Below are positions 1 to 64,000 of a stretch of DNA of 64,000 bases, piece by piece. Below the pieces are notes generated by a model that was not told the DNA's origin, made no database searches, and worked only from the letters and a program-made list of their open reading frames with translations. The DNA comes from Candidatus Cryptobacteroides avicola (lineage in GTDB: Bacteria; Bacteroidota; Bacteroidia; Bacteroidales; UBA932): contig JADILV010000021.1 in assembly GCA_017695115.1 (NCBI GenBank), forward strand, positions 62,001-126,000. Reading direction: 5' to 3'. Made by a program: the position numbers and the translations under genes. The first letter of the stretch is position 1. Each line of letters begins with the position of its first letter.

Positions 1-538
1 TACCGCCATCCTCGACAAGATGGAGCAGTTGAAAAAGGAGCTTGAAGCGCACGGACATACTGTGAAGATCGATGACAGGGATACTCTCCGTCCGGGATTC
101 AAGTTTGCCGAGTGGGAGCTGAAAGGAGTGCCTGTAAGGATTGCTATAGGCCCGCGCGATCTGGAGAACGGCCAGGTAGAGCTCGCCAGAAGGGACACTC
201 TGGAAAAATCCTCTGTACCTCAGGAGGGACTGGGGAGGAGAATCGAGGACCTGCTCGATGAAATACAGAAGAATATCTATTCCAAGGCATTGAAATTCAG
301 GGATGACAATATAGTAAAAGTGGATACGTGGGATGAATTCAAGACCAGGATCGAGGACGGCGGCTTCCTGCTTTGCCACTGGGACGGGACTACCGAGACC
401 GAGGAAAAGATCAAGGAAGAGACCAAGGCCACTATAAGGTGTATCCCTATAGATACTGCGGTGTGCGAAGAGGAAGGGAAGTGCATCTATTCAGGCAAGC
501 CTTCGCACAGGAGAGTGCTTTTCGCCAGATCATATTAG
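1..538 (+). CDS. proS: Prolyl-tRNA synthetase, C-terminal part (partial)
   Basis: Charges tRNA-Pro with proline in the cytoplasm. Only the last ~178 codons lie in the window. The reading frame is open from base 2, so the ATG at 20 in the ORF track is internal and the true start is upstream of the window. The visible part is the anticodon-binding domain ([16 protein letters not shown], then [22 protein letters not shown]) followed by the extra C-terminal domain with cysteines ([17 protein letters not shown]) and an aromatic end. That arrangement is typical of the archaeal/eukaryotic-type ProRS found in Bacteroidota. The next gene starts 38 bp later. Family assignment is secure; completeness cannot be judged. 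Confidence 0.93.
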
Positions 539-576
539 CGGACATTCACGTTACTGTTTAACTTAATTCATTGCTT

Positions 577-1692
577 ATGAGAACATTCTGTTTGCCGGTC
601 CTTATCCTGTCCTTTCTTTCTGCAGTTCCGATGGAAGCTCAGGACAGCCTGCTTACCGAGTCGCAGAAAGCTGCTGCCGATGCGGCTATAGCCTTGCAGG
701 CGACTCCGCAGCCTGTTGAGGTGCAGAAGGTCAGGTACTGGACAAACTCCCTTCAGACCAAGCTGGATTTCGGACAGACTTCACTTACAAACTGGTCTGC
801 CGGAGGCAACAACACCGTGTCTTTAAAGACTTTCATTGACGGAAGTGCAAATTACAGCAAGGACAAGATGTTCTGGAACAACCGTCTCCAGCTTGATTAC
901 GGGTTCCTGTATTCGGCGGACAAGCCGATTCTGCAGAAAAGCGACGACAGAATCTATCTGGAAAGCAAGTGGGGGCTTCAGGCCACGGGCAAACTGTACT
1001 ATTCGGCTGATTTCAGTTTCAGGTCACAGTTCACGAACACTTATGAGTATCCTACTCCGTCAACCAAGGCTGACGGGACAGCGTTAGGAGAAGGGGAGGA
1101 GTACAAGGCGCAAGACTGGAAGGCTGCGCGGGTCCTCAAATCCGGATTCCTTTCCCCTGCTACTACCACTCTGGGTCTCGGTCTTGACTACAAGCCGTTG
1201 AGCTGGCTGTCGGTGAACCTTGCTCCGCTTACGGGCAGCATCGTAATTGTCGACAACCCCGAACTCAGGTCTGCCAACGGACAGCCGTTCAGGAAACAAT
1301 ACAAGGACATGGCTGACGCGGATCTTCCGAGAGATGAAGCGGGGCTCATACTCGGAAGCTGTTATAAACCTGTAAAATTCCAGTTCGGTGCACAGCTGAA
1401 GGTGGATTTCAAGTTCAATGTCAACGACAACTTCGCATTTTCATCCCAGGTAGTGCTGTTCTCCGACTATCTGGACGATCCGCAGAACATGCGTGTGAAC
1501 TGGGATGCAAGGATTGACTGGAAACTGGCGAAATTCTTCTCGTTCACGATTATTACAAACATGATTTATGACGACAATGTCTTGATTGTGAATGAGAAAG
1601 ATTTGGACAGATATCCTAACGGCAAGCAGAGGGTACAGTTCAAGGAGTCGCTTTCATTCGGTTTTGTATATACTTTTGCGACGAAATCATAG
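577..1692 (+). CDS. DUF3078 domain-containing outer-membrane protein
   Basis: A 371-residue secreted protein of the Bacteroidota-specific DUF3078 family, function unknown. The ORF track begins at a TTG (571). The ATG at 577 is preferred because it gives a clean signal peptide (MRTFCLPVLILSFLSAVP, cleavage near MEAQ). The mature part has the family hallmark (LDFGQTSLTNWSAGGNN) followed by many short amphipathic strands with aromatic ends and a C-terminal FGFVYTF strand, which fits an outer-membrane beta-barrel. It sits 38 bp after proS and only 8 bp before tilS, so it is probably co-transcribed with tilS. No enzymatic motif is visible. Confidence 0.85.
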   Translation: MRTFCLPVLILSFLSAVPMEAQDSLLTESQKAAADAAIALQATPQPVEVQKVRYWTNSLQTKLDFGQTSLTNWSAGGNNTVSLKTFIDGSANYSKDKMFWNNRLQLDYGFLYSADKPILQKSDDRIYLESKWGLQATGKLYYSADFSFRSQFTNTYEYPTPSTKADGTALGEGEEYKAQDWKAARVLKSGFLSPATTTLGLGLDYKPLSWLSVNLAPLTGSIVIVDNPELRSANGQPFRKQYKDMADADLPRDEAGLILGSCYKPVKFQFGAQLKVDFKFNVNDNFAFSSQVVLFSDYLDDPQNMRVNWDARIDWKLAKFFSFTIITNMIYDDNVLIVNEKDLDRYPNGKQRVQFKESLSFGFVYTFATKS

Positions 1693-1700
1693 ATGCGGAT

Positions 1701-3236
1701 ATGCAGCATGCATTCGATTCAATACTGACCGGGCTGTTTGGGGAAATGTCCTCCAGACAGCCCGCTCTGTCTGGAAGCAGGCCGTCTGTCCTGCTGGCCG
1801 TCAGCGGCGGTATAGATTCCATGTGTATGGCCGGACTGTTCAAGGGCAGTGCTGCGGCAATGGACTTCGCAGTGGCGCATTGTAATTTTTCACTTCGGGG
1901 AAAAGAAAGCGACTCGGACGAGTCTTTGGTATCCGCATGGGCGGAAAGAAACGGAGTGAAACTGCATGTGAAGCGTTTCGATACCAGGGAATTCGCTGCC
2001 GGAAAGGGGCTGAGCATAGAGATGGCCGCCAGGGAGCTCCGGTACGGATGGTTTGCCGGCTTGTGTGACGAATACGGCTATGATGCCGTGGCAGTGGCGC
2101 ATAACGCAAACGACAATGCCGAGACTCTGTTTCTGAATCTTTTGCGCGGTACGGGAGTCAGAGGTCTGTCCGGGATGAAACCGTTGTCTCCTCTTCCGTA
2201 TTCCAAAGCCGGCATGGAGCCGGAGCGCGGAACCGGACGTCCTTTTCTGATACGTCCTCTCCTGTCGTTCACAAGGAAGCAGATAGAAGGTTATGTATTT
2301 GCGCATAAAGTGTCTTACCATGACGACAGGACGAACTTCGAGACTGAGTATAAACGGAATAAGGTACGTAATCTGGTCTTTCCTCTCCTGGAGCAGATCA
2401 ATCCCTCTTTCATAAGGACGGTGAACCGGGAAATGGAATATTTTTCCCAGGTGGGCGCGATCGCAGACGACTATTATGCCTCTTGTCCTGAAGGTGTCTT
2501 TTCAGACTCGGGTTCTGAAGGCGGCAGGGCAGACATAGCCGGACTTGTGGCCCTTCCGCACTGGGAATATCTGCTGTACAGGTTTCTTGACGGTTACGGA
2601 TTCCGCCCGCCTGTAATTTCATCTTTGGCGGACCTTCTGAAAAGCAGCCGGACTGTATCCGGTAAGGTTTTCCGTTCGGAAAACTATACTGTGGTTACAT
2701 CCGGTACGGAACTGATTGTCAGCAGGAACCTCTCCTGTCCTGATATGCCCGGGACGGAACACGGACCTTTTTCGAGACGGCGCGGGACGCTGCCTGCCTC
2801 TTTCGGGGATTTCCCGGCCGGGTCTGCCGAAGTAATGACTGTACATGCTCCCGGAGACTATTTTTTCAACGGTCTGTCGTTTTCCGTAAGCCTGACGGAG
2901 AGGAAATCGCTTGAATCTCTGGCCGCACCGGCAGGAACCCTGTATTTTGATGCACGGAAAATGCCGTTTCCTTTCCTTTGCAGGAAATGGATGAAAGGGG
3001 ACTGGATGGTCCCTCTTGGAATGAAGGGCAGGAAGAAAATAAGCGATTTGTTTACAGATCTTAAATTCAGTGTGCCGGACAAGTCAAAAGCCGTCATACT
3101 TGTGAGTCCAGGGCTCGGTACGGGATCTGATTCCGGCCACGGTCATCGTGTAGCTGCTGTCCTGGGAGTAAGATCAGATAATGCGACAAGGATTACGGAT
3201 GATACGGATAATGTATTGACGGTTAGAATCAAGTAA
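1701..3236 (+). CDS. tilS: tRNA(Ile)-lysidine synthase TilS
   Basis: ATP-dependent enzyme that converts C34 of tRNA-Ile(CAU) to lysidine so that it reads AUA. The N-terminal PP-loop is clear (LLAVSGGIDSMCMAGLF, residues ~33-49), followed by the family segments AHCNFSLRGKESDSDE and VAVAHNANDNAETLFLNLLRGTG and the RPLL motif. The C-terminal third (from ~residue 380) matches the TilS C-terminal tRNA-binding region (PLGMKGRKKISDLFTDLK). At 511 residues it is somewhat longer than many TilS proteins, with a less conserved insert in the middle. It starts 8 bp after the DUF3078 gene and ends 11 bp before cutC. Confidence 0.93.
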   Translation: MQHAFDSILTGLFGEMSSRQPALSGSRPSVLLAVSGGIDSMCMAGLFKGSAAAMDFAVAHCNFSLRGKESDSDESLVSAWAERNGVKLHVKRFDTREFAAGKGLSIEMAARELRYGWFAGLCDEYGYDAVAVAHNANDNAETLFLNLLRGTGVRGLSGMKPLSPLPYSKAGMEPERGTGRPFLIRPLLSFTRKQIEGYVFAHKVSYHDDRTNFETEYKRNKVRNLVFPLLEQINPSFIRTVNREMEYFSQVGAIADDYYASCPEGVFSDSGSEGGRADIAGLVALPHWEYLLYRFLDGYGFRPPVISSLADLLKSSRTVSGKVFRSENYTVVTSGTELIVSRNLSCPDMPGTEHGPFSRRRGTLPASFGDFPAGSAEVMTVHAPGDYFFNGLSFSVSLTERKSLESLAAPAGTLYFDARKMPFPFLCRKWMKGDWMVPLGMKGRKKISDLFTDLKFSVPDKSKAVILVSPGLGTGSDSGHGHRVAAVLGVRSDNATRITDDTDNVLTVRIK

Positions 3237-3247
3237 ATCCAGATTTG

Positions 3248-3991
3248 ATGGAACGGTCCGAATTCAAAATAGAGATATGCGCCAATTCGGTGCAGAGCTG
3301 TGTCAAGGCTTCTCTGGGAGGGGCGGACAGGGTGGAGCTGTGTGCGGGTATTCCTGAAGGGGGCACTACGCCTTCTGCCGGCATGATCCGCTCTGCAAGG
3401 GAATCAGTCGGCATAGGGCTGAATGTGATAATACGTCCTCGCGGCGGGGATTTCCTGTATTCGGAAGAGGAGGTGAGGCAGATGCTTTACGACATAGAGA
3501 CCGCGAAGGATCTCGGAGCTGACGGACTGGTGTTCGGGGCTCTCTGCCCTGACGGGGAAATTGACATGAGGGTTATGTCCCGTCTGATGTCTGCAGCCGG
3601 AAACCTGCCTGTGACTTTTCACAGGGCATTCGACCATGCAAAGGATCCGTTGGGGGCTCTGGAGAATATAATCAGTCTCGGATGTGTCCGCATCCTCACT
3701 TCCGGACAGAGGGCAAATGCAGAACTTGGATCCGGTCTTCTCTCCCTGCTGGTGGAAAAGGCCGGCAGGCGTATCATTATCATGCCAGGATGTGGGGTCA
3801 ATGCCTCTAATATCAGGCAAATAGCAACTGTTTCAGGTGCACGGGAATTTCATTTCTCCGCCAGAAAGCCGGTCGAAAGCCGTATGGTGTACCGCAATCC
3901 GTCCGCGACAATGGGGGACGGCAGCGATGATTATTCGGTGCCTGTAACATCCTCGGATATAGTACGGGAGACGATAGCAGCATTGCTGTAG
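3248..3991 (+). CDS. cutC: CutC family protein
   Basis: A 247-residue TIM-barrel protein of the CutC family, historically linked to copper homeostasis; its biochemical role is uncertain. The ORF track starts at a TTG (3245) and the adjacent ATG at 3248 is chosen. Family segments are plain: KIEICANSVQS, GGADRVELCAGIPEGGTTPS, VIIRPRGGDFLYS, DGLVFGAL and the VTFHRAFDHAKDP block, then RILTSGQ and MPGCGVN. It lies 11 bp after tilS and is the last gene of the probable DUF3078-tilS-cutC unit, followed by the structured element at 4006-4098. No signal peptide, so cytoplasmic. Confidence 0.93.
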   Translation: MERSEFKIEICANSVQSCVKASLGGADRVELCAGIPEGGTTPSAGMIRSARESVGIGLNVIIRPRGGDFLYSEEEVRQMLYDIETAKDLGADGLVFGALCPDGEIDMRVMSRLMSAAGNLPVTFHRAFDHAKDPLGALENIISLGCVRILTSGQRANAELGSGLLSLLVEKAGRRIIIMPGCGVNASNIRQIATVSGAREFHFSARKPVESRMVYRNPSATMGDGSDDYSVPVTSSDIVRETIAALL

Positions 3992-4005
3992 TGTCTCCGA
4001 GGCAA

Positions 4006-4098
4006 ACATCAGGCCGGTCTCATTCAGAACCCCTCCCGCTTGCGCGGGTCCTCCCCTGTGCGGGGTGCAACGGTTCTTCATCGAGACCGGCCTGATGT
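4006..4098. repeat. 93-bp branched inverted-repeat element between cutC and sppA
   Basis: A perfect 16-bp inverted repeat (4006-4021 acatcaggccggtctc and 4083-4098 gagaccggcctgatgt) closes a 61-base interior. The interior itself holds a GAACC/GGTTC stem and two small hairpins (CCCGC-TTGC-GCGGG and CCCC-tgtgc-GGGG). The predicted shape is a multi-branched, cloverleaf-like fold. It lies between two convergent genes and could act as a bidirectional terminator, but there is no T-run and the structure is more elaborate than a terminator, so it may instead be a palindromic repeat element. No second copy was seen in this window. Confidence 0.75.
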
Positions 4099-4123
4099 CT
4101 GTTGTCAGAACGGAATATTCCGG

Positions 4124-5902
4124 CTATTTTATTTCTATTTCGTATGGCATTCTGGCATAGACCTGACCTGTCCTGGTCCCGTTCCAGTCCATGAACGCCT
4201 CCTCGATTCCTTCAAACGGAGTCCCTGCGAACACTTTTGCGTTGTCACCATTAAAGGCCTGCATGAGTTTCTCCATAGTGGTCAGAGGCTTCGGATATTC
4301 CACTATCTGCCAGTTCGCAAGATCCTGGCCGTAATCTCCGTCAGCAGAAGCCGCTGCATAGAGTATGGCATCCTTGATGGTGCCTATCTGGTCTACAAGC
4401 CCGAGGTCGAGGGCATCGCTGCCGGCCCATACCCTTCCTTGTGCGATAGAATCCACGTATGATTTGTCCAGATTCCTGCCGTCGGCTACTATGCTTGTGA
4501 ACTTGTCGTATATTTTCTCTACCGAAGCCTGCATGTAAGCCGTTTCCGCTTTGTCCAAAGGACGGAATCCGGAGTACATGTCCCCGTGCCTGTTTGTAGA
4601 TACGGCCGTAATGTTGACATGTGCGATATCTTCGAGAGTCCCGCTGAAATCAGGAATCATACTGAATACTCCGATAGATCCTGTGAGAGTTCCTGCATTC
4701 GTGAAAATGTAGTCACAGCTGTTTGAAATCCAGTACCCGCCGGAAGCCGCGTATGCACCGTATGATGCAATGACCGGTTTGTCCTGACGGAGCAGGTCTA
4801 TTTCTGTCTTTATCTTTTCAGACGCGAATACGCTTCCTCCAGGGGAGCTTACCCTGAATACCACGGCCTTTACCGTAGAGTCTTTGCGCACATCGGCGAT
4901 GATGGATGCAAATCTGTCTCCTGCAACCTGTTCCGGCTCGGACCCGTTCACAATATCTCCGTTGGCATAGATGACCGCAATCTTGTTTTCAGCCTTGAAA
5001 TTCGGAAGGACTTTCAGTTTTGCATAGTCAGTAAGTGAAACCATAGGGACATTTTCAGTCTGCCCGGCATCGAAGTAGTCGCTGAGTTTCTGTTTGAGCT
5101 GTTCACGGGTGAGGAGTTCATCGACGAGCCCGTTGTTGAGAAAATCTTCGGAAAAATTAAGTTTCAGGTTGTCTATCAGAGAGTTGAAATCATCTTGACT
5201 TATCTCCCTTGCAGAAGCTATGGTAGAAGTCCAGTTGTTCCAGATGGCGTCGAGCAGTTCCTGGTTCTGCTGCAGGTTTTCAGGGCTCGGACTGTCTTTT
5301 ATGAACATTTCGCCTGCTGATTTGTACTTCCCGTGGCGGATAAGCTGTACATTCACCCCCAGCTTGTCAAGAATGTCCTTTAGAAAGATCATCTGTGAGG
5401 AGAGACCTGAAATCAGGCTCATTGTACCTTCGTGGACGCTCATATAGACCTTGTCTGATGCTGAGGCCAGATAGTACCCCGGAGTGGAAGGTGTTTCCAT
5501 ATAGGAAATTACCGCCTTGCCGCTTCTGCGGAAACCGTCGATTGCGGTCCTGAGTTCCTCGATTTCGGCAATTCCGCCTGAAACCATATCCGGACGCATG
5601 TACATGTATTTGATGGCCGGGTCGGCAGCGGCAGCGTCAATGGCCTGGATGGCATCCCAGATTCCGATGACAGTCATGTTGTTGCCTTGAAGCTGGCTGA
5701 TAGGGTCCGTTTCGGTCGTCTGCTCGCTGACGGCTATTTTGGAGAAATCCAGAGAAAGTACTGCTGTGCGTGGCATTACCGGCTGGCTGCTTCCGAGGGC
5801 TGCGAGGGATCCGATGAATGCAAGCGAGAAAAAGAAGAACACCAGTCCGACCAGGAAGAACCCCAGCATGGCGGCCAGTGTCATTTTGATGAATTCTTTC
5901 AT
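4124..5902 (-). CDS. sppA: Signal peptide peptidase SppA, 67K type
   Basis: Membrane-anchored serine protease that degrades signal peptides left after secretion. The ORF track extends upstream. The ATG at 5902 is preferred because it is directly followed by a single membrane anchor (MKEFIKMTLAAMLGFFLVGLVFFFFSLAF). The protein has the double-domain (67K) layout: an N-terminal S49 half with the likely catalytic lysine in LIRHGKYKSAGE, and a C-terminal half with the serine nucleophile region YAASGGYWISNS and the TGSIGVF segment. The length of 592 residues is usual for the family. It is divergent from the TonB receptor gene and has its own -7 box at 5956-5963. Confidence 0.94.
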   Translation of the reverse strand: MKEFIKMTLAAMLGFFLVGLVFFFFSLAFIGSLAALGSSQPVMPRTAVLSLDFSKIAVSEQTTETDPISQLQGNNMTVIGIWDAIQAIDAAAADPAIKYMYMRPDMVSGGIAEIEELRTAIDGFRRSGKAVISYMETPSTPGYYLASASDKVYMSVHEGTMSLISGLSSQMIFLKDILDKLGVNVQLIRHGKYKSAGEMFIKDSPSPENLQQNQELLDAIWNNWTSTIASAREISQDDFNSLIDNLKLNFSEDFLNNGLVDELLTREQLKQKLSDYFDAGQTENVPMVSLTDYAKLKVLPNFKAENKIAVIYANGDIVNGSEPEQVAGDRFASIIADVRKDSTVKAVVFRVSSPGGSVFASEKIKTEIDLLRQDKPVIASYGAYAASGGYWISNSCDYIFTNAGTLTGSIGVFSMIPDFSGTLEDIAHVNITAVSTNRHGDMYSGFRPLDKAETAYMQASVEKIYDKFTSIVADGRNLDKSYVDSIAQGRVWAGSDALDLGLVDQIGTIKDAILYAAASADGDYGQDLANWQIVEYPKPLTTMEKLMQAFNGDNAKVFAGTPFEGIEEAFMDWNGTRTGQVYARMPYEIEIK

Positions 5903-5955
5903 ATTAAGTTGTTTTATAATGATTACAGCTGTAGCCGCGGAAAGCGGCAATCATT

Positions 5956-5963
5956 CAAAGTTA
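5956..5963 (-). promoter_or_regulatory. Putative -7 box for sppA
   Basis: On the minus strand this reads TAACTTTG, matching the Bacteroidota -7 consensus TAnnTTTG, about 47 nt of leader before the ATG. No good -33 TTTG is visible at the expected distance, so support is only moderate. Confidence 0.5.
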
Positions 5964-5994
5964 CGAAAAAAAATCGTATCTCGGTAAATTTTAT

Positions 5995-6003
5995 TACTTT
6001 TGC
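5995..6003 (+). promoter_or_regulatory. Putative -7 box for the TonB receptor operon
   Basis: TACTTTTGC matches TAnnTTTGC. It lies about 20 nt before the ATG at 6024, giving a leader of roughly 14 nt. It is back-to-back with the sppA -7 box. The TTG used as start in the ORF track (6000) would fall inside this box, which argues for the ATG at 6024. Confidence 0.6.
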
Positions 6004-6023
6004 ACTCTTTGCTGAAGTGTAAT

Positions 6024-8156
6024 ATGAAGATTATAAAACATATACGGTATGTCATAGCCATTATCTCCTGCTGTGCCGGCATAGTCTGGGACGCATCGGG
6101 GCAGGTGGCTGTGGCGGATACAGCAGGTCTGTATGGTGAAAGGAAGGACAGTCTGGATGCGGCGGTGTATGTGTCGCGACAGAGCGGAAATTATCTGAAA
6201 AAGGGCTCTCCGATAAGGACAGAGGTCATTTCATCTGCCGGTCTCCATAAAATGGCATGCTGCACCCTGGCCGAGAGTTTCGAGAACTCGGCGAGTGTGA
6301 CTGTCGGATATTCCGATGCCGTGACCGGTGCCCGTCAGATACGTCTGCTGGGGCTCTCGGGAGTGTATACGCAGATGCTTGACGAGAACCGTCCGGTTAT
6401 GAGAGGGCTGGCTTCCCCGTTCGGGCTTTCGTATGTCCCCGGCCAGTGGCTGGAGAGCATACAGATAGCGAAAGGGGCTTCTTCCGTGATAAACGGAGTC
6501 GAGTCGATGACCGGCCAGATAAATATGGAGCACCGGAAGCCGACCGATGAAAAACCTCTGTTCCTCAATGCTTCTGTCATGAGCGATACGAAGGTGGATT
6601 TCAATGCGGCATCATCGCTCCAGATGGGATACAGATGGAGTACGGCCATACTTGGGCATGTGTCCGGCAACTTCAAGAGTTTCGACCACAACCATGACGG
6701 GTATATGGACGATCCGGAAATGCTGCAGTTCAGTCTTGCCAACAGGTGGCTGTATATGGCGGACAGCGGAGTGCAGGTGCGTTTCGGGTTCAAGGCTCTG
6801 CAGGATTCGCGCAGAGGAGGGCAGGAAGGCTATGACCATGAAAAATACAGCCTGTCCAACACTCTGCCGTGGGGGTCGGACATCCTTAACCGTTCGCTCA
6901 ACGGATATCTGAAAGTCGGCATCCCGCTTGCGGAGGACAATTCACGGAATATCGCTGTAGTGGCTGATTATACTCTGTATGACATGGATTCATGGTTCGG
7001 CTCTACGAAATATCTTGGACAGCAGCATTCGGGATTCATCAACGTGATGTACCAGCATGAGATAAACGGGGCGCACAAGTTCACGGCAGGGCTCGGTTCC
7101 ACTTATGACATGCTGGATGAGGACTTTGCCCGCACCGTACTTTACCCTGACCCCGCTTTCGCTTCCGTCAGCAAAAAAGGACTGACCTCTCTTTTCAATG
7201 CCGGAGTTTTCGGTGAATATACATATCATGCCGGGGACAAGTTCACCGCGATAGCCGGCGTAAGGGGCGAATGGTACAGCCGGGACGGGTTCAAGTGCTC
7301 TCCACGTGCGACAGTCAAATATTCTCCTGTCGAACAGATCATCATCAGGCTCAACGGAGGAAGGGGACTGAGGTATTCGATGCCCCTGGTAGACAATATC
7401 GGGGTCCTCTCGACCGGCAAGGCCTTCAAAGGTATGTTCAATGACCATATCCTGGAAGATTCATGGACCTACGGAGGCAATGTAACGTACTATCTGCCTT
7501 TCGGCGCGTCAGACAACACCTATATCAGTTTCGACTATTTCCATACAGGATTCTGCCAGCAGATGGTCGTGGATTATGAGCATGAGGTCAATGTGATAGA
7601 TTTCTATGCCCTGGACGGAAAACGGTCATTCACTGATAATTTCCAGATAGATTTCAATGTCGAGCCTGTCGAGCGGTTTACAGTCACGGCCACTTTCAGA
7701 TATACTGACGCCAGGATCGAGCTGAAAGACAGGGGGCTGGTAGAGAAACCGATGACGAGCCGGTACAAGGGGGTGCTGAATCTCCAGTATGCGACCAGGC
7801 TCAGCAAATGGATATTCGACTTTACCGCTTCTCTCAACGGGCCTTCAAGAGTGTACGGCTTTATGGAGGGACTTGAGGACTCTGACGGGAATCTCCTGTA
7901 CAAAGACGGGCATACGCCGGCATATCCGATGCTTTACGCCCAGATAACAAGGAGGCTCAAAGGCCTGGACATCTATATAGGAGGGGAGAACCTTACCAAT
8001 TTCCGTCAGAAGGATGTGATAATAGGAGCTGCCAGGGACCGGGACGGTATCGTGAACCCGCGCCAGCCTTCGTTCGACGCAAGTGCGGTATGGGGACCTC
8101 TCATGGGGATGAAGTTCTATGCCGGAGTCCGTTTCACTCTCTGGAAAAAACTTTGA
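6024..8156 (+). CDS. TonB-dependent outer-membrane receptor, probably for a metal or metal chelate
   Basis: A 710-residue TonB-dependent receptor for active uptake across the outer membrane. The ATG at 6024 gives a signal peptide (KHIRYVIAIISCCAGIVWDASG). There is no carboxypeptidase-like N-terminal extension and no SusD partner. The plug domain begins directly (residues ~55-170: LAESFENSASVTVGYSDAVTGAR, IQIAKGASSVINGVESMTG) and is followed by the beta-barrel, ending in a strand with terminal aromatic residues (YAGVRFTLWKKL). The next gene, 52 bp downstream, encodes a secreted heavy-metal-associated (HMA) domain protein, so a metal ligand is the best guess. Substrate is inference; receptor identity is firm. 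Confidence 0.92.
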   Translation: MKIIKHIRYVIAIISCCAGIVWDASGQVAVADTAGLYGERKDSLDAAVYVSRQSGNYLKKGSPIRTEVISSAGLHKMACCTLAESFENSASVTVGYSDAVTGARQIRLLGLSGVYTQMLDENRPVMRGLASPFGLSYVPGQWLESIQIAKGASSVINGVESMTGQINMEHRKPTDEKPLFLNASVMSDTKVDFNAASSLQMGYRWSTAILGHVSGNFKSFDHNHDGYMDDPEMLQFSLANRWLYMADSGVQVRFGFKALQDSRRGGQEGYDHEKYSLSNTLPWGSDILNRSLNGYLKVGIPLAEDNSRNIAVVADYTLYDMDSWFGSTKYLGQQHSGFINVMYQHEINGAHKFTAGLGSTYDMLDEDFARTVLYPDPAFASVSKKGLTSLFNAGVFGEYTYHAGDKFTAIAGVRGEWYSRDGFKCSPRATVKYSPVEQIIIRLNGGRGLRYSMPLVDNIGVLSTGKAFKGMFNDHILEDSWTYGGNVTYYLPFGASDNTYISFDYFHTGFCQQMVVDYEHEVNVIDFYALDGKRSFTDNFQIDFNVEPVERFTVTATFRYTDARIELKDRGLVEKPMTSRYKGVLNLQYATRLSKWIFDFTASLNGPSRVYGFMEGLEDSDGNLLYKDGHTPAYPMLYAQITRRLKGLDIYIGGENLTNFRQKDVIIGAARDRDGIVNPRQPSFDASAVWGPLMGMKFYAGVRFTLWKKL

Positions 8157-8208
8157 CGGACTTGTCATTCCGTCAGGAGGAAAAATTGTCAATAACTTTA
8201 TTAAGAAA

Positions 8209-8595
8209 ATGATAGGAACAATAAAGAAATCTGCCATTGCCATCTTGCTGGCAGGATGTTTACAGACGGTATCTGCCGGACAGGAGGCGTACTGTGCCGG
8301 AATGCCGGGAATCGGGTGCGCGGTGGAGGCAGGAGCTGCTGCCGGGCCAAAGAAAGAGCTGAAGACGGTCAGGTTCTCGGTAAGCATGCATTGCGAGAAC
8401 TGTGTCAGGAAAATCACCGAGAACATTTCGTTCGAAAAAGGTGTGAAAGACCTGGAAATTTCTTTGGAGGACAAGGAAGTGACGGTCACTTATGACCCTG
8501 CCAAGACTGATCCGGACAGGCTCGCGGAGGCCATACGTTCGCTGGGCTATACCGTTGAGAGGCAGAAGTCTGATGATACTGTAGAAAAAGAATAA
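8209..8595 (+). CDS. Secreted HMA (heavy-metal-associated) domain protein
   Basis: A 128-residue exported protein ending in one HMA domain (residues ~53-122). The metal-binding CxxC is present (MHCENC, C62 and C65) and the fold pattern FSVSMHCENCVRKI...VKDLEISLEDKEVTVTYD is typical. The N terminus (KKSAIAILLAGCLQTVSAG) works either as a lipoprotein signal (lipobox LAGC) or as an ordinary signal peptide cut after VSA. The ATG at 8209 is chosen; the longer ORF extends into the end of the receptor gene. Likely a periplasmic or membrane-tethered copper- or zinc-type metal binder working with the upstream receptor; the metal is not decidable here. Confidence 0.85.
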   Translation: MIGTIKKSAIAILLAGCLQTVSAGQEAYCAGMPGIGCAVEAGAAAGPKKELKTVRFSVSMHCENCVRKITENISFEKGVKDLEISLEDKEVTVTYDPAKTDPDRLAEAIRSLGYTVERQKSDDTVEKE

Positions 8596-8609
8596 GTTTA
8601 CGTGGCTAT

Positions 8610-9479
8610 ATGTTCGAGATAGTTTCAAAAGAAATGCTGACTCCGGCGATATGCCGGATGAAAGTACACGCACCGCGGCTTGCGGCTTCGGCACAGCCGG
8701 GGCAGTTCCTGATAGTGCGCCCGAATGAGCATGGCGAGCGCATCCCTCTTACCATAAGCGACTATGACCGGGATAACGGGACCGTGACTATCGTCACCCA
8801 GAAGATAGGCGCATCCACTTCGGAGATATGCTCTTTCGAAGCCGGAGATGCTTTCAGTGATGTGGTCGGTCCTTTAGGAGTGCCGTCGGAGTTTACCGAA
8901 AAAAGCGACGGGGAACTTGCAGGGCAGAGATATATCTTCATAGCCGGAGGTGTCGGGACCGCTCCTGTCTATCCGCAGGTCAAGTACCTGCATTCCAAGG
9001 GGGTGCCTGTGGATGTGATTATCGGAGCCAAGAATGCGGGGCTTCTCATATATAAGGAAGAGATGGCGTCAGTGTGCGATCATCTGTACATCTGCACTGA
9101 TGACGGCTCTGAAGGATTCAAGGGGATGGTGACCGGGCTGCTCGAGAAGCTGGTTCTTGAAGACGGAAACAGGTACACGCAGGCTGTGGCCATAGGTCCG
9201 ATGATAATGATGAAGTTCGCTACGCTCACGGCAAAGAAGCTGGGGCTTCCGATGATAGTGAGCCTTAATACTCTGATGGTCGACGGGACCGGAATGTGCG
9301 GGGCGTGCAGGGTGACAGTAGGGGGCAGGACCCGTTTCGCCTGTGTCGAAGGGCCCGAGTTTGACGGCTATGAGGTGGACTTCGATGAAGCCATGCGCCG
9401 TCAGGGAATGTACCGGAGTCAGGAACATGATGCAGAAGAACGTTATGAACATGAATGCAAGATAGGGAGGGGCAGATAA
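8610..9479 (+). CDS. Sulfide/dihydroorotate dehydrogenase-like FAD/NAD-binding subunit (NfnA/SudB-like)
   Basis: A 289-residue flavoprotein of the ferredoxin-NADP reductase superfamily. It carries an N-terminal FAD-binding barrel (AQPGQFLIVRPNEHGERIPLTI), a nucleotide-binding half (IFIAGGVGTAPVYPQVKYL) and a C-terminal [2Fe-2S] cysteine cluster (GTGMCGACRVTVGG ... FACVEGPEFDG). This is the small subunit partner of the glutamate-synthase-like protein that follows, as in the NfnAB and SudAB complexes that move electrons between NAD(P)H and ferredoxin or sulfur. The stop overlaps the next start (TAATG), which implies translational coupling. Which donor and acceptor are used cannot be read from sequence alone. 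Confidence 0.9.
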   Translation: MFEIVSKEMLTPAICRMKVHAPRLAASAQPGQFLIVRPNEHGERIPLTISDYDRDNGTVTIVTQKIGASTSEICSFEAGDAFSDVVGPLGVPSEFTEKSDGELAGQRYIFIAGGVGTAPVYPQVKYLHSKGVPVDVIIGAKNAGLLIYKEEMASVCDHLYICTDDGSEGFKGMVTGLLEKLVLEDGNRYTQAVAIGPMIMMKFATLTAKKLGLPMIVSLNTLMVDGTGMCGACRVTVGGRTRFACVEGPEFDGYEVDFDEAMRRQGMYRSQEHDAEERYEHECKIGRGR

Positions 9480-10888
9480 TGGCAAACAGAATACCGAGAG
9501 TTCCCGTCAGGGAACAGGACCCGAAGGTCAGGGCGACCAATTTCGATGAAGTATGTTACGGATATGACGCACAGGAGGCCCAGCTTGAAGCAAGCCGCTG
9601 CCTGCACTGCAAGAATCCGCGTTGTGTTTCTGCGTGCCCGGTAAACGTAAGCATACCTGAGTTTATAGCACATGTGGCTTCCGGAGACTTCTCCGGTGCG
9701 GCTTCGGTAATAGCCCGGGACTCATCTCTTCCGGCTATCTGCGGCAGGGTGTGCCCGCAGGAGACACAGTGTGAAGGCAGCTGTATCCTCGGCGTAAAAG
9801 GGGAGCCGGTGGCGATAGGGAAACTGGAAAGGTTCGTGGCGGACTGGAATATGGAGAACGGCGGCCATAAAGTGGAGAAGGCTCCGTCAAACGGATACAA
9901 GGTGGCTGTAGTGGGCAGCGGACCTTCTGGCCTGGCGTGTGCCAGCGACCTGGCAAAGATGGGATATGATGTCACTATATTCGAGGCTCTCCATAAGGCA
10001 GGAGGCGTACTTGAATACGGGATTCCGGAGTTCAGGCTTCCTAAAGAAAAGGTGGTCGCCGCCGAAATCGGAGCAGTCAAGGCCCTTGGAGTCAGGATCG
10101 AGACCGATGTGGTGGTAGGCAGGACGGTTACTGTCGACTCTCTGCTTGATGAAGAAGGATATTCTGCGGTGTTCATCGGCTCCGGAGCCGGGCTCCCGCG
10201 TTTCATGGGTATCCCTGGAGAAAATCTGAACGGGGTGTTCTCGGCAAACGAATTCCTTACCAGGAACAACCTTATGAAAGCCTACCGCGATGACTATATG
10301 ACTCCTGTCTATACCGGACACAAGGTGGTAGTGGTAGGCGGCGGCAATGTAGCCATGGATGCGGCCCGCACGGCACTCCGTCTGGGGGCAGAGACCACTA
10401 TAGTCTACCGCAGGACGGAAAAGGAACTTCCTGCACGCCGCGAGGAAGTGCATCACGCCATGGAAGAAGGGATTACATTCTCCATGCTTACCAACCCTGT
10501 TGAAATCCTCGGGGATGAAAAAGGTTGGGTGTGCGGGATTAGATGCATAAAGATGGAACTCGGAGAGCCTGACGAGAGCGGGAGGCGTTCTCCGGTGCCT
10601 GTCCAGGGCTCGGAATTCGACATAGAGGCCGATTCTGTGATCATGGCACTCGGGACATCTCCGAACCCTCTGATAGCCAGGACAACTCAGGGCCTGGAAA
10701 CCAACCGTAGAGGGTGTATAACCGCAGATTCCGACGGTGCCACTTCCCGTCCAGGAGTATTTGCCGGAGGTGATGCGGTTACGGGAGCAGCTACCGTTAT
10801 CCTGGCGATGGGAGCGGGAAGAAAAGCCGCCGCTGCCATTGACAGGTATATCAAGGAAACAGTTGCAGATACGGTTGTCGGGAAATAG
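9479..10888 (+). CDS. gltA: NADPH-dependent glutamate-synthase-like oxidoreductase (NfnB/SudA-like, gltA type)
   Basis: A 469-residue two-dinucleotide-fold flavoprotein. The N-terminal ferredoxin-like region carries two cysteine groups (CLHCKNPRCVSACPVN and CGRVCPQETQCEGSC). The FAD motif VAVVGSGPSGLACAS lies near residue 140 and the NADPH motif VVVVGGGNVAMDAARTA near residue 280, and the C terminus has the GVFAGGDAVTGAATV segment. The start at 9479 (MANRIPRVPVREQDP) is preceded by a purine-rich GGGAGGGG sequence and overlaps the stop of the small subunit. Annotated in databases either as small-subunit-type glutamate synthase or NfnB; the partner gene favours an NfnAB/SudAB-type complex. Confidence 0.9.
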   Translation: MANRIPRVPVREQDPKVRATNFDEVCYGYDAQEAQLEASRCLHCKNPRCVSACPVNVSIPEFIAHVASGDFSGAASVIARDSSLPAICGRVCPQETQCEGSCILGVKGEPVAIGKLERFVADWNMENGGHKVEKAPSNGYKVAVVGSGPSGLACASDLAKMGYDVTIFEALHKAGGVLEYGIPEFRLPKEKVVAAEIGAVKALGVRIETDVVVGRTVTVDSLLDEEGYSAVFIGSGAGLPRFMGIPGENLNGVFSANEFLTRNNLMKAYRDDYMTPVYTGHKVVVVGGGNVAMDAARTALRLGAETTIVYRRTEKELPARREEVHHAMEEGITFSMLTNPVEILGDEKGWVCGIRCIKMELGEPDESGRRSPVPVQGSEFDIEADSVIMALGTSPNPLIARTTQGLETNRRGCITADSDGATSRPGVFAGGDAVTGAATVILAMGAGRKAAAAIDRYIKETVADTVVGK

Positions 10889-10904
10889 CCGGTGGTATGC
10901 CGGA

Positions 10905-11384
10905 ATGTTTGTGGAAATGTTGCCAGCTAAGATAAAGTCAGTGTCGGGCAGTGCTGTAGCCGGATTTATCATGCTGCTTGCGGTTTCTTCCTGCGAGATA
11001 AGCGGCGGGAACGGTCCCAATGGCACATTCGGCTTTCCGTACGCCGATTTCGAAGTGGACGGGATAGTAGTGGATGATCTCGGACAGCCGCTTGCAGGCG
11101 TGCGTGTCTATTATACCGATCAGAACTGGGGAGTGACTTATACGGATGTGCAGCCTGACGGACGCTTTTCACTTTACGGGACCTTTACTCCGGCTGGCAG
11201 CATCGGATTGACAGCTGTAGATACGGATATGGATGATGGACTGAACTGGGGATCGTATTATGATGCCTACATTACTGTCCCTCTGAATTTTGTCGAAGGT
11301 TCTGACAATATGGCCGACGAATGGTTTTCCGGTCTTTATGTATGTGAAGAGCCGGTGGTCATACAGATGTTCCGCCAGTGGTGA
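10905..11384 (+). CDS. Lipoprotein of the rSAM/lipoprotein system (first copy)
   Basis: A 159-residue exported lipoprotein (hydrophobic stretch AGFIMLLAVSSC with lipobox Cys). The mature protein begins with FGFPYADFEVDGIVVDDLGQPLAGVRVYY, a carboxypeptidase-regulatory/transthyretin-like beta domain. It shares the pattern GT-x(3)-YADFE-[VI]-x-G with the next gene, so the two are paralogs. It belongs to the putative lipoprotein family that TIGRFAMs describes as part of an rSAM/lipoprotein system in Bacteroidota. Two starts are possible (ATG 10905 or 10917); the ORF track start lies inside gltA and is rejected. It begins 16 bp after gltA. Molecular role unknown. Confidence 0.8.
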   Translation: MFVEMLPAKIKSVSGSAVAGFIMLLAVSSCEISGGNGPNGTFGFPYADFEVDGIVVDDLGQPLAGVRVYYTDQNWGVTYTDVQPDGRFSLYGTFTPAGSIGLTAVDTDMDDGLNWGSYYDAYITVPLNFVEGSDNMADEWFSGLYVCEEPVVIQMFRQW

Positions 11385-11438
11385 AAGACGTACTGTCAAA
11401 GATAAATGTCTGATAATAAAAAAATGCAGTCGGCTAAG

Positions 11439-11468
11439 TTTGGAAGGTTGGAAAAATTACTATATTTG
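11439..11468 (+). promoter_or_regulatory. Promoter for the second lipoprotein and radical SAM gene
   Basis: TTTG (11439-11442) followed after 18 bp by TATATTTG (11461-11468) is a close match to the Bacteroidota vegetative promoter. The ATG of the lipoprotein is 28 nt after the box. It gives the lipoprotein-rSAM pair a start independent of the upstream gltA transcript. Confidence 0.7.
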
Positions 11469-11495
11469 TCAATCAACCAATTGCAGGACTGTATC

Positions 11496-11945
11496 ATGAA
11501 AAACATCATTATCCGGATTTGTAAATGGCTTCTGCCTCTTTTCGGTGTTTCGGTCGTGAGTTGTGATGAGGGCGGGTTCCAGCCAAGTGATGAATACGGT
11601 ACCCCGCATGCGGACTTTGAAATCAAGGGACGCGTGTTGGAGTCTTCCCGGTCACAGCCTGTGCAGGGATTGCAGGTTTCTTCTGAAGATGCGAATTACG
11701 GTACGCCTTCCGTGACAACAGATGCCGAAGGCCGTTTTACTTTAGCCGGGTCGTTTTTTCCATCGAAGACCATGCGGATAACGGTTGAAGATGTCGACGG
11801 TGATGAAAACGGAGGCCTTTTTTCTCCTTCCACGGTAACCGTCGCTCTTGAACAGAAGAAGAAAGGCGACGGATGGTATGGCGGTGTGTGGGCTGCCGGA
11901 GATGTGGAGATAACAGTTTCGGAAGATATCAGTTCTGACTGGTAA
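11496..11945 (+). CDS. Lipoprotein of the rSAM/lipoprotein system (second copy)
   Basis: A 149-residue lipoprotein (MKNIIIRICKWLLPLFGVSVVSC, lipobox Cys at 23) with one transthyretin-like beta-sandwich domain (YGTPHADFEIKGRVLESSRSQPVQGLQV ... TTDAEGRFTLAG). It is paralogous to the preceding lipoprotein: same signal-domain order and same YADFE/HADFE entry motif. The ORF track start at 11406 would run through the promoter at 11439-11468; the ATG at 11496 is correct. It is followed after 17 bp by the radical SAM gene, so the two are co-transcribed. Apart from the lipobox Cys there are no cysteines in the mature protein, so a thioether-type modification of this copy is unlikely. Function unknown. 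Confidence 0.82.
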   Translation: MKNIIIRICKWLLPLFGVSVVSCDEGGFQPSDEYGTPHADFEIKGRVLESSRSQPVQGLQVSSEDANYGTPSVTTDAEGRFTLAGSFFPSKTMRITVEDVDGDENGGLFSPSTVTVALEQKKKGDGWYGGVWAAGDVEITVSEDISSDW

Positions 11946-11962
11946 TCTCCAGTGCCGTTCTC

Positions 11963-13033
11963 ATGACAGGAATTTCCATAAGACAGCGCATTGCGCTCGA
12001 AATGCACCGCCAGCTGATAATGGAGCAGAAGGAGAAACATCCTCTGAGACAGCTGTTCTGGGAGTGTACCCTGAGGTGCAATCTCCATTGCAGGCATTGC
12101 GGAAGCGACTGCCATATCTCATCATGCACCCCTGACATGCCGTTCGAAGATTTCCGTAAGGTGCTGCTGCGTGTAAAGGAGAAATGCGACCCGCATCATG
12201 TAATGGTAATCTTGACTGGCGGCGAACCTCTTATGCGCAAGGATCTGGAGAAATGCGGGAGAAGCATATACGACATGGAGTTCCCGTGGGGTCTGGTAAC
12301 AAACGGAGTGCTTATGACTCCGGCAAGGGCGGAAGCCCTTCTGAACGCCGGTCTGCATTCTGCGACTGTCAGTTTGGACGGATTCCTGCCTGATCATGAG
12401 TGGATGCGAGGCGTGCCAGGATGTTTCGGCCGCGTTGAAGAAGCCGTAAGGATACTTTCAGGTGAGCCGTCTTTGAAATTTGACGTGGTTACATGTGTGA
12501 ACCGGCGTAATTATCCGACACTCGGAGAATTCAAGGAATATCTTGTCTCCTTAGGCGTAGGTCACTGGCGCCTTTTTACTGTCTTTCCTGTAGGCAGGGC
12601 GGCTGATGATCCTGCACTGCAACTTGACAGAGAGCAGTTTACCGGGCTTATGGAATTTATTTACAAGGTCCGGAAGGAGGGGCGCATATCGGCAAGTTAT
12701 GGATGCGAGGGCTTTCTCGGCAGCTATGAGGGCAAAGTCCGTGATTATTTGTATACCTGCCAGGCCGGTCTTTCAACAGCCTCTGTCCTTAGCGACGGGT
12801 CGATTTCAGCCTGCCCGAGCATCAGAAGCGACTACCATCAGGGGAATATATACGAGGATGACTTCATGGAGGTCTGGGAGAACAGGTTTAGTCCTTACAG
12901 GGACCGGCAATGGATGAAAAAAGGAAAGTGTTCCGGCTGCAGATGGTTCCGGTACTGTGAGGGGAACGGAATGCATCTGCGGGATGACAACGGAAATCCG
13001 ATACTTTGCCATCTTGACCGAATAAACCAATAA
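11963..13033 (+). CDS. Radical SAM/SPASM enzyme of the rSAM/lipoprotein system
   Basis: A 356-residue radical SAM enzyme. The [4Fe-4S]/SAM motif CNLHCRHC (C39, C43, C46; CX3CX2C) is followed by the GGEPLMR glycine-rich segment. The C-terminal part carries a SPASM-type cysteine set (CQAGLSTASVLSDGSISACP ... CSGCRWFRYCEG), which holds auxiliary Fe-S clusters in peptide-modifying enzymes. Members next to such lipoproteins are known in Bacteroidota as a system of unknown function. It is co-directional with the lipoprotein gene 17 bp upstream; a 29-codon membrane-peptide gene follows 86 bp later. A peptide or protein substrate is inferred from the SPASM family, not seen. Confidence 0.88.
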   Translation: MTGISIRQRIALEMHRQLIMEQKEKHPLRQLFWECTLRCNLHCRHCGSDCHISSCTPDMPFEDFRKVLLRVKEKCDPHHVMVILTGGEPLMRKDLEKCGRSIYDMEFPWGLVTNGVLMTPARAEALLNAGLHSATVSLDGFLPDHEWMRGVPGCFGRVEEAVRILSGEPSLKFDVVTCVNRRNYPTLGEFKEYLVSLGVGHWRLFTVFPVGRAADDPALQLDREQFTGLMEFIYKVRKEGRISASYGCEGFLGSYEGKVRDYLYTCQAGLSTASVLSDGSISACPSIRSDYHQGNIYEDDFMEVWENRFSPYRDRQWMKKGKCSGCRWFRYCEGNGMHLRDDNGNPILCHLDRINQ

Positions 13034-13119
13034 AAACCGGAAAAATTTTCATTGGCAGTGCAACGTGCGCGCCCTCTTCTGCATCTATAGGGCGTTGTTT
13101 GATTAATAATTGTACCGTT

Positions 13120-13209
13120 ATGAGAGAATTTTTACTGGAACTGGTCAAAAGAGTCGGAGCACTGCTGCTGGTGGCCGGTGTTCTCTCTTCTTTTATCTGG
13201 CTATCTTAA
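13120..13209 (+). CDS. 29-residue single-span membrane peptide downstream of the rSAM gene
   Basis: This small reading frame is too short for the ORF track. ATG at 13120 to TAA at 13207-13209 encodes MREFLLELVKRVGALLLVAG followed by VLSSFIWLS: a short charged N terminus and one hydrophobic helix. It lies 86 bp after the radical SAM stop and just before the operon terminator, so it is probably the last gene of that transcript. The charge-hydrophobic layout and the position argue for a real peptide. Very short single-helix proteins are common in Bacteroidota, so it need not be the enzyme's substrate. No recognised family. Confidence 0.5.
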   Translation: MREFLLELVKRVGALLLVAGVLSSFIWLS

Positions 13210-13235
13210 CTTCTGATGAGATTACTGAAATAATT

Positions 13236-13276
13236 AAAGAGGGTGGCTCAAAAGGAGGAGCCACCCTCTTTTCTCT
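13236..13276 (+). terminator. Intrinsic terminator of the rSAM operon
   Basis: A 14-bp perfect stem (AAAGAGGGTGGCTC / GAGCCACCCTCTTT) with the 8-base loop aaaaggag, followed by TTCTCTTT. A near-identical copy lies at 13422-13461, and the stem core recurs at 59951-59995. Confidence 0.85.
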
Positions 13277-13340
13277 TTGGCGCTGCCCCGTGCGTCATTT
13301 CTACTGATGCCTGATGTCACTCTGACCGGCCGCTTGATTG

Positions 13341-13382
13341 TCATTTCGACCGGAGGACGAAGTCCGGAGCGGAGAAATCTGC
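13341..13382. repeat. REP-like palindromic element
   Basis: The segment starting tcatttcgaccggaggacga has complementary ends (ATTTC/GAAAT) and an internal CCGGA/TCCGG stem around GGAC-GAA-GTCC. Short repeats of the form CATTTCGACCG...GGAGAAATC are, as far as I recall, common between genes in Bacteroidota. Only one copy is seen here. It lies in the space between two convergent operons, bracketed by twin terminators. Confidence 0.5.
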
Positions 13383-13421
13383 GGGTGGCTGCATTCCGGA
13401 TAGATTCGGATGATTTATGTA

Positions 13422-13461
13422 CAAAAAAAAGAGAGTGGCTCAAAAGGAGGAGCCACCCTCT
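13422..13461 (-). terminator. Intrinsic terminator of the minus-strand SusCD locus
   Basis: The stem AGAGaGTGGCTC / GAGCCACcCTCT (one mismatch) with loop aaaaggag, read on the minus strand, is followed by a run of eight T (plus-strand acaaaaaaaa). It ends the susC-susD-DUF1735 operon. About 27 bases are shared in the same orientation with the terminator at 13236-13276. Confidence 0.8.
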
Positions 13462-13497
13462 ACATTCTATGATATGATTATATCATTTCTTGAAGGA

Positions 13498-14994
13498 CTA
13501 TTTTCCCCACATCCTGAATTCGCTCAGGCAAGTGCAGCTTGTAGAGCCGGTTCCCAGGATTCCTTGGCCTGATTCCTTTATGCAGAACCTGATATAGGTT
13601 ACAGGAGCCCCCATGCCTGATACATCCACTATCGGAGACAACCATGCAGTATCTCCTGACCCGAACGGCCACGGGCACTTGGATGATGCGTAGTCATCAT
13701 CTGTTGCCGAGTAGACGAGAGCCCAGTTCATGGCGTCGTACGCTGCTTCGGTATCTCCCGCAGGAGTCTCTGTAGTGGCGTAGATCTCGATAGCCCGCGG
13801 ACCTGTGTCATTTGCATTGTTTTTATACCTCGGTGTCCATTTTACGTGGCATCCTACGGTGAGAGGCTGGTCAAGCCTTATCTGGAGGTAATGTCCGTAT
13901 TTAGCATTTACATAAGCCGGAGCCTGCCAAGGCGAGTGCCAGTACGTACTGAGGTTGCTGTCAGTCAGGCCTGCAATACCCTGGCCGTCGTACGTCACAT
14001 TGAACGGACAGAAGAAGTTGGCGTCAGTAAGTGCGATAGGGTCTTCCTCCAGAACGATGTAGAATATCTGGCCATTCCCGTCGCTGACGGTTTCGGTCCC
14101 TCCCGTTACATTATATGATTCGCAGGTGATTTCGACAGGAAAAAGGTATATCCCCGCCCCGTTGATGGTTTCAGTGTTCTTTTTAAGGCCGATGCTGAGG
14201 CTGGTGGCGCCTTCCTTCACTGTGAAATCTTCGGTCGCGAAAGAGATGGCATCTGCAGGGAGTTTCTCGTAGGTAGTGAGGTACTTTTCGTTGTAGGTAT
14301 CCACCAGATCTTCCCTGTATGTGACTGTGAACGGCACATCGAAAGGACATTCTACTCCGCCTTCCACGTTGATACGGATTTCCGGCAGGTCGGTTGCGCT
14401 GTATCTCTGGAGGTCATTGTAGACAGGGAGCCCGTCATCCGGGACTGTACCTGCCGCCGAGAGGTTAAAGCTGAGGTCGCGGACACTCAACTCCCGAATG
14501 ACATAGTTCTTCTCCTCATATACTGATGCATCGGAAGAGGTTATTCTGAATGCCAGACAGTAAATCCTGTCCGGAGACTTCTCTATGGCAGTTCTCAGGC
14601 TCTTCACCTGATCAGTAGTGAACTCTGCGGAGAAAACCCCCGCAGGTTCTCCAGAAGCTATATTTACGGTTTTCGAAGAAAGACTGTAGTATTCTTCCGG
14701 GAGGAGAATATAGTTGCTTCCGTACAGCTGGAGGTCTTCCTGGCTCATCTCGCTGACATTGAAACTGCAAGGCTCCTCCGGAGTACTGCCGCCTTTAAGC
14801 ACCGTGAACGGAACCTCAAAGTCGGTACCTACATCGTACACCACAGCAGAACCGGCGCCATAGTCCTTGAAACTTACCACCTTATGGTACGATTCCGGAA
14901 TCATGTTACGGAGTTCATATTCTTCCTGCTCGCACCCTGTGATGCACGCCAGCGCAAGCGCGGAAACTCCAAGTGTCTTTATAAGTGTTTTCAT
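13498..14994 (-). CDS. Surface lipoprotein with DUF1735 (BT_3987-like) domains and a discoidin-like C terminus
   Basis: A 498-residue lipoprotein (MKTLIKTLGVSALALACITGC, lipobox Cys 21). Two DUF1735-type beta-sandwich repeats (about residues 35-175 and 190-320, e.g. VYDVGTDFEVPFTVLKGG and VEGGVECPFDVPFTVTYRE) are followed by a discoidin/F5-8-type C terminus (LTDSNLSTYWHSPWQAP ... YIRFCIKESGQG). This layout is typical of glycan-binding surface lipoproteins encoded after SusC/SusD. It is the third and last gene of the minus-strand operon, 21 bp after susD. No catalytic motif is visible, so it probably binds rather than cuts the glycan. Confidence 0.85.
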   Translation of the reverse strand: MKTLIKTLGVSALALACITGCEQEEYELRNMIPESYHKVVSFKDYGAGSAVVYDVGTDFEVPFTVLKGGSTPEEPCSFNVSEMSQEDLQLYGSNYILLPEEYYSLSSKTVNIASGEPAGVFSAEFTTDQVKSLRTAIEKSPDRIYCLAFRITSSDASVYEEKNYVIRELSVRDLSFNLSAAGTVPDDGLPVYNDLQRYSATDLPEIRINVEGGVECPFDVPFTVTYREDLVDTYNEKYLTTYEKLPADAISFATEDFTVKEGATSLSIGLKKNTETINGAGIYLFPVEITCESYNVTGGTETVSDGNGQIFYIVLEEDPIALTDANFFCPFNVTYDGQGIAGLTDSNLSTYWHSPWQAPAYVNAKYGHYLQIRLDQPLTVGCHVKWTPRYKNNANDTGPRAIEIYATTETPAGDTEAAYDAMNWALVYSATDDDYASSKCPWPFGSGDTAWLSPIVDVSGMGAPVTYIRFCIKESGQGILGTGSTSCTCLSEFRMWGK

Positions 14995-15015
14995 TTCAGT
15001 ATTTTCTGTTATTTA

Positions 15016-17022
15016 TTAATATCCTGGAGCCTGAACGAGTTGAGGGTCGTTGTAGACTTCGTCCTGGGACAGAGGTATAAGATACATCCTGTTGTCCCAC
15101 ATGTAACTTCCGTCGACCTGGACGCGCGTGTTGAGCTGCTCGAAAGTCGGGTTCTCGATGCGGCTGACGAAACTGTCGAGTCCGGTACGGGCACCGGCCT
15201 TGAGATACTGCTCGGCCACGCACCATCTGCGGACGTCGTAATAACGGTGGCCTTCGGCATAAAGTTCGATCCTGCGTTCCGCCCTCACCCAGTCGCGTAT
15301 GGTCATATCATCGTTGCAGTCCTGAGCAGTCAGTGCAGGGACACCTGCGCGTACCCTGATTACATTCAGTGCGTCGAGCGCATTCTGGAGCTCCCCGGCT
15401 TCACCGTTCATGTACAGTTCAGCGCAGCTTTCAGCAAGGTTGAGGTACAGTTCACTCATTCTGTACAGCGGGCTCGGGTAGTCATAGTTTATGTCGACAC
15501 CGAAGTTACCGCTCCATGTTTCTGCAGGAGATATGAATTTGTAGTTAAGGTAGCCTGTCTGGCACTGGTCTCTCAGACCGGAGTTGTTCTCGAAGCCCTG
15601 CGCACCGGAACTCCTGAAGTTGATCTGCAGAGGTTCATTGTTGCTGAGGAGCGGGCCCACATCGCCGCCGTCAAATGCTATCCATGCGTAGAAGCGGGGC
15701 TCGCGGTTTACATTCAGGTTGATGATCATGTTCCTGTCTTTGCCGGTTTTGTCAGATCCGAGATTTGCGGATTTGAGCCAGTCTGCTTCTGGCGTGAAGT
15801 CAGGGTCTTTAGCAGGAAGTTTCCCGTTTTCAGTGTAGAAGGCTTCCACTGTCTCCAGAGTAGGGCATATTCCACTATAGCCGCTCTGCCAGGTCCCGTC
15901 ATTTTTCTTGCATACTTTCTTTGGTATTGATGCCAGGGCTGTTTCTGCTGTACGGCGGCTGTTACTTACGATTGTGAATATCAGTTCATGGTTGAACGTC
16001 GTCTCGTCGGAGGTGGAGAGGTATCTCATAAGCATCACGTGGTTGAGGAATTTTTTGCCTTCAGGTGTGCTTGTGTCCACTCCGGGGATGTATATCTTGT
16101 CATAGTTTACTGTCGAATAGAGACCGTTGATGCTTTCAAGGTCATCAAGATCCATGATTTCACGGCCGTTGGCTTTGGCTATCTCTATAGCATCCTCGGC
16201 GGCCTCTTTCGCCCTTCTCCATTTCTCTATGTCAAACTTGTGGCTTACGAGCTCGGTCCCGTATCCCGGGGTCTCGAATGTGGTGTTTTTCCAGTCCGGA
16301 TAAGGGAAACTGCCGTTCCACAGCGGGGAAGCCGCATACAGTAGAAGTCGAGACTTGATGGCTGCGCAGACTGTCCTGTTTCCCCTTCCGTATGTTTCGT
16401 CCAGAGCATACCCGGACGGGAATTCATCGTATGAACATGCCGCGTCCAGTTCGCTGATGATATAGTCCACACAATAGTCGAAATGCGACCTTCCAGGGAA
16501 TTGGTCCCGCGGGGTATCGGTAGGCATGTATTCATCCACGATGGCGAACGGGCCGAACATCGACAGGAGCTTGAAATAGAAGTATGCCTTCAGGAAATGC
16601 GCATGTGCACGGTACAGGTTCTTGTCTGATTCAGTGAGGAATTCTGGGTTCTGCGATTCAAGTTCCCGGAGGAAAAGATGGACGTTGCCGATACTTCCAT
16701 AGGTCGCTCTCCATGTGTAATCGTTTACATTGGATGCATTCAGAAGTCCGTATGCCACTTTCTGCCTGTCATGTTCTGACCACAGGTCCGGAGTGACGTA
16801 TTCGTCCGTGGATCCTTCGTAACGAGAGAAAATCACGGGGTCATTTTCCGCTATGTATGAGTAGCCGCCAAAAATCCAGTTCTCTACCATGCTCTTGTTT
16901 TTCATGCCGTCCGTCAGGTCAGCCCTCTTGGGAGGGGCGACATCAAGGAAGTCGCATGAAACGGCTGCAGCGGACATGACGGCTGCGCAAAATATTTTTG
17001 TGTATATATTCTTCAATTTCAT
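15016..17022 (-). CDS. SusD/RagB-like nutrient-binding lipoprotein
   Basis: A 668-residue outer-surface lipoprotein (MKLKNIYTKIFCAAVMSAAAVSC, lipobox Cys 23 followed by DFLDVAPP). The SusD fold is indicated by the N-terminal NWIFGGYSYIAEND region, the TPR-like helices (AHAHFLKAYFYFKLLSMFGP) and the C-terminal hallmark RRIELYAEGHRYYDVRRW. It lids the SusC channel at 17043-20156 and binds the glycan or peptide ligand. It is longer than the usual ~500-600 residues, with an enlarged middle region. The gap to susC is 20 bp and to the DUF1735 gene 21 bp, so all three are one operon. Confidence 0.93.
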   Translation of the reverse strand: MKLKNIYTKIFCAAVMSAAAVSCDFLDVAPPKRADLTDGMKNKSMVENWIFGGYSYIAENDPVIFSRYEGSTDEYVTPDLWSEHDRQKVAYGLLNASNVNDYTWRATYGSIGNVHLFLRELESQNPEFLTESDKNLYRAHAHFLKAYFYFKLLSMFGPFAIVDEYMPTDTPRDQFPGRSHFDYCVDYIISELDAACSYDEFPSGYALDETYGRGNRTVCAAIKSRLLLYAASPLWNGSFPYPDWKNTTFETPGYGTELVSHKFDIEKWRRAKEAAEDAIEIAKANGREIMDLDDLESINGLYSTVNYDKIYIPGVDTSTPEGKKFLNHVMLMRYLSTSDETTFNHELIFTIVSNSRRTAETALASIPKKVCKKNDGTWQSGYSGICPTLETVEAFYTENGKLPAKDPDFTPEADWLKSANLGSDKTGKDRNMIINLNVNREPRFYAWIAFDGGDVGPLLSNNEPLQINFRSSGAQGFENNSGLRDQCQTGYLNYKFISPAETWSGNFGVDINYDYPSPLYRMSELYLNLAESCAELYMNGEAGELQNALDALNVIRVRAGVPALTAQDCNDDMTIRDWVRAERRIELYAEGHRYYDVRRWCVAEQYLKAGARTGLDSFVSRIENPTFEQLNTRVQVDGSYMWDNRMYLIPLSQDEVYNDPQLVQAPGY

Positions 17023-17042
17023 GATTCGATGTGTCCTTTAAA

Positions 17043-20000
17043 TTAGAATTTGAACTGCACGCCCAGAGTGAATGTCCTTGAGAAAGGATATGAGTTCCAG
17101 CTGAGCTCAGGATCCCATTCCTTGAACGGACTCCATACCGCGAGGTTGTCACCGTTGATGTAGACTCTGGCTATCTTGAAACTGTAGCCGAGTTCCAAAG
17201 TCTTGAAGCGGAGGAAGCGTCCGTTGCGCATCCAGTATGTGCTGGCTTCAAGGTTCTGTGCCACATCGGCGTTGTTTATGCCCAGTCGCGGATAGGCTGC
17301 ATCCGGATCCGGATCCGCTTCAGTCCAGTGGTTCTTGTCGATGAATTCGATTACGTTGCAGGCATCCTCGCCGAACGGGGTGATTCCGCTTATCATTATG
17401 GTCCTCATTCCTGATCCTGTGAAGTACAGGCCGAGATCCCATTTCTTCCATCCGAGACTGAGTCCGATACCGTACTGGAGTCTCGGGAGATTGCCGTACT
17501 TGGATATCTGCACCTTGTCTATGTCGTTGATGACGCCGTCACCGTTGACGTCCCTGTATTTGACATCACCGGGCATAGGTGTGCTTCCGAGCTGCTGCAC
17601 CGCATGGTTGTCAATATCCTCCTGGCTCGTGAACAGCCCTTCGGCGATATATCCCCGCTGGTAGTATCCGTCGAGAGGGTAGCCGATACGCGATCTCCAC
17701 GGTTCAGGGTATGCCGGCTCTTCGTATGCATCGATCCTGTTCTGGTTGTAGGTCATGTTGAACCTCATTTCCAGTCTCCAGTCCTGCCCGAAGTTCCTGG
17801 CCCAGTTTATGCTGGCTTCGAAACCTTCATTGGTGGCCGCACCTACCTGTCCCCACGGGGTCGCGTTCCAGTATCCTGCTATCGTAGGCCAGGAGGTCCT
17901 TTCCATCATGATGCGGTCACGTTTCTCATGGAAGTAGTCCAGTGTCACATTGACCTGGTTGAACAGGGAGAAGTCCAGACCTACGTCCAGTTTCCTGGAT
18001 CTTTCCCAGTGCGGGTTGTCCACCTGATAGGCATCGACCGCGTGGGCACGGAAACTATACGGGTTGTTCTTTGAAGGCCCGAAGTATGCAGTTCCTCCAC
18101 CGTTGATGGTTATCTGGTCGAAATATACGAAGTGCTCGTAATAGTTGAAGTCATCGCTGCCGACCAGTCCGTATGATCCTCTGAGCTTGAAGTAGTTGAC
18201 AGCGTTGCTGATAGGTTCCCAGAATTTTTCGTTGCTCAGGGCCCATCCTACTGATACTGCCGGGAAGAATTCGAACCGGCGTCCTTTCTGGAGTCGTTCC
18301 GTACCGTTGTATCCGAAGTTGAACTCGAAGAAATAGCGTTCATCGAAGTCGTATGTGGCACGTCCTGAGAGACCCTGGTTACGCTCCGAGAGGCTCTTGT
18401 TCGGACGGTAGTCCCTCATCATGTACATAAGGAGGGCGCCTACGTTGTGCCTGCCGAACTTGCGGGAATAGTTGAGCCTGGCATCGAAGTAGAAGACCTG
18501 GTCGGTTGACGGCTCATCGTATGCTTCGGAGACGTATGTGTCGCCTGCGTCACCAACCTGCTCGAGAGTGTAGTTGTCAGGATCTTCCGGAGACCATGTG
18601 GACTTGTCCACCTCGAAATAGTAAGGGTTGATGGTCTGCTTGTATGTCGATGTAGCATAACTGTTCCAGTTTACCATGGCGGATGCCGAGAGCCCTTTGG
18701 TGATGAAACTGAAGTCTTGCTCGATTTTCAGCACCGCGTTCATCTTGTTTTCCTTTTTCACGGAATAGTCGTCGAGCATTGCCGCATAGGGGTTGAGCCT
18801 GCGGTCAACGGCAGTTTTCATGGCAGTACCGAATCTGATGTATTCGTCGCCCTCCTGCGCAGGGAAAGTGGCCGGGAACATCACCGGATTGGCCCTCAGA
18901 AGATAGCCGAAAAGCTGAGACTCGCCTTCCTGCATGCCCTGTTTCTGGACTATCTGGACATTGAGCCGCAGGTCGAGCTTGGTGGTGTTGGTGAGCTTGT
19001 AGGTGATGTTGTTCTGGAAGTTGTAGATGTACTGGTGGAGGTTGTTGTTGAACATGTAGTCCTTAGGGGCGTTGGCCATACCGGTGTCATGGTTGAAGTT
19101 CAGGGACATGTAGTATGTGGCCTTGTTTCCTCCTCCCTGGATGCTGACGTTTCCGCGCTGGTTGAGGTTGAATTTGCGGAACAGTACTTCCTTCCAGTCG
19201 ACATTCGGATATACGTAAGGATAGAGTCCGCTTCTGGTGTACTCTATGTCCTGTGCGGAATAGGTCGGGACAGCCGCCCCACGTGTCAGGGATGCCTCGT
19301 TGTAAAGTTCCATCCACCTGCCTCCGTCGACGAAGTTGACCATTTTGACAGGCTGCTTGAAGGATGTCTCTACCGTTGCTGTCACCTGGGTGCGCATGTT
19401 CTCGGCTCCGTTCTTGGTGGTGATGAGCATCACTCCGTTGGCTCCGCGCACACCGTAGATGGCTGTGGCCGATGCGTCTTTCAGCAAGGTAACGTTCTTG
19501 ATGGACTCAGCCGGGAGGCGGTTGAGGTCCCCGACCGAGATCTCAACGTCATCCAGAAGGATGAGGGGAGTGGTACGGCCTCCGAAAGTGCTGACGCCAC
19601 GGATGTAGAATTCTGAAGATGAGCCAGGTTCACCTGAGTTGGTGACCGATACGATACCGGCAAGTTTACCGGCGAGGTTCGATGTCAGGTTTGACGAAGA
19701 TGATTTGATGGCTTCTCCCTGTACAGAGGCGACAGCCCCTATGACCGAGATTTTTTTCTGGGTACCCATACCCACTACGACTGCCTCGTCGAGCTCGCTG
19801 TCGGATTCGAGGGCTACATCCACCACTCCCAATTTTCCGACGTCATAAGTACCGGTTTTGAAGCCGATACAGGAAATTTCGAGCTGAGGGTTTGCGGAGG
19901 TGACATAGATGACATAGCTTCCGTCGTCCATTGTCATTACTCCGTTGTTTGTGCCTTTTTCGACAACGAATGCGCCCGGAATCGGTTCCCTGTCTACGGC

Positions 20001-20156
20001 ACTGATGACTTTTCCTGTCACTTCCCTGACCTTATCGGCCTGGACAAGCATGGATTCCCCTCCCTGTCCGGGATCTGGGGCTACAGCTGCATTCGCTTGA
20101 CCTGCAAACGGTAAGCAGGCGAAACATGCCGCTGCTACAAAATGTTTTAAGTGCAT
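17043..20156 (-). CDS. SusC/RagA-family TonB-linked outer-membrane protein
   Basis: A 1037-residue SusC-type transporter that imports SusD-bound oligomers with TonB energy. Signal peptide (HFVAAACFACLPFAGQANA), a carboxypeptidase-like N-terminal domain (VTGKVISAVDREPIPGAFV, residues ~46-120), the junction ELDEAVVVGMGTQKK (~125), the plug (NLAGKLAGIVSVTNSGEPGSSSEFYIRG, IKNVTLLKDASATAIYGVRGANG) and a long barrel ending FSRTFTLGVQFKF. First gene of the enzyme-less three-gene locus. No standard -7 box was recognised upstream on the minus strand. Unlike the two SusC genes of the 43-64 kb locus it has no poly-G tract near the signal peptide. Confidence 0.95.
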   Translation of the reverse strand: MHLKHFVAAACFACLPFAGQANAAVAPDPGQGGESMLVQADKVREVTGKVISAVDREPIPGAFVVEKGTNNGVMTMDDGSYVIYVTSANPQLEISCIGFKTGTYDVGKLGVVDVALESDSELDEAVVVGMGTQKKISVIGAVASVQGEAIKSSSSNLTSNLAGKLAGIVSVTNSGEPGSSSEFYIRGVSTFGGRTTPLILLDDVEISVGDLNRLPAESIKNVTLLKDASATAIYGVRGANGVMLITTKNGAENMRTQVTATVETSFKQPVKMVNFVDGGRWMELYNEASLTRGAAVPTYSAQDIEYTRSGLYPYVYPNVDWKEVLFRKFNLNQRGNVSIQGGGNKATYYMSLNFNHDTGMANAPKDYMFNNNLHQYIYNFQNNITYKLTNTTKLDLRLNVQIVQKQGMQEGESQLFGYLLRANPVMFPATFPAQEGDEYIRFGTAMKTAVDRRLNPYAAMLDDYSVKKENKMNAVLKIEQDFSFITKGLSASAMVNWNSYATSTYKQTINPYYFEVDKSTWSPEDPDNYTLEQVGDAGDTYVSEAYDEPSTDQVFYFDARLNYSRKFGRHNVGALLMYMMRDYRPNKSLSERNQGLSGRATYDFDERYFFEFNFGYNGTERLQKGRRFEFFPAVSVGWALSNEKFWEPISNAVNYFKLRGSYGLVGSDDFNYYEHFVYFDQITINGGGTAYFGPSKNNPYSFRAHAVDAYQVDNPHWERSRKLDVGLDFSLFNQVNVTLDYFHEKRDRIMMERTSWPTIAGYWNATPWGQVGAATNEGFEASINWARNFGQDWRLEMRFNMTYNQNRIDAYEEPAYPEPWRSRIGYPLDGYYQRGYIAEGLFTSQEDIDNHAVQQLGSTPMPGDVKYRDVNGDGVINDIDKVQISKYGNLPRLQYGIGLSLGWKKWDLGLYFTGSGMRTIMISGITPFGEDACNVIEFIDKNHWTEADPDPDAAYPRLGINNADVAQNLEASTYWMRNGRFLRFKTLELGYSFKIARVYINGDNLAVWSPFKEWDPELSWNSYPFSRTFTLGVQFKF

Positions 20157-20455
20157 AATAAATAAGGTTAATAGTTTGAGTTGGATCTTTTTTGGAAAAA
20201 AGATTATGTAAATCTACGCCATGTGGATTATATAAGCAAGAAAAATATGAAAAATTTTTAATATCGGGGGGTGGATATTAAATTTTGTTAAAATCAAGAA
20301 AAGCCCGCCTTTGCGGCAGGACTATGCCCGGGAAGGGCCGACGGAGGAAATCCATTGGAATTTCGGCGGCAATTTGCATTGCTCCCGGTTTCTCACTAAA
20401 TTCGCAGCGGTTTTTACCGGATACATTCGGCGGACTATCATTAATTTAATTTAAA
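20157..20455. other. Divergent intergenic region between susC and hisS, with a G6-loop palindrome
   Basis: This 299-base gap separates two divergent genes. At 20257-20282 there is TTTAATATC-GGGGGGTG-GATATTAAA, a 9-bp inverted repeat whose loop begins with six G. A GC-rich stretch at ~20300-20400 has short internal complementarities. No TAnnTTTG box in usable position was found for either gene, so the promoters remain unidentified. The palindrome is a candidate operator for susC. Confidence 0.4.
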
Positions 20456-21865
20456 ATGGCACAGAAACCTTCTATCCCTAAGGGAACACGTGATTTCGGA
20501 CCTGCCGAAATGGCTGCCCGCAACTATATATTCGATACGATCAGGTCGGTATTCAAGACTTACGGCTATGCCCCGATCGAGACTCCGTCAATGGAGAACC
20601 TCAGTACGCTTCTGGGCAAATACGGTGACGAAGGGGACAAGCTCCTTTTCAGGATTCTGAATTCGGGTGATGCGTTTTCAGGTATTGACTTCGAGGAATT
20701 CCGTCTGCCGGAAGGGGAGAGGCAGTACAACAGCAAGGCTCTTTCGCTGAAGGTGTGTGAAAAAGGTCTGCGCTATGACCTGACTGTGCCGTTCGCACGC
20801 TTTGTCGTACAGCATCAGAATGATATCGCTTTCCCGTTCAAGAGGTACCAGATACAGCCTGTATGGAGGGCTGACCGTCCACAGAAAGGACGTTACAGGG
20901 AGTTCTACCAGTGCGATGTGGATGTCATAGGGTCCGAGTCTCTGGTCAATGAACTGGAGCTCGTGCAGATAGTCGACAGGGTGTTCCGCCTTTTCGATGT
21001 CAATGTGCTTATAAAGATCAACAACCGCAAGGTCCTTACAGGTCTTGCCGAGATATGCGGCTTTCCGGACAAGGTGGTCGACATCACTGTCGCTATCGAC
21101 AAGATCGACAAGATCGGTCTGGAGGCGGTGGAAGCGGAAATGAAGGAAAAAGGGCTTACCGATGCCGCCGTTTCCGTGATTGAGCCGGTGCTGGAATTAA
21201 AAGGATCCGCAGCGGAGAAGATCTCTGTCATGAGGGAGCTTATGGGAGGGAAATCGGCTTCCGGCATAGTCTCGCAGACTGGTCTCAAAGGTCTTGACGA
21301 GCTGGAAGAGCTTTTCGGCCTTATTGATGCGGCCGGAGTTTCCCAGGAGGTGGAGATAGACCTTTCTCTTGCGCGTGGACTGAATTATTATACAGGGGCC
21401 ATTTTTGAGGTCAAGGCCAAGGATTTCCAGATAGGAAGCATCTGCGGAGGAGGCCGTTATGACAACCTGACCGGCATTTTCGGTCTTCCGGGGATGTCCG
21501 GGGTCGGTATCTCATTCGGGGCCGACAGGATCTACGATGTGCTGAAAGGGCTGGACAAGTTCCCGAAGGAGGTGACTTCTTCCACCAGGGTGCTGTTCGC
21601 AAATATGGGAGGTCAGGAAATGAGATATATCCTTCCGGTGGTGAAGGCTTTGCGTGAAGCAGGAGTCGCATGCGAGATATACCCTGAGGCGGTGAAACTC
21701 AAGAAGCAGTTTGACTATGCGGACAAGAAGGCGGTTCCGTTCATTTCCATTACCGGCGGTGATGAAGCCGCTTCCGGCGTGGTGAATATGAAGAACCTCT
21801 CTTCCGGGGAGCAGAAGTCTTTCCCTAAAGAGGATATCGGGCGGATGCTCGAGTTTATAGGTTAG
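20456..21865 (+). CDS. hisS: Histidyl-tRNA synthetase
   Basis: Class II aminoacyl-tRNA synthetase that charges tRNA-His. The start [19 protein letters not shown] contains the family N-terminal KGTRD motif. Motif 2 is seen at [31 protein letters not shown], the HisA motif at [15 protein letters not shown] and motif 3 at [13 protein letters not shown] ... [11 protein letters not shown]. The C-terminal anticodon-binding domain runs from ~residue 375 ([10 protein letters not shown]). The 469 residues are normal for the Bacteroidota form. A short terminator-like hairpin follows at 21885. Confidence 0.96.
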
Positions 21866-21884
21866 CCGTTAAATAAGATGTTGT

Positions 21885-21918
21885 AGAGGGAGATCCTGCC
21901 TGTGCCGGGTCTTCCTCT
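21885..21918 (+). terminator. Terminator-like hairpin after hisS
   Basis: AGAGGGAGATCC and GGGTCTTCCTCT pair over 12 bp (two G-U pairs) around a 10-base loop, 19 bp after the hisS stop. The T-run is poor (TAATATATAAT), so termination strength is uncertain. Confidence 0.5.
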
Positions 21919-21984
21919 TAATATATAATGTGAATCCGATGAATATTTATCGGATCAAATAAATTTTCGGACAGACGTTAAGTT

Positions 21985-22908
21985 ATGGGTGTGATTTCAA
22001 AAGCAGGGGCGTCAGGATTTTCCGGCCCCTTCTGGGGATATGCGGCAGGAATAGTGACAGGGGTGACTTACGGGCTCAATCCGCTGTTTGCCATACCTTT
22101 GATGAAGGGTGGCGTGTCAGTGGACACTATTCTGTTTTTCAGGTATTTCCTTGCAGTCCTGATTCTGGGTGGCTGGCTGCTCCTGAGAAAAGAGGATTTC
22201 AGGGTGACATGGCATCAGGCCCGCCGTCTGCTTGTGCTGGGGCTTCTTTTCTCTTTAAGCAGCCTGACTCTTTTCGAGGCCTATCATTATATCCCGTCGG
22301 GTGTGGCGACTACGATCGTATTCCTTTATCCTGTCCTGGTGGCATTGATAATGATGTTCCTGAAAGTCTATCCGACATGGCAGGTCTGGGTGTCTATAAT
22401 CGCCACTTTTATCGGTGTGCTTTTCCTGTGCAGGACTGACGGGACGCATGCCCTTCAGTGGAGAGGTCTTGCGCTTTCGTTCGCATCCGCCCTTTCCTAT
22501 GCGATGTTCATAGTGATTGTCAACAGGAGCCGGTCCGTACACCTGATATCCAATTCCATGCTGACATTCTACGCCCTGCTGACCGGGGTCGTGGTCTTTT
22601 CCCTGCACGCCCTTGTGGCCCGGGTGCCTCTTGCGGCAGGTCTGCACGGCTTGTCACCATGGGTCAATCTTCTGGGGCTGGCCGTTCTTCCGACCATAGT
22701 CTCCACGGCGACACTTGCCATGGCCACGAGGATCATAGGCGCGACCAGAGCGTCGGTGCTTGGTGTCTTCGAACCGGTTACGGCAATTCTTGTCGGAGCG
22801 GTGGCTTTCGGGGAGAGCATAACTGTCAATATCGTTATAGGCATAATACTTACAATGGCCGCTATAGTCTTCATGATCGTCTCTCCGGGCAGAAAGAAAA
22901 GCGCATGA
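21985..22908 (+). CDS. EamA/DMT-family transporter
   Basis: A 307-residue inner-membrane protein with about ten hydrophobic helices in two EamA repeats (first from GYAAGIVTGVTYGLNPLFAIPL, second from ALSFASALSYAMFIVIVNRS). The helix-4 motif HYIPSGVATTIVFLYPVLVAL and the second-half FEPVTAILVGAVAFGE are characteristic of drug/metabolite exporters. The substrate is unknown; family members export amino acids, nucleosides or other metabolites. It stands alone between hisS and tRNA-Met, with a small ATCCGAT/ATCGGAT hairpin at 21934-21955 upstream of its start. The 3' end is 53 bp from the tRNA promoter. Confidence 0.9.
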   Translation: MGVISKAGASGFSGPFWGYAAGIVTGVTYGLNPLFAIPLMKGGVSVDTILFFRYFLAVLILGGWLLLRKEDFRVTWHQARRLLVLGLLFSLSSLTLFEAYHYIPSGVATTIVFLYPVLVALIMMFLKVYPTWQVWVSIIATFIGVLFLCRTDGTHALQWRGLALSFASALSYAMFIVIVNRSRSVHLISNSMLTFYALLTGVVVFSLHALVARVPLAAGLHGLSPWVNLLGLAVLPTIVSTATLAMATRIIGATRASVLGVFEPVTAILVGAVAFGESITVNIVIGIILTMAAIVFMIVSPGRKKSA

Positions 22909-22961
22909 CAGGCCTGGAAACTTGTGGTTAAAAAATCTTTTGAAATTTTTCTGTAGATAAA

Positions 22962-22993
22962 TTTGCATTATAAAAAAATGTTTGTACCTTTGC
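22962..22993 (+). promoter_or_regulatory. Promoter of the initiator tRNA gene
   Basis: TTTG (22962-22965), a 19-bp spacer, then TACCTTTGC (22985-22993), a near-ideal Bacteroidota promoter. The mature tRNA begins 11 nt after the box. Confidence 0.75.
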
Positions 22994-23003
22994 AGTCCAA
23001 TAT

Positions 23004-23076
23004 CGCGGGATAGAGCAGTTGGTAGCTCGTCGGGCTCATAACCCGGAGGCCGGAGGTTCGAGTCCTCCTCCCGCTA
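23004..23076 (+). tRNA. Initiator tRNA-Met (CAT)
   Basis: A 73-nt cloverleaf with anticodon CAT in the loop CTCATAA. Initiator hallmarks: base 1 (C) does not pair with base 72 (here T, so C1xU72), A11-U24 in the D stem and three consecutive G-C pairs (GGG/CCC) at the base of the anticodon stem. T arm GGAGG-TTCGAGT-CCTCC. CCA is not encoded (the gene is followed by CAAA). Confidence 0.95.
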
Positions 23077-23081
23077 CAAAG

Positions 23082-23118
23082 ATGCCGTAACTTCTTTAAA
23101 CACAAAGAGTTACGGCAT
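23082..23118 (+). terminator. Hairpin after tRNA-Met
   Basis: ATGCCGTAACT and AGTTACGGCAT form a perfect 11-bp stem with a 15-base loop, 5 bp after the tRNA. Probably the tRNA terminator, although a strong T-run is absent. Confidence 0.55.
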
Positions 23119-23180
23119 TAATGTTATAAACGTGCATCAAAAATGTCAATTATACCCTCTTCGTAGCAGGGTCTGAACTT

Positions 23181-23257
23181 TGTCATAGAAAACAGCAGAA
23201 AAATTTGGATAATGGTAACAAAAATGCTACTTTTGTGGCGTTAAAAGTTCTATGACA
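23181..23257 (+). promoter_or_regulatory. hicAB promoter with flanking 10-bp inverted repeat
   Basis: TTTG (23204-23207), 20 bp, TACTTTTG (23228-23235) forms a promoter ending 21 nt before the hicA ATG. It is bracketed by TGTCATAGAA (23181-23190) and TTCTATGACA (23248-23257), a perfect inverted repeat and candidate operator for HicB autoregulation. Confidence 0.6.
23240..23253 (+). repeat. Left arm of 14-bp inverted repeat flanking hicAB
   Basis: GTTAAAAGTTCTAT, the exact reverse complement of ATAGAACTTTTAAC at 23900-23913. A partial copy (cataggacttttat, 23473-23486) lies between hicA and hicB. Together they bracket the toxin-antitoxin operon. Confidence 0.7.
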
Positions 23258-23439
23258 TGAGAACATCAGAGTTCAAGAAACTACTGAAGGAACATAAGTG
23301 CTACTTTGTAAGCCAAGGGAAAAGACACGAAAAATGGTTTTCTCCCATTACCGGCAACAAATTCACCGTTCCTCGGCACGATGCCCAGGAGATCCCCACC
23401 GGGACCTTGCAGGCAATCAAGAAACAGGCAGGGATCTGA
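23257..23439 (+). CDS. hicA: HicA-family mRNA interferase toxin
   Basis: A 60-residue double-stranded-RNA-binding-fold toxin that cleaves mRNA unless bound by HicB. The family pattern is present: an N-terminal SEFKKLLKEHKCYFVSQGKRHEKWFS with the catalytic histidine in GKRHEKW, then FTVPRHDAQEIPTGTLQAIKKQAGI, which matches the usual VPRHxxxEIxxGTLxxIxKQAGI ending. Length is at the normal lower bound. First gene of a two-gene type II toxin-antitoxin module with its own promoter; hicB starts 53 bp later. The module sits between tRNA genes, a common location for mobile or acquired modules. Confidence 0.92.
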   Translation: MRTSEFKKLLKEHKCYFVSQGKRHEKWFSPITGNKFTVPRHDAQEIPTGTLQAIKKQAGI

Positions 23440-23492
23440 TCCCTGCCGATTCTTGAACTTTAAGCTCTGGTTCATAGGACTTTTATTTAATC

Positions 23493-23900
23493 ATGGGTAT
23501 TATGAAAATAGATGCTATAATAGAAAAGGGGCCTGACGGCATGTATTCGATTCGTTCGGAACAACATTTCGGAAACAATTATTTCGGAGGTTACGGGGAA
23601 ACGGTCAATCAGGCAAAGACTGATTTTTCCGACAGTGTGGATGAGGCTATGGCCGATGCCCGGGCTGAAGGAATAGAAGTTCCGGATATCGTGTCTGTGT
23701 CATTCAAATATGACCTGCCTTCATTCTTCAATGACTTTGATTTTATCAATGCCAGCAGATTTGCCCACTATGCAGGTATAAATGAAAGCAAGATGCGCCA
23801 ATACAAGAGCGGCACTGCATTTCCAGGGGAACGGACTACCATGAAAATCATGGCTGCTATACACAGAATAGGAACTGAACTCAGTTCAGTTTCTCTATAA
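23493..23900 (+). CDS. hicB: HicB-family antitoxin with C-terminal HTH
   Basis: A 135-residue antitoxin (start at 23493, or the ATG at 23502 giving MKIDAIIEKG). The N-terminal HicB domain (IDAIIEKGPDGMYSIRSEQHFGNNYFGGYGETVNQAKTDFSDSVDEAM) neutralises HicA. The C-terminal half (FINASRFAHYAGINESKMRQYKSGTAFPGERTTMKIMAAIHRIG) is an XRE-like helix-turn-helix expected to bind the operon promoter. The G-Y-G-E-T segment and helix order follow the family. It ends exactly where the right arm of the 14-bp inverted repeat begins (23900). Confidence 0.9.
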   Translation: MGIMKIDAIIEKGPDGMYSIRSEQHFGNNYFGGYGETVNQAKTDFSDSVDEAMADARAEGIEVPDIVSVSFKYDLPSFFNDFDFINASRFAHYAGINESKMRQYKSGTAFPGERTTMKIMAAIHRIGTELSSVSL

Positions 23901-23913
23901 ATAGAACTTTTAA
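23900..23913 (-). repeat. Right arm of 14-bp inverted repeat flanking hicAB
   Basis: ATAGAACTTTTAAC, the exact reverse complement of 23240-23253, starting at the last base of the hicB stop codon. Confidence 0.7.
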
Positions 23914-23921
23914 CATTTTCA

Positions 23922-23950
23922 GGCCTCCGCAGAGATGCGGGGGCTTTTTT
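23922..23950 (+). terminator. Terminator of hicAB
   Basis: GCCTCCGC-agagat-GCGGGGGC followed by TTTTTT: a classical intrinsic terminator 21 bp after hicB. Confidence 0.85.
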
Positions 23951-23994
23951 GCACCATTACCCTTTTTTGAGGCGTGTCAGAGGCCGTTCGGGAT

Positions 23995-24023
23995 ACAAAA
24001 AAAGGCGGTATTGAACCGCCTTT
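23995..24023 (-). terminator. Terminator of the tRNA-Lys pair
   Basis: AAAGGCGGT-attga-ACCGCCTTT (24001-24023), read on the minus strand and followed by a T-run (plus-strand acaaaaaaa). It lies 1 bp past the 3' end of the second tRNA-Lys. Confidence 0.85.
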
Positions 24024-24024
24024 G

Positions 24025-24097
24025 TGCTCCCTCAGGGGCTCGAACCCTGGACCCCAACATTAAGAGTGTCGTGCTCTACCAACTGAGCTAAGGAAGC
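24025..24097 (-). tRNA. tRNA-Lys (CTT)
   Basis: On the minus strand GCTTCCT...AGGGAGC-A forms a 7-bp acceptor. The anticodon loop is CTCTTAA (anticodon CTT) and the T loop TTCGAGC. 73 nt, CCA not encoded. It lies 33 bp downstream of the second tRNA-Lys on the same transcript. Confidence 0.95.
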
Positions 24098-24130
24098 GTC
24101 ATGGAAGCCATTTTTCAGGCTGACCTTTCG

Positions 24131-24203
24131 TGATCCGTTTGGGATTCGAACCCAAGACCCCAACATTAAAAGTGTTGTGCTCTACCAGCTGAGCTAACGA
24201 ATC
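24131..24203 (-). tRNA. tRNA-Lys (TTT)
   Basis: On the minus strand GATTCGT...ACGGATC-A is the acceptor. The anticodon loop is CTTTTAA (anticodon TTT) and the T arm TTGGG-TTCGAAT-CCCAA. 73 nt, CCA not encoded. First gene of the tRNA-Lys pair. Confidence 0.95.
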
Positions 24204-24250
24204 TTACCATTTTTTCCAACCGGTAAGCAGATGCTTTCCGAATTGGGATT

Positions 24251-24283
24251 GCAAAGGTATGCTTTTGCAATTAATTATCCAAA
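24251..24283 (-). promoter_or_regulatory. Promoter of the tRNA-Lys pair
   Basis: On the minus strand TTTG (24280-24283), 20-bp spacer, TACCTTTGC (24251-24259). The same -7 sequence precedes tRNA-Met. It is close to the 3' end of the glycosyltransferase gene. Confidence 0.75.
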
Positions 24284-24305
24284 TATTTCTGATGTTTTTT
24301 CGGAA

Positions 24306-25427
24306 TTATTTTTCAAATTTCCTTTTGATCTTGTTGACCAGAATGTCAGAGTCTTTATAGTGTATTTCCAATTCATTGATTATTACGGCTTCGGCGGATC
24401 TGGCCCATTGGCCGAACTCTTTATCGGGTATAAAGCCTTTTGTGAAATCAAGCAGCAGGCTGAGATCAAATTTGTCTGCAGAGACTCCTGCTCCGCTTTT
24501 CATGGCATCGAAGGCATTGCATTCCTGTTCTATATGGGAAGGTACCATCAGGACGGGTTTTTCAAGGTATATGGCTTCGCAGACAGATTCAAATCCCGCC
24601 GTGCTTGCGTATGCCATGCAGCCGGCCATCTGACGGAGGAATTCCGTGTCATCCAGCGTGTGGAAACTCAGTGTCGGATCTATCTCTGTGACAGGCGTGT
24701 CGGTGTCTTTGTCCCAGAAGAACTTCAGTTTTACTTCCGGGTGGATTTTATGCCAGGCCATGACATCGTCGGCAAATCCCGAATTGAGCATATAGCCATG
24801 GATATAATCTCCTTTTACCGGAACGGTTTCAAGGACTTCCTTTCTCAGGAGCGGAGGTACGACTCGGAGTTTCCTGCTTGGCAAGTCCCTCATTTTTCTG
24901 AAAGAAAGAGCCAGGTATTTGTTGGCCCCTATGGCTGTGACCCGTGTGAAGAAGCGCAGCCATCCGTAGCCTCCGAAAGCCTTGTTGGGCATTATGAAAT
25001 CTTTATGGAGGAAAAGATACTGGTGCCCGATGCATATCTGCGGTACCGGTACTCTGAAGAGCATGTAGGTGAGGCCGGTAAGCAGTTCATAGAAATTCAC
25101 TACGACATCCGCTCCGCAAGAGGCTATGGTCTTGCGGATATAGTTCATACTGCTGATGTATTTGGGAGCTACGGCTATATTGTAGGCTATGCTCTTGACC
25201 ATGTTCGGCTTGCGGTTTGCCGCCGACGGGAGGAAATTGATGCTGAGGAACTGGTGTACGGGGGCCTGCACTCCTTTGGTGAAGAAGTCGGGAAGATGCC
25301 GCGACTTGCTTTTCCCTACGAGGATGCCCACAACCTGGTGCCCGTGCCTGATGAGCATCTTTTCCAAGGTAATCGCCTGTGTAAGATGCCCTCTTCCTTC
25401 TCCCTGCACTATGAACAGATATTTCAT
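24306..25427 (-). CDS. Glycosyltransferase, GT-B fold (MurG/UGT-like)
   Basis: A 373-residue cytoplasmic-face glycosyltransferase-like protein. The ORF track begins upstream; the ATG at 25427 (MKYLFIVQGEGRGHLTQAITLEKMLIRHGHQVVGILVG) gives the typical GT-B N-terminal strand plus glycine-rich loop. The C-terminal donor-site region (MAYASTAGFESVCEAIYLEKPVLMVPSHIEQECNA) is the recognisable nucleotide-sugar binding motif of GT1/GT28-type enzymes. It follows the phosphoesterase gene by 10 bp, the last gene of a three-gene operon with the manC-like gene. Acceptor unknown; a lipid or envelope glycan is likely from the context. The 373 residues fit the family. Confidence 0.8.
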   Translation of the reverse strand: MKYLFIVQGEGRGHLTQAITLEKMLIRHGHQVVGILVGKSKSRHLPDFFTKGVQAPVHQFLSINFLPSAANRKPNMVKSIAYNIAVAPKYISSMNYIRKTIASCGADVVVNFYELLTGLTYMLFRVPVPQICIGHQYLFLHKDFIMPNKAFGGYGWLRFFTRVTAIGANKYLALSFRKMRDLPSRKLRVVPPLLRKEVLETVPVKGDYIHGYMLNSGFADDVMAWHKIHPEVKLKFFWDKDTDTPVTEIDPTLSFHTLDDTEFLRQMAGCMAYASTAGFESVCEAIYLEKPVLMVPSHIEQECNAFDAMKSGAGVSADKFDLSLLLDFTKGFIPDKEFGQWARSAEAVIINELEIHYKDSDILVNKIKRKFEK

Positions 25428-25437
25428 GGCTGACGGT

Positions 25438-26211
25438 TTATTGTTTTGGCGCTTCGAGCAGTCCGGCCCCGAATTCATCCCTGTAGCGCATTATTCTCCA
25501 CGTGCCGTCTTCACTTTCCGTAAGTGCCGACATGGATTCCACCCAGTCTCCGGAATTGAGATACCGTATCCCGTCTATATACCTGTCTTCCGGGTAATGT
25601 ATATGTCCGCAGATGACTCCGTCGCATTTTTTGCTGCGTGCCAGATCTGCAAGCATGGTCTCGAACCCGGAGATGAACGATACGGCCTGTTTTACTTTGT
25701 GCTTGATGGTCTGTGAAAGGGAATAGTACGGTTTGCCGCGTTTCAGCCGGTACCTGTTATAGACGGCATTTGCCCACAGCAGCATGTTGTACCCTTTGTC
25801 TCCCAATACGGCAAGCCACCTCATATTTGCGGTGACACTGTCGAACACATCCCCGTGCGTAATGAAATAGCGCTTCCCGCAACTTTCCAGAATATACTCC
25901 TTTACGATGCTTATATTGGCCAGTCTCAGGGGAGCGATGTTGTCCAGAAAATCATCATGGTTTCCGCGTACGTACACAACATCCGTATCGTCTTCTTCCA
26001 TCATCCTCATTATGGCGTTGAAAAAGCGGGAATAGGATTTCTTCCACCGCCTGCTGTGCCTGTCCAGCTGCCATCCGTCGATAATGTCCCCGTCAAGAAT
26101 GAGCAGGTCGCACGTCAGGCTTTCCAGAAAGACGCTCGCTTCCTCGACTTTCGAGTGGTTCGATCCTATGTGTACGTCTGAAATGACGACTGTCTTATAA
26201 TGGTTTTTCAT
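25438..26211 (-). CDS. Metallophosphoesterase, UDP-2,3-diacylglucosamine diphosphatase-like
   Basis: A 257-residue calcineurin-type phosphoesterase. All metal-binding motifs are present: VISDVHIGSNH, LILDGDIIDGW, VYVRGNHDDF, FITHGDVFD and VICGHIHYPEDR. It resembles the LpxH/LpxH2-like enzymes that hydrolyse a UDP-sugar-lipid pyrophosphate, but the Bacteroidota paralogs paired with a glycosyltransferase are not all LpxH, so the substrate is left open. It has no signal peptide and should be cytoplasmic. It lies between the manC-like gene (45 bp upstream) and the glycosyltransferase (10 bp downstream). Confidence 0.85.
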   Translation of the reverse strand: MKNHYKTVVISDVHIGSNHSKVEEASVFLESLTCDLLILDGDIIDGWQLDRHSRRWKKSYSRFFNAIMRMMEEDDTDVVYVRGNHDDFLDNIAPLRLANISIVKEYILESCGKRYFITHGDVFDSVTANMRWLAVLGDKGYNMLLWANAVYNRYRLKRGKPYYSLSQTIKHKVKQAVSFISGFETMLADLARSKKCDGVICGHIHYPEDRYIDGIRYLNSGDWVESMSALTESEDGTWRIMRYRDEFGAGLLEAPKQ

Positions 26212-26256
26212 GCTATCTCCGTCTATTGGTATCTGTCCGTTTTCTTTCGCCGGTTC

Positions 26257-27306
26257 TCAGGCCGAGAAGTCCTTTATCTTCTGCTCCATGGCGAGGCTGC
26301 ATACCAGAAGCCGTCCCCCCTTGGCCGATACTATGCATTTCTCCAGCCCTTCTACGACCACCGTATCGCTCTCCTGGGCATGGACAATACAGTCCTTGCA
26401 TCCGTATAGTCTTATATCGTGGCCTATGGCGGCATTCCCGTCCGCGTCACGTTCAAGATGTTCCAGAACGGCGCTCCAGTTGCCGAGGTCGCTCCAGCCC
26501 AGATTGTCGGAAATGACATATATGTCGTCCGACTTTTCCATTACGGCATAGTCGATGGAAATCTTTTCACATTGCGGGAACAGTTCTTCAAGTGCCGCAG
26601 ATTCATTGTCTGTATAAAGGTGGGGAGAAAGTCTGTCCATTATTCCCGCAATCTGCGGGGCGTGTTTCCGTATCTGCGCGACTATCGTGCGGACGGTCCA
26701 GATGAAAATACCGGCATTCCAGTAATAATTACCTGACCGGAGGTATTCTACGGCTGTCTCCATATCCGGTTTTTCCTTGAAAGACTGCACTTTGGCTATT
26801 CTGCCCCTGGCATCCCCTTCGGCGCAGATATATCCATATCCGGTTTCAGGGTGATCCGGTACAATGCCTGCAGTGACTATCCTGCTTCCCGCTGCAGAAA
26901 AATCGAGAGCCTTGTATATGAGAGCGTTGAATGCGTCCGTATTGAGGACAAGGGCATCGGCCGGCGTTACTATTATATTTGCGTCAGGATGTCTTTTTGC
27001 GATTTTCCAGCATGCGTATGCAATACATGGGGCCGTATTGCGGGCCTGGGGCTCGGCAAGGACATGATCAGGCAGGATTTCCGGAATCTGTTCCATGACA
27101 GCGGGTACGTAGCGTACTGAAGTCACTACCCAGAAGTTCTTTATGTCACAGACCGGAAGAAACCGGTCGACGGTCATTTGTATGAGGGACTTGCCGGTTC
27201 CGAGTATGTCTATGAACTGCTTGGGCGTTTCCGGTGTACTCAAGGGCCAAAGGCGGCTTCCTATGCCTCCGGCCATTATTACCACATGGGTTTCGGATTT
27301 TTCCAT
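26257..27306 (-). CDS. manC: Mannose-1-phosphate guanylyltransferase-like nucleotidyltransferase
   Basis: A 349-residue sugar-phosphate nucleotidyltransferase making GDP-mannose from mannose-1-phosphate and GTP. The signature HVVIMAGGIGSRLWPLSTPETPKQF at the N terminus, the Asp-containing IIVTPADALVLN and FKEKPD are present, along with YYWNAGIFIW and the KCIVSAKGGRLLVC C-terminal strand. The ATG at 27306 (MEKSETHVV) is chosen because the longer ORF runs through the promoter at 27343-27373. It is the single-domain GMP type without the isomerase domain. First gene of the operon with the phosphoesterase and glycosyltransferase, so GDP-mannose may feed that glycosyltransferase. Confidence 0.9.
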   Translation of the reverse strand: MEKSETHVVIMAGGIGSRLWPLSTPETPKQFIDILGTGKSLIQMTVDRFLPVCDIKNFWVVTSVRYVPAVMEQIPEILPDHVLAEPQARNTAPCIAYACWKIAKRHPDANIIVTPADALVLNTDAFNALIYKALDFSAAGSRIVTAGIVPDHPETGYGYICAEGDARGRIAKVQSFKEKPDMETAVEYLRSGNYYWNAGIFIWTVRTIVAQIRKHAPQIAGIMDRLSPHLYTDNESAALEELFPQCEKISIDYAVMEKSDDIYVISDNLGWSDLGNWSAVLEHLERDADGNAAIGHDIRLYGCKDCIVHAQESDTVVVEGLEKCIVSAKGGRLLVCSLAMEQKIKDFSA

Positions 27307-27342
27307 ATCGGGATATGTTACATAAAAATTCTCTGCAACCTC

Positions 27343-27373
27343 CAAAGTTATAAAAAATAGGCAAAGAGACAAA
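27343..27373 (-). promoter_or_regulatory. Promoter of the manC-phosphoesterase-glycosyltransferase operon
   Basis: On the minus strand TTTG (27370-27373), 19-bp spacer, TAACTTTG (27343-27350), 37 nt before the manC ATG. Confidence 0.7.
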
Positions 27374-27374
27374 A

Positions 27375-27407
27375 AATAAGAAAGACCGGCCCTTGAAAGA
27401 GCCGGTC
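27375..27407 (-). terminator. Terminator of the DUF4251-DUF4136-OMP operon
   Basis: GACCGGC-ccttgaaaga-GCCGGTC (27384-27407). On the minus strand it is followed by TTTCTTATTTTTTG. It lies 49 bp past the OMP stop and overlaps the manC promoter region at its -33 edge. Confidence 0.8.
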
Positions 27408-27456
27408 CAGAGTGTCTTTCTTCGGAAAGACGGATTGTATGATGCCCAATGTACTG

Positions 27457-28071
27457 TCAGAAAGATACTCCGAGCTTGAACCCTGCATTGTTTATACCGT
27501 TAAGGCCGAAAGCCTCGCTGCGGTTGGTCGCATAACTGTAATAGACCGCCAGTTGGAACCCGAAGTTGCTTTTGTAGAACGGGTGCCAGGTGAAGCCTAT
27601 TTCAGGCGAGATGTAGAACCCCCATTGCGAGTCGCGTGCCGCGATAGTAGGGTAGTACGTGTATTCTCTGGAATAATTGGCTCCCACTTTGGCTTCGGCG
27701 TACGGCTGGAAAGTCTTCCAACCGAGCCTGTATCTCAGTGTCGCTCCGAACGGCAGCTGGAACAGTGAATTGTTGGCGTCTGTCGTCAGCGCCGAACCGT
27801 CAGGGTACACAGTGGTATGGCGGGGTATATATTCATTGTTTGTATTGTAGCTTAAAAAAGCTCCTGCAGCAATCCTCGGCAGTATATAGTAACCTCCTTC
27901 CGCATACGCACCCCAGCCGCTGGCATTCTTTACGAAGCCGTTGCCGAAAGTCCCGTTGAACTGCCATCCTGCGTCTATGTAGAATCTCCTGCCAGGCTGG
28001 GCTTCAGCCACGATGCCGCCGCCCAGTGCGAGTATTGCAGCTACTGCTATATATCTTAACATGTTCTTCAT
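27457..28071 (-). CDS. Outer-membrane beta-barrel protein
   Basis: A 204-residue small barrel. Signal peptide MLRYIAVAAILALGGGIVAEA precedes QPGRRFYIDAGWQFNGTFG; the rest is alternating amphipathic strands (GAYAEGGYYILPRIAAGAFLSY, GATLRYRLGWKTFQPYAEAKVG, ISPEIGFTWHPF, FGFQLAVYYSYA) ending with NAGFKLGVSF, a typical C-terminal aromatic strand. It fits the OmpA-like/porin-family small barrels of Bacteroidota. It is 12 bp after the DUF4136 lipoprotein gene and last in the operon. Function not predictable beyond an envelope protein. Confidence 0.8.
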   Translation of the reverse strand: MKNMLRYIAVAAILALGGGIVAEAQPGRRFYIDAGWQFNGTFGNGFVKNASGWGAYAEGGYYILPRIAAGAFLSYNTNNEYIPRHTTVYPDGSALTTDANNSLFQLPFGATLRYRLGWKTFQPYAEAKVGANYSREYTYYPTIAARDSQWGFYISPEIGFTWHPFYKSNFGFQLAVYYSYATNRSEAFGLNGINNAGFKLGVSF

Positions 28072-28083
28072 AAATCTGTCCTC

Positions 28084-28755
28084 CTATCTGCCCAAATATT
28101 CTGACTGTATGAAAGACTGTTCGATAGCCCTTGTAAAACGGGCAGAGTCTTCCCTGTTGTTGCCTATGTTGCCGTCAATGAAACTGTTCCATACTACAGG
28201 AAGAGGCTTGTCATCTCCGGTCTCTGCCGTAAGGTCGACCATTTCGGTAAGCAGTGAATGTGTCGAATAACTGTAGGTTACAGGGAATGAATAGCCCCAG
28301 TGCCCCCAGCTTCCCCAATATCCTGGATACCAGTACCCGGGATATGTGCTCCACCAATACGAAGTCGACGGAACGAATGCCGTAAAGTAGGAAGTCGATA
28401 CTATATATGAAATCTGGATGCCAAGGTCCGCCTCAGGGTCACCCTGGACTTCCTGATCAAGGTCGGAATCCAGTTTTCCGGTATCTACATAGGTATATCC
28501 GAGTTCTTCCATCCTGTCGATATACTGGTTCCTTACGGTCTTTCCCCAGTCATTCAGGAACATGCTGCCGTTGTCGCCGTCTATTGCAAGCAGACTGTCG
28601 GCTACCGTAAATGTTTCGTAGCCCGAAAAGTCGCTGACATCTTCACTGTGGGCGGTGTATACCAGATATTCACCGTCGAAGTCAGATGCCGAAGGCTCTT
28701 TCTGGCATGCTGCAGCCAGTACCAGAGCCGTTGCTATCAGTAAATATTTTTTCAT
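28084..28755 (-). CDS. DUF4136 lipoprotein
   Basis: A 223-residue lipoprotein (MKKYLLIATALVLAAAC, lipobox Cys 17) of the DUF4136 family of small envelope proteins. The ATG at 28755 is preceded by AAGGAGAAGATC, a good ribosome-binding sequence that decides against the longer ORF start. The body has the family-type YETFTVADS and the later ISYIVSTSYF segments, and a striking Tyr/Trp/Gly-rich stretch (WWSTYPGYWYPGYWGSWGHWGY). It is placed between the DUF4251 gene (27 bp) and the barrel gene (12 bp). Role unknown; a periplasmic or outer-membrane inner-leaflet position is likely. Confidence 0.85.
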   Translation of the reverse strand: MKKYLLIATALVLAAACQKEPSASDFDGEYLVYTAHSEDVSDFSGYETFTVADSLLAIDGDNGSMFLNDWGKTVRNQYIDRMEELGYTYVDTGKLDSDLDQEVQGDPEADLGIQISYIVSTSYFTAFVPSTSYWWSTYPGYWYPGYWGSWGHWGYSFPVTYSYSTHSLLTEMVDLTAETGDDKPLPVVWNSFIDGNIGNNREDSARFTRAIEQSFIQSEYLGR

Positions 28756-28782
28756 GATCTTCTCCTTTCTTGAAATTTTCAA

Positions 28783-29379
28783 CTATAATGACATCCCTTC
28801 GAATGTACGTGACAGTTCATAAGGGACGAGTTTGCCTTCAAGGCGTAGTGTCTGTGAATTGAAGTTAGGTGAAATGATGGCGTATGCCTCATCCGAGCCT
28901 GGAAAAAGCGATATGTCCAGCTGTGCGCTGATCCCTATGCCGGTAATGTTCATTACTATACGGACAAGGCCTTTCTTGTTGACACTGACATCCATTCCGG
29001 TTATCCTGCCGTTGACTGTGATGCCGCCCAGACCGTTGGGGCCTGAGATAAAGCTGTTCGGTGAAATCTGTACGACCCCTCTTTCACCATTGACGGAAAT
29101 GAAATTGGTCGTGGAATTGACATAGATACGGGTTCCGCGTTTGAAGGTGATGGCATCGGCTTCTATCACGAATGATTTCTTGCCGATAGCTGACCATGCC
29201 TGCTGCCATAGCAGCGAATCCGTTGCCTCCTGCTGCTTTATTTCAGGAGCCCTTCTCTGCTGGAACTCAGCCATATCGTTTTTCCACTGGTCAATCCTTT
29301 CCTGTAGGGTCGTTTTGTCTTGCGCCGCTCCTGCCAGACATGCGGACAGGAGAATCAGCATTGAAATAAAACGTCTCAT
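28783..29379 (-). CDS. DUF4251 secreted protein
   Basis: A 198-residue secreted protein of the DUF4251 family. The ORF track starts at a TTG; the ATG at 29379 (MRRFISMLILLSACLAGAAQ) is used. It could be read either as a signal peptide cut after AGA or as a lipobox (LSAC). The family core FVIEADAITFKRGTRIYVNSTTNFISVNGERGVVQI and the small-residue-rich beta strands are evident. First gene of the operon with DUF4136 and the barrel protein, suggesting a shared envelope-stress or surface role. No catalytic motif is visible. Confidence 0.85.
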   Translation of the reverse strand: MRRFISMLILLSACLAGAAQDKTTLQERIDQWKNDMAEFQQRRAPEIKQQEATDSLLWQQAWSAIGKKSFVIEADAITFKRGTRIYVNSTTNFISVNGERGVVQISPNSFISGPNGLGGITVNGRITGMDVSVNKKGLVRIVMNITGIGISAQLDISLFPGSDEAYAIISPNFNSQTLRLEGKLVPYELSRTFEGMSL

Positions 29380-29406
29380 AATCAATCTCCTTTGTTAATT
29401 TGATCC

Positions 29407-29564
29407 GTTCCGTTTTTTCCGGAACGCCAATATATAAACAACGCTTGTGCCATAACCTTGCATGCGGTCTCCGGCCAAACTTGCAGAATCGCCGGATAAA
29501 GCGATTCTGCGGATGAATACCGTATATAGACTGACAGACCGCCTCCCACTGGAAACGGTCTGTC
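29407..29564. other. Intergenic region with three hairpins
   Basis: Between the glycerophosphodiesterase and DUF4251 genes (both minus) there are GTTCCG/CGGAAC (29407-29425), a perfect 10-bp GCAGAATCGC/GCGATTCTGC stem (29483-29510) and GACAGACCG/CGGTCTGTC (29533-29564). The last may terminate the phosphodiesterase transcript, though without a T-run. No TAnnTTTG box for the DUF4251 operon was found, and no ORF is convincing. Confidence 0.4.
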
Positions 29565-29591
29565 AAAATGTCGTATGTCGTTGTCTGCAGG

Positions 29592-30422
29592 TTACCTGCC
29601 TGTCACGGCTTTCCTTTCGCGCTCTCCGAGCAGAGTCCTGGCAAGAGCCGGTTCATCGGTCGTAAGCATGTCTGTTCCGAGACGGAACATGTCGTTCATG
29701 TCGTTTTCTTTGTCTACCGTCCAGGCGTTGACGCTCATCCCGTGTTCTTTTGCCGATTTGATCCAGTCCGGATTTTTGGAAAGGGCAGAGTAGTGGTAGT
29801 CTATGCCGCTTATGCCGAAACCGTTGAGTTCTTCAGGGCTTATGTCCCCGCCCAGATACTGGACAGTATATCCCGGCATGGTCAGGGCAAGGCGTTTGCA
29901 GATATTCAGGCTGAATGAGATGAATACCACCCTGTCAGGAGAGTCCAGACCGTATTCCTTGAGCTTTTCTGCAGTCAGGTCCACAAGCCTGTCTTCTATT
30001 TCAGGTGTAGAATGTTTCTTCAGTTCGTATACCATTACTGTTCCCGGGCATTCCTTTACCTGTCTGAGGTAATCGTCGATGGTCGGTATGGGTTCTCCGT
30101 TGGCCAGTTTCACATCCTTGAATTCTTCGTATGGTGTCTGGTCTATGACTTTGCCGTCGATCATGCTGTCGTGATATACGAGGAGCACTTCATCGGAGGT
30201 CATGTTGACATCGAATTCGCTTCCCCAGAAACCGGCTTTCTGTGCGCATTTCAACGCTGCAAGCGAGTTCTTTGCATGGCCGGCCTCTTCACAGTTCCAG
30301 TAGCCGCGGTGAGCCACTACCGCAATCTTTCCGTCCGGCTGGTCCTGGCAGGATGCAGATAAGGCGGAAAACAGCATCAGTGCCGCAAACGGCCCTGACA
30401 GGAGTTTTGGAAAAACATTCAT
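29592..30422 (-). CDS. Glycerophosphodiester phosphodiesterase, secreted
   Basis: A 276-residue GDPD-family enzyme that cleaves glycerophosphodiesters to glycerol-3-phosphate and an alcohol. The ATG at 30422 gives a signal (MNVFPKLLSGPFAALMLFSALSASC, possible lipobox Cys). The catalytic set is intact: VAHRGYWNC (His/Arg), GSEFDVNMTSDEVLLVYHDSMIDG (Glu/Asp and His), then VMVYELKKH and the C-terminal VNAWTVD and GTDMLTTDEP. The upstream ORF extension is rejected because it has no signal before it. It is a single gene with a weak -7 box at 30466-30473, divergent from pgi. Confidence 0.92.
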   Translation of the reverse strand: MNVFPKLLSGPFAALMLFSALSASCQDQPDGKIAVVAHRGYWNCEEAGHAKNSLAALKCAQKAGFWGSEFDVNMTSDEVLLVYHDSMIDGKVIDQTPYEEFKDVKLANGEPIPTIDDYLRQVKECPGTVMVYELKKHSTPEIEDRLVDLTAEKLKEYGLDSPDRVVFISFSLNICKRLALTMPGYTVQYLGGDISPEELNGFGISGIDYHYSALSKNPDWIKSAKEHGMSVNAWTVDKENDMNDMFRLGTDMLTTDEPALARTLLGERERKAVTGR

Positions 30423-30465
30423 ATAATATGATTTTTTAATGGTAACATTTTCTTGCAAAACCTGA

Positions 30466-30473
30466 CAAATTTA
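30466..30473 (-). promoter_or_regulatory. Putative -7 box for the glycerophosphodiesterase
   Basis: Minus-strand TAAATTTG fits TAnnTTTG, 43 nt before the ATG. No clear -33 partner. Confidence 0.4.
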
Positions 30474-30517
30474 GAAATATTTGATATAAAGTCATGCTGT
30501 TTTCTGGTAAAAAACGT

Positions 30518-30526
30518 TAATTTTGC
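30518..30526 (+). promoter_or_regulatory. Putative -7 box for pgi
   Basis: TAATTTTGC fits TAnnTTTGC, 39 nt before the pgi ATG. The -33 position is only loosely T-rich (TTTTCTGG). Confidence 0.5.
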
Positions 30527-30565
30527 GTCCGGTTAAAACGGCAATAAGTTAATTCCTATATAATT

Positions 30566-31909
30566 ATGGTAAAAGTGAATCTTGGAGGTTGCAGCTCCTT
30601 TGTAAAAGATGCAGAATACAAGGAATATGTAGAAAAAGCCCTGTCCGCTCTGGATGTACTTGAGAACGAGACCGGGGCAGGCAATGATTTTCTCGGATGG
30701 AAGCATCTTCCGACCACGACTCCGGAGAGCCTTGTCGCAGAGTGCGAATCCGTAAGGGACAGCTGGAAAGGCAAAGGCGTGGATCTGGTTGTCGTAATAG
30801 GCATCGGCGGATCATATCTCGGTGCAAAATGTGCTGTCGAGGCCCTTTCCCACAGCTTTGCAAAACAGCTTTCAGGGAAAAAGGACGCTCCGGAAATCGT
30901 CTTCGCAGGCCATAACCTGTCTGAAGAATACATCTGCGAACTGATGGATCTTATGCAGCAGAGGAATACTGCTGCCGTAGTAATTTCGAAATCAGGTACC
31001 ACTACTGAGCCGGCCATTGCTTTCAGGCTTGTAAAACAGTATCTTGAGAAGACATACGGGGCAAAAGAAGCTGCTGAGCGCATTGTCGCTGTCACTGACG
31101 CTCACAGAGGTGCGCTCAAATCTCTTGCGACCCAGGAAGGATACAGGACTTTCGTAATCGAGGATAATGTCGGAGGCCGTTTTTCCGTCCTTACACCAGT
31201 GGGTATCCTTCCGATAGTACTTGCCGGATTCGATATGAGGGCAATGCTTGAAGGGGCTGCCGAAATGGAGCGCGAGTGTGCAAAGCGCAGTGCCGGAAAC
31301 CCTGCCGTTGAATATGCGGCCATGCGTAACCTTCTGTATGGCAAAGGAAAGAAGATCGAGATACTTGTTTCCTACAATCCTAAGCTCCAGTATCTTGGTG
31401 AGTGGTGGAAACAGCTTTACGGCGAGTCTGAAGGAAAGGACGGCAAGGGAATCTTCCCGGCATCGGTAAGTTTCACTACAGACCTTCATTCCATGGGCCA
31501 GTATATCCAGGACGGCGAAAGGACACTGATGGAGACTGTTGTTACAGTGGAAAAGAGTAACAGGAGCATGACCATCTCCGATGACCCTCAGAATCTGGAT
31601 GGCCTTAACTTCCTGACAGGAAAACACGTAGAGGAGTGCAACGCAATGGCTGAACTCGGGACGAAACTTGCCCATATTGACGGTGGCGTTCCTCAGCTGT
31701 CCGTGTCTGTGGAGAAAATCGACGAGTTCAATCTCGGCGGTCTGTTCTACTTCTTCGAGAAGGCTTGCGGAATCAGTGCGTATATCCTTGGCGTGAATCC
31801 GTTCGACCAGCCTGGTGTCGAGGCCTACAAGAAGAACATGTTCGCCCTGCTCGGAAAACCTGGCTACGAGGAACAGGCCAAGGCCCTTCATCAGAGGCTC
31901 GGCAAATAG
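30566..31909 (+). CDS. pgi: Glucose-6-phosphate isomerase
   Basis: Interconverts glucose-6-phosphate and fructose-6-phosphate. The 447-residue length is that of the short bacterial form. The sugar-phosphate binding segments VVVIGIGGSYLGAKC and VISKSGTTTEPAIAF, the PGI signature EDNVGGRFSVLTPVG and the C-terminal GVNPFDQPGVEAYKKNM block are all present. Start ATG at 30566 (MVKVNLGGCSSF). The gene stands alone, followed by a strong bidirectional terminator shared with the convergent cyuA-like gene. Confidence 0.96.
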   Translation: MVKVNLGGCSSFVKDAEYKEYVEKALSALDVLENETGAGNDFLGWKHLPTTTPESLVAECESVRDSWKGKGVDLVVVIGIGGSYLGAKCAVEALSHSFAKQLSGKKDAPEIVFAGHNLSEEYICELMDLMQQRNTAAVVISKSGTTTEPAIAFRLVKQYLEKTYGAKEAAERIVAVTDAHRGALKSLATQEGYRTFVIEDNVGGRFSVLTPVGILPIVLAGFDMRAMLEGAAEMERECAKRSAGNPAVEYAAMRNLLYGKGKKIEILVSYNPKLQYLGEWWKQLYGESEGKDGKGIFPASVSFTTDLHSMGQYIQDGERTLMETVVTVEKSNRSMTISDDPQNLDGLNFLTGKHVEECNAMAELGTKLAHIDGGVPQLSVSVEKIDEFNLGGLFYFFEKACGISAYILGVNPFDQPGVEAYKKNMFALLGKPGYEEQAKALHQRLGK

Positions 31910-31931
31910 TCCCGGCATTCCGATGCAAAAT

Positions 31932-31963
31932 AGAAAATCCCAGGTCTGTGCCTGGGATTTTCT
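31932..31963. terminator. Bidirectional terminator between pgi and the CyuA-like gene
   Basis: AGAAAATCCCAGG-tctgtg-CCTGGGATTTTCT, a perfect 13-bp stem with A/T flanks for both directions. Its right arm overlaps the stop codon of the minus-strand gene (TAG at 31962-31964). Confidence 0.85.
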
Positions 31964-33290
31964 ATTTGCAGACCATAATGTCCAGAATCATGGAATCCGC
32001 GTTCTGCATGCCTACAGAACCGATGCGGCCCAGGTTCCGGATAGTTTTTTCTATATCCTTTTCAATGATCCCGTCGTGCTCTGATATGCAGATTCCGTCC
32101 ATGGCGAGGACGGCGGACTGGATTGCGGACGATACTCCCGATGCCACTTTCATCGCGCAGCCGACTTTGGCTCCGTCGCATACCATGCCTGTGATGTTTC
32201 CTATCATGTTCTTTACGGCCGAACAGACCTGCTGATAGTTTCCTCCGCGCAGGGAAGTGATTCCGCAGGCCGCTCCGGTAGATGCGATTACGCATCCGCA
32301 CAATGCCGACAGTTTGCCCAGATAGCCTTTTATGTGTATTGCAGTCAGGTGGCTCAGGACGAGCGCCCTGGCCAGCTGCTCTTGTGGCACTTCGTATTTG
32401 ATGGCGTATGCGATGACAGGCATGGTTACGGTTATACCCTGGTTCCCGCTGCCTGAATTGCTCATGGCTGGAAGCGTACATCCGGCCATGCGGGCATCGG
32501 AAGCCGCGGCGGTCAGTGCCATGGCGTAGCTCATGAAATCATTGCCGAACACTTCCTTGTATTGCCCGGAATTGATGGTCTTTCCTACTTTGAGTCCGTA
32601 ATCCCCTGAAAGACCTTCGAGAGCGAGTTTGAGATTGAGATCCCTGGATTCCAGTATGAATTCTATATCTTCATATCCTACGGTGCCGGCAAAGTCGTAT
32701 ATTTCCTTGAGAGTCAGCTTGTAATCGAGAGTGCTCTTGCCTGTGGCCCCGGTTTCTCCGGTTCCTGGCTGGGTGCAGTGAAGGACATTCCCGTCGAAAC
32801 TTGTCTCCACTATATTGTCATGGTCGTCTTCTATGACTGCCGATGACGAATGGTCGTCTTCTACCGAAACCGTGACTTTCGCGTAAAGCTTGTGCCCCGT
32901 TTCCGTGTGTCTGACCTTGATCCGGCAAGAGTCTGCAAGTTCTTTTGCCCGGGATACGGATTCTCCGCTGAGTTCATGGAGGACTTCAAGTCCGTATTCC
33001 GATTTTCCGCATACTGCACCCAGAGCCGCAGCTATCTGCAGTCCCACCATTCCGGTCCCCGGTATTCCCACTCCCATGCCGTTTTTGAGCATGTTCCCGC
33101 TGACTTCGACAAGTACGTTGAAATCAGCGTGCGCCCTCCACTTCTCTGTACGGCAGTCCGGACACTGCTCCATGAGGATTTCTACCGCCTTTGCCGCAGC
33201 GAGCGCCACGGCTATCGGTTCCGTACATCCGAGTGCCGGCTTTACTTCTTTCTTTATAAGTTCTATGATTTCAGCTTCCCGTGGTGTCAT
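31962..33290 (-). CDS. CyuA/YhaM-family (UPF0597) L-cysteine or L-serine desulfidase/deaminase-like protein
   Basis: A 442-residue protein of the family that includes CyuA/YhaM (L-cysteine desulfidase) and serine dehydratase alpha-like enzymes. Family segments: EVKPALGCTEPIAVALAAAKA at the N terminus, NVLVEVSGNMLKNGMGVGIPGT, TLPAMSNSGSGNQGITVTMPV and GGNYQQVCSAVKNMIGNITGMVCDGAKVGCAMKV near the end. It likely releases sulfide or ammonia from cysteine or serine using a cysteine-bound Fe-S cluster. Its ATG overlaps the stop of the upstream gene (ATGA), so translation is coupled. Exact substrate uncertain. Confidence 0.88.
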   Translation of the reverse strand: MTPREAEIIELIKKEVKPALGCTEPIAVALAAAKAVEILMEQCPDCRTEKWRAHADFNVLVEVSGNMLKNGMGVGIPGTGMVGLQIAAALGAVCGKSEYGLEVLHELSGESVSRAKELADSCRIKVRHTETGHKLYAKVTVSVEDDHSSSAVIEDDHDNIVETSFDGNVLHCTQPGTGETGATGKSTLDYKLTLKEIYDFAGTVGYEDIEFILESRDLNLKLALEGLSGDYGLKVGKTINSGQYKEVFGNDFMSYAMALTAAASDARMAGCTLPAMSNSGSGNQGITVTMPVIAYAIKYEVPQEQLARALVLSHLTAIHIKGYLGKLSALCGCVIASTGAACGITSLRGGNYQQVCSAVKNMIGNITGMVCDGAKVGCAMKVASGVSSAIQSAVLAMDGICISEHDGIIEKDIEKTIRNLGRIGSVGMQNADSMILDIMVCK

Positions 33291-36200
33291 AGGGCAAAAT
33301 ATTTAAGTGAAGATGATATGATGTCATAGATGGCTTCCGGCTGTTGCAGGGTCTCGACCGGGAAGCCTATGCAGACAGTCCTGTAGGTTCCTGCATCGTA
33401 GCGGATTCCTGCTGAAATCCGGGTGTCGCGGTACTTCAGGATGGTCTTTGCCGAGTCTGAGGCAGGTGCGAGCCCGTCCGGAGTTTCTACACTGTATATC
33501 GTGGAGTTGGGTCTGTTGGCAAAAGTCATCACCCTGCCCGGATCTTCCATGCTGAATCCTGAAAGATATTCCGGTACGGCAGAGACAGCGGCACTTTTAC
33601 TGGCATAGTTGCATATCCAGCTATAGCCGAGAACTTTCCGTGCGAATTTTATTGAATTGGCCTTGAAAGTGCTGTCGCACCTGACAGGGAAAACGCAGTC
33701 CCATACGTCGGTACCTATATTGGCTCCGGATATCAGGATGTTTCCTCCGTTTTCAGTGTATGACCTGATGGCATCCTGCATTTCCAGAGGGAATACTCTG
33801 AATTTGTCTCTGACCGCTCCTCTTCCGGTCATTGTAGTCACCTGCTTGCCGCAGATCATATCGGTGCTCCATGCCTGCTGCCTGAGAGTAGAGTCTGATA
33901 CAAAGGCTTTTGCGCTGGCTGAGAAGAAAGGATAGCCTGCTGCAAGCACGGCCTTTCCATGTACATACGGATAGTCGAATGTATTGCCGGCAACAGTCTT
34001 TCCGGCATAATCCGAGTAGGAGGCCCCGAAGCCTGCGTTATCATCGTCCGTCCATGGCATTGACCTGCGGTACTGGTACATTTCACCTATATACGTGAAG
34101 TCTCTCATATAAGGGACTCCGCTGTCGAGGGTATTGTCAAAACCTGCGTATTGCGGTGTGTCGAACCATGCCGGGCATGACACCCTGTCGAAATTGTTTA
34201 CAATGAGTACGGCGCTGTCGACCTGATGGCGGCGGTTTCCGGCCGCGTCATGTTTATACCCCTCCGGCAGCCCGATACTCAGGGTCTCGCTCGGGAATCC
34301 GATGCCGCCGCTGTTATATGCCGCTATGCGGTAACTGTATATATGTCCGGGCCGTATAGGGACTTCGGCGGCCGTCATGCCTCCGGAAGTGCTGAAGGTT
34401 CTGACCGGCTTTCCTGTGTCGAAAGCCCCGTCATCGACTTTCGTATACAGGATATAGTTTTCTGCCGTAGCCGTAGGCTCCAGGGTATCGGCCGTTTCTT
34501 TCCAGCTCAGGAATGCGTGCGAACTGCCGTTTTTCATCCTGAACCTGACCGAGAAGGAATTTACAGGAAGGGGCTGGACCGCATAGTCGCATCCGTATCT
34601 GTTGCTGAGGTATTTGAGTATGCCTTTATATACAGCTCTGCTTACGGTAAATCTGAAAGCGGGGTCAAGGCCGTGCTTCATGTCCGCAAAGTTCTGGTGC
34701 GACATCACTTCGAGCAGCATTGTGGGCACCCCTGTCGTGCGCGATTCGCTGTATGAGCGGTCCCATATATGTCTTCGGCTCCATAATGAGTCATAGCCTG
34801 CCCTCAAGTCATGTACTACCTGGCTTTGCACCAGATCAGTGAGTTCCCTGCTTGTCATTCTGCTGCTCCTGTCCGGAAATCTGCTGCTGTTCTCGCACAG
34901 AAGGGTGTATATTCCGAGCGTACCGATAATCGAGTCTCCGGGACTTGTCCCGGCATCGGAATGGAATGCAAAAGCCATGTCTATGGGGATGTGCCTGCCT
35001 TCTCCTTTCGGATTTACGGAAGAGCCTCCGCTGAGTTCCTGCACCCATTTGCCTCGGGACATGAAATCATCCATGTAATCGTCCAGCTGTTTGTTCTGGC
35101 TGTACACCGAAGTGTCGGACCCGGCCCACTGCATCCAGTATCTTGCCCCTTCGGCGAATCTTGGCATTCCGGACAGTTCAGGTGCGGCTATGGAGTCGTT
35201 CTGGCATTTCCGTGCTATATTTCCGTATCCGCCGCCTATTTTCACGGCATCGGCCGTGACGGTTTTTCCCGGAACGAAAGTCCGTCCTGCAGGGGAGACA
35301 TTGTCCAATGTGACTTTTCCTCCGGTACCTTTCCCGAACTCGAATGTCCCGAGATATATCCAGGTCCCGCCGCCCATTGTCTGGTTGACTATGAAATGGG
35401 TTTCCCCTCCGAGATGTTTTACCGTGTAATGTGCGGATTCGGTACTGTTCGGAAGGGTCTTGTATGATACGTAAACCGCATATTCTCCTCTTTCAGGGAT
35501 ATCGGGAGTCCAGACGGCAGAGGCTTTCCCTCCTTTTTGTCTTGCGGAAATACACTCTGCCTTCCTTGCAGAGCCTGCCCGGAACGGGTTCTCGTCTGCC
35601 GTATAGGTCTGGAGCGTGTCTGCAAAACCGCATCCTGCGTCTTCCCATTCTCCTGTTTCAGTGTAAATCCCGGAAGTCCTTATATACGGTCCCGCCGTGG
35701 AGTCCGGGGTGAAGTGAGGGTCGTTGTCCGTGATGATTTCAACTGTCTGCAGATCCCTTTCCCTGGGCAGCATCACTACGCATCCTGCGTTCTCCAGCAT
35801 AGGTACAAGGAACGGCAGTACAAAGCCTGATGTGAACAGGTCTTCTACAGTCTGGAACAGGCACGGCCTCTGCCATTCCCATCTTCCGGTCTTCTGTTCG
35901 TAGTACCGCCCGTGGCTGTTCCATAGCGCTATATGCCTGCCCTGCAGTCCGTCCCTGAATTCCGGCAGGTCAGGATTTTCAACCAGAGGGACACTGCCGG
36001 CCCTTCTGTCCCTGACCTTGAACGGTGTCTTGTCCGGCTGCCCGTCATTGCCGGGACTGCCGGTTACAAGTTCGGACATGCGTGTGCGGCCGCAGTATAT
36101 TTCGCCTACATCGTATCTTGAATATTCTTGTGGAAACAGTTCCTTGAGACTTTCCCTGAACCATCTGTATGTGTCGCTGCGCCATGGGCAGTCTCCAAGA

Positions 36201-36412
36201 CTGCGTGTAAAATAGAAGTCGAGGGAATTCCCTCTTTTCATGACCGCCCTGATTGCAAGTTCGTTCTTTACCGTGGTCTTTTCCTGGATAAGAGAATCCA
36301 GAGTGCGGCACACCGGCTTGAATTCATCGGCGATCCTGCTCTGGGACATGGCAGGGACCAGCCCTGAGACCACCAGCATGGAGATGCTGCACAATAATGT
36401 TCTGATTGTCAT
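33287..36412 (-). CDS. Secreted golvesin-like/N-acetylmuramoyl-L-alanine amidase-like protein (often labelled xanthan lyase)
   Basis: A 1041-residue exported protein (MTIRTLLCSISMLVVSGLVPAMSQ). Databases often call such proteins xanthan lyase, but no lyase fold is visible. An amidase_3-like scaffold can be traced: RHIALWNSHGRYYEQ near residue 180, DMAFAFHSDAG near 480 and LLEVMSHQNFADMKHG near 575. A golvesin-like domain (YAVYVSYKTLPNSTESAHYTVKHLGGETHFIVNQTMGGGTW) is inserted around 310-400, and an FnIII-like stretch follows before a C-terminal domain. Likely acts on peptidoglycan or an envelope polymer. Fourth of the unusual operon order: 21 bp after the VanZ-like gene and overlapping the CyuA-like gene by 4 bp. 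Confidence 0.7.
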   Translation of the reverse strand: MTIRTLLCSISMLVVSGLVPAMSQSRIADEFKPVCRTLDSLIQEKTTVKNELAIRAVMKRGNSLDFYFTRSLGDCPWRSDTYRWFRESLKELFPQEYSRYDVGEIYCGRTRMSELVTGSPGNDGQPDKTPFKVRDRRAGSVPLVENPDLPEFRDGLQGRHIALWNSHGRYYEQKTGRWEWQRPCLFQTVEDLFTSGFVLPFLVPMLENAGCVVMLPRERDLQTVEIITDNDPHFTPDSTAGPYIRTSGIYTETGEWEDAGCGFADTLQTYTADENPFRAGSARKAECISARQKGGKASAVWTPDIPERGEYAVYVSYKTLPNSTESAHYTVKHLGGETHFIVNQTMGGGTWIYLGTFEFGKGTGGKVTLDNVSPAGRTFVPGKTVTADAVKIGGGYGNIARKCQNDSIAAPELSGMPRFAEGARYWMQWAGSDTSVYSQNKQLDDYMDDFMSRGKWVQELSGGSSVNPKGEGRHIPIDMAFAFHSDAGTSPGDSIIGTLGIYTLLCENSSRFPDRSSRMTSRELTDLVQSQVVHDLRAGYDSLWSRRHIWDRSYSESRTTGVPTMLLEVMSHQNFADMKHGLDPAFRFTVSRAVYKGILKYLSNRYGCDYAVQPLPVNSFSVRFRMKNGSSHAFLSWKETADTLEPTATAENYILYTKVDDGAFDTGKPVRTFSTSGGMTAAEVPIRPGHIYSYRIAAYNSGGIGFPSETLSIGLPEGYKHDAAGNRRHQVDSAVLIVNNFDRVSCPAWFDTPQYAGFDNTLDSGVPYMRDFTYIGEMYQYRRSMPWTDDDNAGFGASYSDYAGKTVAGNTFDYPYVHGKAVLAAGYPFFSASAKAFVSDSTLRQQAWSTDMICGKQVTTMTGRGAVRDKFRVFPLEMQDAIRSYTENGGNILISGANIGTDVWDCVFPVRCDSTFKANSIKFARKVLGYSWICNYASKSAAVSAVPEYLSGFSMEDPGRVMTFANRPNSTIYSVETPDGLAPASDSAKTILKYRDTRISAGIRYDAGTYRTVCIGFPVETLQQPEAIYDIISSSLKYFAL

Positions 36413-36433
36413 CTGTCCTGCTCCTGAAAAATC

Positions 36434-36859
36434 CTAATGTCCGTCTTTTCCTGTCTTTTTCCTGCCCTGCACGGCCAGCCAGAGTATGAGAGTGGCGACA
36501 GAGCCCGCAAAAAGGCCCAGACAGTCTGCCCTGAAGTCATTTATGTCGCAGCTCCTGTAGTCCGTCAGTCCCTGGATGAGTTCTATCCCGCCTCCTATGA
36601 AGACGCCGCCGGCGAGCACGGCCAGCAGGAACCCGATGAATTTCACGGGACTCCAGCTTGCCTTGCAGAAGACAAGCGTGATGAGTGCTGGATAAGGGAA
36701 GAACATCAGGAAATGCGCAATCTTGTCTTTCGGTATCCCGAACCATTCCGCCGACATGTCTGTCTCCGGTCCGAAGTTGAGGAAACAGAGAAGACATACC
36801 GATATTATGTATAGTATCAGTAAAAGCCGTGAAAGATAGAATTTGAAATAACGTTTCAT
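36434..36859 (-). CDS. VanZ-like membrane protein
   Basis: A 141-residue inner-membrane protein with about four hydrophobic helices. The VanZ-family pattern is present: KDKIAHFLMFFPYPALITLVF (the conserved Lys-x-x-His in the second helix) and IELIQGLTDYRSCDINDFRADCLGLFAG (the ELxQ...R..DxxD segment). VanZ-like proteins are widespread, and this one has no van genes near it, so a resistance function is not implied. It is 7 bp after the APH-like kinase gene and 21 bp before the amidase-like gene, within the six-gene operon. Confidence 0.85.
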   Translation of the reverse strand: MKRYFKFYLSRLLLILYIISVCLLCFLNFGPETDMSAEWFGIPKDKIAHFLMFFPYPALITLVFCKASWSPVKFIGFLLAVLAGGVFIGGGIELIQGLTDYRSCDINDFRADCLGLFAGSVATLILWLAVQGRKKTGKDGH

Positions 36860-36866
36860 TACAGTC

Positions 36867-37961
36867 CTATCTTAAACATTCCATGACCGTATCCACCATG
36901 GCGCCATACTGGGATTCCATGCTTTGCAGAAGTCTGTACTGCGCCCTTGTCCGTACCAGGTTATGTTCCGGATATGCGGTCTTGTAATATGTGTCCCCGT
37001 CGATATGGTCCATAAGGAACCTGAGTACCTGCTCGTAGGTTATATATCTTGCGGAGAAGGCCAGATACTCTTTTTCGCATTCCGTTAAACTGTCTTTTCT
37101 CTGGGAAAGATAGCCTCTGGTGTAGGCCCTGAACATATCCGGCGACATCGAGACTCTGGAAAGGTCCGTGTCATCTTCTTTACCTGTATTGGTGTAGGAC
37201 CGTATGGCATCTCCGAAATCGTTGAGTGACGTGCTGCTCATACAGGTGTCGAGATCTATTACGCAGAGAACGTCATTTGTATTCTTGTCAAAAAGGATGT
37301 TGCTGATTTTCGTGTCGTTGTGGGTTACACGTGTAGGTATGGCGCCGTTTTCGACCAGTGTCCAGAAATCCAGCATTTCCTTTCGGCGGCTTTCAATCCA
37401 TCCGATTTCCTCGGACAGGTTTTTCACCCTTCCTGCGGCATCGCGCCTGAGGGCCTCGTCCCACTGGGTGAATCTCCATCTGATATTGTGGAATCCCTTG
37501 ATGGTTTCGTTCAGAGGAGTGGTGAAGTCAGCGAGCATGGTCTGGAATTTACCTATGCCCTTGCCTCCCTTGAAGGCAAGCTCAGGAGTATCGGCAGACT
37601 CGTAAGTGACAGAGCCTTCGATGAAGACGGTCATCGCCCAATAGTTTCCGGACATGTCCTTGTAGTAGAGGCCTCCGTCTGTCCTTTTTACGACTGTCAT
37701 GGCCTCTCTCATCGGGTCTCCGCCTTCTTCCGTGATTTTTTTCTTCAGGTGCTCCGTAACGGAAAGGATATTCTGCATCATGCCGGGAATATCCGGGAAT
37801 ACATTGTGGTTCTTTCTCTGCAGGATATATCTTCTCCCGCTTTCAGTGCCGACAATGAAAGTGTCGTTGATGAAACCGGGCCCGAGCGGCCTGACCGAAG
37901 TGGCGGCACTTTCCGTTGAAAACATCGATACGATGTCCTGTAGGTCTTTATTTCCTATCAT
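36867..37961 (-). CDS. APH-fold phosphotransferase, N-acetylhexosamine kinase-like
   Basis: A 364-residue kinase of the aminoglycoside/choline-kinase superfamily. The nucleotide loop region GFINDTFIVGTESGRRYILQRKNHNVF is at the N terminus. The catalytic loop RVTHNDTKISNILFD (H-N-D-x4-N) and metal-binding VIDLDTCMSS lie near residues 215-245. It resembles the NahK-like family of N-acetylhexosamine 1-kinases rather than true resistance enzymes, but substrate assignment needs more than sequence. It is co-directional with the CBM9-like gene (42 bp) and the VanZ-like gene (7 bp). Confidence 0.75.
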   Translation of the reverse strand: MIGNKDLQDIVSMFSTESAATSVRPLGPGFINDTFIVGTESGRRYILQRKNHNVFPDIPGMMQNILSVTEHLKKKITEEGGDPMREAMTVVKRTDGGLYYKDMSGNYWAMTVFIEGSVTYESADTPELAFKGGKGIGKFQTMLADFTTPLNETIKGFHNIRWRFTQWDEALRRDAAGRVKNLSEEIGWIESRRKEMLDFWTLVENGAIPTRVTHNDTKISNILFDKNTNDVLCVIDLDTCMSSTSLNDFGDAIRSYTNTGKEDDTDLSRVSMSPDMFRAYTRGYLSQRKDSLTECEKEYLAFSARYITYEQVLRFLMDHIDGDTYYKTAYPEHNLVRTRAQYRLLQSMESQYGAMVDTVMECLR

Positions 37962-38003
37962 GATGTTCCTTTTGTTTTATGTGGTCGTTGTATTCTGCCG
38001 GCA

Positions 38004-38648
38004 TCAGAACAGAAGTTCCCCGAAGAAATCCGGACGGTGGAAGTCCGGGGTAGGGGACACGACCCTGTTCCATGCCAGAAAATGCGGATGGGCGGTCTTG
38101 TCTGCACATTTGTAGAAATTCGCCCTGATTGACGATGGCAGATGTGACGGGTCTATTCCTATCATTTCGAGTGGAACGGCCATGCCGACACTCCATCCGA
38201 AGATTTTTCCGGACAGGTCTCTCTGCTTTCTGGCGAGAGTGGAATATCTGGTCACATCAGCCAGCCTTTCGGGCGGATAATGCGTGCAGTCCTCCCTGTT
38301 CCTGCGTTTTGCCCCCAGAAGGGTGCCGATGCAGTTCATCTCGAAATTGTAATATGTGCCGTCGTGCGGGTCCGATGCAAAGAATTCACAGCAGCTGTCC
38401 TCCCATACCGGGCCGTTGTCTTCGAGGGCCATTGCCCTGAGGTCCAGACATCTGATATGGTACAGAACGGCGATGTGGGTCCTGCTCCTCGCTATGGCAA
38501 AAGAAGTGTCGGGGTGGTAAGGGAACCGGTCCGGCCAGCATACTTCCCCTATGAAAGATTTGGCTCCGCCTGTTTCCAGTGCCATGTCCAGATCTTCATA
38601 AGGCATCTTTTCGAGATTCTCGATAAACGGGATTTTCAGGGTCTTCAT
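38004..38648 (-). CDS. Carbohydrate-binding family 9-like cytoplasmic protein
   Basis: A 214-residue protein with a CBM9-like fold and no signal peptide, so it is cytoplasmic. The family pattern FAIARSRTHIAVLYHIRCLDLRAMALEDNGPVWEDSCCEFFASDP and YYNFEMNCIGTLLGAKR is present, with GWSVGMAVPLEMIGI and the C-terminal RANFYKCADKTAHPHFLAWN. It begins 2 bp after the ABC transporter stop, so the two genes are tightly linked. This family is frequent in Bacteroidota and of unclear role; a related secreted version occurs at 51981-52631 in this same window. Confidence 0.8.
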   Translation of the reverse strand: MKTLKIPFIENLEKMPYEDLDMALETGGAKSFIGEVCWPDRFPYHPDTSFAIARSRTHIAVLYHIRCLDLRAMALEDNGPVWEDSCCEFFASDPHDGTYYNFEMNCIGTLLGAKRRNREDCTHYPPERLADVTRYSTLARKQRDLSGKIFGWSVGMAVPLEMIGIDPSHLPSSIRANFYKCADKTAHPHFLAWNRVVSPTPDFHRPDFFGELLF

Positions 38649-38650
38649 GG

Positions 38651-40483
38651 CTATAAGGCTTGCATATCATTGAGTTTCTTGTAATAACCGTCCATCGCAA
38701 TGAGCTCTTCATGTCTGCCTCGCTCGACTATCTCACCTTCATGCAGTACGCATATTTCGTCAGCATTCTTGATGGTGGAAAGACGGTGTGCGATGGCGAT
38801 GGTGGTGCGTGAAGTCGTGAGCCTGTCCAGTGCTTCCTGTACCAGACGCTCCGATTCCGTATCCAGTGCAGAGGTCGCTTCATCCAGAATAAGGACAGGA
38901 GGGTTCTTGAGGATTGCCCTTGCGATGCTTATCCTCTGTCTCTGCCCTCCGGAGAGCTTGCTTCCGCGGTCTCCGATGTTGGTGTTGTACCCGTCTTCCT
39001 TCTCCATGATGAAGTCATGTGCGTTGGCGACCTTGGCGGCTGCTGTAACCTGTTCCATGGTCGCATTTTCTACACCGAATGCTATGTTGTTGAAAATGGT
39101 GTCGTTGAACAGGATGGCTTCCTGATTTACATTGCCGATCAGGCCGCGCAGATCCCTGATGCGGAAATCCTTTATATTTACTCCGTCAAGAGTTATCTCT
39201 CCGGAAGTGACGTCATGGTATCTCGGAATGAGGTCAACCAGCGTGGATTTCCCGGAACCGGACTGTCCGACCAGGGCCACGGTCTTTCCTTTAGGGATGG
39301 TGAGGTCGATGTTCTTGAGGACCGGTTTCCCGTTTTCGTAGCTGAAGCATACGTTGTGGAATTCTATCCTGTCATTGAATCCCGTCAGTTCGGCAGGGTG
39401 CTCCGATTCCTTGATGTTGTTCTCTGCCTTCAGTATCTTGTCCACACGTTCCATCGAGGCGAGACCTTTAGGGATGTTGTATCCTGCCCTGGCGAACTCT
39501 TTCAGAGGATTCAGCACGCTGTACAGGATTACCATATAGAAAATAAAGGTCGGGGCGTCGATCGGTGCGGAGTCGGAAAGGATGAGCGTGCCGCCGAACC
39601 ACAGGACTATCATGATCATTATTGTACCCAGGAATTCGCTCAGAGGATGGGCAAGCGCCTGTCTTGTGGATACTTTCCCGGAAGCGGTCCTGAGTTCGTT
39701 GCTGATTTTCGTGAACCTTTCCACCATTTTGTCTTCCGCTATGAAAGCCTTGATGATGCGGAGTCCTCCGAGTGTCTCTTCCAGCTGCGACATGGTGTCG
39801 CTCCATTTGCTTTGGGCTTCAAGTGACTGGCGTTTGAGTTTCTTGCCCACGACACCCATGCCCCATGCCATCAGAGGAACGACGAGCAGCGTGAACAGCG
39901 TGAGCTGCCAGCTGGTGTAGATCAGTGTCCCGAAGTAGAATATGATGAGAATCGGATTCTTTATGAGCATGTCAAGGGAACTGGTGATGGAATACTCTAT
40001 TTCTCCCACGTCACCGCTCATCCTGGCGATTATGTCCCCTTTCCTTTCCTGGGAAAAGAACCCGAGCGGAAGTCCCATCATCTTCTTGTATACCAATATC
40101 CTTATGTCTCTTACAACACCCGTTCTCAGAGGTATCATCACCGCGGAAGACCCGAAATAGCATGATGTTTTCAATGCCGTCATGATACCGAGGAAAAGTC
40201 CCAGGATCATGAGGGTGGCTGACCCTCCGAAACGGTCTATCATTATCGTGACATAATAATAGAGGTTGTTCTTGACCATGTCCACATTGAATGCTCCGCT
40301 GTCCCATGGGATGAACTCGTAGGTGGTGGTGTCCATCTTGAACAGTATCTGGAGAATGGGGATGATCAGGGTAAAGGAGAATATGTTGAAGATAGCCGAG
40401 AGGATGTTCAGGAATATCGCTCCTGCAAGGTATCTTTTATATGGTGACGCGAAGCGTTTGAGCAGCTGCCAGAATTCTTTCAT
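38651..40483 (-). CDS. ABC exporter, fused permease and ATPase (MsbA/LmrA-like)
   Basis: A 610-residue half-transporter with the six-helix membrane domain at the N terminus (residues ~15-320) and a nucleotide-binding domain at the C terminus. Walker A is GQSGSGKSTL, the signature is LSGGQRQRISIARAI, Walker B is VLILDEATSALD and the switch histidine sits in IAIAHRLSTI. The type is that of lipid A or multidrug exporters; acting as a homodimer is expected. First gene of the six-gene minus operon, with a promoter at 40506-40534. Substrate not predictable, but genes behind it suggest a lipid or envelope context. Confidence 0.93.
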   Translation of the reverse strand: MKEFWQLLKRFASPYKRYLAGAIFLNILSAIFNIFSFTLIIPILQILFKMDTTTYEFIPWDSGAFNVDMVKNNLYYYVTIMIDRFGGSATLMILGLFLGIMTALKTSCYFGSSAVMIPLRTGVVRDIRILVYKKMMGLPLGFFSQERKGDIIARMSGDVGEIEYSITSSLDMLIKNPILIIFYFGTLIYTSWQLTLFTLLVVPLMAWGMGVVGKKLKRQSLEAQSKWSDTMSQLEETLGGLRIIKAFIAEDKMVERFTKISNELRTASGKVSTRQALAHPLSEFLGTIMIMIVLWFGGTLILSDSAPIDAPTFIFYMVILYSVLNPLKEFARAGYNIPKGLASMERVDKILKAENNIKESEHPAELTGFNDRIEFHNVCFSYENGKPVLKNIDLTIPKGKTVALVGQSGSGKSTLVDLIPRYHDVTSGEITLDGVNIKDFRIRDLRGLIGNVNQEAILFNDTIFNNIAFGVENATMEQVTAAAKVANAHDFIMEKEDGYNTNIGDRGSKLSGGQRQRISIARAILKNPPVLILDEATSALDTESERLVQEALDRLTTSRTTIAIAHRLSTIKNADEICVLHEGEIVERGRHEELIAMDGYYKKLNDMQAL

Positions 40484-40505
40484 TGCAAAAATTTTGAATA
40501 ACCCA

Positions 40506-40534
40506 CAAAGATAACGGTTTTTCCGAAAATCAAA
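40506..40534 (-). promoter_or_regulatory. Promoter of the ABC exporter operon
   Basis: On the minus strand TTTG (40531-40534), 17-bp spacer, TATCTTTG (40506-40513), 23 nt before the ATG at 40483. Confidence 0.65.
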
Positions 40535-40621
40535 ACGGGACCTTGCCGGTTTATGCCCGGTATAGCCCCGCCTGTGGAAAACAAACGATCGGATAACCGG
40601 ATTTCTCCGGAATCCCTGACG

Positions 40622-41827
40622 TTAGATTATTCCCAGCAGATGGCTGCGCGACAGCATGCATGCACCGATAGGGCCTGCCTTCTTGCCGAGTTTCGAGAAC
40701 TTGATCACGGTATCCTTGCTGACGATATTCAGGGAATACTTGTTTATGGCACTCTTGATAGGGAGCATGAGGTACTCTTCCGCGATGGAGAACCGTCCTC
40801 CGATCACCACCAGTTCAGGGTTGAATACATTTATCAGCCCGGCAATGGCCCGGCCCAGCGTACTTCCGATCTCTTCCACGGATTCTATTGCCAGGACATC
40901 TTCTTCAGCCAGGGCTTCGAGTATGTCGTTCAGGGTGATTTCCCCGCCCCTTGCGTATTTCGCTGAAAGAAGCGATGCTTTTCCCTCTTTGATCTTTTCC
41001 ATGAAGATCCTGTGTACAGCCAGTCCGGATGCCCCGGTTTCCAGACAGCCAACCTTGCCGCACTGGCAGATAATGCCGTTGTCGAGGAAAGGGAAGTGCC
41101 CCATTTCGCCTGAATATCCGGATTTTCCGTAATACAGTTTGCCGTCGAGGATCATGCCCATGCCGAGCCCCCAGCTTACGTTCATGAAAAGCATGTTCTT
41201 TACGTTGTCTCCCATGCCGCAGAGGTATTCTCCGTATGTCATTGCCCTGGAGTCGTTCTCAATGAATACAGGTGCGCCCAGCTTTTCTTCAAGTATGTCG
41301 GCAGGCAGCATGTCCTCTCCCAGAAAATAGGAAAAGCAGTGGCCCGTTTCACGGTTGACCCTTCCGGTGAGGTTGAGCCCGTATGCCAATATGTCCTTGG
41401 TTTCTATCTTGAGCGAGTCTGTATATTTCTTGAGGAAGGCGCAGAGGTCGTACATTGACTGCTCCGTGCTTTCGAGACAGAAAGGCAGGTCATCCTTGTA
41501 GTCGATGATGCTTCCCTTGAAGTTGCTTACCGCAAGGCTTACATGTGTCTTGCTGACATCGACGCCGACAAAATAGCCGGCATCGGGATTCAGCCCGTAA
41601 ATGCTTGGCCGGCGCCCTCCGGAAGTTCCTATTTTGCCGAGCTCTTTCAGGTAGCCGTCCTCAATCAGCTCACCCACAAGTTTTGTTATTGTCGGTATGC
41701 TGGTGTTGGTTTCCTTGCTCAGTTCGGCAATGCTGTAATCCCCGTCGTTGACACAGAAACCGAGTATCTTTTGCTTTATGGCTGTGTTTTTCCCGTCCGA
41801 ATTGTTCAAGAACATGTTTTTCATCAT
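40622..41827 (-). CDS. ROK-family transcriptional regulator
   Basis: A 401-residue repressor-type ROK protein. The N-terminal winged helix is YSIAELSKETNTSIPTITKLVGELIEDGYLKELG, followed by a sugar-kinase-like domain with VGVDVSKTHVSLAVSN, VFIENDSRAMTYGEY and the ROK zinc motif GIICQCGKVGCLETGASG. The glycine-rich ELVVIGGRF is also present. Such proteins release DNA when they bind a sugar or sugar-phosphate. The ATG at 41827 is chosen because the ORF-track start overlaps the -7 box at 41849. It lies 65 bp downstream of the MFS transporter on the same strand and borders the large SusC/SusD locus, which it most likely controls. Confidence 0.9.
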   Translation of the reverse strand: MMKNMFLNNSDGKNTAIKQKILGFCVNDGDYSIAELSKETNTSIPTITKLVGELIEDGYLKELGKIGTSGGRRPSIYGLNPDAGYFVGVDVSKTHVSLAVSNFKGSIIDYKDDLPFCLESTEQSMYDLCAFLKKYTDSLKIETKDILAYGLNLTGRVNRETGHCFSYFLGEDMLPADILEEKLGAPVFIENDSRAMTYGEYLCGMGDNVKNMLFMNVSWGLGMGMILDGKLYYGKSGYSGEMGHFPFLDNGIICQCGKVGCLETGASGLAVHRIFMEKIKEGKASLLSAKYARGGEITLNDILEALAEEDVLAIESVEEIGSTLGRAIAGLINVFNPELVVIGGRFSIAEEYLMLPIKSAINKYSLNIVSKDTVIKFSKLGKKAGPIGACMLSRSHLLGII

Positions 41828-41848
41828 GCGTATATTTATTAACGGGAG

Positions 41849-41856
41849 CAAAGATA
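41849..41856 (-). promoter_or_regulatory. Putative -7 box for the ROK regulator
   Basis: Minus-strand TATCTTTG fits TAnnTTTG. The nearest CAAA on the plus strand for a -33 lies at 41868, only 11 bp away, so the -33 is not convincing. An AAAATTTTTTAAAA stretch (41879-41892) lies just upstream. Confidence 0.45.
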
Positions 41857-41892
41857 CTAAAAATATTCAAAAATAATTAAAATTTTTTAAAA

Positions 41893-43308
41893 TCATTTCC
41901 CGGAACCGGTCCAGTATTCCTCGATTTCTTCAAGGGTCTTCCCTGTGGTCTCGGGGACGGCTTTCCACATTATCAATATATAAGGTATGCACATCGCCGC
42001 GAACAGGAAGAATGTTCCGGAAGGCGTGAGGTTCTCAAGCAGCCACGGCGTCAGCTGCCCGATAAGGTATGTCCCGATCCAGAGGGCGAGGCCGGCGACT
42101 GACATCGCGCGTCCGCGTACACTGTTGGGGTACATTTCCGAAAGCAGGACGAATACCACTGCGCTGATGGAGATCGCGCAGCAGAATACATAGAACAGGA
42201 AGAACGCCAGAAGGAATCCGTTGCCGAGTCCCCATGCATTCGAGAAAGCGAAATAAAGCCCTATCATGACAAGGGACAGTATCATACCGGAAACTCCCCA
42301 GTAGACCAGTTGCTTGCGTCCGACCTTGTCGATAATGAATACTGCTATGACGGTCGTTAGCATGTTGACTGCGCCTACGAGTACCTGCGAGAACATGGAA
42401 TCGCCGCTCGACAGTCCAGCCTGCTCGAATATGCTCGGACCGTAGTACAGGACTGCATTTACGCCCATGAACTGTCCCAGGATGGCTATGGCCGAACCTA
42501 TGATGACCGCCTTCAGGATTCCGGGTTTCAGCAGGTCTTTCCATGCCCCTTTGGTTTCTCCTGCGATGGACCTGCGCGTTTCCTCGACCTGCTGTGCGGC
42601 GTAATCTCCGCTCAGATAGATTTTCATCAGCGTAGCCGTTGCCTGTGCTCCTCTGCCTTTGATTATCTGCCATCTCGGGCTTTCAGGTATGAAGAATATG
42701 ACGACAAGGTATATAAGGGCAGGCACTATCATGGAGCCGAGCATTCCTCTCCACATTTCGTCTTTTAGGAGGTGGTGCAGGGTCGCTGAACCGTAGGTAG
42801 TTGACTGGGCCGCATCCTGGATCCAGAAATTTACGAGGTAGGCTGCCAGGAAACCTATGGTAACGGCGAGCTGGTAGAGAGATACGAGAGTGCCCCTCTT
42901 GTCGGCAGTCGCCACTTCTGAAATGTAGATCGGGGCGACAATCGATACTATTCCGATTCCTATGCCGCCTGTGATTCTGAAACCTACCAGCTGGACGAAG
43001 CTGCTGCTGGCAGCGCATCCTATGGCGCAGAAACTGAACAGGGTAGCGGCGATGAGCATCGTCTTTTTCCTTCCTATGCCGTCGCTCATGGAGCCTGCTA
43101 CTATAACGCCGAATATCGAGCCTATGAGTGCGCAGCCTACATACCAGCCCTGCTGCATCGTGTCCAGGGCGAACTGGCTGGTAACGCTGCTTATGGTCCC
43201 TGAAATTACGGCGGTGTCATACCCGAACAGAATCCCGCCTATGGCGGCGACTACGGAAAGGAAGATGATATAGCCGGTGTTGGTGCCGGAAGTCTGGGTC
43301 TGTGTCAT
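41893..43308 (-). CDS. Sugar-porter MFS transporter
   Basis: A 471-residue 12-helix sugar:proton symporter-like protein importing monosaccharides or short sugars through the inner membrane. Start MTQTQTSGTNTGYIIFLSVVAAIGGILFGYDTAVISG carries the family's first-helix GYD motif. Other hallmarks: DGIGRKKTM in loop 2-3, PESPRW after helix 6 and PETTGKTLEEIEEYW at the C terminus. The ATG at 43308 is used; the longer ORF crosses the -7 box at 43342. It is divergent from susC and co-directional with the ROK gene, consistent with uptake of the sugar released by the locus. Confidence 0.93.
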   Translation of the reverse strand: MTQTQTSGTNTGYIIFLSVVAAIGGILFGYDTAVISGTISSVTSQFALDTMQQGWYVGCALIGSIFGVIVAGSMSDGIGRKKTMLIAATLFSFCAIGCAASSSFVQLVGFRITGGIGIGIVSIVAPIYISEVATADKRGTLVSLYQLAVTIGFLAAYLVNFWIQDAAQSTTYGSATLHHLLKDEMWRGMLGSMIVPALIYLVVIFFIPESPRWQIIKGRGAQATATLMKIYLSGDYAAQQVEETRRSIAGETKGAWKDLLKPGILKAVIIGSAIAILGQFMGVNAVLYYGPSIFEQAGLSSGDSMFSQVLVGAVNMLTTVIAVFIIDKVGRKQLVYWGVSGMILSLVMIGLYFAFSNAWGLGNGFLLAFFLFYVFCCAISISAVVFVLLSEMYPNSVRGRAMSVAGLALWIGTYLIGQLTPWLLENLTPSGTFFLFAAMCIPYILIMWKAVPETTGKTLEEIEEYWTGSGK

Positions 43309-43341
43309 AGCTGTTGTTCTGTTTTCTTTATTTTGTAGGTG

Positions 43342-43349
43342 CAAATGTA
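43342..43349 (-). promoter_or_regulatory. Putative -7 box for the MFS transporter
   Basis: Minus-strand TACATTTG fits TAnnTTTG, 33 nt before the ATG. An ATATTTAAATAT palindrome lies at 43361-43372, in the position of a -33 or operator. Confidence 0.5.
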
Positions 43350-43443
43350 ATAATAATTCTATATTTAAATATAAAAAGACAGATTTACTTGACGAAACTT
43401 TTAAAAAATTTTCATAAAATATCGTACGTATTTGTAAAATTTA

Positions 43444-43452
43444 TATATTTGC
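43444..43452 (+). promoter_or_regulatory. Putative -7 box for the large SusC/SusD locus
   Basis: TATATTTGC fits TAnnTTTGC and places transcription start near 43459. The -33 position is not a clear TTTG. Instead a near-palindrome AATATCGTACGTATT (43418-43432) with a CGTACG centre occupies that region, which would suit a repressor site. Confidence 0.55.
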
Positions 43453-43459
43453 GGAGGAT

Positions 43460-43525
43460 ATGAACAAAGAACATATCGGTAAATGTTTTAAAGCACTAAT
43501 TACTAATAAACTAAAGTTCCAATGA
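43460..43525 (+). CDS. Possible 21-residue leader peptide overlapping the susC start
   Basis: ATG at 43460 opens a frame encoding MNKEHIGKCFKALITNKLKF and one more residue, closing with TGA at 43523-43525. The TGA overlaps the susC ATG (ATGA). A GGAGG lies 2 bases before the ATG, and the predicted transcription start is at about the same place, so the peptide would be leaderless or nearly so. It could couple translation to susC. Too short for the ORF track; evidence is positional only, and no family is recognised. Confidence 0.35.
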   Translation: MNKEHIGKCFKALITNKLKFQ

Positions 43526-46500
43526 GAAAAACTTGCTTGATTTTAGCGTGTGTTTTCTCTTTCGGTCTGCTTGGGGGGGGGTATGATATACGCTTGAATG
43601 CCACCGAACTGCAGGCGACACAGGAAGAGAGAGTCATCACGGGTGTCGTGACTGACACCGGCGGGGAGCCTGTTATCGGCGCATCAATTCTCCAGACTGG
43701 GACACTTAATGGTGTCATCACAGATTTAGACGGAGCCTTTACCATTACGGTACCGGACGGTGTTTCGCTTACGGTATCATGTATAGGGTATGAGGACTAT
43801 TCTTTTGTTCTTGACAGAAGAGACAGGTATGAAATCATTCTGAACACATCATCAGAATTTCTGGATGAGGTCGTAGTCGTAGGTATGGATAACCGCCAGA
43901 CGAGACGGTCCATCACCGGTGCGATTTCCACCATCGATACAAAGGATCTGGTGCAGAGCCCTGTGGCCAACATTTCCAATGCTCTTGCCGGCAAGCTTCC
44001 TGGTCTGATGACGGTCCAGTCTTCTGGAGAACCTGGAGCGGATGCTTCTACCTTGTATATCAGAGGTGTAGGAACATACGGTACAACAGCTCCGCTGGTG
44101 GTGATCGACGGACTTCCTCGAGACAAGGCGGACTTCGATATGCTCGATGCCAACGAGATCGAGTCCATCACCATCCTGAAAGACGCCTCTTCATCTTCTC
44201 TGTACGGTATACAGGGAGCGAACGGTGTCGTCGTGGTGACTACCAGACGAGGTGGCGGAAACACCAAGCCAAAAATCTCCTTCACCATACAGCAGGCTCT
44301 TCAGCAGCCGATGAGGCTTCCTGAAACATTGAGTTCATATGAACAGGCTATATATAACAGGACGGTGGATTTCAATGACGGACAGCCAATGAGATATACT
44401 GATGAAGTGCTTGAAATCATAAAGACGAATGCTGATCCGTATCTTTATCCGAATACGAACTGGTTCGATGTAGTGCTGAAGGACCATTCATGGCAGCAGC
44501 AGTACAATGTGAATATCTCTGGAAGTGCCGGCAAGGATAATAGAGTGACATATTTTGTTTCAGGTAGTTATATCAATCAAGGTACTCTCCTGAACCATGA
44601 AGATGTCTTCCAGTCCAATTTTGGAGTCCGTTCGAAATATGACAGGTACAATTTCCGCTCAAATATTGATATCAAGGCCACCAAGATGCTGGACATCAGG
44701 TTTGACCTTGCTGGAAGGTTCGAGACAAGGATAGGTCCGAGTACAAGTTTCTCTAATGTATTCAATATAATTACAACTAGATCACCGAGTTCTCAGGCTA
44801 TTTTCAATCCTGACGGTACATTGGCTGCAGGAAGTAACCTTGAGATACCTTATCAGAACAACCCTTACGGAGTCATTACAGAGAGCGGTTACTACAAGAA
44901 TATCACCAATGTAATGTACGGAACCATCTCGGCCCGTCATGCTCTCGACTTCATAACCAAGGGTCTCAGTATACAGGCGTTTTTCAGTTTTGAAAGCAAC
45001 AGCCAGCTCAACCGTTCATGGAGCCGTGAATTCGAACAGTACTGGTATCGTGGACTTGACCAGAACAACCAGCCTGTATATCAGGACTATACGACCGATG
45101 GGCAGTTGACATCAAGTACATGGCGATCAGTAGACCAGTATACATACTATGATGTCCGTCTCAACTATGACAGGGCATTCGGAGACCACAAGGTGACAGC
45201 ACAGCTTCTCGGAAACCGTACCCTCAGGAATCTTACAGCGTCCGAGTACATGTATGCATACCAGGGTCTCAGTGCGAGGGCTACCTATAATTATGCCGAC
45301 AAGTATTTCCTCGAGTTCAATCTCGGTTACAACGGTTCAGAGAACTTTCCTCCGGGTCGCCGTTATGGACTGTTCCCTTCTTTTTCTGCCGGCTGGGTGC
45401 TCAGCGAGGAGCCGTGGCTTAATATGCCTGATGCTGTCAAGATCTTAAAACTGAGAGGTTCATACGGAGTAGTCGGAAATGACCAGATAGGCGGAGAACG
45501 TTTCCTTTATCTGTCAGATTTCGGTCCTGGCGGTGGATGGTCAGGTATATTTACCGGAGGATATTATTTCGGAACCACTAATGGTGGTACAGTGACCAAC
45601 GGAGGATATAATGAGACAAGAGTCGGCAATATGTACGTGACATGGGAAAAAGCCAAAAAGACCAATGTCGGTTTTGACCTTTCTCTGTTCAGGAACAACG
45701 CCGTCAACTTTACTCTGGACTATTTCTATGAGATGCGTGACAACATCCTTACCGAGGCGGGCCGTGTGCCTGACTATGTGGGAATCGAAAATGTCGCTCC
45801 CCGCAACTCCGGAAAAGTCCGCAACCAGGGTCTCGAGGGAGAGTTGAACCTGAACTTCCAGTTCGGCAATGACTTCTCGATGTTCGCGAACATCCAGGCT
45901 ACCTGGGCGAAAAACAAGGTCCTTGAAAATGACCAGCCTACTCCTGCTTTTGAATATCAGGATCTGAGGGGATATGAAATTGGGTATGACCTTGGTTATC
46001 ATGCCATCGGCTTATTTGAAAGTTATGAAGAAATCGAAAACAGTCCTACTCAGAATTTCGGTCCTGTCATTCCTGGCGATATAAAATATCAGGATGTGAA
46101 TGAAGATGGCGAGATCGACCCGTCTGACCGTATACCTATCAAGTGCTATTCTGTACCGACACTCACAGGTGGCTTCTCTATAGGATTCAATTATAAAGGT
46201 TTTGACTTCAGCGTGATGTTCAGTGGTGCGATCGGAGGTACTGCAAGACTGTTCCCATATCAGAGCAGTATTGTCAACCTCAAACGTTGGACTCCTGAAA
46301 ATCATAATGCAATCCTTCCTGTAGCGCATACTACTGCAAACAATACGGTATTGTCTGATCAGAACCTTATGAAGACTGATTATCTGAAGCTCAGAAATGT
46401 AGAGATCGGGTATACTTTCCCTACGAGGTGGTTGTCAAAGATCCGTATTTCAAGTGCACGACTGTATCTGAATGCACAGAATGTGGCGGTTTGGGATAAG

Positions 46501-46599
46501 ATGTGGCTTAAAGACCGCGACCCGGAATCTGCTGGATCTGGAACTTTGCCTTATCCGCTTCAGAGGATTTTCAATATCGGACTTCGCTTTGACATATAA
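43522..46599 (+). CDS. SusC/RagA-family TonB-linked outer-membrane protein with a poly-G tract
   Basis: A 1025-residue SusC-type transporter of the large locus. Signal-peptide region MRKTCLILACVFSFGLLGGG, where the three glycines are encoded by nine consecutive G. Then the carboxypeptidase-like domain (VITGVVTDTGGEPVIGASIL, residues ~38-110), the junction FLDEVVVVGMDNRQTRRS, the plug (NALAGKLPGLMTVQSSGEPGADASTLYIRG, IESITILKDASSSSLYGIQGANG) and the barrel ending LQRIFNIGLRFDI. It works with the SusD protein that starts 18 bp downstream. Promoter -7 box at 43444. A one-base slip in the G run would stop translation within a few codons. Confidence 0.95.
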   Translation: MRKTCLILACVFSFGLLGGGYDIRLNATELQATQEERVITGVVTDTGGEPVIGASILQTGTLNGVITDLDGAFTITVPDGVSLTVSCIGYEDYSFVLDRRDRYEIILNTSSEFLDEVVVVGMDNRQTRRSITGAISTIDTKDLVQSPVANISNALAGKLPGLMTVQSSGEPGADASTLYIRGVGTYGTTAPLVVIDGLPRDKADFDMLDANEIESITILKDASSSSLYGIQGANGVVVVTTRRGGGNTKPKISFTIQQALQQPMRLPETLSSYEQAIYNRTVDFNDGQPMRYTDEVLEIIKTNADPYLYPNTNWFDVVLKDHSWQQQYNVNISGSAGKDNRVTYFVSGSYINQGTLLNHEDVFQSNFGVRSKYDRYNFRSNIDIKATKMLDIRFDLAGRFETRIGPSTSFSNVFNIITTRSPSSQAIFNPDGTLAAGSNLEIPYQNNPYGVITESGYYKNITNVMYGTISARHALDFITKGLSIQAFFSFESNSQLNRSWSREFEQYWYRGLDQNNQPVYQDYTTDGQLTSSTWRSVDQYTYYDVRLNYDRAFGDHKVTAQLLGNRTLRNLTASEYMYAYQGLSARATYNYADKYFLEFNLGYNGSENFPPGRRYGLFPSFSAGWVLSEEPWLNMPDAVKILKLRGSYGVVGNDQIGGERFLYLSDFGPGGGWSGIFTGGYYFGTTNGGTVTNGGYNETRVGNMYVTWEKAKKTNVGFDLSLFRNNAVNFTLDYFYEMRDNILTEAGRVPDYVGIENVAPRNSGKVRNQGLEGELNLNFQFGNDFSMFANIQATWAKNKVLENDQPTPAFEYQDLRGYEIGYDLGYHAIGLFESYEEIENSPTQNFGPVIPGDIKYQDVNEDGEIDPSDRIPIKCYSVPTLTGGFSIGFNYKGFDFSVMFSGAIGGTARLFPYQSSIVNLKRWTPENHNAILPVAHTTANNTVLSDQNLMKTDYLKLRNVEIGYTFPTRWLSKIRISSARLYLNAQNVAVWDKMWLKDRDPESAGSGTLPYPLQRIFNIGLRFDI
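43573..43581 (+). repeat. Poly-G tract (9 G) in the susC signal-peptide region
   Basis: Nine G in frame encode GGG. With 8 G the frame reads GGG GGG GGT ATG ATA TAC GCT TGA; with 10 G it reads GGG GGG GGG GTA TGA. Both give an early stop. Homopolymer of this length in a coding region is a classic slippage site. Confidence 0.85.
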
Positions 46600-46617
46600 T
46601 TAAAAGTAAAGGATAAA

Positions 46618-48309
46618 ATGAAAAGGATATATATACTGGCAACAATTCTGCCTGCCGTGGTGTCGGTGGTCTCGTGTTCAGACTTCCTTGAGAGGGCACC
46701 GGGAGACAACATGACTGAGCAGGAACTCTTCTCTAAAATAGAGACTGCAGAAGCATATCTTGATAATGTTTACACGTATTTGCCAGATTTCCAGTATAAT
46801 ACTGAAGATCTGAGTGGCAGGTATAAACTTGGGGATGCTACTGATGAAGGAGGATTTCAGCAGGCTTCCGGGTATACACAGTGCCCGTTCGACATTAACC
46901 TTGGCAGCTGGAACTCGGAAACAATGCCTATGCAGCGAAACTGGTCTGATTACTATGGGTGTATAAGGCGCTGCAACATGCTGATAAAGAACTATGACCT
47001 CATTCCTGAAGAAATGACAACAGGAGCTGCGACCAACAGGAAGGAGCGTATCCTAGGTGAAGCGTACGGATTACGAGGATATTATTATTTTCTTCTGTTC
47101 AAGCAGTGGGGAGGTGTTCCTATCATTACATCTGTTCTCGACCCTGGAGACGAGTCCCAGCTCAATGGCATCAAAAGAGCCTCGGCAGAAGAAACTCTTC
47201 AGCGAGTTCTTGATGATATGGATGAGGCGATCAAGCATCTTCCTGCAAAGCATAATGACGCCAATTTCGGACGGTTCACTTCTCTGATAGCGACTGTCGT
47301 AAAGTCTCAGGTGAAACTCTATTGGGCAAGCAAGTACTGGAACAGGGATAATGATAAAGCCCGCTGGTCGGAAGCTGTTGATGCTTGTCGTGAAGCATAT
47401 AATATGGCACTTCAGAACGGACATGTCCTGGCCCGTACCTACAGATCTCTTTTTAATGAGACAGGTCTTCAGAGTGAGGTTATATGGACAAAGAATTCAC
47501 CATACTATTATGAATGTTACTGGTGGGACTTTTATGCTATGCCTCTCGGCTATGGCGCATTCAATGTGGACGGTCCACTTCAGGAGTTGGTGGATGATTT
47601 TGAAATGAAAGAATCGGGAGAAATACCTGTCCTTGGATATACTGCTGACAATCAGCCTATTCTTAATGAAAAGGCCTATGATTATGATCCGGCACATCCA
47701 TGGGAAGGTAGAGAGGACAGGTTCTATTCATGCATCCTTTACCATGGAGCCATTTTACAGGACAGACCTATCGATATTTCTGCCAGTGGCAAGGATAATA
47801 TCAATATAGGTTCGATCATACGTACCAATTATTTTACCAATAAATATCTGGATCCGGATCATAATCTGGTTACAAACCAGACCTGGACATACAGGAGGTT
47901 TGCAAGTATACGTACAGCTGAACTGTATCTTAACTATGCAGAAGCGCTGAATGAACTTGACGGTCCTACACAGGCAGTTTATCAGCTTGTAAATGATATA
48001 AGGCGTAGAGCCGATCAGCCAGATCTTCCAGAAGGACTGTCACAGGAACAGATGCGTGAGAAGATTTATCATGAAAGGAGAATAGAACTCTGCTTCGAGA
48101 ATCACCGTTTCTGGGATGTTCGCAGATGGATGATTGCTGAGGATGTTGACAATGGTCCGGTACATAGAGTTATGGTAGGTGACGATGGCACTATTACCTA
48201 TCCTATATTCCAGAACAGGGTGTTCGATCCGAGCAAGCATTATCTGTTCCCTATACCTCAGCGTGAAATAGACAAGAACAACGCTCTGGAACAGAATCCT
48301 GGATGGTGA
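46618..48309 (+). CDS. SusD/RagB-like nutrient-binding lipoprotein
   Basis: A 563-residue surface lipoprotein (RIYILATILPAVVSVVSC, lipobox Cys 20, then SDFLERAPGDNMTEQELFS). The SusD fold is shown by the N-terminal helix pattern (IETAEAYLDNVYTYLPDFQ), the TPR-like GEAYGLRGYYYFLLFKQWGGVP and the C-terminal ERRIELCFENHRFWDVRRWMIA. It forms the lid and ligand binder for the SusC 18 bp upstream. Base composition is visibly more AT-rich than in the flanking ABC/kinase operon, as are the two genes that follow. Normal length for the family. Confidence 0.95.
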   Translation: MKRIYILATILPAVVSVVSCSDFLERAPGDNMTEQELFSKIETAEAYLDNVYTYLPDFQYNTEDLSGRYKLGDATDEGGFQQASGYTQCPFDINLGSWNSETMPMQRNWSDYYGCIRRCNMLIKNYDLIPEEMTTGAATNRKERILGEAYGLRGYYYFLLFKQWGGVPIITSVLDPGDESQLNGIKRASAEETLQRVLDDMDEAIKHLPAKHNDANFGRFTSLIATVVKSQVKLYWASKYWNRDNDKARWSEAVDACREAYNMALQNGHVLARTYRSLFNETGLQSEVIWTKNSPYYYECYWWDFYAMPLGYGAFNVDGPLQELVDDFEMKESGEIPVLGYTADNQPILNEKAYDYDPAHPWEGREDRFYSCILYHGAILQDRPIDISASGKDNINIGSIIRTNYFTNKYLDPDHNLVTNQTWTYRRFASIRTAELYLNYAEALNELDGPTQAVYQLVNDIRRRADQPDLPEGLSQEQMREKIYHERRIELCFENHRFWDVRRWMIAEDVDNGPVHRVMVGDDGTITYPIFQNRVFDPSKHYLFPIPQREIDKNNALEQNPGW

Positions 48310-48356
48310 TTGTGGAATTATGAACCGTATTAATAACACTTTAAATTTAAATCATT

Positions 48357-49811
48357 ATGAAAAAATCATTTTTTATGCTGGGGATTTCAGCTCTTGTTGC
48401 CGGGACTATGTTCACGGCATGCAAAGAGAATCCTTCGGGACCTGAAACAGTGATTCCCACAGTAAGTATTTCTGCTGATGCGAGTTTTGCTTCTGACAAC
48501 ACCGCTACTCTCACATTGTCTCTTTCTGAGGCTACCACTGAGGATGTCTCAGTTACTCTTGCAGATGCTGATGTTCAGTCCGGAAGTAAAAAGGTATCTG
48601 CTATATATTCAAAGAATGTAACCATTGCTGCTGGAGAAACATCTGCTACAGTCGATGTACAAGCAGATATACTTGGCTTGGAAGAAGGTACTTATCAGGC
48701 TGCTATCCAGATAGCTTCTGCAGAAGGTGCTGAAGTGGCAGAGAATCCTGTTGTGTATATTGCTCTTAACTATGTACAGCAGGCTAGTGTGGATTTATAT
48801 GCAGATAACACTACATTCAGACCAGACGGAACGGCAGCTCTTAGGCTTGTTCTTTCTGAAGCATCTTCTATGGATGTAACTGTGACTCTGGAAGAAGGCG
48901 AAGGTACTACTGCTGATGTGTCATACGAAAAGACTGTGACTATTCCGGCCGGAGAAACAGAAAAAGAAGTTATACTGACAGTCGAGATTCCAGAAAATCT
49001 CGAGCCTGGAACATATCCAGCTGTGATTCAGATCGCGTCTGTGGAAAACGCACTGGCAGGTAATGCAAAAAGTGCGACTATCAATCTTGTATATCCTTTT
49101 ACTGCAAATATTACTGTTGACGGTGTATTTGACGACTGGGATACCGCTCCTGCCTCTGTATGGACTTTGCCGGAAGGTGATGTCAAGTATGGGATGATTA
49201 AAACTTTGAAGCTGGCTGCAAACGGTTCACGTGTGTTCGTCTATTTCGAATTTGACGATCCGTCTAATTATAATTCAAAGACTCCGTATGAAGATAATTC
49301 ACTCCCATTTAATATGTACATAGACACAGATGGAGACCCTACTACAGGAGCTATTGTAACTGCTGTCGATAACGATACATATTATCCTCCTTATGATGCA
49401 GATCATATGGGACTGGAATATTATCTCGAGATCACTCTGCATGATGTCGGAACAAATACTATATCTGATTTCTGGACATATGGTGGTCTGTATAGATATG
49501 ATGGAGATGATGGAGATGCTGTTTTCTCAAAACTTACTCAACTGAAAGCTGGAAGCGACTATGACGGAAGCTCTATTTACGGTTCCGGAGTATATGAGAA
49601 CGGGACGGGACGTGTGGAAGTGCAACTTTCAAGGCAGTTCTTTGAAATGACAGGAAGTAAAGCTAGATTTGCTGTGAAAGTTATGGACCAGTATAACAAT
49701 TGGAAGGCTCTTGGTCTTCTTCCTCAGGGAAATTCAGTTGAAGTTGACGGAGTTACCCAGCACGGACAAGTTGATATGGCTGAAATAACATTACCGGACT
49801 ATGAAGGTTAA
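48357..49811 (+). CDS. Surface glycan-binding lipoprotein with two beta-sandwich repeats and a CBM9/DOMON-like domain
   Basis: A 484-residue lipoprotein (MKKSFFMLGISALVAGTMFTAC, lipobox Cys 22). Two similar ~110-residue repeats follow: SLSEATTEDVSVTL...TIAAGETSATVDV...GTYQAAIQIASAEGA and VLSEASSMDVTVTL...TIPAGETEKEVIL...GTYPAVIQIASVENA, of the BT_3987/DUF1735 or Calx-beta-like type. The C-terminal half (ANITVDGVFDDWDTAPASVW...) looks like a CBM9/DOMON-type binding domain. It sits at the canonical position of a surface glycan-binding protein after SusD (47 bp). Its stop overlaps the next start by 11 bases. No enzymatic motif. Confidence 0.8.
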   Translation: MKKSFFMLGISALVAGTMFTACKENPSGPETVIPTVSISADASFASDNTATLTLSLSEATTEDVSVTLADADVQSGSKKVSAIYSKNVTIAAGETSATVDVQADILGLEEGTYQAAIQIASAEGAEVAENPVVYIALNYVQQASVDLYADNTTFRPDGTAALRLVLSEASSMDVTVTLEEGEGTTADVSYEKTVTIPAGETEKEVILTVEIPENLEPGTYPAVIQIASVENALAGNAKSATINLVYPFTANITVDGVFDDWDTAPASVWTLPEGDVKYGMIKTLKLAANGSRVFVYFEFDDPSNYNSKTPYEDNSLPFNMYIDTDGDPTTGAIVTAVDNDTYYPPYDADHMGLEYYLEITLHDVGTNTISDFWTYGGLYRYDGDDGDAVFSKLTQLKAGSDYDGSSIYGSGVYENGTGRVEVQLSRQFFEMTGSKARFAVKVMDQYNNWKALGLLPQGNSVEVDGVTQHGQVDMAEITLPDYEG

Positions 49812-50850
49812 AGTAAGTTTTGCAGTATTATGTATGTCAGTTCTTCTGCTCGCTTCATGCGGGGCGGGCAGAAGCTCTGATAATGATGCTCCGTTTTTCC
49901 AGATGAGGGGTATCGTGCTGGCTTGGGATGATATCAGTGATCCTGTAACCATAGACTGGCTGTCCATCATGCATGAGAACGGCCTGAATACTATCAGTGT
50001 ATTCGGAAAGGATTACACGAGCGAAGAATATCTTGCTTTCAAGCAGAAATGCATAGACGAAGGGTTTGACTTCGAGTACGAGGAGCATGCCATGTCCTGG
50101 CTGCTGCCCCGTGACCTGTTCGAGACATATCCGGAGTATTTCAGGATGGACAAGAACGGTGTCCGTCAGCCTGACGGCAACGGCTGCCCTTCCAGTGAGG
50201 AAGGCCTGGAGGTGATCATGAGCAATGTGCGTGCATTTGCACAGAAGCATACCCCTACGAACCACAAGTATTATACGTGGCTCTATGACGGAGGTGATAT
50301 CTGCCACTGTGAGAAGTGCAAAGGATACAACGCTTCGGATCAGGGACTCATTTTCGAGAACCATATCATCAAGGCTCTGAGGGAGTATGACCCTGAGGCG
50401 ACACTTGCCCACCTGGCATATTCGAACACAACCCCGGCCCCGAGCGTAGTGAAGCCGGAGGAGGGCATTTTCCTGGAGTTCGCTCCGTTCTATCGCAGAT
50501 GGGACAAGCCTCTTTCAGATAGGGATGCCATCCGTGACGGGGAGTACTGGACTCACGGGGACTATCTGGACATGCTGGAGGCGAACCTGAAGGTTTTCCC
50601 TGCCGAGACAGCCCAGGTACTGGAGTACTGGCTCGATGTATCCCAGCGCAGCGGATGGAAGAAGCCTCAGGTGAAGCTGGACTGGCATAAGGATGTCTAT
50701 CTTGATGACTTGAAGACATATGCAAGTTACGGAATTAAGAATATAACCTGTTATGGAGCCTGGATAGATCCGTATTATGTCAAGACCTATAAGGATCTGA
50801 CATGCGTGACGGATTATTGCCAGGGACTGCTGAACTATAAACCTGAATAA
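49801..50850 (+). CDS. DUF4838-like lipoprotein, putative glycosidase (first copy)
   Basis: A 349-residue lipoprotein (KVKVSFAVLCMSVLLLASC, lipobox). The body has a (beta/alpha)-barrel-like rhythm: VLAWDDISDPVTIDWLSIMHENGLNTISVFG, FDFEYEEHAMSWLLPRDLF, YYTWLYDGGDICHCEKCKGY and LEFAPFYRRWDKPLS, TAQVLEYWLDV and ASYGIKNITCYGA. The CHCEKC cysteine motif after the DGGD acids is the recognisable DUF4838 feature. No activity has been established to my knowledge for the family; acids in EYEEH and DGGD are candidate catalytic residues. It is paralogous to the next gene and overlaps the preceding stop by 11 bases. Confidence 0.7.
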   Translation: MKVKVSFAVLCMSVLLLASCGAGRSSDNDAPFFQMRGIVLAWDDISDPVTIDWLSIMHENGLNTISVFGKDYTSEEYLAFKQKCIDEGFDFEYEEHAMSWLLPRDLFETYPEYFRMDKNGVRQPDGNGCPSSEEGLEVIMSNVRAFAQKHTPTNHKYYTWLYDGGDICHCEKCKGYNASDQGLIFENHIIKALREYDPEATLAHLAYSNTTPAPSVVKPEEGIFLEFAPFYRRWDKPLSDRDAIRDGEYWTHGDYLDMLEANLKVFPAETAQVLEYWLDVSQRSGWKKPQVKLDWHKDVYLDDLKTYASYGIKNITCYGAWIDPYYVKTYKDLTCVTDYCQGLLNYKPE

Positions 50851-50851
50851 A

Positions 50852-51994
50852 ATGATAAGGCGTTTTTTAACTGTTTTGTCGGTGGCATGCTGCCTGACAT
50901 TCTCTTTCTGTTCATGTGACGATACCGGGGATTTTCCTGATGATGACAAAAACACTGAAAAGCCGGCTCCCGGTGAAGGTGAGGATGACCAAAAGGATGA
51001 TGAAGGTACTGATGAGCCTCTCCCAGAAGGAGAACGCTGGTTTAAGACCAGGGGGCTTGTGATGGGATGGACAGATGTGGCCAATTCCTATGTGCTAGAT
51101 TATATACAGATTGCAGAAGACAACGGACTCAATACATTCAGTATCTACGGGGCGGACAGGACTTCTGCTGTATGGAATAACTTTGCGTCAAGATGCAGAG
51201 ATGCAGGTATTGATCTGGAGTTTGAAGAACATATGATGTCATTCCTGCTTCCTCGTGATCTTTTCAGTACGCATCCTGAATATTTCCGTATGAACGAGAA
51301 CGGTGTAAGAGTCAGTGATGCCAACGGTTGTCCGTCATCAGAAGGTGCGCTTGAGGAAGTCAGAAAGAATGCAAAAGTATTGGCTCAAAATTATGCTCCT
51401 ACCAACAACAAGTATTATTTCTGGCTTGATGATGGGGGTGGAGTCTGCCACTGCGAGAGATGTAAAGAGTTAAATGACGCAGATCAGGCATTGATATTTG
51501 AAAATGTGATTATCGAGGCTATCAAGGAAATCAATCCAGATGCCCAGCTTGCGCATCTGTGCTATGCCAACACTCTGGATGCTCCTCGCAAGACAGTGCC
51601 TCACGAGGATATATTCCTGGAGTTCGCTCCATTTTACAGAGACTGGTCTCAACCGTTGTCATCGGTATGGGCTACAGGAAGAACCGGTATTTCTCATAGC
51701 CGGTACCTCAGAGCTCTTAAAGAGAACCTTGATGTTTTCCCAGCAAAGACTGCACAGGTACTGGAGTACTGGATGGACGACTCGCTGTTCAGCGGATGGG
51801 ACCAGTCAAATCTGGTAGAAGTCCCGTGGGATAATAGTATATTCCTTGATGACCTTGACACATACGCATCTTATGGCATTCGTCATATAATGTGTTACTG
51901 TGCCTATGTAGGACCTCAGTATGTACAGAAATTCGGCTATCCTACATTCCTCGAGGAATACGGACAGGGACTGTATAACTATGAGAAGAAATAA
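50852..51994 (+). CDS. DUF4838-like lipoprotein, putative glycosidase (second copy)
   Basis: A 380-residue lipoprotein (MIRRFLTVLSVACCLTFSFCSC) paralogous to the previous gene. It differs by a ~35-residue acidic Asp/Glu/Pro-rich linker (DFPDDDKNTEKPAPGEGEDD) between the lipobox and the barrel, which may hold the domain away from the membrane. Shared landmarks are LEFEEHMMSFLLPRDLF, HPEYFRMNENGVR, NGCPSSE, YYFWLDDGGGVCHCERCKEL, FLEFAPFYRDW and TAQVLEYWMDD. The DGGD of the first copy reads DDGG here. It starts 2 bp after the first copy, so the pair is a tandem duplication with later divergence, including more AT-rich codon choice. Confidence 0.7.
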   Translation: MIRRFLTVLSVACCLTFSFCSCDDTGDFPDDDKNTEKPAPGEGEDDQKDDEGTDEPLPEGERWFKTRGLVMGWTDVANSYVLDYIQIAEDNGLNTFSIYGADRTSAVWNNFASRCRDAGIDLEFEEHMMSFLLPRDLFSTHPEYFRMNENGVRVSDANGCPSSEGALEEVRKNAKVLAQNYAPTNNKYYFWLDDGGGVCHCERCKELNDADQALIFENVIIEAIKEINPDAQLAHLCYANTLDAPRKTVPHEDIFLEFAPFYRDWSQPLSSVWATGRTGISHSRYLRALKENLDVFPAKTAQVLEYWMDDSLFSGWDQSNLVEVPWDNSIFLDDLDTYASYGIRHIMCYCAYVGPQYVQKFGYPTFLEEYGQGLYNYEKK

Positions 51995-52631
51995 TTTTGG
52001 TAGTGTTTTCATAGTTGCTGCTTTGCTGCCGCTTATGGCGGCAGCATGCGGCAATATGACAGAAAAAGACGGTCATGAACCTTTCGTCATAGGTGCCGTG
52101 ACCGGGATAGATGGCCTGCATGCCCCATGGGACGGTCTTGATGACAGTACGTCAGTAAGGTTCTTTGCTGATTCCGAAGACCTTTGCATTGTGTGCGAGG
52201 TGGAGGATACGACACTTGCAGTCACTGAAGACTACCGCGGGGAGAATGACGTGGAGCCCGAGGACAGGGTAGAGGTATTCTTCAGTGCAGGACCGGATAT
52301 GGAGCTGTATTACTGTGCGGAGATAGACCCTCTCGGGCGTGTCCTTGACTACTCATGCCGTTATCCTTCGCAGATGGACTACGGATGGGATTTCAGTACT
52401 CTCAGGGTAATGTCAGGACTTACAGCGGACGGGTATGCCGTCTCGCTGAAGGTCTCCCTGTCCGAACTGGAGAGTTTCGGAATCGATACGGCGGCAGGCT
52501 TCTATATGGGTATTTTCCGTGCTGATTTCCGCCCGGACGGCAGTGTGAACTGGTATTCGCATGTCAAGAGCGATGATGCAAGTCCGAATTTCCATCAGCC
52601 GAAAATGCTCTTTTATACACGGACAGAATAA
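51981..52631 (+). CDS. CBM9-like lipoprotein
   Basis: A 216-residue lipoprotein. The ATG at 51981 overlaps the upstream stop by 14 bases and gives a signal (FGSVFIVAALLPLMAAAC, lipobox); the ORF-track start lies inside the previous gene. The mature domain is CBM9/DOMON-like: SVRFFADSEDLCIVCEVEDTTL, EPEDRVEVFFSAGPDMELYYCAEIDPLGRVLDYSCRYP and YAVSLKVSLSELESFGID. It likely binds glycan ends on the surface or helps the neighbouring barrel lipoproteins. It is 28 bp before the DUF5107 gene. A cytoplasmic relative is encoded at 38004-38648. Confidence 0.8.
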   Translation: MRRNNFGSVFIVAALLPLMAAACGNMTEKDGHEPFVIGAVTGIDGLHAPWDGLDDSTSVRFFADSEDLCIVCEVEDTTLAVTEDYRGENDVEPEDRVEVFFSAGPDMELYYCAEIDPLGRVLDYSCRYPSQMDYGWDFSTLRVMSGLTADGYAVSLKVSLSELESFGIDTAAGFYMGIFRADFRPDGSVNWYSHVKSDDASPNFHQPKMLFYTRTE

Positions 52632-52659
52632 TTTATATAAAAAAGAATAAAACCGACAG

Positions 52660-55572
52660 ATGAAAATCAAGATACTTGCGCTGGTGATTCTGGCGCTGGC
52701 AAATATGACAGCCGCTGCTCAGACAGCTACAGTCAAGGATACGGTGATGAGGACCTATCCGTTTTCAGATCCCAATCCTGTGCCGCAGCCTTCAGGGGTG
52801 TACCCGTATTACAAGTACGAGACATTCGCATTCGAGCCGGAGGATGCCGTATGGAAAATGGTCGTTCTGGAGAACGATTATCTCAGGGTCAAGATCTTCC
52901 CTGAGATAGGAGGCAAGATATGGTCTATCTATGACAAGACCCAGGGCAAGGAGCTGTTCTATGACAACGATGTGGTGAAGTTCCGTGAGATTGCCCTTCG
53001 TGGGCCATGGACGAGCGGAGGTATAGAGTTCAACTATGGAGTGATAGGTCATGCACCTACATGCTCCCATCCTGTTGACTACGAGATATCACATAAGGAT
53101 GACGGCAGTGTGAGCTGCTATATTGGTGTGCAGGAGCTTCTGACCAGGACGAGGTGGATGGTGGAGGTCAATCTTCCGAAAGATGCCGTATGGGTCCGTA
53201 CACGGGCCTTCTGGCACAACTCCTCAGGAGTCTACCAGCCATATTACACTTGGGCAAATTCTGGGGTTGAGGTCACTCCTGAGATGAAACTGATTTATCC
53301 GTCCAGCTATTCCATAGCGCATGACGGCCGCATTTTCCCGTATCCTGTGGATGAGGCAGGACGTGACCTTTCCGAATATTCCCAGCAGAATTTCGGTCTG
53401 GACAAGTCGTATCATCCGGGAGGGTCGCACAAGAACTGGTTCGGAGTATACTGGCCGGAACGTGAGGTGGGTATGCTTCACTACGCCCTCAGGGATGAGA
53501 AACTGGGAAGGAAATATTTCAGCTGGACCCAGTCGGGACAGGGAGAAATATGGGTCGGGCTTCTTACCGACACCAGACCGCAGTATGTGGAGCTGCAGAG
53601 CGGAAGGCTTTTCAACCAGAATTTGTGGGAAAGCGTAAGCACTCCTTACAAACAGACGCTCTTTACTCCTTACGGGACTGATGAATGGAACGAATACTGG
53701 CTTCCGTTCTCAGGTATAGGTGACGATGTCAACGGACTGACCCTGCGTGCTGCCGTGAATGTCGAGCCAGGTGCAGACGGGGTCATGGTGGGTGTTTTTG
53801 CTTTGCAGGGCATATCCGGGAAGCTGGAGCTTAAAGGTGCCGAAGGTGAGACTCTTTCATCCAGGGACATTACTCTGGAGCCGTCAGAATCATTCAGTGA
53901 GTCTTTCTCTGTAGGTGGTGATGCCCTCAAGAGCATCACTCTGGATGGAAGGACTCTGTGGAGCTCTGACAGCCAGGAGACAGACCGTCCGAGCGAGATA
54001 AACAAGGATTTCAGCCTTGATTCTGCCCAGGGGCTTACGGTCTATGCGAAATATCTGGTCGGGATGCGCAAATACCCTGATGCCGAGTGGCGTGTGGACA
54101 AGGCGCTTGAAATGGATCCGTCTCTGATTCCTGCGTTGAATCTCAAGGCGCTCCTGTGCGCAAGGTCTATGGACTATGAAGAGGCATACCGCTATGCCGA
54201 CAAGGTCCTGGCCATCGACGAGTATGATCCGCAGGCCAACTATATCAGTGGACAGGCTGCTGCCGCTCTGGGAAAGGTCTATGATGCGATGGACCGGTTT
54301 GAGGTGGCTGCCATCACTCCGGAGCTTAGGAGCGCGGCCTGTACCGAGCTCGCGAAACTTCATTTCAAGGCAGGGGAGAAAGAGCTGGCTGCGGATTATT
54401 TGAAGAAAAGCCTCGTGGGAAACGCTTATAATGTCACGGCATATTATCTTCTTTATCAGATAGCTCCGGCTGAGGATATACTTGAAAAAATTGAGGGTCT
54501 TGATCTTCTGACGCATTTCCCTGATGTAGAGAGGATGCTTGCAGGAGAGATTTCATCTGATGAACTGTCTGAATCCATCAGGGAGGAACTTAAATGGCAG
54601 AACTATATCGAGTTCGCAGCTTTTTACAGTGAACTGGGCCTTAAGGACAAAGCCTCTCGCCTCCTTGCTGCCTGCCCTGAACAGAATGCTCTGGTGGCTC
54701 TGTGGAGAGCATGGCTTGAAGGTGACACTGGTGCGATCGTCTCTGCTGAATCCTGTCCTGTAGATCTCGTGTTCCCGTTCAGGGAGGAGTCTGCCGCTCC
54801 TCTGGAGTGGGCTGTGGAGAATGGGGGAAGCTGGAGAAGCCGCTATCTTCTGGCTATGCTGAAGGATTTCCTGGGGCATAAGGACGAAGCCATATCACTG
54901 ATGTCCGGGAATGAGTCCGACTATGCTCCTTACTATTGCTACAGGAGTCAGCTGACAGAATCAAAGGAGGATATGCTGAAAGCTCACCAGATGGATCCTG
55001 ACGAGTGGCGCTACCGTCTCTATCTGGCTCAGCGCTATTACCGTGACGGCAAGTATGATGAGGCTATAGAGCTGACAGGCAAGTATTATTATAAGCATAG
55101 CGAGAATTTCCACATAGGAGACATTTACGTCAAGTCCCTGATAGCTGCGGGAGAGTACCGGAAGGCGGACAAGGCGGTGATGAGCCTCAGGATTCTTCCT
55201 TTCGAGGGCCAGGCCGGAAGTCATGTCATGTACCGGGACATCAAGCTGCATCTTGCAGCCGAGAGTATCGACAGGGGCAGGTACAAGGATGCGCTTGCCC
55301 GTATAGCAGAGGCGCAGGAATGGCCTGAGAGCCTGGGTGTCGGGAAACCATACGATGATCTTATCGACACCACCCTTGAGAACTGGCTTACGGCCATAGT
55401 CTATAAGCGTCTGGGAAGTGATTCACTGTCAGAGGAATATCTCTCTAAAGTGAAGAATAGCGTCCTGCTGGATTCTTTCGAAGAAGTCACGACCAAGACC
55501 AATGGATCATATCCTGAACTTATGTCCATGCTCGGAAATCTGGATGCTTCATCCGACAAGAAACTGTTCTGA
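52660..55572 (+). CDS. DUF5107 domain protein with TPR repeats
   Basis: A 970-residue secreted protein (signal MKIKILALVILALANMTAAA). The N-terminal ~400 residues are a DUF5107/galactose-mutarotase-like beta-sandwich (VVLENDYLRVKIFPEIGGKIWSIYDK, RGPWTSGGIEFNYG, SHKNWFGVYWPEREVGMLHYA). A middle linker is followed by several TPR repeats from about residue 470 (PDAEWRVDKALEMDPSLIPALNLKALL, DYEEAYRYADKVLAIDEYDPQANYISGQAA, DEWRYRLYLAQRYYRDGKYDEAIEL). Related domains occur in glycan-degrading loci, sometimes near mutarotase or lyase functions; none is proven. Last gene of the plus operon, followed by a strong terminator. Confidence 0.85.
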   Translation: MKIKILALVILALANMTAAAQTATVKDTVMRTYPFSDPNPVPQPSGVYPYYKYETFAFEPEDAVWKMVVLENDYLRVKIFPEIGGKIWSIYDKTQGKELFYDNDVVKFREIALRGPWTSGGIEFNYGVIGHAPTCSHPVDYEISHKDDGSVSCYIGVQELLTRTRWMVEVNLPKDAVWVRTRAFWHNSSGVYQPYYTWANSGVEVTPEMKLIYPSSYSIAHDGRIFPYPVDEAGRDLSEYSQQNFGLDKSYHPGGSHKNWFGVYWPEREVGMLHYALRDEKLGRKYFSWTQSGQGEIWVGLLTDTRPQYVELQSGRLFNQNLWESVSTPYKQTLFTPYGTDEWNEYWLPFSGIGDDVNGLTLRAAVNVEPGADGVMVGVFALQGISGKLELKGAEGETLSSRDITLEPSESFSESFSVGGDALKSITLDGRTLWSSDSQETDRPSEINKDFSLDSAQGLTVYAKYLVGMRKYPDAEWRVDKALEMDPSLIPALNLKALLCARSMDYEEAYRYADKVLAIDEYDPQANYISGQAAAALGKVYDAMDRFEVAAITPELRSAACTELAKLHFKAGEKELAADYLKKSLVGNAYNVTAYYLLYQIAPAEDILEKIEGLDLLTHFPDVERMLAGEISSDELSESIREELKWQNYIEFAAFYSELGLKDKASRLLAACPEQNALVALWRAWLEGDTGAIVSAESCPVDLVFPFREESAAPLEWAVENGGSWRSRYLLAMLKDFLGHKDEAISLMSGNESDYAPYYCYRSQLTESKEDMLKAHQMDPDEWRYRLYLAQRYYRDGKYDEAIELTGKYYYKHSENFHIGDIYVKSLIAAGEYRKADKAVMSLRILPFEGQAGSHVMYRDIKLHLAAESIDRGRYKDALARIAEAQEWPESLGVGKPYDDLIDTTLENWLTAIVYKRLGSDSLSEEYLSKVKNSVLLDSFEEVTTKTNGSYPELMSMLGNLDASSDKKLF

Positions 55573-55611
55573 CAAGAACAAGTTTAATGATACGTTATAG
55601 TTTTGTGGATA

Positions 55612-55655
55612 GGGCGGCTTAAAAGAATACTTTCTTTTGAGGTCGCCCTCATTTC
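55612..55655 (+). terminator. Terminator after the DUF5107 gene
   Basis: GGGCGgCTTAAAAGAA-tact-TTCTTTTGAGgTCGCCC: a long stem with one interior mismatch, followed by TCATTTCATTT. It lies between convergent genes and may serve both. Confidence 0.8.
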
Positions 55656-55669
55656 ATTTAAATATGAAT

Positions 55670-57073
55670 TTATAGATAAGGTTGATAGAGCCCGGAGCTG
55701 TTTGTGTCATGAAGGTATTGGCTGTATTCCATGAACAGAGTTTCCGTCTTTTCTTCTCCTACCCTTATCCTTGCCTTTGGGTCACTGAAGACTCCCGGGT
55801 ACTGGTAGAAGATGATTTTTTCGAAATTGTCGAACATCTGCAGATCCCCTGTGATCCCCTCGATGTCTCTTGGGTAGAGAGAAGCGTCATCGTTGAAAAG
55901 GAATGCTTCGAGGTCAAACCACAGATGGGCTCCTGACTGGTCGCACAGCTTCTGGAGAGTCATAGCGGCTTCCTTCCCGGTCATGTCTTCTTCCGGCATT
56001 CTGGCGAAGCCGAACGGGCACAGTATGTCCAGATGCTCCAGCAGAGCCGGATATGTGTCCATCCCGTCCTTTATGCCGAATGAGTTGGTCGCAAGCATTA
56101 TGGGCTTCCCCGGGGCGAACTCTCCGCAGAATTCTTTGAACTCCTTGAAGAAAGCTACTATCTCACGCTTTCTCTGAATTCTCATTTCAGGGGTCTTTTC
56201 CCAGTTGTCCAGACTTCCTCCTGATTCTTCAGGGATATAGAACCCGTAGAAAGAGTCATGGTGTCCGTATTTTTCCCATACCTCCCGGGTCACCATCTTG
56301 TGCCATTCCAGCGATTCTGCAGTAAAATCGAACCATGCGAACATCCCGATGCCTGGAAATACATGCATGCCAAGCTTGTCTGCTTCATCCAGTATCGCCT
56401 CTACGGGGTCTGATGCTGTTATTTCCATCCTCCCGCTGTAAAGCTTTGAGTCGTAGTATGCCTTGCCTGCGTAGCTTTCTGCCGTAGTGGCGTGCCTACC
56501 TACGTATTCTTCGTTACGGAAAAGTTCCTGGATGACTATAATGTCCAGTCCCAGGGAATGCATGGAGCGCACCATTGATCTCCAGTCTTCGTCTGTCAGC
56601 TTCCGTATGTCGTCATTCCAATGTTTACCTTCTGTCTCGCTCCAGTGGCAGATTCCTACGAAGGCTCCGCCTGCAGTTCTGGTTGACCTGATGTCGGAAC
56701 GGATGATGCTGACAGGGTTGGTCTTGAGCAGTGTATCTCTCCCTGAAATGACCTTGAGTGATATTCCGTGCTTCCCTTCGAGCCCCTCTGTCTCCAGAAT
56801 ATGCCTTATACATAGAGACCCTCCTGGCTCTACGGCTACAGTTTCCTGGCAGACTTTAGTCTGCACACCGCCATGCTCCATGTATATGGACACGCTGCAG
56901 TTCCTTTCCCTGTGCCCCTTGTTGACTATTCCGGCCCTGACATCCAGGTCGGTACGGTCTGTGACTTCCACCGGAGGTACCACAGACAGATATGTCTCTA
57001 CCTGGTTTTCTTCTATGCTGCCTGAGCAGGATGCGGCACAGAACAGAATGCAGATTGTTTTAAAATGTTTCAT
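55670..57073 (-). CDS. DUF4434 lipoprotein, putative glycosidase (first DUF4434 gene)
   Basis: A 467-residue lipoprotein (HFKTICILFCAASC, lipobox Cys). The N-terminal beta domain (residues ~25-130, ETYLSVVPPVEVTDRTDLDVRAGIVNKG) is followed by a DUF4434 TIM-barrel-type domain: GGAFVGICHWSETEGKHWND, WRSMVRSMHSLGLDIIVIQELF, LGMHVFPGIGMFAWF, FYGFYIPEESGGSLDN, LDILCPFGFARMPEED and HLWFDLEAFLF. The YIPEES motif at the end of a strand is typical of an acid/base glutamate position in clan-A-like barrels, which is inference. The ATG at 57073 is set by the -7 box at 57092. Divergent from the next DUF4434 gene. Confidence 0.78.
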   Translation of the reverse strand: MKHFKTICILFCAASCSGSIEENQVETYLSVVPPVEVTDRTDLDVRAGIVNKGHRERNCSVSIYMEHGGVQTKVCQETVAVEPGGSLCIRHILETEGLEGKHGISLKVISGRDTLLKTNPVSIIRSDIRSTRTAGGAFVGICHWSETEGKHWNDDIRKLTDEDWRSMVRSMHSLGLDIIVIQELFRNEEYVGRHATTAESYAGKAYYDSKLYSGRMEITASDPVEAILDEADKLGMHVFPGIGMFAWFDFTAESLEWHKMVTREVWEKYGHHDSFYGFYIPEESGGSLDNWEKTPEMRIQRKREIVAFFKEFKEFCGEFAPGKPIMLATNSFGIKDGMDTYPALLEHLDILCPFGFARMPEEDMTGKEAAMTLQKLCDQSGAHLWFDLEAFLFNDDASLYPRDIEGITGDLQMFDNFEKIIFYQYPGVFSDPKARIRVGEEKTETLFMEYSQYLHDTNSSGLYQPYL

Positions 57074-57091
57074 AGTTGTGCTTTTCGAAAG

Positions 57092-57099
57092 CAAAATTA
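57092..57099 (-). promoter_or_regulatory. Putative -7 box for the first DUF4434 gene
   Basis: Minus-strand TAATTTTG fits TAnnTTTG, 18 nt before the ATG at 57073. No clear -33. Confidence 0.45.
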
Positions 57100-57182
57100 A
57101 ATAATTATAATAAATATCGATAGATAATTATTGTAAAAATATATTATAAATGAATTTTTAAAAATAAATTTTAGAATATACG

Positions 57183-57212
57183 TTTGTTATTTTATAAAAT
57201 TATTTATATTTG
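57183..57212 (+). promoter_or_regulatory. Promoter of the second DUF4434 gene and epimerase
   Basis: TTTG (57183-57186), 18-bp spacer, TATATTTG (57205-57212). The predicted start of transcription (~57219) makes the ATG at 57222 leaderless, while the ATG at 57234 has a short leader, so 57234 is preferred. Confidence 0.75.
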
Positions 57213-57233
57213 TAATGGCTAATGAGATTAAAT

Positions 57234-58730
57234 ATGAAATTAAAATATGTTCTTCTGTTATTGTTGCTTTTTGCCTGTGTGGAATCTTCTTTTTCTCATA
57301 CCAGACCAGTGAAAGGTACATGGGTGAATCTGTTCTGGCAGGATGAAAGGAACAATTACATGAATCCCCGGTATATGGATATTACCGATCCTCTTCTTTG
57401 GAAGACCAAGATTGAAGAACTGCATGATATGGGGATGGAGTATGTGGTGATAATGGCTGTGGCAAATGAGGAGAGAGCCTGCTACCCGTCCGGATTTATG
57501 GAACCTGCGTATCCTGAAGACAGACAGAGTCCTGTCGAGGCAATAATGGAGGCTGCTGATGAGTGTGGCATGAGTGTTTTCATGAGCTGTGGCTGGGCGA
57601 AGAACCAGCTGGACAATCTGAAGGACCCCGATGTGAAAGAGACACAGTTGAGAATAATGGAGGAGACTGCACGGCTGTTTTCGGGCCACAAGTCGTTTTA
57701 TGGGTGGTATCTGCCTGTGGAGGACAGCTTTGAGCCTGTCCTTTCCGATCATGCGGTGCAAGCTGTCAATGCTCTTGCCGCCAGAGCAAGAGAACTGACT
57801 CCTGGCAAGATGGTCATGATATCGCCGTACGGACTGTGCAATGCTGACTATGCCTCCCCGAAATTCGCGGAGCAGATCCGCAGACTGAAAGTGGATATAA
57901 TAGCTTATCAGGATGAGGTGGGATGTGTCAGGGAACCTATGCCTATGAGGCGGATGAAGGAACATTTCAAGATTCTGGGTGACATACACGAGGAGACCGG
58001 GATAAGGTTCTGGGCTAATGTCGAGTCTTTTACATGGGACCGGGAAACTAACAGCTGGTATTCTTCTCTTGTCCCTGCCGCATTCGGAAGGTATCTGTCC
58101 CAGCTGGTCGGTGTCTCGCAGGCAGGTGTCGACAATGTTCTGAGCTTTTCGATATACGGGATTTATGACAGGCCCGGATCCCCTTTCCCTCTAGGGCAGC
58201 CGGTGTGGTCCAATGTTGCATACAATGACTACATGGACTGGCTGTCTGGAAAAGGACGGTGGCCTCTTCTGGAAGCTACTTTCTATGACAGTGTGGCTAA
58301 CGGTGCCCAAGGAAAGACTGTGTCTGCTTCTGGGGCTTCCTGTCCTTCTTTGCTCACAGACGGCGATTTCGGGTATGAAGACTGTGGAGCTTCTCAGTGG
58401 TGCCGCTTTGACGGAGGTAAGATGGAGGCTGTGATTGATCTGGAGAATATCGCCGAAATATGTTCTTTGGCTGTGCGTTTCCTTAATTATGCTCATGCTG
58501 CTGTCTCTATTCCTCGTATTGTGGACTTTTATGTGTCAGATACCGGCGAATGTTTTGAGAAAGTGAGTACAGTGGTTATGGACAATACTCCTAATGTTTT
58601 GCATGACTGCTGGATAGATCTGGCTTCAACGGGACCCGTGTCAGCGAGGGGCAGGTATGTCAAGGTGGTGGCGGAATGCGAGGATGGTGATATTTGCTGT
58701 GACGAAATTTTCATCAACCCTGTATTTTAG
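57234..58730 (+). CDS. DUF4434 protein with discoidin-like C terminus (second DUF4434 gene)
   Basis: A 498-residue exported protein (MKLKYVLLLLLLFACVESSFS). A DUF4434 barrel occupies residues ~25-340: VKGTWVNLFWQDERNNYMNPRYM, WKTKIEELHDMGMEYVVIMAV, AADECGMSVFMSCGW, FYGWYLPVEDSFEP, KVDIIAYQDEVGC and RFWANVESFTWD. The same strand-end acids occur as in the first DUF4434 gene (YLPVEDS). The C-terminal ~130 residues (SCPSLLTDGDFGYEDCGASQWCRFDGGKMEAVIDLENI...) look like a discoidin/F5-8-type carbohydrate-binding module. It is co-transcribed with the epimerase gene 34 bp downstream. Confidence 0.78.
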   Translation: MKLKYVLLLLLLFACVESSFSHTRPVKGTWVNLFWQDERNNYMNPRYMDITDPLLWKTKIEELHDMGMEYVVIMAVANEERACYPSGFMEPAYPEDRQSPVEAIMEAADECGMSVFMSCGWAKNQLDNLKDPDVKETQLRIMEETARLFSGHKSFYGWYLPVEDSFEPVLSDHAVQAVNALAARARELTPGKMVMISPYGLCNADYASPKFAEQIRRLKVDIIAYQDEVGCVREPMPMRRMKEHFKILGDIHEETGIRFWANVESFTWDRETNSWYSSLVPAAFGRYLSQLVGVSQAGVDNVLSFSIYGIYDRPGSPFPLGQPVWSNVAYNDYMDWLSGKGRWPLLEATFYDSVANGAQGKTVSASGASCPSLLTDGDFGYEDCGASQWCRFDGGKMEAVIDLENIAEICSLAVRFLNYAHAAVSIPRIVDFYVSDTGECFEKVSTVVMDNTPNVLHDCWIDLASTGPVSARGRYVKVVAECEDGDICCDEIFINPVF

Positions 58731-58764
58731 ACAAGATGAAGTGAAATCTAATGAACTGAACAAT

Positions 58765-59940
58765 ATGGATAATCTGGATTTTGCAGCTTTGGCTCTACAG
58801 TATAAGGCCGAACTGCTTGATAACTGTCTCCCGTTCTGGCTTGGGAATTCTCAGGATACTGAATATGGAGGTTATTTCAGCTGTCTGAACAGGGACGGAA
58901 GTGTATATGATACAGACAAATTCATCTGGCTGCAGGGTAGGGAAGTGTGGCTGTTCGCCATGCTGTACAACAATGTGGAGAAGAAGCAGGAGTGGCTCGA
59001 CTGTGCATTGCAGGGCGGGGAGTTCCTCAGGAAGTACGGGCATGACGGGAATTATAATTTCTATTTCTCCCTGAACCGAGAAGGGCAGCCTCTGATCCAG
59101 CCGTACAATATCTTTTCAAACACTTTCGCCTGCATGGGGTTTGCCCAGCTTGCAAAGGCTACCGGGAAAGCAGAGTATGCGGATATAGCGAAAAAGACTT
59201 TTGACAGGATTTTGGCAAGAAAGGACAACCCTAAAGGTATATGGGAGAAATCCTATCCCGGAACCAGACCGATGAAGGGGTTCTCTCTGCCGATGATAAT
59301 CTGCAATATGGCTCTCGAGATAGAAGATATCATAGAAGACAAGAGTCTGCTTGACAGGACGATCGAAACATGCCTGCATGAAGTGCTCGAAGTCTTTTAT
59401 AAGGATGAGGTGGGGATGATGGTCGAGAATGTCTCGTCGGTAGATGGCAGCCTCATTGATTGCTTTGAGGGAAGGGTGATCAATCCTGGCCATAACCTTG
59501 AGGCGATGTGGTTTCTGATGGACCTCGGCGTGCGTTTGAAAGACAGATCTCTGATAGACAGGGCAGTGAAGATAGCTCTTAATGTGATAGAATATGGCTG
59601 GGACAAGGAATACGGTGGGATATTCTATTTCATGGACCGCAAGGGTTATCCTCAGCAGCAGCTCGAGTGGGACCAGAAGCTCTGGTGGGTGCATATCGAG
59701 TCATCTATCGCGATGCTGAAGGCTTATAGCCTTACCGGGAACAAGGAATGCCTGTCGTGGTTTAAAAAGCTGCACGAGTATATGTGGACTCATTTCAAGG
59801 ACAGCGAATTTCCGGAATGGTTCGGATATCTGAACCGCAGAGGCGAAGTCCTGCTGCCTTTGAAAGGAGGAAAGTGGAAGGGCTGTTTCCATGTCCCGAG
59901 AGGACTGTATCAGATATGGAAGCTGCTTGAGCAGTGCTGA
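58765..59940 (+). CDS. N-acylglucosamine 2-epimerase (AGE/renin-binding-protein family)
   Basis: A 391-residue (alpha/alpha)6-barrel epimerase without a signal peptide, so cytoplasmic. Key family segments: KFIWLQGREVWLFAMLYNN, INPGHNLEAMWFLMD, KLWWVHIESSIAMLKAY and the C-terminal KWKGCFHVPRGLYQI. The FHVPR ending is the GlcNAc 2-epimerase/renin-binding-protein type. Cellobiose 2-epimerases of the same superfamily end differently, so interconversion of GlcNAc and ManNAc (or a close relative) is favoured but not proven. The ORF-track start lies inside the DUF4434 gene; the ATG at 58765 is used. It is the only cytosolic enzyme of the locus. Confidence 0.82.
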   Translation: MDNLDFAALALQYKAELLDNCLPFWLGNSQDTEYGGYFSCLNRDGSVYDTDKFIWLQGREVWLFAMLYNNVEKKQEWLDCALQGGEFLRKYGHDGNYNFYFSLNREGQPLIQPYNIFSNTFACMGFAQLAKATGKAEYADIAKKTFDRILARKDNPKGIWEKSYPGTRPMKGFSLPMIICNMALEIEDIIEDKSLLDRTIETCLHEVLEVFYKDEVGMMVENVSSVDGSLIDCFEGRVINPGHNLEAMWFLMDLGVRLKDRSLIDRAVKIALNVIEYGWDKEYGGIFYFMDRKGYPQQQLEWDQKLWWVHIESSIAMLKAYSLTGNKECLSWFKKLHEYMWTHFKDSEFPEWFGYLNRRGEVLLPLKGGKWKGCFHVPRGLYQIWKLLEQC

Positions 59941-59950
59941 TGTGTAAAGA

Positions 59951-59995
59951 CAGTAAACAAAGAGGGTGGCCCGGAGCCACCCTCTTTGTTTACTG
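59951..59995. terminator. Bidirectional terminator between the epimerase and GH3 genes
   Basis: CAGTAAACAAAGAGGGTGGC-ccgga-GCCACCCTCTTTGTTTACTG is a perfect 20-bp stem between convergent genes, with A-rich and T-rich outer parts serving both directions. The stem core GAGGGTGGC/GCCACCCTC is the same as in the terminators at 13236 and 13422. Confidence 0.9.
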
Positions 59996-60007
59996 CGGTG
60001 ATACGCT

Positions 60008-62272
60008 TCAGTCTAAACGGATTCTGACTTTCTGGTCCTGGACCATGATGTAGTAATCCCCTTTTTCCAGGAAACGGTTCCCGTCTGGCCCGATGAAGCT
60101 GAAGTCCCTTTCAGGGTCTATGTGGAACGTGAATGTCCTGCTTTCTCCTTTCCGTATCATTTTCTTCTCGAAATGTCTGAGCTCTTTGACGGGCCTGGTG
60201 ATGCTGCAGTAAGGGTCGCAGATGTACCAGAGCACTGTTTCTTTGCCGTCCATGCCCCCAGTGTTGGAGACTGTTATTTCGGCAGTCAGGGTCTGTCCTT
60301 CTTTTATCGTAAGCACATTGTCTCCTGTATCTGTATACCTGTCTGATCCATAGATACATACTTTGAGAGGACTGTAATCGAAGTCTGTATAGCTCAGTCC
60401 GTAGCCGAACTCATACATCGGTGTGCTCTGTATGTCCTGATACCGTCCGGCCCGTTCTGTCCTGGCGGCATTGCGCTGATTATAGTAGATAGGAATCTGT
60501 CCTGTGGTATATGGAAATGTTACTGCCAGCTTTCCGGAAGGGTTATATCTGCCTGTAAGTATCCCTGCTACTGCAGGGCCTGTCATTACTCCAGGTTGCC
60601 AGATTTCCATGACCGCATCTGCCATAGGGGCTATTCTTGTGAGGTCGAGAGGTCGTCCGCTGGACAGCAGAACAGCTATGGGTTTCCCTGTCTTGTCGAG
60701 CTCTTCCAGGAGTTTTTCCTGTATCTGGGGAAGTGCGATGGTGGAGCGGGACGCGTTTTCTCCGCTCCATGCCCGTTTTTCTCCGAGGCACAGGACGACA
60801 ATGTCGGCTGCCTCGGCAGCAGCCGTCGCTTCATGGAATCCAGACGTGTCTTCCCCGTCGAAGTCACATCCCATGGCATAGATAATCTCCGATTCGTCTC
60901 CGAGTTCTGCTTTCAGTCCGTCATAGATGCTGATGACATCTTCTTCTATTCCGCGACCTTCCCATGAGCCGAGCATGTCAAACCTGTTCTTTACGACAGG
61001 GCCGATCAGTGCTATTCTGGCTCCTTTTTTAAGGGGAAGGACATCGGATTCGTTTTTAAGCAGTACCATGGATTCCTGTGCGAGCTGCTCTGCGACTTCC
61101 TTGTATTCCGGCAGAAGGAACCGTTCGCTCTGCGGCTTTTCTACTGTGTACGGCTCCTCGAAAAGTCCGAGTCTGAATTTCAGCCTGAGCACACGTCTTA
61201 CTGCGTCATCAAGCCGTTCTTCGGATACTTTGCCTTCCTTGACCAGATCCGCCAGATTCTCTACATAGCAGTTGTCTACCATGTCCATGTCCAGACCGGC
61301 GTTGAATGCGTACATTGTCGCCTGTTTCCTGTCCGGGGCCATACCTTGCGTGACAAGCTGGTCCACTGCATTCCAGTCGCTTACTACGAAACCTGAGTGC
61401 GCCCATTTCTCTTTCAGGATTTCCGTCATCGTATAATGCTTGGCCGATGCCGGTATTCCGCTGATGGCATTGAAAGAGCTCATGAGAGTCGCCGCTCCGG
61501 CTTTGACCCCTGCCTCGAAAGAGGGCAGATATGTGTCCCATAATGTCTGTCTCGATATTTCTGTGGCTACATAGTCTCGTCCTGCTTCTGAGGCTCCGTA
61601 TCCCACATAGTGTTTAAGGCATGCCGCTATGCTGCCATCGTCCGCAAGGTCGTCTCCCTGATACGCTTTTACCGAAACGGCGCTCATAGTCGAACAGAGG
61701 TAAGGGTCTTCCCCGAACCCTTCTGCAATCCTGCCCCATCTCCCGTCTCTGGCTATGTCTACCATCGGTGAGAATGTCCAGTCTATTCCTGCCGATATGG
61801 CTTCCCTGGCTGCCACGCGGCAGGCCTGTGCCACGAGGTCCGTGTTCCATGAAGCCGCTTGTCCGAGGGGGATGGGGAATACTGTCCTGAACCCGTGTAT
61901 CACATCGAAACCGAACAGTATGGGTATCCCCAGCCTGGTGTTCTCAACCGCTTCTTTCTGCATGGCATTGCGCAGCTGTGGCTCGACTCCGACAAATATC
62001 AGCGAACCTTCTTTTCCGGAAAATTTCTTGACAGTTTCTCCTATGTTGTTGATGTTGTCGTTGTTCCCGAGTACATACTGGCTGAGCTGCAGGACTTTCT
62101 CCTCAAGAGTCATTCTCGACAGCAGGTCTCCTACTCTGTCGTCTATGGGTGCGTCCGGATTTTTATAGATTATTTCCTTTTTGTCTGTACTTCCTTCTCT
62201 TGCTATGGCCGTCCATGTGTGTGGAGTCAGAGTCAGGATGAGACCTGTGAGAATAAAAAGATTCAATTTCAT
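60008..62272 (-). CDS. bglX: Glycoside hydrolase family 3 beta-glucosidase-type enzyme (BglX-like)
   Basis: A 754-residue exported GH3 enzyme (MKLNLFILTGLILTLTPHTWTA). N-terminal barrel: ILFGFDVIHGFRTVFPIPLGQAASW, FSPMVDIARDGRWGR and CLKHYVGYGASEAGRDY. The nucleophile aspartate is in SGFVVSDWNAVDQL. The GH3 C-terminal alpha/beta domain starts near residue 390 (IALIGPVVKNRFDMLGSW) with the acid/base region AWSGENASRST, and an FnIII-like domain ends the protein. The VSDW and KHYVGYG motifs fit BglX-type beta-glucosidases rather than NagZ hexosaminidases. The ATG at 62272 replaces a TTG. The only classical glycoside hydrolase of the locus. Confidence 0.93.
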   Translation of the reverse strand: MKLNLFILTGLILTLTPHTWTAIAREGSTDKKEIIYKNPDAPIDDRVGDLLSRMTLEEKVLQLSQYVLGNNDNINNIGETVKKFSGKEGSLIFVGVEPQLRNAMQKEAVENTRLGIPILFGFDVIHGFRTVFPIPLGQAASWNTDLVAQACRVAAREAISAGIDWTFSPMVDIARDGRWGRIAEGFGEDPYLCSTMSAVSVKAYQGDDLADDGSIAACLKHYVGYGASEAGRDYVATEISRQTLWDTYLPSFEAGVKAGAATLMSSFNAISGIPASAKHYTMTEILKEKWAHSGFVVSDWNAVDQLVTQGMAPDRKQATMYAFNAGLDMDMVDNCYVENLADLVKEGKVSEERLDDAVRRVLRLKFRLGLFEEPYTVEKPQSERFLLPEYKEVAEQLAQESMVLLKNESDVLPLKKGARIALIGPVVKNRFDMLGSWEGRGIEEDVISIYDGLKAELGDESEIIYAMGCDFDGEDTSGFHEATAAAEAADIVVLCLGEKRAWSGENASRSTIALPQIQEKLLEELDKTGKPIAVLLSSGRPLDLTRIAPMADAVMEIWQPGVMTGPAVAGILTGRYNPSGKLAVTFPYTTGQIPIYYNQRNAARTERAGRYQDIQSTPMYEFGYGLSYTDFDYSPLKVCIYGSDRYTDTGDNVLTIKEGQTLTAEITVSNTGGMDGKETVLWYICDPYCSITRPVKELRHFEKKMIRKGESRTFTFHIDPERDFSFIGPDGNRFLEKGDYYIMVQDQKVRIRLD

Positions 62273-62291
62273 CTGATGAAAATTCAAATAA

Positions 62292-63380
62292 TTATAGATT
62301 GAAGTATTCCTTGTATCTGTCGAAAAGATGTCCGGCCTGCAGATAGGCTGACTGCGGGCTCATGAAATGCGAAAATTCGAAGGTGATAGCCTTGTCATAT
62401 CCGCACCGTGCCGCCGCTTCCAGTTTCATCCTCAGCTTGTCGAACTTGATAGGCAGGAAATTGATAGGCATATCACGGTCAAAAGTTTCGGCATTGGTCC
62501 AGCACTGCATCCCGTATTTGTCTGCAAGTTTTTTATTTACAGTAAAGAATGCGTCAAGTTCATCGTAGTCGATGTGTCCGTCCTGGAATGCGCACGCGTC
62601 TACGACATCGTGTATCCCGTCGAATATCTCGTTCCATTCTTTTTCGTGCTGGGCTACCGATACTGCCTGGTCGTTGGTCATTTTGCCTGTGCCCATTATG
62701 GCTTTCTTGCCGTCAATCCACGGGGAAATGAATGTCGGCAGCCCGCCTGAAACATCTTTGCACTGTTTTCCCAGCGCATGGAAGGCGTCTATAGCCCCTT
62801 TGGTCTTGCGGCTGATTTCTCCGCTGATATACCATCCTCCGAAACTGTCGTATTTTTCCCCGTACATTCTCCAGACTTCATCGATGACATATTTGTTGTC
62901 TTCAATCTCGTAAGACAGGTCTCCGGTATCCCAGTATTTTCCGGAATCATACAGCCCGAACCAGAACTTCATCCCGTATTTCTGCGCCAGTCTCAGGAAC
63001 ATGTCTATCAGGTCGACAGAAGGCATGTAACATCCTTTCTTCAAGAGGTACGGAGAAGGGTAGGTGATGAATTTGCGGTATCCGGAACGTATCACTATCA
63101 CCGTATCTATCCCTATGGATTTCATGTATCTGAAATCGGCGTCCCATTCCTTTTCGCCCCAGTTCTGGTGCGGGATGTCATGGGAAATCTCGTCAAGGAA
63201 AGTCCCGGTAATCTTGAGCCCCTGCGCTTTCGGGACGATAAGGCCTCCGGTGCTGTCTTGGTTTGCCGCGCGGCTCCCGCCTGCCGGGGAACATGAGCTG
63301 ACTGACAATATGCCCGGCGCAGCTATGGCTGAAGCTGCTGCGGCTGCTGCTGTTTTCAGGAATGATCTGCGGTCTGTCAT
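62292..63380 (-). CDS. DUF4434 protein with Tat-type signal (third DUF4434 gene)
   Basis: A 362-residue exported protein. The N terminus MTDRRSFLKTAAAAAASAIAAP is a twin-arginine-like signal (DRRSFLK) and also contains a lipobox-like VSSC. The DUF4434 barrel follows: LKITGTFLDEISHDIPHQNWG, YMKSIGIDTVIVIRSGY, RLAQKYGMKFWFGLYDSG, FGGWYISGEISRKT, VDACAFQDGHIDY and MQCWTNAETFDRD. The GGWYISGEI motif marks the same strand-end acid as in the other two copies. The ATG at 63380 is chosen over the longer ORF. It lies 19 bp upstream of the GH3 gene (first gene of that two-gene operon), and divergent from the next susC. Confidence 0.8.
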   Translation of the reverse strand: MTDRRSFLKTAAAAAASAIAAPGILSVSSCSPAGGSRAANQDSTGGLIVPKAQGLKITGTFLDEISHDIPHQNWGEKEWDADFRYMKSIGIDTVIVIRSGYRKFITYPSPYLLKKGCYMPSVDLIDMFLRLAQKYGMKFWFGLYDSGKYWDTGDLSYEIEDNKYVIDEVWRMYGEKYDSFGGWYISGEISRKTKGAIDAFHALGKQCKDVSGGLPTFISPWIDGKKAIMGTGKMTNDQAVSVAQHEKEWNEIFDGIHDVVDACAFQDGHIDYDELDAFFTVNKKLADKYGMQCWTNAETFDRDMPINFLPIKFDKLRMKLEAAARCGYDKAITFEFSHFMSPQSAYLQAGHLFDRYKEYFNL

Positions 63381-63507
63381 AAAAAAATAATTTAAATTTA
63401 TTATTAATGAATCAACCACAAAAATAGAAAAATAATTAATAAAACATCCTTATTCGATAATAAAAAATTTTATAATTAAATATTTGTTAAATAAATATAT
63501 TTGATGT

Positions 63508-63539
63508 TTTGTCTATAGAATAAAAATACATATCTTTGC
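63508..63539 (+). promoter_or_regulatory. Promoter of the second SusC gene of the large locus
   Basis: TTTG (63508-63511), 19-bp spacer, TATCTTTGC (63531-63539). It leaves a leader of about 77 nt before the ATG at 63623, longer than for other genes here. Confidence 0.75.
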
Positions 63540-63622
63540 GGTGTGTTATTAAAATATTTTCAGAATCACTGTTTTTAATTGTTCTGCACCCTATTATAAA
63601 ACATATATTTAAACGTTTTATT

Positions 63623-64000
63623 ATGAATTTAAACTTAAAAAATGAAAAACTACTCGGAAAATTGGCGATGGTCATTTTTCTGGGGGTATTGTCTGGCGGA
63701 ATTCAAATGTTCGCCGGTTCTTCTGATCTTGGGGGGGGCATAACGCTCCAGCAGCAAGACACGAAGCAGATTGAAGGCATCGTGCTGGATGAAAACAGGC
63801 AGCCTGTGGCCGGTGCGAGCGTCGCTATTGCGGACGACCTTTCTGTAGGTACCATCACGGATGTAGATGGTGAATTTTCTATTTCTGTTCCTGGAAATTC
63901 AGATGTCATTGTGTCTTTTATAGGGTATAAGGATGCGGTGGTCCCTACACAGGGGGTGACGTATCTTGAAGTCCAGCTCATTCCTGATGCACAGGTGCTT
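63623..64000 (+). CDS. SusC/RagA-family TonB-linked outer-membrane protein, N-terminal part (partial)
   Basis: Open to the window edge (126 codons), so absent from the ORF track. Signal region LLGKLAMVIFLGVLSGGIQMFAGSSDLGGGITL, then the carboxypeptidase-like domain (IEGIVLDENRQPVAGASVAIADD, GTITDVDGEFSISVPGNSDVIVSFIGYKDAVV). The last residues QLIPDAQVL stand just before the expected DEVVVVG junction. It looks like a second SusC of the same locus or of an adjoining one. An 8-G run encodes the first three glycines after DL; slips there create early stops. Its SusD partner would lie beyond the window. Confidence 0.9.
   Translation, partial: MNLNLKNEKLLGKLAMVIFLGVLSGGIQMFAGSSDLGGGITLQQQDTKQIEGIVLDENRQPVAGASVAIADDLSVGTITDVDGEFSISVPGNSDVIVSFIGYKDAVVPTQGVTYLEVQLIPDAQVL
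63731..63738 (+). repeat. Poly-G tract (8 G) in the second susC signal-peptide region
   Basis: Eight G followed by C encode GGG in frame. With 7 G the frame reads GGG GGG GCA TAA (immediate stop). With 9 G the frame runs CAT AAC GCT ... and stops at TGA 13 codons after the tract. Equivalent position to the 9-G tract at 43573. Confidence 0.8.

Follow-up and report, generated by a model that had tools for sequence, protein, structure and literature searches.

The closest described counterpart of the locus analysed here lies in Bacteroides thetaiotaomicron, where BT_0435 (PDB 4h41) stands close, by gene numbering, to the SusC/SusD pair BT0439/BT0440 (PMC10434189), and near BT0438, a tested GH89 alpha-GlcNAcase (PMC8225759). 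According to its published annotation, the BT0438–BT0443 region encodes this GH89 enzyme together with a DUF4855 protein (BT0442). Among characterised enzyme groups, the nearest likenesses are to the GH20 beta-N-acetylhexosaminidases and lacto-N-biosidases, and to the retaining glycosidases of clan GH-A (4/7), such as those of families GH53, GH39, GH5 and GH10, which carry glutamates after strands beta-4 and beta-7. Bacteroidales sialic-acid (nan) loci offer a further parallel, as they share genes for N-acyl-D-glucosamine 2-epimerase (AGE), a ROK protein, SusC/SusD and MFS-type porters with the present locus. In the open literature, DUF4838 and DUF5107 were each mentioned once, in passing, and DUF4434 was named in no open paper found, nor did the literature searched assign any tested activity to the latter.

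The window, a stretch of 64,000 nucleotides from Candidatus Cryptobacteroides avicola, contains between positions 43522 and 63380 a Bacteroidales polysaccharide utilisation locus (PUL). Adjacent forward-strand genes encode a SusC-type TonB-dependent outer-membrane transporter (43522..46599; TIGR04056, 877 bits, above cut-off) and a SusD-type surface glycan-binding lipoprotein (46618..48309; PF07980, E 2e-50, and PF14322; lipobox VVSC), and they are linked to carbohydrate-active genes with export signals, namely a GH3 and putative enzyme barrels bearing lipobox or signal motifs. The remaining gene content corresponds to what the first-pass annotation had listed: a surface binder, two DUF4838 lipoproteins, a CBM9-like lipoprotein, a DUF5107-TPR protein and three DUF4434 proteins, with AGE and a single GH3 as the sole classical glycosidase; neither GH20 nor GH89 genes occur at the locus. 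As all three DUF4434 genes of the genome and two of its three DUF4838 genes are gathered here, and the same gene order was found again in other genomes (L016–L019, L022–L025 and others), the grouping exceeds chance. Compared by published annotation with the BT0438–BT0443 region, the present locus carries DUF4838, CBM9 and DUF5107 instead. The idea of a new biological system was not borne out, since PULs are a known kind of locus and BT_0435, the close homologue of one of the DUF4434 proteins, had already been crystallised.

The paralogous lipoproteins DUF4838a (49801..50850, forward) and DUF4838b (50852..51994, forward) matched PF16126 with E values of 1.5e-17 and 1.5e-14, at 64 and 54 bits against a gathering score of 26.6. 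Since only ~185 of the 325 profile positions were covered, both belong to a divergent subfamily, and this short form was matched to canonical DUF4838 members by hhalign at 98%. Judged from profiles and models, these proteins look like GH20-type TIM barrels distantly related to GH20. The AF2 model of DUF4838a (pLDDT 93.9) retrieved GH20 structures as its top Foldseek matches in the PDB (9fyn, 3e-8; 4pys, 9fym, 8bal and HexA) and a beta-N-acetylhexosaminidase as its top match among viral models, with modest TM-scores of 0.47–0.55. In hhalign, DUF4838 matched GH20 at 83% in the short form and 80% in the canonical form, whereas four control pairings reached at most 2.2% (DUF4838–GH84 1.1%, DUF4838–DUF4434 1.5%, DUF4434–GH20 0.1%, GH84–GH20 2.2%). 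The first two of these control values led us to discard a GH84 kinship, suggested by the D-D motif, and a single family uniting DUF4838 with DUF4434. At the sequence level, neither protein gave an above-cut-off match to the GH20 catalytic-domain profile, PF16126 being the only match, identity to GH20 is near 11%, and neither single-sequence nor 78-row profile searches retrieved a PDB sequence relative.

Residues H96, D163, C129, C168, C170 and C173 were kept in 78 of 78 DUF4838 sequences. The invariant D163 falls at beta-4 and groups with the likewise invariant H96 and R115 at the barrel strand ends. Position 162 is variable, yielding mostly D-D, as in the WLDDGGG motif of DUF4838b, and elsewhere Y-D (including Y162-D163 of DUF4838a), F-D, W-D or N-D; the canonical GH20 Asp-Glu dyad at the end of beta-4 is missing from all 78 sequences, and hhalign sets the canonical DUF4838 N-D against GH20 D-E. 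Further likeness lies in the Cys motif that follows beta-4 and in a conserved His that lines up with the one of DxPGH in GH20, while the extra invariant set of four cysteines distinguishes DUF4838 from GH20.

The three DUF4434 proteins comprise a lipoprotein (DUF4434a, about 55670-57094, reverse; PF14488, E 4e-33; lipobox AASC), an exported protein with a C-terminal extension (DUF4434b, 57222..58730, forward; E 3e-40) and a protein with a Tat-type signal (DUF4434c, 62292..63380, reverse; E 4e-89), which scored 116, 139 and 300 bits, respectively, against the PF14488 gathering score of 30. DUF4434c matches 4h41 at E 3.5e-203, and its Foldseek alignment with that structure gives 84–89% identity to BT_0435. 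GH-A enzymes, among them members of the families named above, come next in the Foldseek ranking; Cwp19 is the fourth distinct rank. In the DUF4434c model (pLDDT 80), E188 follows beta-4 and E298 follows beta-7 of the TIM barrel, the arrangement that defines clan GH-A, and this Glu pair is aligned in all three proteins, although DUF4434 has no sequence match to GH53, GH39, GH5 or GH10 and shares just 11–14% identity with them. The depositors' name for 4h41, putative alpha-L-fucosidase, found no support from profiles or, in most loci, from neighbours. GH29-type genes adjoin DUF4434c in two loci (L131 and L140). Structure comparison with glycoside hydrolase folds, the check that had been proposed for both families, led to GH20 for DUF4838 and to GH-A enzymes for DUF4434c. 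Given the DUF4434 Glu pair and the GH20-like fold of DUF4838 with its beta-4 Asp, an enzymatic role is probable for all five barrel proteins, as had been anticipated.

Of the accessory genes, that of the surface glycan-binding lipoprotein SGBP (48357..49811, forward; lipobox FTAC) encodes Ig-like repeats with weak Pfam matches only (LapA, DUF4625), and sits between SusD and DUF4838 in every syntenic locus. The CBM9-like lipoprotein (about 51981-52631, forward; lipobox AAAC) has no Pfam match of its own and owes its label to 32% identity with the PF06452-matching part of a DUF4838 fusion protein (L015); such CBM9-DUF4838 fusions were found in L013, L015 and ~20 further loci. The exported DUF5107-TPR protein (52660..55572, forward; PF17128, E 4e-102) has a structurally solved relative (5cd6, E 4e-31), and the GH3 (about 60008-62287, reverse; PF00933, PF01915, Fn3-like) finds its best PDB matches among beta-glucosidases. 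Just upstream of SusC lie, on the reverse strand, a ROK-family transcriptional regulator with an N-terminal HTH (40622..41851; PF00480, E 1e-50, and HTH_24) and an MFS sugar porter of the SP family (41893..43344; PF00083, E 6e-108; TIGR00879, 353 bits, cut-off 238), which adjoins DUF4434c in many relatives. The ROK protein is not assignable as a NagC repressor, its best NCBIfam match being NagC at 183 bits, far under the curated equivalog cut-off of 650. Both genes, like the epimerase, had been counted as members of the locus; all three are genuine partners, even if ROK and MFS fall outside 43522-63380. The complete uptake path attributed to them was too strong a description, as the locus itself showed no gene for a sugar kinase, a deacetylase or a deaminase.

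The cytoplasmic AGE (58765..59940, forward) is an N-acyl-glucosamine 2-epimerase according to the curated equivalog NF052547 (677 bits, cut-off 600), with PDB matches to 6f04 and 2gz6 (E 1e-152). A close AGE accompanies DUF4434c in 21 of 30 genomes versus 4 of 120 (Fisher 6e-15, shared ancestry ignored), lying at most two genes away in 19 of 39 loci, and in a named scan 11 loci had AGE as the gene immediately upstream of a CBM9-DUF4838 fusion. Taken by itself, the association of DUF4838 with AGE is weak (3/5 genomes, p 0.03, shared ancestry ignored), and AGE is not nearby in many DUF4434c and DUF4838 loci. Neighbours of N-acetylhexosamine type in relatives include GH20, near DUF4434c in some of them, NagB/PIG-L and DUF5009. 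From the AGE model, these GH20 neighbours and the GH89 identity of BT_0438 we infer an N-acetylhexosamine glycan; the gene partners suggest a target with N-acetylated amino sugars, of the sort present in gut mucus or bacterial cell walls. Peptidoglycan glycan strands, brought to mind by GHL10 neighbours and the Cwp19 rank, are just one option among such glycans. Regarding sialic acid, one relative (L167) unites NanA, AGE, MFS and two DUF4434 genes; the present locus differs from nan loci in having no lyase. A role of its AGE in sialic-acid catabolism was set aside, since the genome keeps another nan epimerase in a separate AGE-NanA-sialidase-SusCD locus on a different contig, although a sialoglycan might still be the substrate.

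Our main reading, to which we assign a probability of about 0.5 from sequence and models, is that of a PUL for an N-acetylhexosamine-containing glycan. The sequence shows which genes are present, their conserved order, the fold class, the conserved residues and the domain fusion, whereas catalysis, the cell compartment of each enzyme, the direction in which AGE works and the substrate are our inference. At the cell surface, SusD, SGBP and the CBM9-like lipoprotein would retain the glycan, the DUF4838 lipoproteins would cleave at or near N-acetylhexosamine residues, and the oligosaccharides would enter through SusC. Periplasmic trimming would fall to the exported DUF4434 proteins, acting as GH-A-type retaining glycosidases through E188 and E298, and to the GH3, while DUF5107-TPR may serve some further step. 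The released sugar would be imported by the MFS porter and sensed by the ROK protein, and AGE would interconvert ManNAc and GlcNAc, feeding amino-sugar catabolism. Against this reading stand the beta-glucosidase-like character of the only classical glycosidase, the lack of GH20 and GH89 genes here, the low NagC score of the ROK protein, the missing Asp-Glu dyad with Y162 in DUF4838a, the modest TM-scores, the weak DUF4838-AGE association and the many DUF4434c and DUF4838 loci with no AGE close by.

It is unlikely that the locus instead serves a neutral glucoside or mannoside, with GH3 as beta-glucosidase, barrels cutting neutral linkages and AGE as a glucose/mannose-type epimerase. The GH3 matches, the MFS scores, best with XylE and GlcP among NCBIfam models, the use of cellobiose or mannose by distant AGE-family members and the presence, in some relatives, of GH92 or GH95 in the vicinity of DUF4838 or DUF4434c would fit; yet AGE, at 677 bits, clears the cut-off of the curated N-acyl-glucosamine model and is remote from cellobiose epimerases, at 62 bits, and the GH20 neighbours, the published GH89 association and the DUF4838-GH20 relationship point away from neutral sugars. 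It is very improbable that the DUF4838 and DUF4434 barrels are non-catalytic binding or scaffold proteins, as the lack of any reported activity in the literature searched and of one dyad residue in DUF4838a might suggest, for the invariant polar residues at their strand ends (D163, H96, R115; E188/E298) form a set rarely kept so widely by binding-only proteins.

The locus is composite. In the family sample, the short DUF4838 is absent from 28 of 30 genomes with DUF4434c, and the two parts, SusC-SusD-SGBP-DUF4838-DUF4838-CBM9-DUF5107 and a ROK-MFS-DUF4434-AGE cassette, have separate distributions. That they are independent neighbours with different substrates is nevertheless rather doubtful. 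The short DUF4838 also occurs without DUF4434c in 3 of 5 genomes, co-occurrence of the two is not significant (p 0.26), the DUF4838a/b genomes share DUF5107 instead (4/5, p 4e-6; shared ancestry ignored in both values), and the DUF4838 PUL of one genome (G042) comes with hybrid two-component genes and GH43-like genes but has no DUF4434 next to it. On the other side, ROK-MFS-DUF4434c immediately precedes SusC of the same PUL in three near relatives (L016–L018), and AGE is linked independently to both parts, as AGE-MFS immediately before the same SusC in L025 and immediately after DUF5107 in L017.

Beyond the N-acetylhexosamine reading itself, we tentatively consider that DUF4838 might be a new GH20-derived glycosidase family, with an Asp-Asp/X-Asp site and the four-Cys element, probably metal-binding, by the active site, which together with DUF4434 as a new GH-A family would define a class of N-acetylhexosamine PULs, possibly directed to ManNAc-containing bacterial cell-surface glycans; this would account for the in vivo substrate of the BT0435–BT0443 region. 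BT_0435, whose structure is solved, offers a close homologue in a laboratory strain, which makes the question directly testable. If the main reading is true, DUF4838 and DUF4434, two uncharacterised Pfam families, would be tied to an operon region of B. thetaiotaomicron that is reported to lack a known inducer in vivo, and each would gain a concrete hypothesis of catalysis that names residues and a class of substrate.

The polysaccharide utilisation locus (PUL) at window positions 43522-63380 is a real and well-conserved one, and all the genes that the first-pass annotation described in it are indeed present. ROK (40622-41851) and MFS (41893-43344) genes, both on the minus strand, lie just upstream. 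They are followed in 5' to 3' order, all on the plus strand and with short gaps or overlaps, by SusC, SusD, a surface glycan-binding protein (SGBP), the paralogous lipoproteins DUF4838a (49801-50850) and DUF4838b (50852-51994), a CBM9-like lipoprotein and a DUF5107-TPR protein (52660-55572). On the 3' side of the latter appear DUF4434a (minus), DUF4434b and the N-acyl-D-glucosamine 2-epimerase AGE (58765-59940; both plus), and GH3 and DUF4434c (both minus). Gene starts were placed later than the longest ORF for AGE (58765), the CBM9-like lipoprotein (~51981) and DUF4434c (63380). The CBM9 label derives from relatives, the window protein having no direct match, and the profile match of both DUF4838 proteins is confined to approximately residues 28-215 of 325 positions. 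The genome has three DUF4434 genes, every one of them in this locus, and three DUF4838 genes, of which the locus holds two. The cell location of each enzyme and the role of DUF5107-TPR are presumptive. A second SusC/SusD pair begins immediately past the locus (window 63536-64000; L120, contig C84 125001-145000). After this pair come an AGE distantly related to the window one (33%) and a BNR-type sialidase, which puts two epimerases and one sialidase within ~12 kb.

The DUF4838a model (pLDDT 93.9) retrieved GH20 enzymes at the top five PDB ranks and a phage beta-N-acetylhexosaminidase at the first viral-library rank, with TM-scores of ~0.5. Profile comparison (hhalign) against GH20 gave 83% for the short form of DUF4838 found here and 80% for canonical DUF4838 (PF16126); control pairings gave 1.1% (DUF4838-GH84), 1.5% (DUF4838-DUF4434), 0.1% (DUF4434-GH20) and 2.2% (GH84-GH20). 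H96, R115, N127, W160, D163, E186, H204, R232, D279 and D303 were invariant in 78 short-form sequences, as were C129, C168, C170 and C173, which look like a metal site. Canonical DUF4838 has the same cysteine set and an Asp within a Q-N-D or similar motif; in our reading of the hhalign alignment, the GH20 D-E dyad falls on its N-D. The exact equivalence is uncertain, since the short-form alignment favours a register offset by three. DUF4838 is a predicted GH20-related enzyme. At position 162, 58/78 short-form sequences have Asp, DUF4838b among them; DUF4838a has Tyr, so that the two paralogues may differ in activity.

DUF4434c matched BT_0435 of B. thetaiotaomicron (PDB 4h41; E 3.5e-203), with 84-89% identity in the structural alignment; its next-ranking structural neighbours were the GH-A families GH53, GH39, GH5, GH10, GH1 and GH2, plus Cwp19. 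In its model (pLDDT 80), beta-4 (180-185) is followed by E188 and beta-7 (292-297) by E298, a Glu pair retained in 22/22 aligned proteins, DUF4434a and DUF4434b (20-24% identity) among them. Taken together, the positions and conservation of these residues and the GH-A matches support DUF4434 (PF14488) as a putative retaining glycosidase. We found no report of DUF4434 activity in the literature searched.

A named scan using an alignment of DUF4838 yielded 74 loci, chiefly from metagenome assemblies of herbivore-gut Bacteroidales, with a minority from Sphingobacteriaceae, Parapedobacter, Chitinophaga, Verrucomicrobia and Planctomycetes. The ROK-MFS-DUF4434c-SusC order was found in three near relatives (L016-L018), with AGE, GH3 or DUF4434a/b downstream depending on the locus. 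In L016 and L017, SusC is followed by SusD-SGBP-DUF4838a-DUF4838b-CBM9-DUF5107, a block rearranged or incompletely called in L018. In 11 loci of the scan, AGE is the gene directly 5' of a CBM9-DUF4838 fusion, overlapping it by four bases in L013; L015 carries the reversed DUF4838-CBM9 order, its CBM9 part above the Pfam cut-off. These fusions show DUF4838 and the CBM9-like lipoprotein to be a functional unit. In many rumen Bacteroidales (L042, L049, L053, L071, L074, L075 and similar), AGE and the fusion sit within a conserved housekeeping island (YicC-like and others) with no adjoining SusC/SusD. Elsewhere (L020, L021, L033), near-identical DUF4838a orthologues (72-75%) are isolated among unrelated opposite-strand genes, which suggests single-gene transfer. 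In Parapedobacter and Parabacteroides chinchillae (L059, L070, L062), short DUF4838 occurs near Gfo/Idh/MocA-like oxidoreductases and/or DUF1080-like proteins, as judged by eye; these neighbours could hint at oxidised (3-keto) sugars.

The SusC-to-DUF5107 block also exists without the DUF4434/AGE part (L019, L022, L023), and in L025 AGE-MFS immediately precedes SusC. Short DUF4838 was present in 5/150 family genomes, with a close DUF5107 in four of the five, whereas its co-occurrence with DUF4434c was not significant in that sample (2/5 genomes, p 0.26). The window locus is therefore a junction of two units frequently found apart. That each unit has its own substrate is conceivable, though we consider it unlikely. 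DUF4434c orthologues occur in 30/150 family and 20/396 phylum genomes. Within six genes of DUF4434c in 39 loci we counted AGE (23), SusC (21), FAD-dependent oxidoreductase (15), MFS and GHL10 (13 each), ROK and DUF5018 (12 each) and GH20 (5). A close AGE was found in 21/30 genomes with DUF4434c versus 4/120 without it in the 150-genome sample (Fisher 6e-15, a value that ignores shared ancestry). One relative (L167) carries NanA, AGE, FAD oxidoreductase, two DUF4434, MFS, SusC/SusD, DUF5018 and GHL10 consecutively.

The window AGE scored above the curated N-acyl-D-glucosamine 2-epimerase cut-off (677 versus 600 bits) and matched cyanobacterial AGE structures along its length; the direction of its reaction is presumed. 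Relatives of the DUF4434-AGE cassette are located near GH20, a NagB/PIG-L protein, a NAGPA-type phosphodiester glycosidase and DUF5009. BT0438 of B. thetaiotaomicron, whose gene number is three away from that of BT_0435, has been tested and is a GH89 alpha-N-acetylglucosaminidase (PMC8225759). We infer a substrate glycan with N-acetylhexosamine, possibly host mucosal glycans, sialoglycans, or bacterial cell-wall or ManNAc-containing glycans. The best matches of the window GH3 are beta-glucosidases, which argues for some neutral residues as well. The same genome holds a separate locus (L122, contig C83) with a DHDPS/NanA-type lyase, AGE, BNR sialidase, SusC/SusD and ROK, likely its sialic-acid locus. 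Gene content, conserved order, fusions, co-occurrence, fold class and conserved residues are read directly from sequence. The locus is built on two uncharacterised families of probable enzymes, DUF4838 and DUF4434; the analysis puts forward candidate catalytic residues, open to testing, and a substrate class for them.
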